Source of the DNA: Neckera pumila
Taxonomy: Eukaryota; Streptophyta; Bryopsida; Hypnales; Neckeraceae
NCBI GenBank assembly: GCA_963969595.1
Contig: OZ018409.1
Location: forward strand, 12,228,520 to 12,292,519
Direction: 5' to 3'
Length of the DNA: 64,000 bases
Position 1 is the stretch's first letter. Each line of letters begins with the position of its first letter. This document shows, piece by piece, positions 1 through 64,000 of the stretch. Under the pieces are notes generated by a model. It had not been told where the DNA came from. It was given only the letters and a program-made list of their open reading frames with translations, and made no database searches. The position numbers were made by a program, and so were the translations under genes.

Positions 1-15
1 CGCAATTTGGTGGGG

Positions 16-1955
16 ATGGCGTCAGGATTTGGGATCACGGGGAAGAAGGGTCGCTGCTACGACGTGTGGATGGATTTCAGCGACTGTATGTCGCATTGCA
101 ACATGCCCGCGGAATGCACCTCCCGCCGCGACGACTACTTCGAGTGCCTGCACCACCGCAAAGAGGTGCGCTTTATCTTTTTCAGGAACACTTCTTCATG
201 TCAATCCTCCTTGCGTTCTTGAATTGAGCGTTTGGGCAGTTTTGTGGATGAAGGGTGCGACATTGTCTTTCATAGATTTGGATTCTAGAATGGGAGGGAT
301 CTGTTTGATGGAGTATTAGGGTTTAGAGTTGGAAATTGGAATTCGACTGTCGGGTCGCATTGTTTTGGATTCAAGACATTTAATGGTTTTAGGGTTTCGT
401 TGTGATGGATCTGCTTGTTGGATTACGAGGGTTGGGTCATGGACGTGGAATTCAGAGCTGCAGTGCGATGTCGGGTCGCACACTTTAGATTTAAGCTTTT
501 AGCTGGCTTTAGGGTTTCGTTGTGCTTGTTGGATCCTAGGGTTGGACCATGGTCGTGGAATTCAGAGTTGTAGTTCGATTGCCGGACCGCTCTGTCTGAG
601 ATTCACGCCATTTAGCTGGTTTTAGGGTTCTGGAAATAGCTCTGTGTTGGGCACGATATTTTTGAGACTTTAGATGAACAGGGAGATTTTGTGATTTTGC
701 TAGATGTTCTCAAGAGTGCTTTTTGTTATTTATCTATTGAAACGGGAATGTAGACCTTCTGGTGCCCTTTCTTACTTTTGCACGCGCGTAATTTGTAGGC
801 TTACTTGTGAATTCCCTCTTGCGCTGGGTGGATTTGACCAGTTTTATGCTCCAATAAGTTCATGGGGCTGCTCCTCTGTATAATTTGCTTAGAGGGAGGG
901 CTTTCCAGAATATTTACATGTGCTACATTTACCCATCAGTTTCCCTCTAAGCTTCCGCAGCTGTAAATTTTAGTAAGAGAATTACGTTGTCGGCGGCGAC
1001 TTCTTATTGTTCCATGTCTTTCCTACGGTTTACTTCTGTTGACTTTGTGTTCTAAGTGTATCTAATTCGACTTCATTATCTTAGATAAGGTAGCGGATAT
1101 TATTTGCTTCACTTTAAGCATTTTAACATATGTGTAGGTGTGATTATTGGTAGGTATAGAACTGTGGAGAGATCAATTTGGATACAAGAGCCAAATCTGT
1201 TGAGATCAAGTTTTTTGTACAATGATTTCAAAATGGGAGGGTTCAGACCACTAAAAGTTACATTAGACACTCCTATTTCCATTCAAATACCAGTGGGCCA
1301 AGTCATGCTTGCGCCACTTGCTAATATTGGCTAACCAAATGCATGAATAGACGAGTCACTATAGACGGAATCAGTTCTCTCAATAGTTTTAGTATCCTGT
1401 ACCTGATCCTCTCTTTGCGAGCACTCGCGACCAGGGTTGTTTAAGTAGAGCCTTTCTCACAAATCTTCATTTAGTGCGATTTCTTGTTCCTTAGCGTGCT
1501 ACATCTGTACTCAAGGTGCGCGCTCGTCCATATACTTTGCCATATGGTTGTAGCTAGAATAAAATGCAGGATTAAGGATGTGTACCCAGCCTCTGGGTAT
1601 ATCGCTTACCTTGTTTCTTACAGTCTCTTCATAATTTAGAGGCTGAGATGTCATTTCTCGACCCCGTTAGTTACTCTTCACAAACGGATGGGCTCGCAGT
1701 GCGCAAGCACTGCGGGCATGTCACTGCTTCACAGACCCGGCAAGCTCTGTAGCGTTAAATCACCTTGGTGTGTACTAAGCAGGAACCACAGGTTTTTTTT
1801 CCTCCAAGGATTCTAAGAAGTTAATGCCATATTTTGATATGTGTCTTTGCCTTTGTTCTTTGCAGTATTCGCGGATGAATGCTATTAACAAGGAGAAGGA
1901 ACGACAAGCGTTTGGGGACAAGAATGAAAAGTTACACGACAGTTCTGGTCATTAG
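16..1955 (+). CDS. NADH dehydrogenase (complex I) 15 kDa subunit, NDUFS5-like, two exons
   Basis: Small accessory subunit of mitochondrial complex I. Exons are 16-165 and 1866-1955, giving 79 residues; Arabidopsis NDUFS5-like proteins are of similar length. The start is the ATG at 16, which gives the family N-terminus MASGFGITGKKGRCYDVWMD. Two CX9C pairs are visible (C14/C24 and C34/C44), so this is a twin-CX9C protein; such proteins fold in the intermembrane space through the Mia40 oxidative relay (family knowledge). Exon 1 ends after the conserved ECLHHRKE, before a weak GTGCGC donor. Exon 2 follows TTTGCAG and gives a basic, charged tail (YSRMNAINKEKERQ...) ending GGH at a TAG. The join is phase 0. 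The window begins in the 5' leader, so the promoter is missing. The exon 2 call rests on frame, splice site and tail composition and is less certain than exon 1. Confidence 0.85.
338..631 (+). repeat. 110-bp tandem repeat, about 2.7 copies, inside the NDUFS5-like intron
   Basis: Units begin with GGAATTC at 338, 447 and 557. Each carries a (G/C)GGGTCGCA-like block, a TTTAGGGTTTCGTTGTG-like block and a GGGTTGGRYCATGG block. The AGGGTTT motif repeated in every unit is a telo-box-like sequence, common in the first introns and leaders of plant housekeeping genes, so this may be a regulatory block that has been duplicated. The role is inferred. Confidence 0.8.
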
Positions 1956-2716
1956 TGACATGCACTTTGAATGTGGTTGTTATAGTCTTTGGTGCTTATT
2001 GAGCTCGTATAAGAGGCAATCTGGTATGATCTACAAGAATGGATTGCTGGCATTGGTTTACCCGAATGCATACTTCATGGAAGAGAGAAGTTAAGCTTGG
2101 ACTTGTCGCGTTTCCACTTTGAGAAACAGGGATATACTGAGTAGCTTCTGCATCTATTATGTGTCGTGTTAGTTAGCGTCTCTGTTCTTTATTAGTGGAT
2201 CAGTCCTCCGCCTCTCACTTGTTATTGTCAATGAAATAAGGAACCCTTTTGTACTCTCTATGTCGTCAGTCAGGGATCTGCCCTTCTTGAGCATGAGTTC
2301 GAAGCTAACTTCGGTTTGTCTCGTTACCTGCTGATTGGAATTGTCCGCTGTGCAACCTGTCCTTTTCAAACAGACCTTTGGACCCATGTTACAGGCGAGT
2401 AATCAATTTGAAATCAACAGTTTGCTGTTCAATCTTCCAAAATAAATGTGATTCTGCGCTTTGATTTGATTAGTTATCAAAATCGACTTCAGTTTGTCAT
2501 GCAATCATTTTGTTCATAACTGTAGAAAGAGAGCGAACTATGGAATGTATGAGAATTGGTCAAATGAATTCTCACCTCAAGTGGTGTTAAGAATTTTTTG
2601 ATCTCTTTTTTGGTGGGCCCACTTTCTCGTCGTTCACGACCCCTCATTTCCCCTTGATCCTTGCAGAATATTCTCCTTCTCGTTTCAAAACAAATTTTCG
2701 TTAAACAGTGCTTGTG
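1956..2716. other. 3' flank of the NDUFS5-like gene
   Basis: Presumably 3' UTR and spacer. An AATAAA at 2441-2446 could be a poly(A) signal, but plant signals are loose. I see no other gene here. Confidence 0.4.
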
Positions 2717-3358
2717 TTAACCCCTAAATGTCCGAGGCACCCAAATGTGGTGTTTGCAAAACTTTGAAGTTAAATAAAACCTTACCAAGTTGCTTTTTTT
2801 AGTAGGTTATATTCTTAGAAAGTTCTTCTTGAAGTTTAGTTTTAGCATCAAAAATCTGATCTTGAAAATAAATGATAGTGATTTTTCTATTTATGATTTT
2901 GTACAAGGGTACCTGGTGCAATCTTGACTTCCTGTAGTGTTGAGAGCTCTTGGAAATGAGCCTTGAATACACTAGATCTTGGAGGAAAATTTGCATTCAA
3001 AATTCATTTAAAAAAATATAAAGTAGATTTTAAAAAGCCATAAGTTGATTGGGGTTATACAAGTTAGGTCCTTTAACCTCATATTTTTTTGGTCACCAAT
3101 TTTTTAGATTTGAGTTGTGTAAAGAAGGTTGAAAGATTTTTGCAATTTTAGCACCCTCATGGTCAAACATTAATCTTTCACTCCATAAGTGATATTGTTG
3201 TGTTTCTTTTCCTAAGAGATCTCTAACATGTCCAGTTTGATTTAATACGGTTACAATTCAAAAAAAATTGATACAACTTATCAAAATGTTGGCATTTTGT
3301 TCAATTTAGAGCAAATTCCATGGAGCTGAAAATATGCCTTGGGGCATTTAGGGGTTAA
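2717..3358. mobile_element. TTAA-flanked inverted-repeat element, copy 1 (634 bp)
   Basis: TTAA at 2717-2720 and 3355-3358 brackets an element running 2721-3354. The left end is CCCCTAAATGTCCGAGGCA and the right end reads CCCCTAAATGCCCCAAGGCA on the other strand, an imperfect inverted repeat of about 20 bp. The interior is AT-rich with no coding potential, so this is non-autonomous. It is shorter than most family members and lacks their central CCAATGG motif. Confidence 0.7.
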
Positions 3359-3397
3359 ACTTCCATTTGTGTTGAGTTTTCTTTCCACAACAGTAAA

Positions 3398-3650
3398 ATG
3401 GAAGTTTACACAAGGTTAGCATGTTCTTCTCTTTCCTTATTTTGAAAGACATAGACATTTATACAATCTTCTTCTTCATTCTGCAACAATGATATGGTAG
3501 TTTCGCACAAGCATATTTCTTCTCTTTCCTTTATTGTGAAAGAAATGGAAGTTTTATAAAAGGGCACTCTTCGTCTACGGTACTTCTTTTTGAAAGAAAG
3601 AAATGGAAGTTTTATAAAAGCATATTCTTCTGTGGCAGAAGAACGAAAGA
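3398..3650 (+). repeat. Tandem repeat of about 60 bp, about four diverged units
   Basis: The phrase AAATGGAAGTTTTATAAAAG and its variants recur at about 3398, 3484, 3541 and 3600, each followed by TTCTTCT/CTTTCC-rich sequence. It lies between the NDUFS5-like gene and the phospholipase D gene. Confidence 0.65.
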
Positions 3651-4834
3651 GATATTCCATTCCTTACTTAGGTACTGTACACCGTTCAATACCATCAACG
3701 GCAACCGACGACCTTCAAAGCCAAAGCCTCTTCCCAACAGCGTCCCTCCGCTGCAGTCTCCTTCCACCTTGCCACTTGTCCCATTGTGGGTCGTCGTTTG
3801 CACGATGTATTGGGGCCTCCTGCTACGTTTGTCATCCGCATGTCCCATTTTCATGGCTATGGTTTGTAGTTGTTGTCACCCGCTTCAGGTTCTTCTCGCA
3901 GTCTAGTCGTAGGGCCTCATTCAAGCCCACCTGTTTCTTTTCTTATTACAGTCGGTGTCAACGCCAAATTTCGGGTATTGTCCTACTTGGATTATATTAA
4001 TTGGAGTTCGCGGGGACTAGTCACAGTCACGTCGTGTTTTTTGTTTGGAAGTTGACGTTTGGCTATGGAGCGCTCCGGTTAGAGCCTCTCAAGCTCTCCA
4101 CAGGGTCGGTATTATTTGGGTATGGATTCAACTCCCAATGGCGCACTGTGAGTTATTTTAGAAAGTCTAGAAATTGCTGCATTTTGGGTTAGTCTGATTC
4201 AAATCAGAGCATGCGGGTTTGGCTTCATCGTTAAAATGGCAAGAACGATGATACGTTCTCGAAAGAAGTGCCCTGTTTTTATTGCGTAAACTCTGCTTCT
4301 TGTTGAGACTATTCTTCAGTAGATTGACTGCGAGAGGGCATTATTGAAATATGGTTGCAATTTGGGGGGTGTTAGTCTTAAGTCAGCTGGAGTCAGGTCC
4401 ATTAGCTATGTTATAGGTTCAAATGGAATACATTTAGGGTCAATTGACATTGCACAGGGAGTAGCAACGAAACCCATTCATCTCTATTGGTGCGAAATTG
4501 TTTCTTTTTTGCTGTACCTCTTTTAGTTCAATATTGATTTTATACTAGTTCAAGCAACAAGAATGAGCGTGAGGTGATAGTGCTTACAACTAAGGTTCTC
4601 TAATTTACTTGAGATATCAAGATTTCAGGCTAACTCTTTGAGACGCATCAGACACTTGTTACCTCAAATGCGTCATAAGTGCAATGGATTCTTTCAAGCT
4701 TCTTATCTCACCCCTAGTTACAATATTGGATTGAATTATGAGCTAGTTGTTGCACCCTGTGCAATCTAAATTGTATTCATGTTGGTAATTTACCAGAGGA
4801 GTGATAGGCCTTATCTCAAGCAAAGGGAGCGGCG
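3651..4834. other. Region upstream of the phospholipase D gene
   Basis: Presumed promoter and leader of the gene starting at 4835. The first 400 bases are less AT-rich and have open frames on both strands, but none resembles a known protein. I cannot locate a TATA box or a transcription start; an untranslated exon is possible. Confidence 0.4.
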
Positions 4835-7800
4835 ATGGGGAACGGCTATGGCAAGTCCGTGAGGGAATGTTGTGCGTGTATCCCCACCCGGGAGAAGAAC
4901 AAACGGCTGCCCGGTCCTCCTGGAATCCCACCAGCGGAAGCTGCAACGCCTTCGCTCCTCCACGGCATTCTCGACATCACTCTCGATGAGGTCGACACCT
5001 CCGGACTGCCCAAACTGTTCAGGGTACGTTGAGAAGCCTCGACTGGAAACCCTATGCTCTTGACCTTCACAATTTTGAAAGTACACTCGAAACTGAGCTC
5101 GGGTGTAGCCAATTGAAGTTTTGTATCAAAAAGGTTGCATTAACTAAAAATTTATGAATGAAGGTTGGTGCTTCTTCTTGGTTATCTCTAGTCATTGATT
5201 GCAACTTTACCACGTTTTCATTGACCAGTGCAGTATCTGAGTATGACACCCATTGAGGGGAGGAATGTTGAGCGTCGTAAAATAAGGGGATAGAAGCGTA
5301 GATACAGATGAGCACTTATAAAAGCGAACTGGAACAATTGTTTGTCAATGCGGTATCTTTGCATCTGCAATTAGAAGGGACGTTATGCTTAGACTTGCTT
5401 TCTTTTTGGACAAGCGACTGAAATGATCATTAGGCTTTATACGATTCATTTCTCTAGGCTTTATAAAGTGCAAGAGTGATGCTGAAAAGGGCCACGATCT
5501 CCAGTATTCAAGATAGATCCTGATGATTCTTGTAGAAGCCTGAAGCCAAAAATTGCTCAAAAAGTGAAAGTAAGTAGTGGGTAACTCGAATTTGGATCTT
5601 ATGGTATTTGTTATCTTAACAGTATTTGTTCTATGACCAAGCTCCAAATTGGAGTGCCTTTAGCATAATCTCAATAAGGACACTACAATCTTGGGTGCTC
5701 TGATGGTGAAGAAAGCAGATCTTGGAACGCTGAGTGTTGGAATAGGAACTATAAAGAGTGGAGTGGCGATGGCATACCCAGCTCCTCTTCTGAACTGTCT
5801 ACCTTCCACCACTAGAAAAAAAGCTTTCCTAAAACCACTAGCCCACTAGTCCTTGTACAACGCTAAACATGTATCTTGTTTGTTTTCATAAGCACTACAG
5901 CCCTCCTGGAGACTACGTTTGCAAACATTGATATCTAATGCCACCCATGTTGGTGCAGATGGTGGACGACGTCGTAGGCGGCGTGATCGCCACCGTGGAG
6001 CTTCCCCCAGTGCGAGTAGCGCGCACGCGTCCTCTCAAGCGTTCCAAGTTGATGAAGTTCGAGGAGTCTTTCCGCATCTTCGTGGGCCACCACGTTGCCT
6101 CCATCAACACCTTCGTGTACTCCGGCGCCATCTATATGGGCACCGCCAAGATTCCCATCACGGACCAGCTCCTCGCGGGTGAAAGAATCGACGGATGGTA
6201 CGAGCTGGAGGGCGACCACGAGGGCATGGCCAAGTTCCACATCGTCTTACAGTTCAAACCAGCCGCGAGTGACAAGTACTGGGACGCAGGAGTTGCAGGT
6301 CAGTCTCCCGGTTCATTGAAATGCTTCGATTATTCCTTTCAATAGAATTTTCTATGAAGTGTAGCTTGGCAAGTTGCCAGATTGATTTCGAATTGGCATT
6401 TTGGGATCATGAACCAGCTCATGTGTAACTAGCTGCAACGTCAATATCTTTACATTGGCTGAAGTCCACGACTTTGGCTGTTTTCAGAGCATTGTGTAGA
6501 TGAATGTCGCGATTTTATGGTGACCTGAATCGCGCCAATTTAACCCCTAAGCGCTCCAAAGTCCATATTCTGGATGATGAACAGAGTGCTTCAGACATGA
6601 ACTAGCTCATGTGTAACTAGCGGCAACGTCAATATCGTTTCATTGTCTGAATTCCTCGACTGTGGCTATTTTCGGACCTTTGTGTAGATGAATGTCACAA
6701 TTCTATAGGTTCGCCAATCTAACGAAACTGACGATCGTGGTGGTTCATCTGTTGCAGGTGGTGCATTTGAGGGCGTTTCTCACACGCTCTTCCCCATGCG
6801 AAGAGGCTGCAAGGTGACTCCATATCAAAACTCCCACATCGACGAGACTTTCAACCCCAAGATCATGCTTGACAATGGCCAGTACTACACCCCGGAAAAA
6901 GGCTGGGAGTCCGTCTACCATGCTATGAACGATGCAAAGAAGTTCATCTACGTTGCAGCCTGGTCTGTCAACGCGACGATCTCTTTAATTAGAGACAAAG
7001 AAGGCAAGCCATTACCTGGCAACTTGGGGGAGACACTCGGGGAGCTTCTGGTACGCAAGGCGAATGAGGGCGTGACCGTGCTGATGTTGGTGTGGGATGA
7101 CAAATCGGATAACAATCATCTTCTCACTGGAGTCATGCACTCCCACGACGAAGACACGTTTCTGTATTTTAAAAACACGAAAGTGCACTGCTTGTTGTGT
7201 CCTCGCAATCCGCAGGCAAAGGAGTTCAAGCTTGTGTCAGGGTTCATTTTCACTCACCATCAGAAAGTGGTGTGCATGGACGCGCCAGCGTTGCAGTCCT
7301 CGCAACGAAGAGTGCTAGCGTTCCAAGGGGGTATAGATTTGTGTGACGGCCGGTATTGCTTCCCTGCACACCCTCTGTTCCAATACCTTGATACTTTGTT
7401 TAAAAATGATTTTCACCAGGGGAGCATTGTGGGAGCAACATTGGCAAATGGTGGACCTCGGGAGCCATGGCATGATTGCTACTCGAAGCTGGAAGGGGAG
7501 ATAGCGTGGGATGTGCATGAGAATTTCAGGCAGCGGTGGCTAAAACAAGCTGGAAAATTACGGGAGCATCTGCTGGTGGACATTAAGAATCGGGAGATTT
7601 TCACCCCTCCCACTCCTGTGACCACGGAGGACGATCCTGATACATGGCATGTGCAGCTGTTTCGCTCCTTTGATGAAACTTCGGGAGTGGATTTACCTCA
7701 GGGGCAGTTGGAGATTTTCAAAGCGGGCCTTGTCAGGCAAGCCGCTGGGAATGTCACCGAGAAGAGCATCCAGGATGCGAACATTACGGCCATTCGACGT

Positions 7801-9943
7801 GCCAAGCGGTTCCTGTACATCGAGAATCAGGTAACCATGTCATGAGTCTGATATGATCTTTGTGGATACAAAACTGGGCGGCATCATACGGTAGCATACT
7901 AAATCGTTTTATCAAATAATTCCTCAAGTGAAGATTAGGGTCCCACCAAAGCAGCAGTGAAAGGAATTACAAAAGTCCCTCTCCAATTATCAACTGCTTC
8001 GTTTAGTTCGAAACTTAATGCTGAAATGGCTTTGTTGTAGCGCCTTTTCAATGTTTTTAGTATGATTGGCACTATTTCATTTGATTCAAAGGTTGATTCT
8101 GAAAAGTTGGTAATCAGTGGGTAGGAACTTTGGATACATAATTGGCCAGGATCATTGCGTAATAATTGATTTTTAATAGATAATTCCACAAATGAAGCTT
8201 AGGGTCCCAGCAAAGCAGCTGTGATTATAGAACAAATCTAATTACAAAACTTCCACTGTTTCAGTATTGCTTCATTTGGTTGAAGGGCTAATGCTGAAAT
8301 ATAATGGCACGGTTTTAGTGCCATTTCAGTGAACATTCTTAGTATGACTGGCACCAGTTGCTTCAATTGATTGAGAGGTTATTCTGAAATAAACTGCTAG
8401 GTTATTGCTTCAGTTGATAATCAGTCTGGAGGAACTATGCTGACGATCCTTTCAAGACATATGAACATGATTTAATTGAATACAAGAATTATGTAATGGC
8501 AGTATTTCTTAGGAAGCTCCCACATGTGGGAGCCCGCCTTGCGTGACGAGTCAGCTGCACAGCTCATTCCTCTCGAGATCGCGCTCAAGATTGCGAGCAA
8601 GATTCGAGCCGGGGAAGAGTTTAGTGTGTACGTGGTGAACCCGCTGTGGCCGGACGGGGCGCCCACGAGCAAGTCGGGGCAGGACATCATGCTGTTTCAT
8701 CGGAAGACGCTGGAGATGATGTACGGGATCATCTACAAAGCGCTCCAGGAGACGGGCCGAGAGAACGAAGACATGACGGACTACCTCAGTTTCTTCTGCC
8801 TGGGGAATCGGGAAACCGTGAAGCCCAATGAGTATGTGCCGCAGGAGAAGCCCGATGCGGATACGGATTATCATAAGTCGCAACAGAGTCGGCGGTTCAT
8901 GATCTACTGCCACGCGAAGATCATGGTTGGTAAGTCGAAATTGCACTGGAACAAACCTTGTTTCATCTCTTCAGGGACGAACCGGTAATATGAATATGTG
9001 ATTTAGAGTTTAGATTTTTCCTGCTTCGTTGATTAGTGTGCTCCATAACATTAACATACTACAGTATGCCTGGGTCAATTCCTCACTTGAGAAGTGGAGA
9101 AGACAGATATGCTTCTGTAGTGTGTCCTAAACACTCGGCGTTTGTGAAGGACTTGTGAACTAATGAACCAATTCCAGGGTCTTTCATGTCCAGAAGATAA
9201 GGGTACCACTAGTCCCCAAAAGTAAGAGCAATGAGGAGAAGTTTCATTGCTTTTTCGACTACCCAGCTCAAACAGTAATATGAATTTCAGGATTCGGGTG
9301 TTTAGGGTTTAATTTTCCCTGCTTCTTTGATGAACTTGCTCACTCTATGGTAGTATGAATTCGGGTGTTTAGGATTTCGGGTTTCACTGCTGCTTTGATA
9401 AACACAAAGGTAGTATGAATTTGCGCTTCTTCGATTACCAGAAAGTTCAATGGAGAATTTGGCAGTGGAGATTGATTGTGGTGTCCCCTGCCTGCAGTGG
9501 ACGACGAGTACCTGATCATCGGGTCGGCCAACATCAACCAGCGCTCCATGGACGGCGGCCGCGACTCGGAGATGGCCATGGGCGCGTTCCAGCCGCACCA
9601 CACCAGTGCTCAATCCTCCGACGGTGTGCCCCGGGGCTCTGTGTACGGCTTCCGCGTCTCCACCTGGTTCGAGCACCTGGGCTACCAGGAAGAGGTTTTC
9701 GACAGACCCGGGACTCGCGACTGCATGAGGAGAGTGATCGCCCTCGCCAGCCGATACTGGGACGAGTACTCCCGCGAGGAGCCCGTGGTGGACATGCAGG
9801 GCCACTTGCTGAGATACCCGTATGTGATTTCAAAAGATGGAAGCAGCATCACGGCCTTGCCTGGGCACGAATTCTTCCCGGATTCCAATGGACCGGTGTT
9901 GGGCGCCAAACAGCCCACGTTTCCACGAATCCTGACGGTCTAA
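4835..9943 (+). CDS. Phospholipase D, C2 type, PLD-alpha-like; complete, five exons, 824 aa
   Basis: Hydrolyses membrane phospholipids to phosphatidic acid, a plant stress and lipid signal. Exons: 4835-5023, 5959-6298, 6758-7830, 8503-8929, 9498-9943. All introns are GT-AG, the phases fit, and the 824 codons match the family's usual 800 or so. A C2 domain spans roughly residues 40-160, opening with LLHGILDITLDEVD. HKD motif 1 is H344, K346, D351 (THHQKVVCMD) and is followed by GGIDLCDGRY. IENQYFLGSS crosses the exon 3/4 join. HKD motif 2 is H671, K673, D678 (HAKIMVVD), followed by GSANINQRSMDG, and spans the exon 4/5 join. RSMDGGRDSE and the C-terminal LPGHEFFPDSNGPVLGAK resemble the alpha class more than beta/delta. 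Odd points: an N-terminal MGNGYGKSVRECCACIP extension that could be lipidated, and EEF where alpha-type enzymes usually have ERF. The subclass is less sure than the family. Confidence 0.93.
6411..6740 (+). repeat. 188-bp direct duplication in phospholipase D intron 2
   Basis: GAACCAGCTCATGTGTAAC at 6411 recurs as GAACTAGCTCATGTGTAAC at 6599. Later shared blocks include GCAACGTCAATATC and TTTGTGTAGATGAATGTC. The first unit contains TTAACCCCTAAGCGCTCC at 6540, which looks like a single end of the TTAA-flanked family, though no partner end is present. Confidence 0.8.
7870..8440 (+). repeat. Two diverged direct repeats of about 270 bp filling phospholipase D intron 3
   Basis: Shared blocks include AGGGTCCCA(C/G)CAAAGCAGC at 7937 and 8201, and AGTATGA(T/C)TGGCAC near 8058 and 8340. 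The offset varies from 264 to 282, so indels have accumulated. The intron appears to have doubled in size by duplication. Confidence 0.7.
8982..9425 (+). repeat. Short repeated blocks in phospholipase D intron 4
   Basis: The phrase GGTA(A/G)TATGAAT, followed by GTGTTTAGG and CTGCTTC(T/G)TTGAT, occurs at about 8982, 9273, 9350 and 9410. The copies are imperfect. Confidence 0.55.
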
Positions 9944-10118
9944 CCCTAATCATGGCTTCATGGCTTCGGGATGAACTGTCAAACTCTAATGATCTCTTCA
10001 TAGCTTCGAGCTGGACCGTCTAACCCTGATCATACCTTCATTTCTTCGAGAGTGGCTGTCGAACCCTAATCCTCTCTTCCTGGCTTCGAGCTCGACTGTC
10101 TCAACCCTATACTCTTCA
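9931..10118 (+). repeat. 40-bp minisatellite, about 4.7 units, overlapping the phospholipase D stop codon
   Basis: Units are exactly in register at 9931, 9971, 10011, 10051 and 10091 (partial). Each has a GTC(T/A/G)AACCCTAAT-like block, then a CTTC block and GGCTTCGAG. The first unit contains the last codons and the TAA of the phospholipase D gene, so the array starts in the coding sequence and makes up the start of the 3' UTR. Confidence 0.9.
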
Positions 10119-11090
10119 AACGGAAACGAAATGGGTGTCAGACATAGTGCAAGACTTGGACTTCGCGAAGGAGACGATTGGGGCAACATGATTTCGAGTT
10201 TCTGCGAGAGTTTCAGTTCTTTGAGACGGGTTCAGATTTGGAATGAAAACTGCAGAACCTCGTTCCGGACTGTGATCTCTTAACTGTGCACCCCTGAAAA
10301 TCTCTTGTAACATAGGATTTGGTGTTTGGAGAAGCCAGAGCTATGAAGTTTGTAAAGTAGCTTGTAAGTTAGGTGGATTGTGTACCACCACATTAGTCAC
10401 CGAACTTGAAGGATGACTTGTACACTATTATTGTAAGCTTATTGATTCATGCTTGGAGAGAAAATTTGAAGCCGATGGAAGTGGCTCAAATCCAGCAACG
10501 TGATTGATCATGGATGCTGCTCGTGTTGCAAGGATCGATAAGTTGTTGTCTCGACATCTAGACATGTCAACAGGGCAATGTCTAACCCTAATAAGCTCTT
10601 CATCGTCATGTGGATGTGAGACTCGATATTGTAATCTGATGAAAACGAGAAAAAATCGATTGAACTTGGAAGTATAGGATGTAAGGAAAACAAGCCTATG
10701 ACAAGCAGAAGGATTGGTTTGCCCTGTTGAATTTTTATTGAAGTGACTAATCACGTGACATTGATTGTGGCTACTAATTCAACTTAATGTGGCCCAAATC
10801 TCATTTGTTGGAAAAAATCCATTATGGGTGGATACAGGACCTTAACAAATTGTTCCTTAACTCCTAAAGGATCAAAGAATCATGAGGCCACCACGTGCCT
10901 TTTGCAACTACATTTGTAGAAAATTCAATATGTTAATTTCACTAATAGTTCAAGAGACCCCAGATACCCTAAATAATTTTTTCACTGAATCCCCTGGTGC
11001 AATCCGATCAAGAAATGATCGAGTATGTGATTTTTGGTGAACTTTTTGAGAATAGAAAAGAAGCTCTAGATTGTCACTTTGTATCTTTTT
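10119..11090. other. Downstream flank of the phospholipase D gene
   Basis: 3' UTR and spacer without a recognisable gene. TTAA followed by CTCCTAAAGGATCAAAG at 10857-10877 resembles a left end of the TTAA-flanked family, but no matching right end is seen. Confidence 0.4.
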
Positions 11091-11278
11091 GTCTACACCT
11101 CAAATTATTTGAAAAAATTACACATCAATACCGTGATGATATAGTAGAACCTCTCTTAGTGAATAGTCTAGGGATTATGCATTGTCTACATTTCAAATTA
11201 TTTGAAAAAATTACACATCAATACCGTGATGATATAGTAGAACCTCTCTTAGTGTATAGTTTGGGGATTATGCACTGA
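11091..11278 (+). repeat. 93-bp tandem duplication
   Basis: GTCTACA starts unit 1 at 11091 and unit 2 at 11184. The units are nearly identical through GTAGAACCTCTCTTAGTG. Because 93 is a multiple of three, a 93-codon open frame (10997-11278) is created; it looks like a by-product, not a gene. Inverted copies of the AACCTCTC block (AGAGAGGTTCT, AAAGAGGTTCT) follow at about 11278 and 11404, so the pair may be part of a foldback element. Confidence 0.8.
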
Positions 11279-12113
11279 GAGAGGTTCTGTACTGAACACT
11301 GGCTAACGTGGCCTCTCACTATAGGGCCTCCAACTACTGTTCACAAATAAATGCTTCAAAGTACTACCTCTCTTACTACATATTATGTAGTAAGTATGCA
11401 CTAAAAGAGGTTCTATTGTATGTAACTAGAGGAAAAAAATCAGACTTTTTAGAGCACTTTTGAGCATTTTGATTTCAACATTCCCATCTTAGTGTATGTA
11501 CAAAGTATTGTTTAACCAAACATCTTTTATCAATCTTGTCAAAAATGGCATTTTTTCAAAAATTATGCGATTTCATTGATCTTTTCTTCATAGAAAAACT
11601 TCATAAGTCTTCTTTCATTTCAACACTGGCTATCATCAGAATTATTCCGCACAAATGAAGAATTATGCTTGTTAGAATAACTATTCAAGAAAACAAGAGG
11701 TATGCTCAAACACCCCCGTCCTTCAGAAGTTAAGTGTTTGTGATGGATTTTTTGCTTGTTATAGATTGGTTTACCTTAAAACTAATAGGCAATTTAGTGA
11801 ACTAGAAATTAATCCCTAAAAGAATCAACATCCACTAGGTGGATTATGAATGTTTTCAAAAGCTTACAGTGGGAGCTATAAGAAGCAAATATTTTTTTGT
11901 CTATTTTCAATGATATTGCTAGCGTAGTCATTTGGTGCTTCATGTTTATTGTGCAAGGTTTTGAATGAGTTCATACAGGGATGGAAAAAAAAAAAAAAAA
12001 AAAAAGCTGTAGAAGTAAAGATCTAATAATTAGATTCTTGAAGATTCAATGCCCAGTTTCTCTTTAGTTCATAATTCAATTTGCTTTAAGAATTCCAAAT
12101 TTGAGTTCTTGTA
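11279..12113. other. AT-rich spacer
   Basis: No gene seen. Contains inverted AGAGGTTCT blocks related to the preceding duplication and a poly(A) tract near 11984-12005. Confidence 0.4.
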
Positions 12114-12242
12114 CGTTACAAGAGAAAGGGGTGTTTTAGACCCCTGTTTTGTAAAATTTTACTGAAAAAGTTACTTAAAAGATGTTACTTAAAAGACATG
12201 CTGTCTAAGACACGACTTAAAACACCCCTTTCTCTTGTAGTG
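12114..12242. mobile_element. CACTA-like miniature inverted-repeat element (129 bp)
   Basis: The right end reads CACTACAAGAGAAAGGGGTG on the minus strand and the left end reads CGTTACAAGAGAAAGGGGTG on the plus strand. The inverted repeat continues for about 25 bp. CACTACAAGAA-type ends are typical of plant EnSpm/CACTA transposons. A clear 3-bp target duplication is not visible. Related single ends lie at 30157 (plus) and 35556 (minus). Confidence 0.6.
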
Positions 12243-12609
12243 TGTAGGAATAGAAAGAAAATAAAAACTAACAAAAATGAAGATTTGATGTTTAGATTTT
12301 TCCTAGGTCATAATTTTCTTTGCCTACAAAACTACAAATCTACATCAGCCTTCTTACTTGGGACTCTTAGGAATTAAATGGTGACAAAAACAAAATTTTG
12401 GAAATATTTTATTGATTCGAATTGTAAAGAACGGAAAATGAGTTGGGGTTTGAAATCCTAGAAGGTTTATGATTATGTTTCTCCCAAACATTGCTCCACA
12501 ATTTGTCGTTTCAAATACAAAGAGTACAAACTAGAAAAGAAGAGTTAGTTATGGTAATCAACTTTAGGATCTTGCCTTGCACTACTACTAGAATATGTAC
12601 AATATTTTC

Positions 12610-12850
12610 AATTATAAGCCGGTGAACACCCTCAAATCGGGCCTCAAATGTGCCATTAGATGAGAGTTTGGGGGTCTTGGAGGGCTTTGAGTTCCCCTGC
12701 TATTTGCTGTGTTCCCAAACTGCGGGAATGTAACAGTAGCAGCTGGTTGACGTGGCACAGCTATTGCCACGTTTTTTTTTGAAAAAAAAAAAAAATTTGC
12801 TTAAAATGATATTTTGGTAAAAGGTTTTTTTTCTTTTTTCTTTTTTCTTT
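12610..12850 (-). repeat. Dispersed repeat A, copy 1
   Basis: On the minus strand this shares CAGCCCTCCA(A)GACCCCCAAA and TCTCATCTAATG with a copy at 15865-15960 and, more loosely, 48280-48420. It is bordered by poly(T)/poly(A) and by AAAATGATATTTTGGTAA, which recurs inverted at about 48588. The family is unknown to me. Confidence 0.5.
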
Positions 12851-13640
12851 TTTTTAGATTTACAATTCAAGCTTGTATCCAAGAGGTATTCTTGGCTAAA
12901 AAATCTAGAATATATGACATGTGAAACTATTTTTATATAGATCATATTGCATTGAAATAAACCCAAGTATGATTTAGTAGATTATGTATAATAAGGCTTG
13001 GAGACATCTTCTTTTATAGATATATCTCTACAGCTCATTATAAACCTCTGGTTTAATAAAAGAGTTACTCAAATATGACTAGTTGGCTGCTTTACTCCTA
13101 GGATATTCAAGGATGCATAGCCTCTAATAGCATGCTAAATGACCCTCTAACAGTCACAAGATATTAGGCAAATCTGCATATCAGATTCAACCTTTCAAGT
13201 ACAGGTTAGCTACCTTGATTGAAAAAATATTAGCCTCCAATCTCTAAACAATTAAACACCATGACATGGGTCCCATGTCATACATGGATATGAAACCAAT
13301 GCTGGTGTTATTTCTCTCTGGTTTGGTGGCTAAGTGTTCCTAAATGCCTGGCACCTTACGTAATTAATATAAGTCACATCACCAAAGTACACCAGGTTGA
13401 TAAAATGGTCTGATCAGGCTATGAGGACACACTCTCACTTTGAGCTGATGGTTTTACCTTACTCAAGCTTGTACTCTTTGCACTTTCTTGTTTCACTGGT
13501 GGATTCTTAATCCTTTGCTCTTCCGACTGAGAGCTTCTCTTGTGTGAGTTAGGTTGCTTAGGATGACTAACCAACGTTTTGACTTCTGTCGGCCTGGGAG
13601 ATTAAGCAGATCAAGTCCTTTGTGATCATATATGAAGATT
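12851..13640. other. AT-rich spacer
   Basis: No gene recognised. AGATTTACAATTCAAGC at about 12856 recurs as AGATTTCTAATTCAAGC at about 14352, each just after a poly(T) tract, so they are probably ends of the same repeat. Confidence 0.35.
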
Positions 13641-13649
13641 AGAGGTTCC

Positions 13650-13990
13650 ACCAAGAATGGCTTCTACACAGTCTACTTCTAACAATCAAGTTCTGGGTTT
13701 GATTTTCAGTTACATTTGTTTGCAAATGGCATCATGTAGAATGGGTATGATTTGTTCTTTTCTGAGTGGTTTTGTGTGAAAACGATAACAAGTGTCCTTG
13801 GGCTTAAGACACCTCGCATGCACACTAAAACAAACTAATGGTCTGTTCTGGTGTATGGGTGCAGGTGAGGCCCTGGACCTCATAAAACTACTTTGTGCAT
13901 GAAGAACAAGGAGTTTTTTCTATACCCCTACTTAATACTCTTAGAAAAAATACTGTATAGTGAGATAAAGGTTACTATAAAATGTGCTGT
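13650..13990 (+). repeat. Dispersed repeat B, copy 1
   Basis: Shares long blocks with 15195-15525: AACGATAACAAGTG, AAGACACCTCGCAT and GGGTGCAGGTGAGGCCCT. Both copies begin with an ATG giving MA(S/L)(T/S)QST..., which resembles the N-terminus of some Copia-type gag proteins. That likeness is weak, and both frames break soon after. Probably a retroelement remnant. Confidence 0.5.
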
Positions 13991-15190
13991 GTGTAGACAA
14001 ATCACATTGTTTTGACACTTTAAGCCTTCATGTTTGATCCTTTTGGATACACATTTTGGACTGGCTTTGATAAAACTGCTACAATGATACCTTAGGGTAA
14101 TTTTTAGTGATCTGGAGCTATTCCTTTCAAACCAAATTATATGCCAGTCGATTATATACATACATGAGTATATGTAACACATAGAAATTGATGTTGATAT
14201 TTACAATACATGATGCTTGAAGCAATGGATTGGTAAATTTGTTCAAAGCAATATTAGGCATTTGACAAGACGGGAACAAATAGGTGCTCTTGTTGCAAAG
14301 AGATGTCCCAAAAAAAGTTTTTTTTTTCTTTTTTTTTTTTTTTTTTTTCTAGATTTCTAATTCAAGCATTTATCAAATTATTTGCTTGATTATGATTCTA
14401 ATATACCAACACACAATAGTCTATTTGTGTGGACAAGGAATTAAAAGACCTTAATCAGGGTTTGGTAGACAAACTTCATTTGCTTTTTGGGAAGATTTTG
14501 ACTAGATTAGAGGTTACATCCCAAGATTTTATGGCCTGACTCTTTTGCTTAAGTGGGCCTAATGAGGTAGTATTTAATCTACTACCTCCACTTAATACTA
14601 AACTACCTTCTATGGTGTTTAGTTGTACTTAGTGATGTATGTGTTGTAAATTTTGGACATTATTTGCCATCAGTTGGATATAGTTTAACTACCAATTGAG
14701 AAGATTTGATTGACCGCCGGTTGGTAACAGGTTGCCTTATGACATGTTACCAACAGCTCAGTTTACTTGCCATTGGATTAACAGCAATAATTATTTGATT
14801 TGGGGCTACAGCTCATACTACTTGGCAGTGTTATTAGCCTCAATTAATTAGTTAATTTGGGGGCCATGGGTATGGATTACATTGAAGGCTGTAATCTACC
14901 TCACTGACATCACTAAATTGTTCCCATGATGGGTGGATGGATGTATTATTTCAAATGAAACATCTATTCCCCCCATAATTACAAAGCTTCTTTGTTTGAG
15001 ATTTTGGAACTAAAGGCTTGGTTGTAATATAACTTGGTTACTTGAAGTATTGCCACTTTACTATGCTTTAGCCATTCTGCTGTGCGATTTTCACTGGAGT
15101 TCTCACTCAGCTAGAGTGCTGCTCCTCTTTACTCCTGCTGTCAATTGCAAATTTCTGTTCCTTAGATCTGTAACTAAGAGCAGGGATTTT
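13991..15190. other. AT-rich spacer
   Basis: No gene recognised. Contains a poly(T) tract at about 14320-14350 and an imperfect GGTTGGTAACAGG...TGTTACCAAC inverted repeat near 14720-14752. Confidence 0.35.
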
Positions 15191-15194
15191 TTCT

Positions 15195-15525
15195 TGCAAA
15201 CATGGCTTTGTCACAGTCTACCCCAAGCTCTCAGGTTTTGGTTCTTGGTTCTAATGCTCTTGGTAGTTGGATTTTATAGGACTGTTTGTTTGTTTCTAAG
15301 TTATTTTGTGTAAAAACGATAACAAGTGACCTAGGGTTGAAGACACCTCGCATATGTACCTTGACCAACTAACGGTTTGTTGTGGTGCGTGGGTGCAGGT
15401 GAGGCCCTAGTCCTCATGGAATCTCTTAGAGTACACAAACATGGATTTTTCTATACTCTTATAGTCCTTTTAGTCCTATCAAAGAAAAAAGTATGTATAG
15501 TGTGATGGTGACAATGTGTCCTAAA
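15195..15525 (+). repeat. Dispersed repeat B, copy 2
   Basis: Diverged copy of the sequence at 13650-13990, in the same orientation about 1.54 kb away. The two could be parts of one decayed retroelement or of two related insertions. Confidence 0.5.
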
Positions 15526-15864
15526 GTTTCTATTGCTTCAGTGTAAGCTACTTTATATCACTTCATTGAGCCTAGATCATGTTCTTTTAAGAAACATGCT
15601 CTTTTTCACAGAAATGTGAGTTGATTTTACACCTTATACATTAGGTGATATTATGTCTTAATTGACCTCTCTTTATTTACTGATGTTTACTACAAGTTGT
15701 CCATATAGCTTTACAATTTGCACACAATATGCTGTGATGAAAATTGGATAAGTTTGAAATATGTTCCTTAGAAAAACCACTTTAGAAAGCTATTTTGCAC
15801 AAGAGAAGAAGAAATCAGATCAGTGCTCTTTTAATAAGGAGATGTACCAAGAAGAGGATTTTTT

Positions 15865-15960
15865 TTTGACACACCCGTACCGGCATTCACTGAATCTGGG
15901 CAGATAAGGAAACGGGCCTGAAACAGCCCTCCATGACCCCCAAATATCATCTAATGCATT
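15865..15960 (+). repeat. Dispersed repeat A, copy 2
   Basis: GACACACCCGTACCGGCATT and AACGGGCCTGAAACAG match the minus strand of 48340-48420 (GACAGGCCCGTACTGCCGTT, AACGGGCCTGAAACGG). It follows a poly(T) run, as in the other copies. Confidence 0.55.
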
Positions 15961-16301
15961 GACCCTAAACTGCCATCTTCACTCTGTTTACATCTCCAAA
16001 ATCAGTTATATATATGTATGTGGAAGAAATTGATTCAAAACCAAACTTTGTTCCTTCATAACTATTGCATACAATATCCAAATGTCACATTCTTCAATGC
16101 GTTGGATTCTCTTTTCAAGTGCCAACAAGAAAATATGAAAATTTGACTAGTGTAATAATAGTAAGTAGGCACAAAAAAAAAAGAAAAAAAAAGGAACGAT
16201 ATGGAGGGTACCCACCTTATTGGTCTATGATAAATTTTCTTTCACTGAAACGAAGAAGTGAGGGTCAAAGAAGCAGGAGGTGATACCCACTAAGGGCCTC
16301 C

Positions 16302-16424
16302 TTCCATGTGAGCATCGGGCGGGTGAAGCCCACCGATAGTCGGTCAGATGGAGAGACCCATTTTTCAGGAACTCCCATCTGACCAACTATCGATGGGCTT
16401 CACCTGCTTGATGCTCACATGGAA
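16302..16424. repeat. Inverted repeat: 50-bp arms, 23-nt loop
   Basis: Left arm 16302-16351 and right arm 16375-16424 pair with only five mismatches. Three are G/A and two are C/T differences, so several would be G:U pairs in RNA. Size and shape fit a plant microRNA-type hairpin or a tiny foldback transposon. I recognise no known microRNA in the arms. It lies about 940 bp upstream of the malic enzyme TATA box. Confidence 0.7.
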
Positions 16425-17364
16425 GCCCACCCTAATTGTGTTGGAACACTTAACCCTACACAAAATAGTGAAATCAGGTTGCACCATACTGACTTTCAAC
16501 ATTCAATATTATATAAATATGTACAAAGAATGCAGTAATGAAAGAACTTTGTGTATTGTATGGGTTGTTGCACTCTTCATGGCTTGAATTTAGAGAATTG
16601 CATGCACCTCCAGGTGGTCAAGCAGTGGCTCATGAGCTAAATTCTCTCAATGAAGGCAACCTAATTGTTCAGGCAACCCAATTTCAATTATTTTGTGTAG
16701 TTGCCAAACTCAACCCTAGCCCTAACCTTTGACCAGTCCTCAACCGTAGAAGCTCCAACCCTTCGGTCCCATTGACCTGGACCGAACATCCTCTGAGACC
16801 GTGCCCAGCTTTATTCGAAGTCTCCTGCAGCAGTCCAGCACAGGTACCGACTTTACAGCCTTTCCACTGTTTTGCAGCTTAACCCCCAGTCCCCTCGTCA
16901 CAGTCAATCATCGCCAAATGTCAACAACGTGGCATCGATCCTCAGGCTGCCGCAATGCAATGCAATTTGGCAGGAACTTAACTCCATTCTTCCAAGCTGC
17001 CATGTTCTCTCGTCGACAGAGAAAAAAGCCTCCGTCATCCCGGAGAAAAACCGAGCGCAAAGTGCACTTCCTGCCCGATATTCTATGTTTGGAAAGTTCC
17101 TGGCCGCGTGCCACGCACCATTCAACTCGGAACCCGCATGCCCACATGCCCGCATGGCATTCCAAGCAGGGCATGCTCAGTTCTGACAATGCCGTGAAGG
17201 ATTGGGAATTGGAAGCGCACTGGCTGAGCGTGGTTTACTGCTCGGATTGAAGAAACGGGGGACGAACCGAGTCGCGCTTGGTGCAATAAGAGTCTTGTGA
17301 GTTGAGTTATCAGTCGCCGGGTCCCAGCGTTGCTCCCGCGACTTGGGAGGTGCTTGAGAATTCC
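16425..17364. promoter_or_regulatory. Upstream region of the NADP-malic enzyme gene
   Basis: From about 16800 the DNA is less AT-rich than the repeats around it, as expected for a plant promoter-proximal region. An AACGTGGC at about 16927 resembles an ACGT-core element. A 149-codon open frame (16801-17250) shows no family likeness and is not called. Confidence 0.4.
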
Positions 17365-17370
17365 TATAAA
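17365..17370 (+). promoter_or_regulatory. TATA box of the NADP-malic enzyme gene
   Basis: CCTATAAAGGGG at 17363-17374, followed about 25-35 bp later by a C/T-rich CTCTCGCGCTCACTCTCG typical of plant start sites. The predicted leader is then about 830 nt unless spliced. It contains an upstream open frame at 17512-17694. Confidence 0.55.
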
Positions 17371-17511
17371 GGGGGGGTGGACATGGCTTAGTTCCTCTCG
17401 CGCTCACTCTCGTTTTCTCCCTGTCTTGGAGCTCAATTGGTGGTGTTTCTGGTGGTGGGTTTGACTTGGCTCTCTGTTATTATTATTGAAGACCTGTGCG
17501 GTGGGTTCTTG

Positions 17512-17694
17512 ATGACTTGCGAGTTGATTGTGCTTTGTGTTGGATTGGAGAGACGAGATTTGGAGGATACCGAGTTGGGTTTGAATTTGCGGGTTCTTGA
17601 GCTTCTTGAATGGATATATTGGGGATTGAAAATTTGGGATTCGAATTTTGTATCTCAATGTCTGTTTTGCAACCCAAGTGCCCCTCTAGCTTAA
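17512..17694 (+). other. Upstream open reading frame in the malic enzyme leader (60 codons)
   Basis: It starts at an ATG in the predicted 5' leader and ends at TAA, well before the main start. If the leader is unspliced, it could reduce translation. It could instead lie in a leader intron: possible acceptors are GGAGGCAG at about 18153 and GTGCTGCAG at about 18183. No family likeness. Confidence 0.35.
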
Positions 17695-18228
17695 TTTGTG
17701 AGTTTGGGTTCAGCGGCATTTTGTAAGGCGGGGTTTGATAGAGTGCTGGAGATTGTTGCTGGGTTGTTTTGATGAGGGTTGTGTCCTTCTGCGAGTCGTA
17801 TTGATTTTTTTCTAGCAGTTCGCGGTTTCGTATCGAAGAGCCCCTGAAGGAATTTTTCTCTGTATTCCGTGCTGAATGCTTTGTTTCTTTGGTTTGATTT
17901 TGAACCATGCTCAAGTGGGTTGCGCGGCATTAGCTTTCATTGGATGGGTTGATCTTTGCGAATATACCTTTTGTGCAATAGTGTCAGATTTGGAAACTAC
18001 ACGTAGCGCTCTTGGATTGCACACTCTTTGATAGCACATGCCGTTGAATGTCCTGCGAATCTATTGCGCTGCGTGCACATCTGATTCGACAACTTCCACA
18101 TGTCAACTTGTGAGATTCGGTGCTAATTGAAGTCCATTTGTCCCCTGGAGGCAGTGAATTGAATGTCATTGGGTTGTGCTGCAGAGGACAAGAACATAGT
18201 GTGTGTGTCTGTGTGTCTGTGTGTTGCG

Positions 18229-25532
<7,304 letters not shown>

Positions 25533-26244
25533 AGAGTTCGTGACAGAAAATTTTGGCTTGTACTAAGTGAGTGCGATAAGATGCAGGCAATAGTAAACCG
25601 TAACAAGAGATGAGGATGCTCGTCTTTCATCTTGGGATTTTGGAAGCTCCTTTATGAACATTCTTAACCGTGTATAAAAAGGTTAATCATTGTGTGTTTC
25701 TCAGGCTGCTTGATTCTGTTTATTCGAATACCAAGCTAGTGGTTTCAAGTACTTCTGTAGCCATGCATGTTTCTTTTCAGATATGAATTTATGAATTTTC
25801 CTATTACACATTTGAGTTAATCCTAAAGAGGGAGGAAACTTGTCTGCAGTTGCAAGCTAATACTCAAGAATCTCACTTGGGAGTTACAATACCTTTTCCC
25901 ACATGCTGCATGTTTCGTTGTTGGAAGCAAAATTAGAGATGAGGAGCTCTGTTTAGGATCAAAAAGAATCCTTAGATTTTTGTTTTCGTGCTATTCTAAG
26001 GGAAAGAAGGTTAACTCTATAGTGAATAATCTCTTGGAGTGGATATGATTCAACGGGAACTTTTTCTCAAGAATATTAGATAGGTTGGTACTTCGAGTAT
26101 TGGTTAGCCTTAACCTTGTAAGGATGCTACGGACCAGAGTAATCCAATGGATGGCAAAGAATCCTTCTATGTAAGATAAAAGTGGAGATGTTCATCTTTA
26201 GATTTTTGTGCGAAAAGGGAAGGTCTTGTTCAATAGCTTGATCT
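25533..26244. other. 3' flank of the malic enzyme gene
   Basis: 3' UTR followed by AT-rich spacer. I see no further gene and no clear poly(A) signal. Confidence 0.45.
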
Positions 26245-27161
26245 TTAACTCCTAAAGTTCTTTGACTACATTCTCACCAAAAACGCTCTAAAATTGCCAT
26301 TTTTAGTACAAGTACCAAATTTTTGAAAAAAAGAAATTTTGACGCATGTAAATGTAGGATCTTGTAGTATGTTGACTTGAGAACATATAGAAAAATTTTC
26401 AGAAATTTCCACCGTGTGGATTGCAAGATATAAGCATTCAAATTTAATGAAATCATTTTTTTTCCCTACAAAAAATAGGGCAGCTACACTTCACAAGCTC
26501 ACTTTTCTCTGAAAAATTGTACAAAATGGTGGTGCTTCTTTGGATTCTTTTTCCTAGACAAGTTGGCCACATGCTTGAAAATTTTCACATCCTTTGGAAT
26601 TAAAAAATAACAAATGGACAATAGTAGAGAATGATTTAAAAGACTAATAGTGTTAAGAATTTAATTATGGAATTGAAAAATGCCAATTCCAATGGTTGCA
26701 ATGTTGTAATAAACAATCTACATCCTATGATTTTATTTTTTTCAAAAAATATTGAAAATCAAGTACGACAAAGGACTTCAAAGTTTATTGTTGAGTAGAG
26801 AAGCCATAATTGCCCGCAAACAAAAAAGCCTCAAAGCTTTTGACTCATTGATCAATATGAAATGATTCAAAGCTTTTCTTGTATATACAACTCTAGAAAA
26901 CCAATTTCAAATTTTTATTTTTGAAAAAAGTGATTTTTTTTTATTTGCTCGGACTGCCCGAGTTGAGAAACAAACTACCTATCATGCGATAACTTTTGAC
27001 TCATATTTTCAAATGTCATGAATTTCAGTGCATATGAAAGATATTCCTTGTCCCTACCTTCTATTAAAATTTGGGCCAAAAATATAGAATTTTCTAGTCA
27101 CACATATCTGCCCAAAATTTCTATATAGCCAAAAAACACATGCTGGTCCTTTACGGGTTAA
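26245..27161. mobile_element. TTAA-flanked inverted-repeat element, copy 2 (909 bp)
   Basis: TTAA at 26245-26248 and 27158-27161. The left end CTCCTAAAGTTCTTTGAC and the right end (read inward) CCCGTAAAGGACCAGCA share only the first bases. The interior has the central AATTCCAATGGTTGCAAT, a CTCGGACTGCCCGAG palindrome and CATAACTTTTGACTC, all shared with copy 4. No coding sequence. Confidence 0.75.
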
Positions 27162-27174
27162 CACAATTAGCATT

Positions 27175-27900
27175 AGCAAGAGCTAACCAACTAGCAAGCT
27201 ACGGAAGTCTACAGTAGTTTCACTATACTTTATAATCCACATATACCTGTATTGAATTTTTTTATTATGGGGCCTATTTAGCTATTATTTTATAATAGAT
27301 ATATCTCTATTCTTTTAACTTCTTTACCCATTTTCCTACATCCTATGGTAGTTTCAACTAAAATTTGAGGCATTTAAACTTGTACCTTTTTTAGTTCAAA
27401 AAATTATACACAATTTTAGGATTGATTAATACAATATGTACACTCCAATTATTGTTGAACACAATCCACACAAATAGCATATATATAGACCAAATATCAA
27501 ATTATTCATACCAATGAATTATACATGTATAAAAAGAGAAAAATTATAGAAATTGAAAACCCCACAACTAATATTTTATTGGCTAAATTTGAATTATGTA
27601 TTTACAAATCTAGTGCTTTAGAGTCCTAAAATCATACAAATTGTGCTATCAAGTAGATTAATTTCAAAGTTTAGTATTCAGGATACAATACAACAATAGC
27701 TCCTACCTGGAAAAATTAACTTGACTAAAATGAGACGTTCAATATTTTGTCTATATCCAGATGGAAAATAGAAGCTCCTCGTGCATTAAAGAAAACTTCA
27801 GCCTTTGGAGGGCCATTTGATTGCATGCAAATGTGCTAATGGAGAAAAAATCAGCACAAATCTTGTCAGAAAGAATTTCACTAGTTTGTATCAACTTATG
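27175..27900 (+). repeat. Dispersed repeat C, copy 1
   Basis: Aligns with 62750-63900: TTTGAGGCATTTAAAC, ATAGATATATC(T/C)CTATT, CCTA(C/T)ATCCTATGGTAGTT and AAATTGAAA(A)CCCCACAA. This copy has single versions of segments that are tandemly multiplied in the other copy. Confidence 0.65.
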
Positions 27901-28222
27901 TGCCCCGTCGAATTGGCGATTAAACGTTTTTTATAATTTTAAAAAAATAGTGGTTATAATATTATATGCTTCAAAAATAAGTTATGCTATAGTAACTTGA
28001 ACATTTTTTAAATTATTAGCTTTAACATTTAAACCATACCTTATAGTAGGTCTCACGCTGTTTATTAAATAACTACTAGTGAAGTACCCGGGTATGGAAG
28101 TAGGAGCTATGGAACTTCAAGTGACAACAAAAAATTTGGAGCCAGTGAAAAAAAGTCGAATTAGGAGGATTGAGATCATGGCAGAAATGTCAACTTTAGC
28201 GAGTACATTAAGGGAGGTCGGA

Positions 28223-29149
28223 TTAACCCCTAAAGTCCCAAGGCCATTTTTCTATCAAAAACCACTCAAAACTGTCATTTTGGCTGCGTTCATCCAAGAA
28301 CACAAAAAAAACATCTTTTTAGAATCTAAGTATGAGATCTTGTACTTCACTTGTCAAAGATCATGTGGTAAAAATTTCATGAAGTTTGACCGTATAGATT
28401 GGAAGATATTAGCATTCAAATTGAAAAAGAAAGTTTTTTTGAACACGGACCTGCAATTTTAGATGACTTTGACCACCATTTGTGGAAGTTTTTTGCTCTA
28501 AAAACTTTGAATTTAAAATTTTTTATGTTGAAGATGTAAGTTGCAAGTCTACAAAAAAAAATTCAAAAAAAAAACACATGATTTTCATTCTTTAAAAAAT
28601 TATTAAGTGGAAATAAGTCCGAAATTGAAAAAAACAACTAAATCGTTAGTAGCTCTTAGATGGAATTTAAATACAATTATCCCAATGGTGAGATTGTTTT
28701 AGCAAGCAAATACAACATTTTCAAAAAACAATTGTAAAAGTTGTGAAAATTGCATTCAAAAATGAATCCTATAAGTTATTTTTTCAAAAAGATGCTTAGA
28801 TTGCCTGAAAAACAAGATTGTCCATGACTTGCTCATTATTAGTCCAAATAAAATGAATCAAAGCTTCACATTTAGACAAAAATATAAAGTTTTAGAGAAA
28901 AAAAATTAAAATTTATTTTGACTTTTTGCAAAAAAATTTGTGCTGCCCGCCAAGTTCAGTTTGAGGCTTTCTGTGGTATAACTTTTGCTCCCATGCACCA
29001 ATTGAAATAAAAATTATATTTCCACAAAGCTAATCAATTTTTCTATCTTATGGAAAAGTTTCAAAAAGTTTCACAAAAAATTGAGCCCGTAGGTACCTGC
29101 CCAAAATCTGATTTGTCCCCCAAGGGGACAATGGGACTTTAGGGGTTAA
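28223..29149. mobile_element. TTAA-flanked inverted-repeat element, copy 3 (919 bp)
   Basis: TTAA at 28223-28226 and 29146-29149. Ends are CCCCTAAAGTCCCAAGGCC and (inward from the right) CCCCTAAAGTCCCATTGTCC. The central motif is ATCCCAATGGTGAGATTG; GTGCTGCCCGCC and TGCCCAAAATC lie towards the right end. A 127-codon open frame (28079-28462) runs in from outside and is not a gene. Confidence 0.8.
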
Positions 29150-29660
29150 TAGGACCAAGATCAGTGTCATTTTGGCACTATTTATTTTTACAATTTTTGT
29201 AGTAAATTTTTTTTTTTCAAACTTAGTTCCACTTTTAAGTGTAAATAGGGAATCAAAATTAAGTCTTATAGCATACTGAATGTAAACAAGGGAGTATATG
29301 ACAAATAGACTTAGAAATATTCTTTAAAAAGATAGAAAGAGGCTTAAATTTAAAATATTGATAGTCCATTCTAAAGATTCTAAAGAATACAACTAATTGT
29401 TCTAGGAAGATAAATAGTCTTCTTTCTTGATTTACAATTAGCACATAATATGAACTTCTAATAGAATATAGAAGTATGTGACTCAAGTTGTCATAGAGAT
29501 ATTTTTCAATGTAAATATCAATTATGAAAATAGATAAAAGAATTATTTATTTATATTTGTTATTGTTGTGCCACCATGTAGGTGTGCATTTAGCTGTAAA
29601 GTTTGAGAGATCATAGTACTATAAGTCACTTAGCTAGAGTGCACTTGAGACCATTGATCT
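29150..29660. other. AT-rich spacer
   Basis: Nothing recognisable. Confidence 0.35.
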
Positions 29661-29889
29661 TAAATGCCACATTTAACTATTTTTGGACTTTTGAAGAGTC
29701 CAAAATTAATATCTTGGAGAAGAAACATCAAGAGATAATCATTGAAAGATCGTGGAAAACATCTTGAGATTTGTACATCTAGCGATTTATACAAACATTT
29801 GGAGATCTCCGGATGCTATTGTCTAGAGATTTTTGAATGTTTTGTCTAGAATTTAGTTGAAAGTCCAGAAATAGTTAAATGTGGCATTT
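29661..29889. mobile_element. Small inverted-repeat element (229 bp, 29-bp arms)
   Basis: AAATGCCACATTTAACTATT and the following GGACTTT at the left are the near-perfect reverse complement of 29861-29889. The interior repeats a GAGAT(T/C)TTTG-type phrase. Too small to code; MITE-like. No target duplication could be assigned. Confidence 0.6.
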
Positions 29890-30156
29890 GACAATTAAGG
29901 CGATTAATTGCCAAATTGAAGATGAAGGATATTTATAAAGAATTAGAAGTATCAAATGTTTACGTAGAGTTGGAAGATGTAAAGTAGATAGTGAATCCAA
30001 AATTTGCATTGTTAGGTAACAAATACTTGTTTTTTTATACCATTATAAAATGATACCATTTACAATTTCAATTCTCATTTTCATTAGTACCTATTATAAT
30101 CTTTCTGACCTTAATGTAACCTTAGTTGCTTTAACAATAATCATGTTTGACCTTTT

Positions 30157-30434
30157 ACTACAAGAGAAAGGGATATTTTAAGTGCAATTTTAAGGCAAAA
30201 AAACCATACTAGGAGGTCATGTGTTTTAAGTAAAAAGTTGCTGAAAATGTTGTCTCTAGGACTTACCTTAAAGTACTTTTATTAAATTCCTAAACGTCTT
30301 TTCAACATGTCTTTTCAACGTTCTTAGAAGAAAATATTAACTACAAAAATAAATTCTTCTCCAAGAGACATTCTACTTTGTAAAAATTTGTACATTTAAA
30401 GAAGCCAAATCAACAAGGCGTTTTATTTCTGTAG
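30157..30434 (+). repeat. CACTA-like left end without a visible right end
   Basis: TACTACAAGAGAAAGGGATATTTTAAG matches the ends of the element at 12114-12242 apart from the first base. No partner end follows, so this is a truncated or decayed copy. Confidence 0.45.
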
Positions 30435-30640
30435 AAAAGTCCAAATCTATGAAAAAATCTAAATCTATGAAATAGTCTAAATCTATGAAATTGTCCAAAT
30501 CTATGGAAAAATCTAAATCTATGGAAAAAGTCTAAATCTATCAAATAGTCTTAATCTGTGAAAACATCTATATCTATGAAAAAGCCCATATCTATGAAAA
30601 AGTCTAAATCCATATAAAATAGTCTAAATCTAAATGGTCA
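30435..30640 (+). repeat. About 20-bp minisatellite (CTAAATCTATGAAA), about ten units
   Basis: The units read (T/C)C(T/C)AAATCTATG(A/G)AAAA with variants such as CATATCTATGAAAAAG. They become more divergent to the right. Confidence 0.85.
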
Positions 30641-30659
30641 TCTAGCACCCCCGTTGACA

Positions 30660-31045
30660 ACATCGACTACATGAAGCAAACGGCAATGATTGCATTGGGC
30701 TTCGTCCTTTGCACATAGCCCGAGCAGACACTAAAGACATGTCCCTTCTTGCAGTGTTTCACAACGTGGTCACAATGTGTATGTAAGATAAGGAGCTGCC
30801 CTCGCCATTGAAATCTCCTGCATTGGGGCAGTGTCCAAGCGCACCATTCCCTTACTTGAGCCACTGGTGACCAACGCCATTGACTTCGTCTGCCAAGAAG
30901 GGCTCATTGGCATGGCCATGGTGCTGCTGCAGTACAATGAGCCATATGAGTTGTTTCGAAGACAAATTGAAAGGTTCATCAAGGACAGGTACGAGGAGGC
31001 AAATCAAGCTATAGAGAGAATTAAAAATTTATTATTGTTAAAACT
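30660..31045 (+). pseudogene. Gene fragment of unknown family
   Basis: This stretch is less AT-rich and codes in pieces. One frame gives GLRPLHIARADTKDMSLLAV, which looks like part of an ankyrin repeat. After a stop, another frame (about 30799-31045) gives AALAIEISCIGAVSKRTIPL... and then an acidic/basic helix ...RRQIERFIKDRYEEANQAIERI. The break and the absence of flanking exons suggest a captured or decayed fragment. It could be two exons of a real gene (an AG precedes 30799). I cannot name the family. Confidence 0.3.
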
Positions 31046-31722
31046 CGTGTTCTGGACGACTTAAAAGCTGAAAACTTTTGTAGGCATGTAGGAAGCAAAC
31101 ACATCTTTTGTCCCTGCATCTCACTCACTAAGTGGGGGCTAGGGAAGTGGAGGGAACTTATGCAAAAAGCATATGCGGAGAACTACGTCATAAATACCTT
31201 AAGAAATATATCCATGCAAAATCAGTATAGTCGGGCAAGAATTAAAAAGTCATACAATTCTAAAATGCGAGCAAGCTAGGAACTTGCTCCAGGGCAAAAA
31301 AGCAAACCTTGGCTTATTTGGCAATCAACTTGTCATGGTAATCATACCTCAAAAGCTTGTCAATGAAATCTACGACTTGCACATGCGAGTGGGAAACCAA
31401 CATTTAGGGTATGAAACATCTTGAACATGCCAAAATGAGAACACCATCGACATTAGTTACATGCTAAATCTGACTCTAGTGTTTTAAGTCAATTGTGCAC
31501 TCCGCTAAGGCCAAAGTGAAAGCAGATGGGGGTGGGGACCCTCCTGAGGACATGTTCTCTGGGCTGGAGCGCATGGCAACTCTAAACTAGAGGTCCAAAA
31601 CTTGAGTCCTCATTCACATCACTAATGCACCTTGCCACGGCAACGAATTTCACAACAAGTAGGAAGATGATTACCCAAACGGGGACTTCGAGGGCCATAT
31701 ATATTAGTCGTCAATCTTGAAT
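31046..31722. other. Moderately GC-balanced spacer
   Basis: Continues the gene-fragment-like composition, but I find no extended reading frame or known family. Confidence 0.3.
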
Positions 31723-32399
31723 CCTATATACTCGGGGGGTGTAGTCATCGGGCGGATTAGCAAACTTTGAGCGAAAAAATGATAGGGTATTTTTTATTCA
31801 TTTGGGCTAAAAATTATAAAAGAGTTTAGAGTACTATAGGGTATAGAATATGGCATTGGATGTCTTTAAAGTACTATAGGGTATGGAATAATAGGCCCCA
31901 TTAGAAAATGCAGTAGTACTAAAATAGCCCCCTTTATATTAAATTCTTTGGCCAAATGTCTGAAATTGCTTATTGTACTATAGGAAATATACATCTTAGT
32001 TCATGTAAGACTCTCGGATTCCTACAGTGACTTAACTACTCTTACAACTAAGTGTTATACATTGCACATGGATACATAATTTAGGGTCTGACTACTGTAA
32101 GTTAATACGGAGTATGATTTAATATTACAGAATACAAGATTGTGCAGATCTCGTTTAGGGTACTCAGTGATGGTTTACTGCGCTTAGGGGTCAGTTCAAT
32201 CTGGCTCAGTGATGGGGTTTTCGGCTTAGGGGTTAGGGCAATCTGGCTCAACTCGGCTTAGGGGTCAGTTCACTTGAAGCCGATCGTTGCGTCTGAGTTT
32301 GCAAGGAAGAGGTTTAGGATTTGTTCAATTGGTCGGGACTGGGTGCAATCTCCCGACGTGTGCAAGAATCCGGCCGTGGCGTGTGCAAGGACCTGAGTT

Positions 32400-32740
32400 T
32401 GCTGTCGACGAGGTGGAGGGTTTGTGCAATCAATTTGCTTTGGACGAGGTGGAGGGTTTGTGCAAGGACCTCAGTTTGCTGGATACGGGGTTTACGGTTT
32501 GTGCGCCCGTTTAGTTTCGGGTGTCCCACAGCAGCCCTCGTTACGGTTTGGGGCGGATCTGTGTTGTGCGTGTAGGATTTACGGTTTGTGCAATCAATTT
32601 CGTTGGATCTGTGTTGTGCGTGTAGGGTTTACGGTTTGTGCAATCAATTTCGTTGTTTGGCTACGGGTTTGTGCAATCAATTTTGTTGTTTGGCTACGGT
32701 TTGTGCAATCAATTTTGTTGTTTGGCTACGGTTGGTTCGT
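32400..32740 (+). repeat. Nested short tandem repeats (GTTTGTGCAATCAATTT units)
   Basis: Two units of GGATCTGTGTTGTGCGTGTAGG plus TTACGGTTTGTGCAATCAATTTCGTT are followed by three copies of GTTTGTGCAATCAATTT(C/T)GTTGTTTGGCTACGG. Another pair, GACGAGGTGGAGGGTTTGTG, lies at 32409 and 32447. The long open frame 32424-33008 is a by-product of these repeats. Confidence 0.85.
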
Positions 32741-33122
32741 TGGGAGCATCCCCAAGCAGCCCTCGTTACGTTTTGTTGCAAATCCGTCACGGTTTGGTGC
32801 AGATCTGTGTTTTGGTTTTAGGCTTTACGACTTCAGGGTTTGGGGAATTGTTTTTTCTGTGTCTTTTTCTTGCGTGACAGCGTCACATGGTGCCTGGGGT
32901 CGCTGCGATCATCTTGGCACCTGCTGCTTTGAGGTATTGCTAGTCTCTGAATTGGGCAACGTAGGGTTTTGTATTGCGGTTGTCTTGTGGTCTTCAGGCT
33001 CTTGTTAATTTGTGGTTTACCTTTCAGGGTTTAGGGTGCGTTGCTCTTGCGTTCTGGATCCAGATGTGCTGCGTGGTGTAATGACAGATTCAATTTGTTG
33101 AACGCAGGGTTTAGGGGCGTGG

Positions 33123-33344
33123 ATGATGGCGCTCAATTACAAGATCAGATTGTACTCTGTGGAGGATGATGTGGGGCGGCCGGAGCTACTCAGTCCGTTT
33201 TTTTGCAACTCCAGCGATACTTATGCGGATTTGCGCATGCGCATAGTCTTTGGCAATGCTAACTTTGGTCCCATTCACTGTGTTTGTAAACACAATGAGC
33301 ATTATTTTTCTTACTCCATCATTGTGTACGAAAACTATGTTTGA
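33123..33344 (+). CDS. Hypothetical 73-codon open frame inside the 31.7-33.8 kb element
   Basis: It follows an AGGGTTTAGGGGCG leader. The product starts MMALNYKIRLYSVEDDVGRP and is well mixed in composition for its first 55 residues, unlike the random frames nearby. It may be the first exon of a captured gene, with a possible GTAAAC donor at about 33287. No family recognised. Confidence 0.3.
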   Translation: MMALNYKIRLYSVEDDVGRPELLSPFFCNSSDTYADLRMRIVFGNANFGPIHCVCKHNEHYFSYSIIVYENYV

Positions 33345-33795
33345 TGTGTGTCCTAATACAGCTCCCACATGAGAATGAATCTTGTGAGATATCAAGTAAA
33401 GGGTGACACCAAAGTTTTTTTTGGAGTAAAAGCTTTCTTCTGTCAAATTTCGTTGTAACTTAAATTGTCGTTGGCCTGAAATTTTCTCAACATTTTTTGG
33501 GTCCATGCTGCATTATATATGTCGAGAACATTCCCTAAACCAAACCACCCCATTCAATTTTGGGCCAAAATTATAGTAGAATAATTTTTCAATCTAATTT
33601 ACCATATCATTTATTCATAGAAAATTGGAATTGTAAGTAATGCAAGCCCCTTCTCTGTTAACCCAAATTAGAAAATTACATAATTGTAGCATGTGAAAAA
33701 AAAAAAAAAAAAAAATAATAGCCCCCTATAAAATAGTGGTTGGTCGCTCATATATCCTTATTTTTTTAAGGCACAGCACCCCCCGAGCCTATATA

Positions 33796-35513
33796 CCAAT
33801 GATTTTGAAAGTGAAAGATGTCTTATATATTTGTCTTTCACTTCCAATGGTGTTTCATGGCATAAAAAGTGTTATTCATTTACCCTAGCTAAGAAAGGAA
33901 ATTTTACCTCTCCAATTCCTGGTTGAAGTGCTCGGCTATGAAAGTTGCGACTGTCTGCACCTCTTTTTGCTCATAATATGCCTCTATTATGTGCTTCTTG
34001 CTGACATGCTGTCCAACAAGCTCCTTGAATCTTTTCACTACCATTTTTTTGCAGTGTTCAACTATGAGCACATTCAAAGTAACTTCAAACAGGCCACAAG
34101 GTACCCAAGTTTAAGCAGAGCCAAATCATGCATGTTTTCAAACCGGGTTACAATATGCAAGCTATTTTCAAGCTGTGAATGCCATTACCAAGATTGTGAT
34201 GATCTTGGAAGTGAGCAAATCCCTACTCTTGATGAACTCAAATTGTACGGAAAGTCAGACCAGTTCAAATTGGTGATGTCTCTGAAATCTCTGGACTTGG
34301 ACTCATCTCAGGCACCTTTTTGATCCAGAGATGCATGGCTCCACAATTTTGAGATCCAGCTTCAAGTAGGTTGAATAAGTGTTGTCCTTCTGAGGTTGTC
34401 ATATACATAACAAAGTAAACAACCATCCAGTCAGCAATCAATCCTATAGGTGCAATTTTGAACCCACAATATTATGCGCAATCTCGGAAAAATGACCCAC
34501 CCAGAAGTAGAGACATCATCAATTAAAAGCAATGCTTCAAGAAGGATGCCGTAAGTCACATTTGCCGTGATTCAAGACTACAAGAATTGATGCGTTGAGC
34601 CAAACTAGCAATTCATACTCGTTTTTCACCTTTTTGTGATCTACAAATAGATCGTTTGCCCATAGATAAGCCTCAATCTCTCCAACCTGATCAGGCACAT
34701 GGAATCACAAGAAATTGAAGTAAAGGGTTAACTTGCTAGGGTGACTGAAATTGTTCTGAAGCCTTGTTGAACTGTCAGAAGGCAAGCTTACCTTGGGGGT
34801 TACTTCATAACCCGTAATTTCATGACTCGCAGCATGTTGATGCAAGGTTGCACATAGAAGCCCAACATCATCTATTAAAATAGAGGATTACTACTTGCTA
34901 TTTGTACCTAGGGTTTCAAAGCACACTACATGCTTAGAAGTTGACAATGCTGCAACTAAATGATATATGTAACTCGCAAAACAGAGTGCATGTAATGCTA
35001 GTTACCTGTCCTCACAAGAATAAATTTGCGCACCTAGGATCCTTGCCAAACTCATTGCAATAGAAACTGACAACTCAAATCCACCAGGGCTTCCACCCTA
35101 GTTGCAGTGGCCACCATGGTCGATGAGGATGATCGTGCTACCAAAGAAAAGAAAAACAAAATGAATTATGAAGGCCTTGAGTTCAACCTGCTAATGATCC
35201 TGCAACAGAGAGATGTCTCCAACACAAACCCTAGTGTTCCATCTGCCATCTGAAGGACCTATACAACCTATGCATGCAAAGGAAGCCGTAAAGGCAGGTG
35301 CTCTGACTATTTCTTTTTTTATCGTAAAAATGGTAGACTTGCCACGTAACAATCCTTGAGGTCATGCTAAATTATTGCCTACTCAGTCAGGGCAACCGAA
35401 AATGGAGACTTTGCGTGAGTTTCCTTCATTGATGAGGATTGTGTTACTGAATATACTTGGTTCCATTTCACCGCGTGACCTTCCAAGAATATAAACAGCT
35501 TTTCAGCAATTTC
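33796..35513. other. Spacer with a 131-codon open frame, unassigned
   Basis: An open frame at 33928-34323 (+) encodes a Cys- and Leu-rich product with no family likeness. Around 34.6-35.3 kb the sequence is mixed in composition and could be an old element. Nothing can be named. Confidence 0.3.
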
Positions 35514-35864
35514 TTACTGAAGTGTCCTACTTAAAGCACCCACATCTCTTGTAGTGTGGCGGTGTAAATCTGATTGGGTAGGGCGTGAGTCTAATTGGTC
35601 GGGGCATAAATCTGATTGAGCGGAGTGTAATTTGGCGGAGGAATTTGCTCTTCCCACTTGTTGAAACTCTTCACATTTCCGCTCAGCCCACTTCTTCCAT
35701 GTGGCTTCCCAACTTAAAGTGTAATAGCACGAGAGGCAAAATCCTACTATCACGCCAAATAACAAAAACGCTATTGAACCAATCGTCAACTCCAAAGGCC
35801 AATCAAAAGTCCTAAGTCTAAAGGCAAGTGACCTTGTGGAAGAATCATTTGCCGGTGGGAACAC
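35514..35864 (-). CDS. Hypothetical 116-codon open frame with one membrane segment
   Basis: The product has a hydrophobic stretch (LTIGSIAFLLFGVIVGFCLS) and a tail with repeated QSDL. The tail is encoded by short repeats (AAATCTGATTG at 35567 and 35608), and the frame runs through a CACTA-like end (TCTCTTGTAGTG, ending 35556). It is more likely chance or transposon-derived than a host gene. Confidence 0.2.
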   Translation of the reverse strand: MFPPANDSSTRSLAFRLRTFDWPLELTIGSIAFLLFGVIVGFCLSCYYTLSWEATWKKWAERKCEEFQQVGRANSSAKLHSAQSDLCPDQLDSRPTQSDLHRHTTRDVGALSRTLQ

Positions 35865-36069
35865 ATCCGGATGCTTAGTGTAGTGGGCTGCTCTTCAACG
35901 ACAATGTTAGAATCTACGTAACAGACTTTGAATTCCGTCAAAGCAGCTCTCATTATCTTGCAGCAGAGAAGCATCCCTAGCAGGGTTGTCACTTTTTAAT
36001 GTCCAGGGCAAATCACGTCCAAAAGACATACGTTCATACCCCAAATGTCCGGATTTAGCGGATGCAACG

Positions 36070-36210
36070 GCCAGCAACCAGCAGTTGGTGGACGTCGGAT
36101 GGGCTGTTGGTCAGTTGGACGGGCCGTCAGTATATGGGGGTTGTCGGTCAGATGGGCTGTTGGTATATAGAGGGTGTCGGTTGGAGGGGCGGTTGGCAAA
36201 CAGGCGGTTA
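36070..36210 (+). repeat. Short tandem repeats (GATGGGCTGTTGGT-like units)
   Basis: Variants of CAG(A/T)TGGACGGGC(C/T)GTCAGTATAT and GGGTTGTCGGT repeat about every 30-40 bp. Both strands stay open here for that reason. Confidence 0.65.
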
Positions 36211-37088
36211 CAATGGATAGCTTTTTGGTGGTGACTGCTAGTGAACTTCTAAAAATGAGTTTTAGGTTTGGAGAGATCTGGTTTTGAAACCTCTTCAATC
36301 GCAATTGTCATTAAAAAGGGTGGAAACGGCACATACAATCTAAGCATTTTTTTCATTCTCAAAATTAACAAAACTCGGACAATTATGAAGCCAAAATTGT
36401 TGCATTATATAATTATATTTTAGAATATCGTACTTCATTCAAATAAAATGCACACAATCAAATTTTATTGAATTCGTTCTTTGTATTGAAAACCAAGAAA
36501 CCTTCATGGTATTCTGAACATCAATAAGCAAACTTGTACTGCAATGAAGCAGCAATAAACAATCAATTGCCACATAGTGCCATCTATGTATCATAAGGAG
36601 TTAAGGACCTGCACATCTAAGTTTACATTCCTTCAATCCCTAAGGCTTGTAATCACTGTCTCCCTTCACCTTAACCTCGCTACTGTCATCTCTTCTTTTT
36701 CATCCGATGTCTTCATTGCTGCATGCCTCTTCCATATAGTTTGATGAAGATTGTAGAATTGTCACTCTTTTTCGATGTACTTCCCTAGATGTATGTGATC
36801 TCATTGTTTTGCCCTCCTTTTTCTCCATTTTTACTTCTAATATGGACTTTCTAATGCTTTCTTTAAGGTCACAGACCGGTTCGATTTTCTTCTTTGGACT
36901 AGGCTAAAGTGCATCTAGGGCTTTTTGCTTTCTTTGATGGAGAGATTGCAAAATGTTCCATTACCCTTTTTTTTTTTATTTGTTTTGGACTCTTTCACCA
37001 GTGATTGTCTTGCTTTTGGGCCTCTTTGAGTAATTATCTTCATAGCGTTCAAAGACTGCGGTGTACAGTCCAATGATTTGAGAAGACC
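36211..37088. other. AT-rich spacer
   Basis: No gene recognised. It may be the downstream part of the minus-strand transposon remnant that follows. Confidence 0.3.
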
Positions 37089-37640
37089 TTATGATGGATG
37101 GCTAGATTCCTGAGCAAACATTGTAGCCAACGTCTTGTCCTTGTCATTATTACTATGTGACGAAATGGATAGACTTTGATTGATGCAAGGACTCAATTCT
37201 TTAGGAATGCTGAAATTTTGTTTTTCAAACGATGAGCTTCCAAAACCATCCAAAATTGTACTATTGGTTGTAAATAGTGCACGTAGACTTGAATCAAGAC
37301 CGGTAAGTAGTAGTAATTGGGGATCTCGCACAAGTAGCTCTTTCCCTTTTCCATTTTGGTTTTGGATTGCACTCTCGAACTTCATGAAACGTATATCTTC
37401 ATTCTCTTCTACTTCATGTGGTTTGACATTCTCAATCCTTGGTTCACCACTCTTCTTGCTTGCTAATACCGCTTTTAATTTCAGAATCCTTGTATTCACC
37501 ACATTCATTGGGACCTTCATCCCCAATCCGTCCTTGTCATTGTCTTTGTCATTATGTTCCGTTAGTGCCACTACCGTAGGTGGAGACTTGGGGACTGGAA
37601 TCTTTTCATCCATTTTGGGATCCCCACCATTGACAAGCAT
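37089..37640 (-). CDS. Hypothetical 183-codon open frame, unknown family
   Basis: A long minus-strand frame of normal composition, with a charged segment (HNDKDNDKDGLGMKVPMN) and low hydrophobicity. It lies just downstream of the hAT transposase remnant on the same strand. It could be that element's variable C-terminal tail or a second element-encoded product. I do not recognise it. Confidence 0.35.
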   Translation of the reverse strand: MLVNGGDPKMDEKIPVPKSPPTVVALTEHNDKDNDKDGLGMKVPMNVVNTRILKLKAVLASKKSGEPRIENVKPHEVEENEDIRFMKFESAIQNQNGKGKELLVRDPQLLLLTGLDSSLRALFTTNSTILDGFGSSSFEKQNFSIPKELSPCINQSLSISSHSNNDKDKTLATMFAQESSHPS

Positions 37641-37945
37641 TGCCCCATTTATCTACACATCCTGTACATAAGTGTCCTCCCTATCCGCTAAAATGTTTTT
37701 GTTAGTCAACAACCTAGACCCATCTATATATTTGGCTATCAAAAGGTTTTCTGCATCACACCTACAATTGTCTTCATCCAGTGGATAATTGTAAGTGTCT
37801 CAATCATTGACTCCCAAGTCTTCATTGTTCCGGTTTGGGCTTCGAAACAGTTCATCGTCCAAATTGGGCTAATTGTAGTTTATAGCATCTCTGTCATCAA
37901 ATGCGGGCTCACCATCTTCACCATCCAAATTGTGCATGTCATTGT

Positions 37946-38690
37946 TTATAGCATTCCTGTCATCGGATGTAGACTCACCATCTTTTGAACCCTCATTTTT
38001 GGAGATAGGCATCTCCCTATCTTTGAACTGCATGTTCTCTTGGTACTACTTTTTCTCATCCTTTCCCTTGGATGCACTAAGACTTTCGAATTGGTATACA
38101 CATACACCAAATCATCTACTCTCTGTGGCTTCAGCTTGTTCCTAGATTTGTTGTGAACAAAAGGATAGCTACTCCAATTTTGTTCATACAAAGAAGAAGA
38201 TACCGGATGTGCCAGTATCCTCTTGGAAATTGGAGCAATGAGCTTCCCACATGCGCCTTCAAAATCTCACCAAGCATGTGCCAACAATTGTTGTTCACTC
38301 AGCTCCAACATGTTGTGGAATGGCGGTTCCCTATGTCGAAAGGCTACAAATTCCTTCACAACCTTTGCGTAATCTCTAGGTTTACAAATCTTTATGAGAA
38401 CATGCTTGCACACATCTGTTGCTCTCTGATCATTGACTAGTTCTTTATCTTCGAGAAGGTAGGGGTTCAAAAGAGCTCATGCATAATGTAGATTGGTCTC
38501 CACCATTTTGCGTTTTGCACGAAACGACTTGAGCAGTAGAATGGCGAGATCTCGGCTCAAATGAAAAGGCTCTTTGTCTAAAGCTCGGATGTGTTTTTTT
38601 AAATTCCTCATAATGTGCAAAACCTTGCCCATGCATGGCGTCTTTGCATCCAAATCACGTAGGCCATACACAACAAAAACCACCGAGCCC
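37946..38690 (-). pseudogene. hAT-superfamily transposase remnant, C-terminal part
   Basis: Read on the minus strand from 38690 down, pieces resemble the end of plant DUF659/hAT transposases: LRDLDAKTPCMGKVLHIM, FRHREPPFHNML and the dimerisation-region pattern NWSSYPFVHNKSRNKLKPQR followed by DDLVYVYTN. A stop codon (TGA) replaces the expected second Trp just after LLAHAW, and at least one frame change separates the pieces, so it cannot encode a working enzyme. The upstream side is cut by TTAA-flanked copy 4. Confidence 0.6.
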
Positions 38691-39619
38691 TTAACCCCTA
38701 AAGGACCAACATGCGTTTTTTGGCAACATAGAAATTTTGGGCAGGTACGTGTGACTAGAGATTTGCATGTTTTGGGCTGAAATTTTTACAAAAGGTGGGG
38801 ACAAGGAATATCTTTCACATGCACCAAATTTCATGACATTTGAAAATACGAGTCAAAAGTTATGGCCTGATATGTTACTTTTTTGTAACCGGGCAGTCCG
38901 GGCAGATAAAAAAAATCACTTTTATCAAAAATAAAAATTTTAAATTGATTTATTAGATTTACATATACGTGAAAAGCTTTGAATCATTCCATTTTGATCA
39001 ATGAGTCAAACATTACGAGGATTTTTAGTTTGCGGGCAGTTATGGATTATCTACTCTAAAATAAACTTTGAAGCCGTTTATTTCACTCAATTTTCAATAT
39101 TTAAAAAAACAAACAAACTATAGGATGTAGATTGTTTATTACAAAATTGCAACCATTGGGATTGGCATTTTTCAATTCCATAATTAACTTCTCAACAATC
39201 TAGTGTTTTGAACCATTTTCTACTTCTTTCTACTTACTATTTTTTTCTTATATGTTGTACAATTCCAAATAATCTGAAAATTTTCAAGCATGTAGCCAAC
39301 TTGCTCTAAAGAATGAATCCAAAGAAGCACAACCAATTTAGAATTTTTTTCATAATAATCTGACCTTGTGAAGTGCAGCTGCCCAATTTTTTGCAGGGCC
39401 CAAAAAAGGACTTTTGCCACTTCAAATGCTAGTATCTTCCAATCTACACGATGGAAATTTCTGAAATTTTTTCCACACATTCCCAAACCAGATTACTACA
39501 AGATCCTACAATTACATGTGCTTAAAAATGATATTTTTCAAAAATTTGGTACTTGTGCTAGAAATGGCAATTTTCGAGCATTTTTAGTGAGAACATAGTC
39601 AAGGAACTCTAGGGGTTAA
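38691..39619. mobile_element. TTAA-flanked inverted-repeat element, copy 4 (921 bp)
   Basis: TTAA at 38691-38694 and 39616-39619. Left end CCCCTAAAGGACCAACATG; right end (inward) CCCCTAGAGTTCCTTGAC. The same two end types occur in reverse order in copy 2. The interior has CCGGGCAGTCCGGGCAG, GAGTCAAAAGTTATGGCC and the central AACCATTGGGATTGG. It abuts the hAT remnant, so it probably inserted into it. Confidence 0.8.
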
Positions 39620-40560
39620 AATTTTGACAACGTAGTCCCGCTCCCTAAATTCTATCGTCAACCTAGACTCCTACGATAGCCTTAAAACATTGATCCTACT
39701 CACAGGGTCGATTCAGAAATACATGGGCATGCACGGCCATGTATGGGGTACGGCGCACAAGCATGGGAGGCATGAGGCATGACAACCCCGTTATGCCTTC
39801 ATAGTCATGAGGGCAATGGTGGCCTAAAAGCGCTCAACCTGCTGAAATATTAACATCCACCTACCTCCACCCAATGGACTTATGGGGGTTAAATAAAAAC
39901 CAGCCCGTGGATGTCAATTCGCAGTCATTGACTGCAACCAGCATGACTCACTACATGCCAAAAGGAGCCAGCAGGGGCCAAAAGGAGCGAGATTATTAAA
40001 TAGCCACAAAAACTAAGGTAGGTTTTAGTGTGCATTGAGCACATCCCCACAGACAGATCCCAGGAGACTCGGAATGGTGGAATGAACTTTAGCTGCTATA
40101 ATAATATACTATTCATATTGATTGCATCCATTACAAAGAATTAATTCAAACATTAACCTCACATCCCAGCCATCTTGCAAATCCAACAAGATTGCAAGTA
40201 AAGTCGCCTCTAAATTAGATTTCGTCTGCGGTTGGCAATGAAATGATTAGTCTTTGTTCTCTTGCTTCCTATTTACAACAACGCTAATTCAAGACTCTCA
40301 CGACAAAAAAAGACTATGAATTAATCAAGCATTAGATATGTTTTGAATGAGCTGATTACATAACCAGTAGATAAAGCGGTGAAAAGTAATCAATTACCTT
40401 ACAATGGAGACCTAGTAGCTTCTGAAACAAATTGAAAATTGCAAAGAAGTGCAGCCTCAATGACCAACGCAGTGACGGGATTGCGACGCAGCTAAGCGAT
40501 AAACGCGGACAATTGCAACAAGAAGGCTACGGGAGAATCCAAGCGCCAAAGAAGAGCTAT
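39620..40560. other. Spacer
   Basis: Mixed composition, no gene recognised. An 87-codon frame (40432-40695) runs into the duplication that follows and shows no family likeness. Confidence 0.3.
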
Positions 40561-40561
40561 A

Positions 40562-40813
40562 CAGGAATTTTGCCTCCCCAACCCTGGAATTTAGGTGACG
40601 AAAGGGAACCTGGGAACTTAAGAACAGGGAACGCTCTACGGGAACTTCATCTTGCACCTTTGTCTACTTGTTTTCGGAAGGGTCGCAATTCATAGGAATT
40701 CTGCTTCCCCAACCCTTGGATTTAGGTCACAAAAGGGAACCCCGGGAATTTAAGAACAGAGAATGCTCCACAAGAACTTTGTCTCGCACCTTTGTCTATT
40801 TGTTTTTGAGATA
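40562..40813 (+). repeat. Tandem duplication of about 135 bp
   Basis: AGGAATTTTGCCTCCCCAAC at about 40562 and AGGAATTCTGCTTCCCCAAC at about 40697 each start a unit containing ATTTAGGT(G/C)AC, GAACAG and TTGTCTA(C/T)TTGTTTT. Confidence 0.75.
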
Positions 40814-41090
40814 GTGAGACACTTGCATTTGACTAAAGAAATTTCAAAGATGAACCATGCATGTGCAAAGTGACATAAATAAAAAAATTCCTCAAAGTTT
40901 CAAGGCAAATATCTTACTATCAATATAGTTTACACTTTGAAATTCTGACATCATTTACTCCAAAGGCTTTAGTTGTATGATGTTACAATTGATTTTAAAA
41001 ACTAATTAGAAAAAATATATTTTTAGTGACTTTTGCATTATTTGTTTTAGTGATTTCACAATAATATCTCATATTAGAAAAGATATCTTA

Positions 41091-41961
41091 GAGCATCAAG
41101 CTACAATGTTCAAGCTTGGAGCCCAAAACATGTATGGACACTAGCTTGATGTCCATATAGAGCCTTTGGCATTTAACCCTTTAGTGACCGTGGTTGATTT
41201 TGGAGGCGAGTCATTTTTTCAATATATACTTTTAAAAAGTTATTTTGGGATGGGCTTTGAGCCAAATCAATACAATCGGACCATAGAAATTGAGGCTACA
41301 AGGCCTTGGCAATGTATTGCCACAAGAATGAAGGGGATCAAAGCTTTCATGTAGACATGAGAATGGTTCAAAGATTGAAATGAGAATTGAATCTACTACA
41401 ATTAAGCAAAAAGTGTCTGTAAAGTAGGTGGCTCAAAATTCTCTCACACTCTAAAATACTCCACTCCTCAAATATACATTGTTTGTAAATGTTGGTTTTC
41501 CATCTTCACAAGAATTTACATTTTTTGTACATTTTGTGGTTTTTAAACCTCTGCCGTTTCAACTTCAAAAATTCATAACTAAGTCCATAAAGTTCCAAAA
41601 AATATGAAATAACTTGGATTAGATGCCAATTCTATTTGTTTTTCAAGGATATTTAATGAAATATAATTCAAAATTTCTTACCTCCCCAAAATTCAATTTC
41701 AACTCTTCAATGGGTAGTTTTTGGCCCTCCTACCTTAGCTAATCCATATACATCCTTGGATTTCATGGATTAGACGGTAGTGGGCTTGCCAAGCAACATT
41801 GTTGCCTTCATGGCTTGTGTATTTTGATAAAAATTTGCCTAGATTGAAGCTTATTTGTACATTTCCTTGGTTAGCACAGATTCATTCAAACTAAAGTAGC
41901 TCACACATTATTGCTTGCCCTATCAAACAATTCTATTTAAAGTGAGCATCTAAAGATGCTC
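41091..41961. mobile_element. Possible element with GAGCATC inverted ends (871 bp)
   Basis: TTAGAGCATC at the left and GATGCTCTAA at the right are exact inverses. A second GAGCATC lies just inside the right end. Short, so chance is possible. No target duplication and no coding sequence. Confidence 0.4.
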
Positions 41962-43039
41962 TAACTCCGTTCCTCTTTGAGTTTTTACAAATTAGGTATA
42001 TTTTGACCTACAACAAGCATAGAGTCCATAAATCGACCAAAATATGGTCAACCGGTCAGTATAGGGTTAACCTTGAAATCATATCTTGGTACTCCTAACT
42101 TTCATTTCTACTAGTGTTAGAGATCCTTGCACCTAATAAAATTCACAAACTTTTACATATATATATATATATATATATGCGCATGTATATCTTTTTTGTG
42201 TTTGTTAGAATTATTTAGATCATTGCTACTAAACATACTTTTTTGAAAATTCTACTATTCAAAATAAGGGTTGCTATTCTATGAGCGTGCGAGCGTGAGC
42301 TTGTGAGCCTGTGAGCTTGTGAGTATACAATTTTTTAGAGAAAATTCTATGGTGGAACCTATGACCGTGGACATTATATCATTCAAGATTTGGGATTGAA
42401 AGACTGAAATAATCAATTCATTTTGTCAATAAATGGAAAGCAGAGATGTCTTCTACTACCGACATTCTTCCAAACCATGCTTGGTGCTTCTGGAAACCAA
42501 CGTCTATAGTTAGGAGCCTTCATCCACCATAGAAGAGACTGCAACAAGTTGTTTAGAAGACTAGACATAGAAGACACAAAGCTAATTTTTTCGCAATCTC
42601 TATAGGATATTTTTAATGGTGCAGTTGTTGATAGGCTCATCAGCATTGTTGTCTGAACCATTAGCATTTGTCCTCTGAAACATTTCATTTCTACCATAGA
42701 GCAATTGTTTAGTGGCATGGGACTTAAGTTTCACAAATTTTTTTGTAGAAAAATTGATTTAGATCAAATTTGAAAAAGGAAAAAAAATAATTAAGGTCCA
42801 AGTGGTTGATGTATTTAATAACATTTGCTTACTACATAACATGCAAATGTATAATTGTCAATAAGATTAGAAAATTTAAAGCTAGTTCCACGCTAAATTG
42901 TAATTATGGGCCTTATTTCACAAGAATAGCTAGAGTACAATCAAGTTGCAAGTCTAAAGTTTTAATAAAAAATCTTGAATACACAAATAAGTCTTCAAAA
43001 TCATCATGATTTAACTAAATTATAATTCTATTCTTTTTT

Positions 43040-44720
43040 TATCCTAGTTATTGGAATGTGGGCTTCCATTGGTGCCAAGAGCTCTTCCAAATAACCTAAT
43101 ATGTGACCAAAAGAAACAAGTGACTCTTGCACAAACACAATTTGATCAAACCCAAGCTTCAAGCCAATTTTATTATTCAAAAATCTTATATACATGAACA
43201 AGTCCTTGATAGCTAAATGAATGAGTTAGAATATAAATTTGGTTTTTATCTTAATCACTTGTTAGGATGCGAGGAATACCTCTTGACACCATTGCAATTG
43301 GTAGCTCTTTGGTGGCAAAATCAAAAGACAATAATAACAATAACTTTTTGTTTGCAGTGAAAGGCCTCTTGTAGGTGCCAAAAAGTCCCGCTCACATCTT
43401 AGCAAGTGATCAACAAAAAAAATCCAATCCTTACAGATGTGCAAATCCTACAAATCATTTTATTCAAGCTAGAATAAAAATTTATTTTTTCTTTGTCATT
43501 GGCTTCTAAGCTAAGGACTCCCATTGGCGCCAAGAGTTCTTCTAAACAATCCAATATGTGATTTAACGATAAAACCAACCTTTGCAAAAGCAAAAGCAAA
43601 TTGAACACAAGCTTAAGGCCAATTTTTGATTTAAGAATCTTGTGTACATGAAGAGATCCTCAACATCTAGATGAAATAGATTGCATATAGATCTACACTT
43701 ACTAGGGTGTGACGGATTCTCCTCGGAGCCGAGGGGCAAGGAGAGGCCTCGCGTCGAGGAGAAAAAAAAAATTTTGAGTAGCTCCTCTCGGCGCGGGGCC
43801 TCCCCTCGGCTCCAAGGAGAACCTGTCACATCCTAGTAAGTGATCAAGAAAAAACAAATTTTTTATTTTAGTTTTTTCTTTTTAAGAAATTTGAAAATAA
43901 ACTTAGCCTTACATCTAAATGTGCTCAAATTGTGCTTGTACAAGGATCAAGTGTTTTTTTGGATCACGTGCTAGGATATGAGGGAGGACTCTCGGCGCTA
44001 AAGGGAATCCCTATTTCCCAGCCAATGATCAAGACAGAATAAGTTTGTACTCTAGAATACAAATTTTGTTTTTTCTTGATCACTTACTAGGATGTGACGG
44101 GTTTCCCTTGGCGCCAAGGGGAGCCCCGCGTTGTGGAGGGAAAAGAGACCAAAAATAAACAAAAGTTTTTATTTTTATTTTTTGAGGACAAGGTAGCTCC
44201 TCTCGGCGCAGAAGGGAGCCCCGTGTCGCGGAGGGAAAAGAAACAAAAAATAAACAAAAGCTTTTATTTTTATTTTTTGAAGATAGGGTAGCTCCCCTTG
44301 GCGCCAAGGAACCCCGCACACCGTAGCAAGTGATCATGAATCCTAAAACCTAGCCTTTACAAAAGCACAAATTTGACACATCATCTTAATTGAGCTAGAG
44401 TACAAATTTATCATATCTTGAATCTTGATCACTAGCTGGGAGGTTGGAGGCTTCCTTTGGTGCCAAGGGGTCCCCACACACCCTAGCAAGTGATCCAAAA
44501 AAACACTCGACCCTTGCACATGCATAGCTAGAGCACATTTTAAATATAAGGTTAATTTCTTATTTTTTCAAATTTTTAAAAATGGAATAGGGTTTGTAGA
44601 TTGTCATGATTGAATTAGAATACAATTTGTTTTCCACAATCATTGTTTGCGGGGCTAGAGACTTCTATTGGCGCCAAAAATTCCCCCTCACAAGCTAGCA
44701 AGTGATCAAGAAATATAATC
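43040..44720. repeat. Array of foldback units with GATCACTTGCTAGG ends and GGCGCCAAG cores
   Basis: At least seven units carry a left border like GATCACTTACTAGG(A/G)TGTGACGG, a core GGCGCCAAGG(G/A)G and a right border CCTAGCAAGTGATC (43040, 43255, 43495, 43700, 43970, 44085, 44430, 44640). The copy at 43700-43845 is an almost complete palindrome; 44085-44335 has two cores. Spacers also repeat (AAGC(T/C)(T/C)(A/C)AGGCCAATTTT with AAGAATCTTGTGTACATGAA and a variant). Confidence 0.75.
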
Positions 44721-44954
44721 CGACCCATGCATAAGCTTAGCTGACTCAAAACCGTTCTTAAACATGGTATCTTTTCTTCCATTTTTTTGGATTTGTTTCT
44801 TTTATTTTGATTGCCTTTCAATTTGAAATGCCTTCTTTTATCAAGCAAATATTTCTACAAAGAGACTGCGAGAACAAACCAAGAGTAGGGTGATTTATCT
44901 TTTAAGGTCGAGAGGTAACTTGATCGCATGTTGACAAGATCCAAAACTGCAGCA

Positions 44955-45560
44955 CTATGTGAAGTCTATTGACATTTTTGAATCAAATTGGGGAGGAGGT
45001 AATTTGTTTTGGGGGGCCGAGAGGTGCCTTCTTAGCCTACTAAAGGGATCAAAATTTGTAGCACCATGCAATATCCAAAGAAATGTCACTCTTAGAATTT
45101 TTAGAAATTTTGTTGTAGGCCTCATCACATTATTTCTCTTGCAAGGATTGAATGCTGAAGAAATGGCAGACATGCCATCATGCAACCTATCCAAAATAGA
45201 TCCTACAAATGGTTGTAGCAATTGGATGTTTGACTTAATGATTTGTTTATTGCCACTTATGATGACTGCATTTAAGCCTTCATATACATAACAAATTATT
45301 GAACATTCTTCAATGGCAGAACATCATGATCATATCCATCTCAGGAAGAGTTAAAGTTAAGAGACTCTAGATGCAATGGTAATTTGAAGAAGATCATAAA
45401 GGCATTGAATGTCTTTTTTGGAGCATCTAATGTTGCAACGCATATTCCACACTTGCTAATTGAAGAGGTATTTGGCAATAATAAGCTCAAACTTGACCTC
45501 CCTATTTGTTTGGATGGTGACTCCCATAGACTGGATAAAATGAATTTTGCTTAGCCAAGA
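44955..45560 (+). pseudogene. Coding-like remnant inside the 42.3-46.5 kb element
   Basis: An open frame at 44959-45291 is followed, after breaks, by a second stretch giving LKKIIKALNVFFGASNVATH and IEEVFGNNKLKLDLPICLDG. Neither resembles a protein I know. Position and composition suggest the decayed gene of the enclosing transposon. Confidence 0.3.
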
Positions 45561-46466
45561 GTATTGACTTGGTCCACACGCACACCTACAAAGTTTTGTG
45601 AGAAAGCAGAGAAGGTGGCTAACTTTAAACAAGTTTTACATGTCACTACCACATTGGGGAGCAATGGTGACACTTTACAATAGCATATTGCAAGATTGTC
45701 CCACATGTTGAATTGCAAATATCAAGCCCAACAGCAAGGATCAAACATCACAAAAGGATGAAAAGACATTCTTGCTCCAATATACCATGGTAGAAAGAAA
45801 TAGTATAGCGAAAATAATGATATTATGACAAACTTTTTATTTTGCCCAAATAATATTCACCGTTGTATTCAAGGCTCTAAATGCGCTTGGATAATTGACT
45901 AGCCTAAAGTACTAGAATTTTGCCTATACAAATGGACATTAATGAGGGTCTGCAAATGAAGGTCTTTGATATACGCAAAAGTCTAAAAATCTATAAATGC
46001 CTGTGATCTGAGTTTGAAATAATTTTGACTAAAGTTACACATGTAGCTGCAAAAGTGTCAATTTCTCTTTCAATAAATATTGTAATTATTTGATGGAATG
46101 TTCTATACAACCTTCTTTCCATCCTTATTCATTTTTCACATCTAAATCATTTTTCATCTCCACAATATATTTCCAATACAATAGGCAATATAAAAAATAA
46201 CAACCCTAATACAAGTAGTATATATTCACGGTAATAGGTCTACGGTAATAGGTCCATGGTAATAAGTCCACAATAATATAGGTCCTAAAATTACAAGTAA
46301 CCAAAAAAGATTGACAATTTTTTTTTGGTAACTACCTTTTTTCCTTATATTATTGAATTTTATGTTATTTTTTTAAAATTTGGAACTCACTGCTCACATA
46401 ATCCTCGGTCACTGCTCACAGACTCACATTCATAGGCTCACAAATTAGCACCGCTATATTCAAAAT

Positions 46467-47612
46467 TACACATTATAATGTACCACAACCAAATACAAAA
46501 TGAATTATAATAAATATAATTTTGTACAATAAGAATACTCAATAAAACTTCAATTTATACAAGTCTCTAATAATTATCTTTATACAAACCAAAGTAGCTA
46601 GTATACATACAAATGGCTTGAATCCCATTCCAACAAGCCAAATCCAACCATTAGATAGGAAAACAACTAGATAAAGTATCTTCACAAATTAGGATGACTT
46701 TCATCCAAGTAATAATGAGAAAAAAACACAAGTTTTAATTTGTTTGTCATCCAAAAATTAGATGTTAGAGTGCTAAGGGACTGAACAAATTCAGGACACT
46801 GTTCATCAACTGTTGGAAGTCCATTGCATTGTTTGTATCAAGGACAATTATTGTCAAGTGTGTTTGTACGTGTCTGTGTGTGAGTTGAAATTTGGACTAA
46901 GATTGTCTACTCTTAAACCAATCATTTAAGAGCTGATTGCTTTTAGGGAAATTTAAACTCCTTGAAACAATTTTCAATAGGAAGAAAGATGGAATGGCAT
47001 CTAATCCAAGTTGTTTCATATTTTTTGGATCTTTGTGGAATTAGTTACAAATTTTTGAAGTTGAAATGCAATGGTCACTAAAATTGATTGCCTCCTAAAA
47101 TGTACACTGCTGGTACATTGGAAAAAGCAAAATGTACTCTAGGTCATGATCGCTATTAGAGCCCACTTGCTTTTAGAGTAGACTAAGATAGGAGGCTCAA
47201 AAATTGACCACTGAAGGGCTAGTCTGCCTTCTTCAAGTGGTTCCTTGGATGGGAGTATTTTTAGCTCATTTTTCAAAGAAAGAAAAATAGATGAGGAATC
47301 TAACACAAATTGTTTCATATTTTTGAAGCATTTTTGAATTAGTTATGAATTTTCAAATGAGATGTGTTGTAGGTCCCTAATTGAACCATTCACTTGTATC
47401 TTTCTTTAGAATGGCAAATGAACGGTCCCTAGAAAGATGACAAAAGCAAAGAGAATGATTGGCTCTTGCAATTAATAATGCTTTTTTCCTTGATTCATTC
47501 AATGACTATAGTGTTCACTTTTAGAACCACCTCATGTCCATTTCACAACCATTTATAGGGGCGGTTCTTAATGCCTGTGTGATTTTAGAGCCTCCTACCT
47601 TACCTCACTAAC
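46467..47612. other. AT-rich spacer
   Basis: No gene. Two related segments (about 46980-47060 and 47270-47350), each with TTGTTTCATATTTTT and (A/T)GAATTAGTTA, suggest an internal duplication. Confidence 0.35.
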
Positions 47613-48155
47613 TTAACCCCTAAAGGACCAAGGCCTTTTTTCTGCCAAAGAACTCTCAAAACTGCCATTTTTAGAGCAAAGAATAAAAAAATCTGAAAAT
47701 TGTTTTTTTTGCACATCCAATTGTTAGATCTTATATCTAACTGGTATGACAATGTGTGGAAAAAAATTCAGAATTTCTGACCGCACAAATTGCAAGATAT
47801 CTGCGTTCAAAGTGAAAAAAACAAGATTTTCAGCACATTGCGGGACTAGATTTTTTGACTTTGAACATTTTTAACTTAAATTTTTTGCACTACAGAGTTT
47901 TGAGCTTTAAATCTTACTAGTGGAAAATTGAGCTGAGAGTCTAGGAAAAAAAAAGAAATTCAAAAAAACTTAATTTTCATTCTTAAAAAAATTGTTAAGT
48001 AGAAGATAGTACAAGATAGAGAAGAAAATCTAAAAAATTTATATCTTTTAGATAGAATTAAACTACACTAATTCCAATGGTGAGATCTTTCTAGCATGAA
48101 AAATAAACTATGTGGAAATTTTTTTTGAAAAATTACAAAAATTGCATTCCAAAAT
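47613..48155. mobile_element. TTAA-flanked element, copy 5, truncated
   Basis: Left TTAA at 47613-47616 then CCCCTAAAGGACCAAGGCC. The first 540 bp closely match the minus strand of copy 8 (right end inward). The match stops near GCATTCCAAAATG at about 48150, where other repeat DNA follows, and no right end is found. Confidence 0.75.
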
Positions 48156-48279
48156 GTGGGCTAGAGATTGCCAGCCAAGGGTAATGGTCTACGTTTTTCA
48201 CTAGTGCTTGGGAATAAATGCATCACAAAACTCACTAGTGTAGATATCTTCAGCAACTATGTCTCCAAATCTTCAACTC

Positions 48280-48610
<331 letters not shown>

Positions 48611-51516
48611 AAAATCTCACCATTGGGATTAGTGTACCATTAATCGTTGGATTGCCATTCATCCAGCTGTGACAGACAGCATTGATGGACTGCTTCTAGC
48701 ATACAGGAAATATTTTGCCGGAACTTGGGTACTATTACATATCCAATTTGGGGTTCACAAATTTCCATCCCCTATGTAGCGTTCACTGTTCACTCCTTCC
48801 CTAGTCTTCACTGTCCTTGCACCTATAGACTTTGATCATCGTGATTCTATTTTGATTGTTTCCTCTTCTGTTCTGTAGGGGGGGCAGTGAGCAAGAGCGT
48901 TGGGCGGGCCTTAAATGTAAAGGGATTTCATTGTCCCAAAGTGAGGAAGTGAGTGTACAGGATCAGAGCAGCGTGATGTTTCTTACATTGAGTATAGGGA
49001 TACTGAACGTCCCGGGAAACAACGTCCGTAAGGTGGGTCGATCCCTTGCCGAGGTAGATTATGAAACTGGCCTACCTCCTCACAAAGTGGGTCCAATTTT
49101 TAAGAAGGTGGGCTTATTGGAGAGGCACGGAATATGGTCGATTTATTGCTCAGAGTGATTTGGAGGTGGAAAAAGGTGTGCGTGCGGTTGGAAGCCCTTT
49201 GTGATGTGGATCCTTCTGTGAAGTCAATTGGATAATTGAACCCATATACAAACAAGTTGTATTCATCTAAGACCCAAAACCATTCAAAAGATTCTAGTTG
49301 CACCTGTCATATCTTAATTAAGGATGAGAAAAAAAATACTTACATTAAGGTTTCATAAGATGATAAATAATAAGAAATATACTCTCTAGTAGACTAGTAT
49401 ATATTTCTTGTTGTTGGTGGATAGATATATTTGAATTTCACAATTAAATTTTATCTTTGTTTGCTTCAAATATCCTATATATGAATTCATTTGTTAATGA
49501 TTAAGCAAATCTATAAGATATCCAAATTTCTGCAAAATGAAGACAAACAAAGTTATTTTGGAAGTCAAGAAATGTCACCTTTTATTCAATACTTGCTCTA
49601 TATTTTATATATAGCATTTCACTTGACATCTAATACAAAGTATATTTTTTGCAATGGCAATGAGGCTTGATTGTATGCAAGCTGCTAAAATTGACAAACA
49701 TACCTTCTTTTTAATTTCAAGTTTGAAATCCACCCTTAATCAAGAGCTTAGAGTCTGAACATTTGCCTTTTAAATTTGAAGTAGTTTAATGACTTCGATA
49801 GAAACACTCTATTTTTTGCAAATCTCTAGCTTATACAATAGATACTTCTTCATTTTGAAACAAGATTTGTTATGAATTTTTATGAAATTATAAACATATG
49901 CAATAGCTTCTAGAAACTTTGATGTGTACACAAGCTCAAATTTTTGTAACTCTCAAAAAAAGGTTGCATTGCAAAGATTTGAGACAAAATCCTTGAAAAA
50001 CCATGCTTCCGATTTTGGGGAGATTTCTTCAACTCATATATAAGGTGGAGAATTTCACACCAAAGCACATAAAAAGAGAGTTAGCACAATTAAAGCTCAA
50101 ACCACATGCAAACAATATCAAACGTTAGTTTTGTTGATGCAAATAACTAATGCAAAGAAGTCTTGGTATAGGAACCCCCAGTTTGAGGTATAAAGAAGAA
50201 ATTCGATAGAAACGTGTGATTAGAATTATTTTATTGAGTTTCAGAGTTGGAAGCGATGTATTGGGATTGAGACTGGAACATATTGTATATCAGTTGAGAC
50301 CCCATGTACTGTTGTACTGAATTGTTTTAAATAGGTATGTGGAGCTTGTTGACAACAAGTAAGGCCTTTGGGCTATTTTTTTGGACCATATGACAATAAC
50401 TGAGCCCAATTGTCCAATTGCAGGATGGTAGTTGAGGGTTCTTATTCTTTTTCTTTTTATTGATGGAGTGATCATATTGCATACTTTCTTTGTTAACTAG
50501 GATTGGATTTATAATCTACACTATTGATTTATCATGTGCATAAATTTTACTTTTACGCTAAATAGTGAAATACTTGTACACTAAACAATGAAATTACTTG
50601 ACATATTGCCTAGTACTAATATTTTGTGTAATAGAGTCAAAAAATTATTCAAATTTTTTCTCCCAAGGTGAAATTGAATAAAAGCTTTGAACTTTAAAAA
50701 AAAACAGTGTAGGCTAAAAAATTCTTCAATATATAAGTTGTAAAGTGTGCTAGAAAGAAAAAAGAATTTTGTTTATAATACAATAAGTTTACATTACAAA
50801 ATTATAGTATCATACAATAATAATTAAAAACACATTACACAATGTCTACCATCTAATACTAAGACTTCTGGCTACTATACTTTACTTTAAAATATAATAA
50901 GATGTGTGGACCTCAAGAATTACCTATAAAATAACATATCAAAGAAAGTTGAAACTAATTAATAGGCTTTATTTCTAAAGCATATAAAATAGACATATAG
51001 GTGCAATAATGTAGACTCTTTTTAGACTAAACGTAACACATACTAATGCCTAGATTCTTTGAATTTTCAAAAACGTCTTCATTTTTTGAAATTGAGATAA
51101 TAGACAAAATTATTCTATCAACATTGATTAGAACTTATTCCTGAAACAGTGAAACATCTATAACCAAAAGACATAGTCTACATAGAAAATATTTGTGATC
51201 TAAACCTAATATTTAGATCTTTTCAGGTAAGATTAATAATCTTGCTCCTTCTCCTTTAGTTGTAAAGAGTTTGATGTGAATATAGAGGTGTCTTTTCAGG
51301 TAAGATTGATAATCTTTTCTATTTTGTGAAGTTTTTGTTATTTCGAATATTCAATTTTCAAGTCGACTCGATCTAAACCATCAGGTATATTATTTAGACC
51401 AAATCATTTATTTCTACCAAAGATTTTATATATTTTTGAATTTTATATTTTATATCCTCTACATGCGTGCTAACAAGGCTCTATTGCGTGCGCAGTTCTG
51501 AACATTGAAGATGGTT
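48611..51516. other. AT-rich spacer
   Basis: No gene recognised. A 100-codon open frame (48856-49158) lies in a less AT-rich island at 48.7-49.2 kb but matches nothing I know. The rest is AT-rich intergenic DNA. Confidence 0.35.
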
Positions 51517-51990
51517 TTAACTCCTAAAGGACCAGCTTGCTATTTTTAGCAACATAGCAATTTTGGGCAGGTACGTGTGACTAGAGATTTTCATCTTTTA
51601 AGCTGAAATTTTAATAGAAGGTGGGGACGAGGAGTATCTTTTGTGTGCACTAAATTTCATGAAATTTCAAAATAGGAGTCAAAAGTTATAGCCTAATATG
51701 TTATTAATTTCACCGGGCGGGCAGTTCGGGCAAATCTGAAAAAATCACCTTTTTCAAAAATAAAAATTTGAAATTGATTTTCTAGAGTTATATGTAAGTG
51801 GAAAGCTTTAAATCATCCATTACGACCAATGAGTAAAAAGTTATGAGATTTTTTAGTTTGCGGGCAGTTACGGATTTTCTACTCTAAAATAAACTTTGAA
51901 GTTGTTTATTTAACTCAATTTTTAATATTTTTTGAAAAAAAAAATCATAGGATTTAGGTTGTTTATTACAACATTACAACCATTGGGATT
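51517..51990. mobile_element. TTAA-flanked element, copy 6, truncated at the central motif
   Basis: TTAA at 51517-51520, then CTCCTAAAGGACCAGC. It closely follows the left half of copy 4 (GGGCAGGTACGTGTGACTAG, CGGGCGGGCAGTTCGGGC) and stops just after CAACCATTGGGATTG. The right half is missing. Confidence 0.7.
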
Positions 51991-52254
51991 GAATCCTTAG
52001 TTTTGATGTTCATGTTTTCTCTGCTGAATCCTATACTTGGTTAGACTGATGCACTCTGCAACTATCCGACAATCTCATGGTCAATTGTTGCATGTGTACC
52101 GCTGTAGTAGAAGGGCAGCAAGAAGACTTATCTGGCAAAGTGTAAACTGGGCCTTATATTTAGCTTCAAGACTATTACGAAACAAGATCTCAATGTGAAT
52201 AGGAGGTACCGGCACTTCAAGGGAAAGGAGAAACCGTTGGGCTAAAATTTGTTG

Positions 52255-53045
52255 CTAGCCATCAAGGGCATTTTCATTACAAGAGCATTTTCACCACAAA
52301 GGCATTCCATTAATGCAAATGATAGATTTTGGACGCCAAAGCACCATGGAATTTGCTCCTATAAAAGTGTACTACTAGTTTCAAACATCACTTTGTATAA
52401 AAAAAAACTAGCACATGTTGTGTATTTTCCCCATAAATGTTGGGGTGGTAAGAGAACAATATTGAAAAGAAGCCCAAACACACACACCTTGCGAGGCCAT
52501 TCCATTAATGCAAACCATAGATTTTGAACGCCAAAGCACCATGGAATTTGCTCCTTGAAAAGTGTACTACTAGTTTTAAAAATCAATTCGTATAAAAAAC
52601 TAGCACATGTTGTGTATTATCCAAGAATCTAGACTTTTATGGAGCATCTAATTGCAAGTGTGCATTCAAACTTCCAAATTTTGCAAAGATTGGAAATTGT
52701 CAAAAACTCATATATTTTCCATTTCTCTAGACTATAACAACATCTGGAGTAGCATATAATTTCATTCAAACTCTGATAATTAATAATCTCTGAAAATAAG
52801 ATAGAAACTCTTAGATTTTTCATCACCCTACAGTAATTTGAGGCCTCATATCACAAGTATGAATTTCAAATTCTCAAAAATGCCCTTGTGGTGAAAATGC
52901 CCACAAAATCCAACTTTCTAAGTAGAGGAATTGCCCTTGGAATAAAAATACGTGTATAGTGAAAATGCCCTCGTGGTGAAAATGCCCTCAAAATCCAACT
53001 TTCTAAATAGAGGAAATGCCCTTGGAGTGAAAATGCCCTTGGAGT
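52255..53045. repeat. Repeat cluster with GGGCATTTTCACTCCAA units at both ends
   Basis: The left side reads AAGGGCATTTTCATTACAAG and then AGCATTTTCACCACAAAGGC. The right side has the inverse several times (GGAGTGAAAATGCCCTTGG). Between them, a block of about 196 bp (AGATTTTG(G/A)ACGCCAAAGCAC) is duplicated at 52328 and 52524. This could be one foldback-type element. Confidence 0.6.
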
Positions 53046-53625
53046 GGATTTGGAAAGTGGAATATATGCTACCTATAAATCTACAACACCAACAAACTAC
53101 AAACATCAACATACAAATTAGCTTGAAGCACCAAATGTTAGCAACATTCCAACAATACCAACAAAGCTCCAGTAGGAGGGTCAAACTCAATACCTTCAAA
53201 AATTCTTGGCGAAACACAGCCTCTGCTCCTAAATTTGCAGCAAGTATTGTTTCCAATGACTAGCTTGTATAATTGTCCCTAGACATGCACGGACATCATA
53301 ACATCATAGCACATTTCATATTTTGCACGTTCTAGATACCAAATTACAATCTCCTTTCATTCCACTTGAAGCAGAGATCCAAAAATAAAGATGGAAAAGG
53401 GCAAACTGAATCCGTTCGAGGCCAACAGTAGATTCCACAAACTCATCATATGTGTTCCAAATGAGCACTCACTAATGTACTCCCGTGATCCCAACTTGTA
53501 AACTGATCATATCTGTTCCAAATGAGCACTTACTAATTCTTGTACTCCCGCAATCTTGAGGTCCAATATTTCTTCTATTTAGAAAGTTGGAGTGAATTTT
53601 TCTATTTCTTTCTTATGCAGATGAT

Positions 53626-54551
53626 TTAACCCCTAAAGGACCATTGTCCCTTTGGGGGACAAATGGAATTTCGGGCAGGTACCTACAGGCTGAGTTTTTG
53701 TTGTGATTTTTTGGAACTTTTTTTGGAGATAGAAAAACTCATAAGCTTCGTGGGAATATTATTTTTTTTCAATTGGTGCCCAGAAAACTAAAGTTATGCC
53801 CAAGTAAGCTCAAAACAGGGGAGAGCGGGCAGCAAAAAAATTTTGCAAAAAATTTAATTAAATTTTTTTTTTTCCCTTATAGATTATATTTTTTTCTACT
53901 TGGAAAGCTTTGATTCGTTTCATTTGGATTTTTTATGAGAAAGTTATGGACAATCTTGTTTTTCAGGCAATTAGAGCATCTTCTTGAAAAAAATAACTTG
54001 TAGAATTCATTTTGGAATGCAATTTTTGTAAATTTTCAAAAAAAAAATTTCCACATGGTTTAATTTTTGTGCTAGAACAATCTCACCATTGGGATTAGTA
54101 CATTTTACTTCCATCTAAAAGATATTAATATTTTAGATTTTCCTTCTATCTTGTACCTACTTCTACTTAACAATTTTTTTAAGAATGAAAAGTAAGTTTT
54201 TTTGAATTTCTTTTTTTTTCCTAGACTCTCAACTCAATTCTCCACTATAAAGATTTAAAGCTCAAAACTTTGGAGTGCAAAAAATTTAAGTTAAAAATGT
54301 TCAAAGTAAAAAAATCTAGTCCCGCAATGTGCTAAAAATTTGTTTATTTCACTTCAAATGCAGATATCTTGCAATCTGTGCAATCAAAAAATTTGAAATT
54401 TTTTCCACACATTCTTATACTAGTTAGGTATAAGACCCTACAGTTAGATGTGCAAAAAGAACAATTTTTAAAATTTTTTACTCTTTGCTCTAAAAATGAT
54501 AGTTCTGAGAGTTTTTTGGCAGAAAAAAGGCCTTGGTCCTTTAGGGGTTAA
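53626..54551. mobile_element. TTAA-flanked inverted-repeat element, copy 8 (918 bp)
   Basis: TTAA at 53626-53629 and 54548-54551. Left end CCCCTAAAGGACCATTGTCC; right end inward CCCCTAAAGGACCAAGGCC. Central CTCACCATTGGGATTAG. The half near the right end is the closest relative of copy 5 in the window. Confidence 0.8.
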
Positions 54552-54714
54552 TGTTAATAATCTAGAGGTTCAGCCCCCTTAGCCTCAGCCAAACTGAGTT
54601 GACTTTGAAAAAATTCAGATTTTTTTATGATCTGTATGCCTTTCACTCAGTCTGATTTGTCTCAATTCAATTGGTCCAGTTGAATTGTGACTCAAGCTTT
54701 GGAAAACATCTAAA

Positions 54715-54981
54715 GCAAAACCCCGGCATTTATGGGGAAAATACACAACATGTGCTAGTTTTTTATACAAAGTGATTTTTGAAACTAATAGTACACTTTT
54801 CAAGGACAATTCCTCTACTTAGAAAGTTAGATTTTGTGGGCATTTTTACCATGAGGGCATTTTCAAGTGTGTTTGTTGAAAGATGACTTTTTTGATGCTT
54901 GTTTGAACAAGTCGCATTTTCACTCCAAGGGCATCTTCAATTTAGAAAGTTGAATTTCGAGGGCAATTTCACTAAGAAGGC

Positions 54982-54982
<1 letters not shown>
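54715..54982 (-). repeat. Inverted copy of the 52.3-53.0 kb repeat
   Basis: ACACAACATGTGCTAGTTTT and AGTACACTTTTCAAGGA are the inverse of blocks at 52.36-52.62 kb. Two GGGCATTTT units follow. Confidence 0.6.
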
Positions 54983-54983
<1 letters not shown>

Positions 54984-55026
<43 letters not shown>

Positions 55027-55075
55027 TTATTTATTTATTTATTTATTTATTTTTTTTTTATTTTTTTTTTCATTT
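54984..55075. repeat. (AT)n followed by (ATTT)n microsatellite
   Basis: Pure AT at 54984-55021, then about eight ATTT units and poly(T). The open frame 54899-55156 is low-complexity translation of this tract. Confidence 0.9.
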
Positions 55076-56732
55076 ATTATTTTCATTTTTTTTATTCGCA
55101 AATTTTGGTTCCTGTGCCACTGTCACAACAAAAACTGCTATGTAGAAATAGGATAAAAAACCATTTTTCAACCCCCCAAAACACAATTTTAGGATCCTCC
55201 GGAGGATTGTGGAGCACCCCTCCAAAGCCCTGCAATTTTCTCTAATGCTAGTAATCCAAACTTCAAATGGACTAGTGTGGCCCTGTGCCGTTGGCCCAAT
55301 TTTCATCCACTTCTAGTTCCACTCCCGGTTCCACTCCCAGTAGCAAGAACGCCACCAAAATCAAAGTAAAAGTAATTTTCTAATTTTTTAATCAATAAAT
55401 ACTTTGAAATTCAATAACTTTTGCACCACCGCTCCAAACGCCACGAAACCAAGCCCGTGCACCCCTCCTCGCCGAGCCCTTTCCGATGGTACCAAGCACG
55501 CAGCCGGGGGATGCACGGTCCGGGAGATCTCAACGTAACAAACAAAACAAACAAACAAAACAAACAAACAAACAAACAGCCAAATTTAAGGTATAGATTA
55601 AGGTGTTTTTTCTAAAATGTTAAAAGACAATACTTCACCTTTTGGAAGGTCTAGAAAAGCTTACATTTCAAAGATTAGGCACATTGAACTTGCAATTGGA
55701 AGAGATAATTGTTCTAAAATTTTGGGATAGTGTACTAAAACAAATGAATCAAAGGATCCTATGGTTGAATTTGTTAAAAACTAAATATTAATGAAGATTT
55801 TGACCTTGCTTTGGAGACGAGTACTTTGAAGCACTTTTAGGCCTCTAACCGTGGTAGTCCTTTAGGGGTTAATGGGTTATGTATTGAGCATAAAGGGAGA
55901 TGACGTGACCATTTGTGCAATCAAGTTGTGAATTCAATTGTCTGACAAATGGCATTCTGTGAAAAAGAAATTGAGCACATGTCAAAATTAATTAGATTAA
56001 TTTTGAAGATGCGAGTCCAATTTCCTCTCCTAGGAAGTATTTGACCAATGGGGGCCGGACCTACTCATTGGCAACGATTGTGTCAATTACGGGCACACTT
56101 TTCTTATTGCAGTTTCAAAAACTTGAATTATTCTTTACTACACTATCCTTCTAGGTAGGCCATGTATTAATTGTTAAACAACATTCACTTGCCCTCTAGG
56201 TAGGGCATGTGTTAATCCTTAAACAACATTTGTTTGCCCATGTCCAAAAAGAAATAAAAAAATCTTCCTTGAAGCACAATATGGGTCTTATTGCTTGTCC
56301 AAAGTTTGTGCAATTAGGACATGCAAAAGTGAATAGTGAATTATGCTTTGACCAAGCAACCTAAATACGGTGCTTGGCAAGCCAAATTCACTACCATAGT
56401 GAATTTAGTAGGCTGAAACATTGTAAGAAAATTACAAAAAATCCATTTTTTGTCAACAGTTCTTTGAAAACCAAACACAAGGAGCTTCGCTTGCTGTTTA
56501 ACCCTGTAACCGCTACCACGGACACTAAGCGTCCAATGAATGACAAAGAATCTTTACATGTAGGACAGAAGTGTGATTGTTCATCTTTGGAATTTCGTGC
56601 AAAAAGGGAAGGCCTTGCACAGTAGATTGACCTCAAATGAGTGCTTTTGGTGTTTTTAGAGTAGATGATGCACACTCTATCAAAAAGGATGATTTCCATG
56701 GAAACTAGCTTCTCCTTACAGGGTTTTATTAG
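55076..56732. other. Spacer with a solo TTAA-family end
   Basis: A GC-richer patch at about 55420-55540 is followed by (AAAC/AAACA)n. TAGTCCTTTAGGGG then TTAA at 55855-55872 is a right end of the TTAA-flanked family without a recognised left end. No gene. Confidence 0.4.
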
Positions 56733-56860
56733 AGCAGCCCCACAGCAACACACTGAAGCAACACTTCAAATGATTTGCACCATTGATCTTAGAAGATCTT
56801 AGAAGATCAATGATGCAAAACGTTTAGAGAATCATTTCAACGTGTTGCAGTGGGGCTGCT
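56733..56860. mobile_element. MITE-like palindrome (128 bp)
   Basis: AGCAGCCCCACAGCAACAC at the left is the near-inverse of the right end. The match continues imperfectly to the centre, where ATTGATCTTAGAAGATC forms the turn. TCCTTAC sits outside both arms, so the true ends may be longer, with a short insertion in the left arm. No coding. Confidence 0.65.
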
Positions 56861-57636
56861 GTAAGGATTCACACTCTAAAACAAGCAGCTACACTATGAT
56901 TGGCTAGCTTACTGTATGTTTTAGTAGCTTCTACCGATGCAAAGCCTCTGTCCTCCTGCTGCGGTCAAATACACACACATTTTGTGTGTCCCCATTCATG
57001 CTACCGGAAGAGTGACATCAAATTCAGGCCTGTCAGTGTCTGAGTGTTGGCTTCCGTCACTTCACGTGAAGTTACTTCCTCTTGGGATTCAACATCAGTT
57101 CCCAAAGCTCAGTCCATGTTGTGTTTGACTTTAGAAGAAAAAATAAAAGCAATTTGTCCCCCACTGGACTGTGCTGTTGCTCCTCATCATGGCCAATTGG
57201 CCATGTTTTTGTGCTTTAGCCTATGACTCTCCAACATGTCTTAGCAACACGTCTCCACAACACGTCTTAAGGGAACTGCAACTAAAATTGCACCAAATAA
57301 TAAGAAATTCAGTATGGTTCCCAGTATCATATTGAAATTTTTTAGTGGGATCTTGTTGGAAGTCAAAAGGGGATTTTAGATTTTCTTAGAGTGCATTTTT
57401 TGGACACTATATGAATAAACCATCAATTTTCAAAGTATGGAAAATAGATGTACCTAGAACCAACCATAAACTCTCATGAACAATGGGAGTACATTTTAGG
57501 TTGGTCGGTTTTAAAAAGGGGTCAAAATTAGGTCTAGTTATCTTAGCATAATCCCCAATTCCGTCCTTCCAATCAAGCTTCCACCAACAATGAATTGGTC
57601 ACGGACCAAACCAAGTGAGACTCCAAATCCGAGTTA
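56861..57636. other. Spacer
   Basis: Nothing recognisable as a gene; short open frames only. Confidence 0.35.
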
Positions 57637-58534
57637 TTAACCCCTAAATCCCCAAGGCATTTTCTGGCTCCCAAACCACTGAAAATTGCCATTCCTGTTG
57701 CAATCATTCAAGAAACTAAAAAAAACTTTTTTTTTATTACCTAACTATAGGATCTTGTACTTGACTTGTCTTAGATCATGTGGTAAAAATTTCATGAAGT
57801 TTGACCGTACGGATTGGAAGATATTAGCATTTGAAGTTAGAAAGAGAAGTTTTTTGAATTGTGACCTGCAATTTCATATGACCTTGACGGCCATTTGTGG
57901 GGTTTTTTTGCACTACATACCATAAAGTTGAACATTTTAGTTGAGAGTTGGGTAAAAAAATTTCAAAATGTCAAAACTTGATTTTCACATAAAAAAAAAT
58001 TGTTAGGTAGAAGTAGGTCCAAAATTGAACAAAACACTAAATTGTTAATAGCTCTTAGGTGGAATTAATATATCATAATCCCAATGGTGGGATTGTTCTT
58101 GCAAACAAACTTAACCTTTTCCAAAAAAGTAATTGAAAAAAATTGAAAATTGCATTCAAAAATAAATTCTATAAAAAAAAAATTTACTACGCTTAGACTG
58201 CCCAAAAAACAAGATTGTCCATAACTTTCTCGTTCTAAGTCCAAATAGAATAAATCAAAGCTTCAAAAGTAGACAAAAACATGATCTTTGAGGGGCAAAA
58301 AATCAATTTTTTAAAGGTTTTTTTTTCTGCCCGGCAAAGTGCTTTCTTGACTTTAGGCGGCATAACTTTTGCTCCTGGGCACCAATTGAAAAAAAAATTA
58401 TATTCTTAGAAAGCTAATGTGATTCCCTATCTTCAAAAAAAGTTTCAAAAAATTTGGTCAAAATTTCAGGTCACACAAGCCTGCCCAAAATCCCAAGTGT
58501 CTCCCCAAGGGGACTTTGGGGATTTAGGGGTTAA
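57637..58534. mobile_element. TTAA-flanked inverted-repeat element, copy 7 (890 bp)
   Basis: TTAA at 57637-57640 and 58531-58534. Ends CCCCTAAATCCCCAAGGCA and (inward) CCCCTAAATCCCCAAAGTCC. Central ATCCCAATGGTGGGATTG. It shares TTCATGAAGTTTGACCGTA and GATTGGAAGATATTAGCATT with copy 3, so these two are sister copies. Confidence 0.8.
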
Positions 58535-59729
58535 TCCTAGAAAGATATTGGAGTCCTTTAGACAAATTTTTTTTTATATTAGTTGACACATCCTCAATGA
58601 TCAGAGGAATGGTTGAGATGTTATTGGAGATTAAACTATAGTAGGAGGTCCATAAACCATCCCTTTAAGTGTACCTACTTCATCAATGACAATCCTAGAT
58701 ATTTCAAGGAAAATGTCACTCATTCCTAGATAGGGTCGCATTAAAAACCTAGTTGATTTATGGACTTTCTACCTTCCCCATAACAAAGTCTTTAGTCGTA
58801 GTAGATTCTGAGTCACTATTGTGATTATTATTGTCACTATAGAAATTTTGGAAGATGTGACTAACTCCTATTATATTGTTCACAAATAACAAACTATATA
58901 TTGAAGCTTGTCTTTGTACCTCCAAGGTTTCAACAAGAGCCTAGCAATCACTACATCCATGCCGGGAGTTAATAACACAACCTAACAAACTCTTTAATTA
59001 TTCATATGTTTCTTTTAGGGCCATTACTATTGTTCTCAGATTCAAAGACTTCAAGTACATGAAACTTTGCCAATTTTGCCCACGCTTGGGTATGATCACC
59101 GTCCACGAACTTCAGCGCAAAAATTGGGAATCTACAGAAGATAGTGGACGGTGACCACATCTGAACATCAAAAGGTCACGTATACAGCATTCAATTTAGG
59201 CAAAATCAAATCTATGAGGCCTCAATGTTCCACTTGCACTTGCCATAAGTTAACACACAACATATACCTTATATTCCATTAAAATAGTCACACATACAGT
59301 GTAAGAAAATGTTCTGATTGCAACATAGTCCCAAGCGCCGTGCCCATCAGTACAGTCTGCAATAATAATTGTCGAACTACAGTCTTCACAGTTTGCTGCA
59401 GTATCCTGCAACGCATGTGTGAAACCTAGTAACCCTTGTTCCAAAAGTGGCAATAGACAGCAGTATCAAGTAATCAAACCCAAGCAGACTGGGAACCTTG
59501 GTCAAATAATAGTAAGAGCATCTCCACCCATGTGACAAATTCCACCATATTAAGTGGTAGGCCACAATTAGATGTTTTTTTGCCACGTCAGATTGCTGCT
59601 GCAGTGAAGTTTTCATAGTTCAAGAACTTGGGGGAACTCACGGTCCTTTACAACTCCGAAATCTCATCTAAGGATTTGTTTAGAATGTGGGTTAATTTAG
59701 TTTTCCAACCCATTTTATATATCATTATA
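58535..59729. other. Spacer with a small hairpin
   Basis: No gene recognised. TCACCGTCCAC (59095-59105) and GTGGACGGTGA (59143-59153) form an 11-bp inverted repeat with a 37-nt loop. Confidence 0.35.
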
Positions 59730-59959
59730 TTAACTCCAGAAGGACAGATTGGTCATTGTGGAAATCATCATTTTTGGTACCGTGTGAATCATTTGCTTCA
59801 AAAAAATTCAAGAGCACTCATTGGAGGTCAAACTAATGTGCAAAAACCTCTCCTTTTCACATAAAATTTAAAGATTGAACATCAGTACTTCTGTCTTATA
59901 GGGAAGGATTATTTGGATCATCCATTAAACACTTTTTGTCCATGTCCTTATGAGGTTAA
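59730..59959. mobile_element. Degenerate short TTAA-flanked element (222 bp)
   Basis: TTAA at 59730-59733 and 59956-59959. Left end CTCCAGAAGGAC; right end inward CCTCATAAGGAC. It fits the family ends with substitutions. Too small to judge further. Confidence 0.4.
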
Positions 59960-60187
59960 CCTTTAAATGACAACGTCATTTTTGAAAGCTTGTTTTTTTA
60001 AAGAATCTTTAGGAAAACCTCTTGAATTTTCAACTATATGTGAACTTTTTGATATCATTCTCTTTGTCTTCACAAGATACATCTATCAATCTAAGTCTTT
60101 GAGTTTTGAATCACAATTTGAAATTTTAGTTATGCATTGAAAAGTTTGAAAAAAGATTTAACAATAGCTTTGAGGTTGCCCATGGCC

Positions 60188-60772
60188 TTAACCCCTAAAG
60201 TCCCATTGCTCCTATGGGGGCTAAAATGGATTTTGGGTAGGTTCCTATGAGCTCAATTTTTGGTGAAACTTTTTGAAATTTTTCCATAAGATGGGAAAAC
60301 TTATTAGCTTTCTAGGAATGTAATTTTTGTTTCAATCGATGCTTGGGAGCAAAAGTTATGCTACAATAACTTCAAAACGGGGGAGCCTGGGCAGCAAAAA
60401 AAGATCCATAAAAATTTGAAATAAATTTTTAAATTATTTTTTTCTAATAGATTATATTTTTGTCTAAATAGGAAGCCTTGATTCATTCCATTTGGATTAG
60501 TGATGTGAAAGTTATAGAATTTCTTGTTTTTTGGGCAATCAAAGCATCTTATTGAAAAAAACTTTTTCTTTCACTTTGAATGTTGATATCTTTCAATCCA
60601 TACAATCAAACATCACAAATTTTTTACCACATGATCTGAAAAAGGTGTAGTATAAGATCTTGCGGTTAGATTCTAAAAAAAGTATTTCTTTTACTTCTTG
60701 GATGAATGCAACAAAAGTAGCAGTTCTGAGTGATTTTTAACAGAAAAATGGCCTTGGGACTTTAGGGGTTAA
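60188..60772. mobile_element. TTAA-flanked inverted-repeat element, copy 9 (577 bp, internally deleted)
   Basis: TTAA at 60188-60191 and 60769-60772. Ends CCCCTAAAGTCCCATTGCTCC and (inward) CCCCTAAAGTCCCAAGGCC, the same pair as copy 3 in reverse. The central CCAATGG segment is missing; the outer parts match copies 3 and 7. Confidence 0.8.
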
Positions 60773-61254
60773 GGAGGGGGACCAAGTTCATCATTGATTG
60801 GTCATTTGAACAAGCTACATAATACCCATATAAAAAAGGTTTTGAAATTCAAGTTTTGGCAACCTTCCTAGGACCCGTCAATGCCCTTTTAAGGGTTAAT
60901 CCCTAATAAGCTTTCACATCTAGACAACTGTAATTATCTTTAAAACTCCTCTTTATATACAATGCAAATTTTATTTTTTTTGTTGTTGATTTATTTATTA
61001 GACCTTTTAGATAACTTGATGAAGTATATTCTCTTTAAAATTTTAATTAGAAAGACTTCTCCAACTTCAAGATCATAATATTTGAACTTCTTAAAACAAA
61101 TTTTAGCAATCTTTACCACGGGTCAATTTAATCTTTCAAAAATTTTAGAGAAAAATGTACATATTCTACAATTTGAGCAAGTTCATAATATATTGGAGAT
61201 TTGAGTTGAAAATCTATAAGAAAAAATTTAACAAAATAAAAATTGGTTCTCACT

Positions 61255-62005
61255 TGAACCCCTAAAGGACCAAGCTGCATTTTTTTGGCAATATAGCAAT
61301 TTTGGGTAGCCCACTACGGATGGAGTTTTTATTTTTTTTCTTTGAAAATTTTACACAACATGTGTTCAAGAAGTAGCTTCAAGGCCCAACAATTTTTGTA
61401 ACTTTTGACTACATAGTTAAAAAGTTATTGCATGATATGTGATTTTCTATGAACTTTGGGCAGCCTGGGCAGCTCAAAAACTTTCTTTAAAAATGACTTT
61501 TAAAAAAACTAAAAACTTGAATTTGGTTCTTTGGATTTTGATATACATGGAAAACTTTGAATCATTCAATATCAATCTATAAGTTAAAAATTGATGAGGA
61601 TTTTAAGTTTGAGGGTAGTTATGGTTTTCAAAGACTCCATAACTACCCTCAAACTTAAAATCCTCATAACTTTTGAATCATAGATTGAAATTGAATGATT
61701 CAAGGTTTTCCATGTATATCAAAATCTAAAGAACCAAATTCAAGTTTTTATTTTTTTTTTAAAGTCATTTTTAAAGAAAGTTTTTGAGCTGCCCGGGTTG
61801 CCCAAAGTTTAAAAAAAATCACATGTCATGCTATAAATTTTTGTCTATGTAGTCAAAAGTTACAAAAATTGTTGGGCCTTAAAGCTACTCCTCGGGCACA
61901 TGCTATGTGAAATTTTCAAAGAAAAAAAATAAAAACTCCATTTGTAGTGGGCTGCTCAAAATCGCTATGTTGCCAAAAAACGTAGCTTGGTCCTTTAGGG
62001 GTTAA
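61255..62005. mobile_element. TTAA-flanked foldback element, copy 10 (743 bp, 366-bp arms)
   Basis: The element is 61259-62001, flanked by TGAA at the left (probably a mutated TTAA) and TTAA at the right. Left arm 61259-61624 and right arm 61637-62001 are near-perfect inverse copies around a 12-nt loop. Both ends read CCCCTAAAGGACCAAGCT. The transcript of either strand would form one long hairpin. Confidence 0.85.
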
Positions 62006-62745
62006 AACTATTAAGTATATAGAGCTATTAGAGGTCAAGAAAAACAAAATTACTAAATAATGACATTACCATGGTGTTCAATTACTTTAAATCTATTAGT
62101 GAGAATGTTTAAGCAAGTTGAATAAAATTTGTAATTTTTTTTAAATTGTAAAAATTGAGTTCAAAATAGACTTCAGATGTTATTTTTTCTCCTAATTGCC
62201 TAGAAAACAAAATTCTCCATACCTTTTTTACTCGGTTCATAGTGAATTATGAAACAAACCAAAGTTACACTTTTACCTATAACCCTGTTTTGTGCAATCA
62301 TTTTTTAATAATTGTAATAATCATATTATTTTTAATTGCCTAAAAAATATTTAAAAATAATCAAACCTTTACAATTTTTGCAATATTTATCGAAATTTCA
62401 TGGAACAAAGTTTTTCACACAAATCATATCCTAATGAAACTAAATGAAAATCTCCAACTAATAAATGAGAAATATGAAGCTACTAGGATCTATCCAAAAT
62501 TAGCAAAGACCAAAATGATCTTCAAATGCCTTTTAGGGTTAACTTCCAGCACAACATTAGATAATAGTCTACACTATAAAGATATTCTAAAAACATTGTT
62601 GAAGATCCAAGAATATAGGCTCAAAGCAAAGGATCATCTTTTGTAAGCTAGGGCAATTGATTAGGCCACCTCAACCTTTAGAAGAACATTCAAATTTGAG
62701 CGCAAATTTGAAGGTCAGAGAAGTTTTGGTATAAAATGAGATCCC
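62006..62745. other. AT-rich spacer
   Basis: No gene. A 70-codon open frame (62434-62646) shows no family likeness. Confidence 0.35.
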
Positions 62746-62749
62746 TTGT

Positions 62750-63900
62750 CCCTTACTAACAAGTACATCATTGCCGTAGGCCTTGAATACTTTACATGCT
62801 ATACCTTGTAATCCATATATATGTGCGTCTAAATTTGTTTATCATGGAAGCTATTTAGTTATTAGTTCACAATAGATATATCCCTATTTTTTTTAGTTCT
62901 TTTTTTTTGCCCATTTTCTTATATCCTATGGTAGTTAAAACTGAAATTTGAGGCATTTAAACATGTCTCTATTGTAATTCAAAAATTTATACTCAGTTTT
63001 AGGAATGATCAATACAATTTTTACACTCTAACTATTATTGAACACAATCCTCACATACACAAACATCATATATCAAACAATTCATACAAATGAATCATAC
63101 AATTAAATTCTATATATACAATGGTAGAAAAAACAAGGAACCAAATAATTTAGATGAATTATATATGTATAAATGGAGAAAAGACATGGAAATTAAAACC
63201 CCACAAATAATATTGTATTGGATGGAATTATATATGTATAAATGGAGAAAAAACATGGAAATTGAAACCCCACAAGTAACATTGTATTGGATGGAATCAT
63301 ATATATAAATGAATTATATATGTACAATGGAAGAAAAAACATGGAAACTGAAAAACCCACAAGTGGTATTATATTGAATGCTCCAATAGCTACACCTTGC
63401 CGTCTTGATAATACAACGTGTCTTTGAAAACTACTCACTACAAATGTGTATTAAAGCAAATGAACATAAAACAATCCAAAATGAGGCATTGTTCATTATT
63501 TATCTATTTGCATATTGAAAATGGAAGCTTCTAATGCAAGTTCCGCCACAAATTTGAATTGGAGCGAATGGGACATTGTTCATCATTTTATCTATTTGTA
63601 AATGGAAAATGGAAGCTTCTGATGCAAGTTCGGCCACAAATTTGAATTAAAGCAAGTAAATAGATAACAATCCCAAACAGGGCATTGAAGCGAATAAATA
63701 GATAACAATCCAAAATAGGGCATTGTTTGTTATTTTACCCCAAAATGGACATTGTTCATTATTTTATCTATTTAAAGATGGAAATGGAAGCTTATAAAGA
63801 TAACAACCCAAAATGGGACATTGTTCATTATTTTATCTAATTGCAGATGGAAAATGGAAGCTCTTTGTGCAGGTTCCTCTCCTATTTTTAGAATATCTTT
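62750..63900 (+). repeat. Dispersed repeat C, copy 2, with internal tandem expansion
   Basis: Matches 27175-27900. Here the ACATGGAAATTGAAACCCCACAA segment is present about three times (63184, 63254, 63340). A segment with GGACATTGTTCATTATTTTATCTA and ATGGAAAATGGAAGCT is present about four to five times (63490-63870). The last 100 bases of the window hold nothing further. Confidence 0.65.
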
Positions 63901-64000
63901 TGTGTATATTTACAAATTATGCACTACGGATCATTACAATGTACTATATAGTACTTGTACTACAGTATGCAAAAAAGTGATGCTATAGTGCCATGAATAT

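Follow-up and report, generated by a model that had tools for sequence, protein, structure and literature searches.

Whether TTAA-flanked elements crowded into one stretch of a land-plant genome can belong to piggyBac, a superfamily familiar chiefly from animal genomes and from its use in genome engineering, is the question raised by this locus. The stretch of 64 kb (the window) lies in a genome of 339.5 Mb. A phospholipase D (PLD) gene and a LEAFY gene place the host among land plants, and it is probably a moss. The original prediction had described the elements as piggyBac-like MITEs that lack a transposase of their own.

The TTAA elements of the window

Fourteen exact occurrences of TTAACCCCTAAA or its reverse complement (7 + 7) were observed in the window. 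With ≤2 mismatches the number rose to 33, compared with 9.56 ± 3.28 in 100 shuffles (largest 21). A blind window scan for 12-bp inverted ends with repeated 4-mer flanks, controlled by five Markov shuffles, detected 11 TTAA pairs against 0, 1, 0, 1, and 0 in the shuffles; of these 11, two joined ends of different copies and three are probably spurious. Other flanking 4-mers that scored were AAAA (11), TTTT (10), and AATT (8). The element tips read CCCC..GGGG, i.e., 5'-YY..RR-3'. The features are as follows.

2721..3354, no strand assigned: MITE with TIR CCCCTAAATG, TTAA on both sides; recognized by its ends only, interior unlike the other copies
5932..9943, + strand: phospholipase D gene (PLD_C 9476-9943, E 3.8e-22)
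26249..27157, + strand: subfamily B MITE of 909 bp between TTAA flanks; matches 38695-39615 at 80% from end to end
28227..29145, + strand: subfamily A MITE, 919 bp, TIR CCCCTAAAGTCCCA, TTAA on both sides
38695..39615, − strand: subfamily B MITE, 921 bp, from its ends and window comparison
41177..42066, no strand assigned: another probable TTAA element of 890 bp, with ends CCCTTTAGTGACCG / CCCTATACTGACCG
47617..48156, + strand: truncated subfamily A copy, 89% to the 54547-54009 region of copy 53630
51521..51991, + strand: subfamily B half copy, 83% to copy 38695
53630..54547, − strand: subfamily A MITE, 918 bp, TIR CCCCTAAAGGACCA
57641..58530, + strand: subfamily A MITE, 890 bp, TIR CCCCTAAATCCCCA
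60192..60768, − strand: subfamily A MITE, 577 bp, inner part deleted
60900..62538, + strand: old A-like MITE, TTAA outside, interrupted by 61259-62001
61259..62001, no strand assigned: foldback MITE, 743 bp, left flank TGAA, right flank TTAA

Nine paired copies had been proposed, and eight of them stood. Seven (26249, 28227, 38695, 53630, 57641, 60192, and 61259) were backed by both their ends and their likeness to other copies, and 2721-3354 was borne out by its ends alone. The five copies said to be 890-921 bp long measured 909, 919, 921, 918, and 890 bp, and the single substituted TTAA flank was, as claimed, the left flank of 61259. The ninth pair, 59734-59955, was a chance match: a paralogue (56517-56698) aligns through the pair and beyond its putative ends and a second one (26146-26244) aligns across most of it, so there was no insertion at this place. 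Among the truncated copies, 47617 and 51521 were upheld, while 10861 and 55868 are single ends with no family sequence beside them. Another candidate, 29677-29874, is a foldback of another kind, because its inverted repeat continues past TTAA.

Two elements were additional to the earlier list, namely the probable element 41177-42066 and the old copy 60900-62538, inside which 61259-62001 is nested. After subtracting the insert and one 4-mer, 60900-62538 measures 892 bp and is 50-54% identical to full A copies. The nested foldback consists of one B-type end present twice in inverted orientation, giving 88.8% self-complementarity. Its family, with two like ends, has 40 scored places in the genome, with nearly full-length matches on both strands, and is widely spread. 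The family of copy 53630 gave 12,286 first-look candidates in the genome. A scan of IMG/VR with an 18-mer end returned 3 single matches, near the estimated chance number.

Transposase genes and the ends around them

Searching the window by tblastn with 15 host transposase domains detected no transposase (best E 0.014 over 35 aa). The genome held 116 scored matches to the piggyBac transposase domain (PF13843 / DDE_Tnp_1_7; best E 4.6e-80), in line with the expectation that the enzyme would be encoded elsewhere. The matched part was stop-free in 35 of the 116, and many others hold stops. The protein P0240 (locus L012) matched PF13843 at 4.9e-81, and its only relatives of solved structure were T. 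ni piggyBac (8.4e-36) and piggyBat (5.6e-24). In an alignment of 10 proteins, two of them animal, the DDD triad (D291, D382, D500) was invariant and aligned with the T. ni residues; C598, C601, C615, C624, and H634 of the cysteine-rich C-terminal tail were likewise invariant. A cruder motif script missed the triad words in several of the 15 host domains.

The 20 best transposase loci were taken as 10-kb stretches, and an end pair was defined as TTAA-[C/T]CC with ≤3 mismatches in 14. Such a pair surrounded the transposase gene in 14 of the 20 (six mismatch-free); in each of 30 shuffled sets, again of 20 stretches, the number was 0 or 1. An acceptable pair was missing in six of these 20, four of them having no pair at all. 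As TTAA was a search condition, its presence beside the end pairs is not independent evidence; the empty sites described below are. Ten of the 14 paired transposons formed three families; the autonomous copies measure 5.4 to 7.3 kb. Copies were 96-99% identical within families, and several had long open frames.

These near-identical copies bear on the reading that the MITEs are piggyBac-derived but that elements and genes alike are dead relics, no longer moving. The divergence of the window copies (65-89% alike) and the stops in many transposase matches agree with it; the within-family identity and the long open frames speak against it. We regard it as unlikely, though worth keeping in mind, and the host piggyBac may be mobile at present.

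The proposed search for DDE_Tnp_1_7 genes flanked by the ends of the window elements gave transposons with TTAA-flanked CCCCTAAAGTCCC and CCCCTAAAGGACC among the 20 best. The first family has the TIR CCCCTAAAGTCCC, which equals that of window copies 28227 and 60192 letter for letter; the second has CCCCTAAAGGACC, equal in the same way to that of copy 53630. Subfamily A resembled both transposon ends at 67-80%. For 28227-29145 and T013 of the first family, the matching parts were 1-309 at 70% and 828-919 at 75%. Subfamily B showed weak likeness of about 68-71% to parts of one end. At E 1e-3 no match to the ten transposons of the three families was observed for 2721-3354 (which also has no relative in the window), 41177-42066, the half copy 51521, or 61259-62001. 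For subfamily B, 2721-3354, and the foldback, it is the ends and TTAA only that suggest piggyBac membership.

In all three transposon families one end carries a palindrome, which spans bp 15-33 or bp 15-35. It was no better than in shuffles for the first family or copy 53630 alone (0.14), and it was absent from subfamily B, 2721, and the foldback. In T. ni piggyBac the tail-binding repeat is at bp 17-33 and is present in both ends (passages of PMC7351741). By analogy of position, the cysteine-rich tail of the host enzyme would bind the palindrome near one end.

Sola3 also uses a TTAA target. The MITEs might accordingly belong to that superfamily or to Kolobok, which likewise duplicates TTAA (PMC9587614, in part), the piggyBac genes of the genome being coincidental. 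We consider this very improbable. Kolobok termini are 5'-RR and YY-3' in the same excerpted source, opposite to the window tips, and subfamily A agrees with elements that encode piggyBac transposase in its tips and, on either side, in the adjoining subterminal sequence. For subfamily A this alternative is strongly disfavoured.

Empty sites and the size of the target duplication

The duplication-size control covered 61259 of the window and six insertions drawn from eight elements with crossing relatives, seven in all. The other two of the eight were L022 1131-7422, with a single short alignment, and L035, whose two alignments were gapped. Relatives for comparison existed for six of the seven; the nested insertion 61259 had no crossing relative, and in its host element 60900-62538 a poly-A tract and the identity of only 50-54% allowed alignments that kept either one 4-mer or both. 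When 4 bases were dropped, 59 of 65 relative alignments crossed the junction ungapped, compared with 0 to 4 when 0, 1, 2, 3, 5, 6, or 8 bases were dropped. The target duplication at the six insertions compared is 4 bp, TTAA. Empty sites retaining only TA, named in advance as the contrary case, did not occur.

Tc1/mariner and PIF/Harbinger are common MITE classes in plants (PMC10004981, sections), and TTAA contains both TA and TAA, so that their preferred sites might happen to read TTAA. The 2-bp duplication of Tc1/mariner (Stowaway) gave 0 of 64 ungapped junctions and the 3-bp TWA duplication of PIF/Harbinger (Tourist) 1 of 65. These counts refute the reading for the six insertions tested, and more generally its probability is close to nil.

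That the transposons are animal DNA contaminating the assembly is scarcely credible: the three organism-named hits among 120 listed are all animals, but the transposase matches are spread over the large contigs, C1 to C11, of which C2 also carries the plant PLD gene and C4 the LEAFY gene, and transposons were found nested inside MITEs of the window's own families.

Proposed mechanism and comparison with known systems

The genomic transposases, the common ends, and the 4-bp duplication support the piggyBac-like reading, and the TTAA elements of the window are almost certainly non-autonomous members (MITEs) of piggyBac families in the same land-plant genome. Transposase homology, a gene between the same ends, and ends common to subfamily A were all directly observed. 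The autonomous copies encode a DDE_Tnp_1_7 transposase with DDD triad and cysteine-rich tail, and the CCCCTAAAG ends of the window elements would be served by it. If the mechanism known from T. ni applies, the CCC ends would be the binding site of the enzyme, the element would leave by way of TTAA hairpins, and its insertion at a new TTAA would duplicate that tetranucleotide; hairpin excision in the host is likewise an analogy. Subfamily A retains the autonomous tips together with some 50 to 300 bp of subterminal sequence but lacks the gene. Since the ends are kept and the gene is absent, it would move in trans, and host transposases probably moved the MITEs of the window by such cross-mobilisation.

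More tentatively, and with somewhat less than even confidence, an old and diversified piggyBac clade of bryophytes may have shaped this genome by thousands of MITEs, with the two-like-end 743-bp family itself transposed. If the latter spread is real, the plant enzymes would not need the end asymmetry held typical of piggyBac.

The land-plant piggyBac literature found consists, in the parts available, of annotation counts and a review list. A Ceratopteris repeat annotation gives 1230 PiggyBac fragments with 122,417 bases (PMC6890710, in part), a review names PiggyBac in its list of angiosperm MITE superfamilies (a section of PMC10004981), and a survey lists it for every group studied (excerpts of PMC4438587). 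No report of piggyBac in a bryophyte was found by title and abstract, a weak absence as subscription papers lay mostly outside the search; PMC10619864 contained in its available text only the word piggybacking. These annotation entries resemble our case in superfamily name and plant host, and gene, ends, and empty sites are not brought together in the parts seen. Here one land-plant genome shows all three. Because some families contain 99%-identical copies with open frames, natural piggyBac enzymes of plants, and seamless TTAA excision in plants, come within reach of direct tests.

Kolobok is alike in its TTAA duplication and differs in its RR..YY termini and its transposase (PMC9587614, in part). 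PiggyBat (PDB 9c0f) has a homologous transposase, by score (E 5.6e-24) more distant than that of T. ni. The closest known system is T. ni piggyBac (IFP2; PDB 6x67/6x68), with transposase homology at E 8.4e-36, the same triad positions, the 4-bp TTAA duplication, CCC tips, the cysteine-rich tail, and a repeat at bp 17-33 where the palindrome here lies at about bp 15-33. It differs from the present elements, which have a land-plant host, another tip sequence after CCC, greater length (5.4-7.3 kb), the palindrome on one end only instead of in both, and an amplified two-like-end family. With the native T. ni enzyme, RE63/RE63 was excised but not integrated and LE35/LE35 neither (passages of PMC7351741), and the wide spread here of a family built on two like ends offers a natural way to ask why piggyBac ends are asymmetric.

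TTAA-flanked elements in the window

An exact TTAACCCCTAAA or its complement occurred 14 times in the 64-kb window, and 33 matches were found with up to two mismatches, compared with 9.6 expected. Most full copies formed two subfamilies of TTAA-flanked MITEs, A and B, and are named here by their start coordinates.

28227-29145, forward: subfamily A MITE
57641-58530, forward: subfamily A MITE
53630-54547, reverse: subfamily A MITE
60192-60768: subfamily A MITE, inner part deleted
47617-48156: subfamily A, part copy
26249-27157, forward: subfamily B MITE
38695-39615, reverse: subfamily B MITE
51521-51991: subfamily B, half copy
61259-62001: foldback made of two inverted copies of one B-type end, 88.8% self-complementary
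2721-3354: MITE, interior unlike the other copies
60900-62538: old A-like element, TTAA outside, 892 bp when the inserted 61259 element and a single 4-mer are excluded
41177-42066: probable further TTAA element

The pair at 59734-59955, counted as a TTAA-flanked copy in the original prediction, was false; it is one of three diverged copies (26146-26244, 56517-56698, and 59734-59955) of a non-TTAA sequence. The single ends proposed at 10861 and 55868 were unsupported, with no match to the transposons at E 1e-3. A short foldback at 29660-29890, with an inverted repeat extending beyond TTAA, was another kind of element. TIR positions 9-13 varied among copies 28227, 53630, 57641, and 60192 (GTCCC, GGACC, TCCCC) and matched between both ends of each copy, as if both ends of one lineage had changed together. 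In subfamily B, these positions of the two ends disagreed.

Transposase-bearing elements and target-site duplication

The host genome comprises 339,505,838 bases in 18 contigs, and the window occupies positions 12228520-12292519 of contig C2. The piggyBac transposase expected elsewhere in it was found as 116 scored PF13843 (DDE_Tnp_1_7) matches from 872 first-look candidates, located on contigs C1 to C11, and the matched part was stop-free in 35 of the 116. End pairs were sought in 10 kb around each of the 20 best matches with TTAA required, so TTAA beside the transposon ends is a search condition. A TTAA-[C/T]CC pair with 3 or fewer mismatches over 14 bases surrounded the gene in 14 of the 20 stretches, six of them with zero mismatches; in 30 shuffled sets of the same stretches, 29 gave no pair and the remaining one gave a single pair. 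No acceptable pair was observed in six stretches (none in L015, L023, L026, and L031; 6 mismatches in L021 and 9 in L027). MITE ends abound near these genes, so an individual pair may be mistaken, and the multi-copy families are the safer assignments.

fam1 (L012, L013, L014): 5.62 kb, TIR CCCCTAAAGTCCC, copies 98.8-99.2% identical
fam2 (L020, L024, L030): 7.2-7.3 kb, TIR CCCCTAAAGGACC, copies 95.7-99.4% identical
fam3 (L018, L019, L022, L028): 5.36 kb, ends C/TCCCTTGGGGACT on one side and C/TCCCTTGAGGACT on the other, copies 98.8-98.9% identical

Several transposons were inserted within MITEs, and empty sites were read from uninterrupted MITE relatives. Joined flanks with one TTAA kept gave 28 alignments across the junctions (7, 16, 4, and 1 for the transposons in L012, L013, L028, and L019); in 11 of the 28 alignments the relative carried the exact TTAA, and the rest showed variants such as TTTA, TTCA, and CTTA. 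The proposed 4-bp duplication was borne out: with 4 bases dropped, 59 of 65 crossing alignments were ungapped at the junction, representing six insertions compared with many related MITEs, not 65 events. Dropping 0, 1, 2, 3, 5, 6, and 8 bases gave 0/63, 0/63, 0/64, 1/65, 4/66, 0/63, and 0/63, respectively. Among the six, L013 1709-8550 is a MITE holding the L013 transposon, with no relative carrying exact TTAA at the site, and L029 1553-9294, seemingly a tandem of a MITE and a transposon, was treated as a single block.

In the 53630 family, TTAA flanked both sides in 8 of 10 fetched copies, query included. The copy in L039 had TTAT and TTAA, and that in L034 (L034:1490-1501 and right end) had GTAA on both sides, which is perhaps a true insertion at GTAA. 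Abutting elements with one TTAA between a right end GGGG and the next left end CCC were observed at L018:2044, L022:2060, L029:2476, L028:7533, and window 60888-60903, where the older copy's TTAA seems to have been reused as target.

Transposase relationships and the host

L012:3962-5875: transposase P0240, 638 aa, PF13843 match
Window 5932-9943: phospholipase D (PLD) gene, PLD_C match

Among solved structures, P0240 matched only Trichoplusia ni piggyBac and piggyBat. The triad D291, D382, and D500 and the tail residues C598, C601, C615, C624, and H634 were invariant across 10 aligned proteins. A protein search gave 152 relatives, 120 of them listed, the first 74 at 36-68% identity; among those listed, the three with organism annotation (Diadema setosum, Scyliorhinus torazame, and Rotaria) were all animals. 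In a rapidly built 51-row tree (15 stop-free host domains from 20 stretches, and 36 chosen from the 120 relatives), host domains grouped with 22 database relatives (SH-aLRT 99, midpoint root). They formed seven clusters and the host label needs at least five changes, which favours long residence and diversification of piggyBac over one recent arrival.

The best organism-annotated matches of the joined PLD exons were liverworts (Marchantia paleacea 48%, Riccia fluitans 47%, and Calypogeia fissa 44%), followed closely by proteins from lycophytes and angiosperms (43-46%); two further proteins were much closer, at 78% and 61%. LEAFY was present (PF01698, 1.5e-27, main gene on C4), and four weaker matches to its SAM domain were seen at C9:12668600, C1:34326170, C7:13959528, and C2:29575086. 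Its DNA-binding part reads YLFDLYEQC, the D being residue 312, a position held by H in Arabidopsis and by D in mosses. LEAFY is placed in streptophytes, and type II is described as mainly from mosses, the sole type in Bryopsida, plus one liverwort (PMC6588583). From the PLD matches and LEAFY, the host is a land plant, probably a moss.

Origin, spread, and ends of the MITEs

The TIRs of fam1 and fam2 are those of copies 28227, 60192, and 53630, and subfamily A copies aligned to transposons at both ends: 28227 to the L013 transposon (1-309 at 70%, 828-919 at 75%) and 53630 to that in L020 (1-95 at 78%, 718-918 at 70%). Subfamily A is therefore a deletion derivative of an older fam1/fam2 relative. 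Subfamily B matched transposons in one subterminal region only (58-190 bp, 68-74%), and 2721, 59734, 61259, 41177, and the half copy 51521 had no transposon match at E 1e-3.

Copy 53630 had 12,286 first-look candidates in the genome, not confirmed copies; the best 40 places scored were all nearly full length, with the 39 others at 89-91%. Ten copies were star-like (90-93% pairwise, 94-96% each to the column majority), as would be seen after one burst. The foldback had 7,126 first-look candidates, not confirmed copies and possibly including B copies; its best 40 scored places all matched on both strands over almost the full 743 bp, with the others at 86-90%. A foldback with two like ends has thus spread in the genome. 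The combined reading, spread of the foldback by transposition with two like ends within an old, diversified bryophyte piggyBac clade with thousands of MITEs, is somewhat doubtful, and was judged slightly less likely because the foldback had no partner among the ten transposons compared and its candidate count may include B copies.

In T. ni piggyBac, bp 17-33 of an end form a palindromic repeat to which a tail dimer is described as binding (PMC7351741). In fam1, fam2, and copies 28227 and 53630, one of the two ends carried the palindrome TTGTCCCCTCGGGGGACAA, or a close variant, spanning bp 15-33; in fam3, CGAGGACACAATGTGTCCTCG spanned bp 15-35, likewise on a single end. Shuffled ends seldom gave such a palindrome for fam2, fam3, and 28227 (0 to 1 of 300), but when fam1 or 53630 was considered by itself it was not rare (0.14). 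The palindrome was absent from the ends of subfamily B, 2721, and the foldback. By analogy, the cysteine-rich tail would bind the bp 15-33 palindrome. The native T. ni enzyme is described as requiring asymmetric ends for integration (PMC7351741), whereas the host foldback has two like ends.
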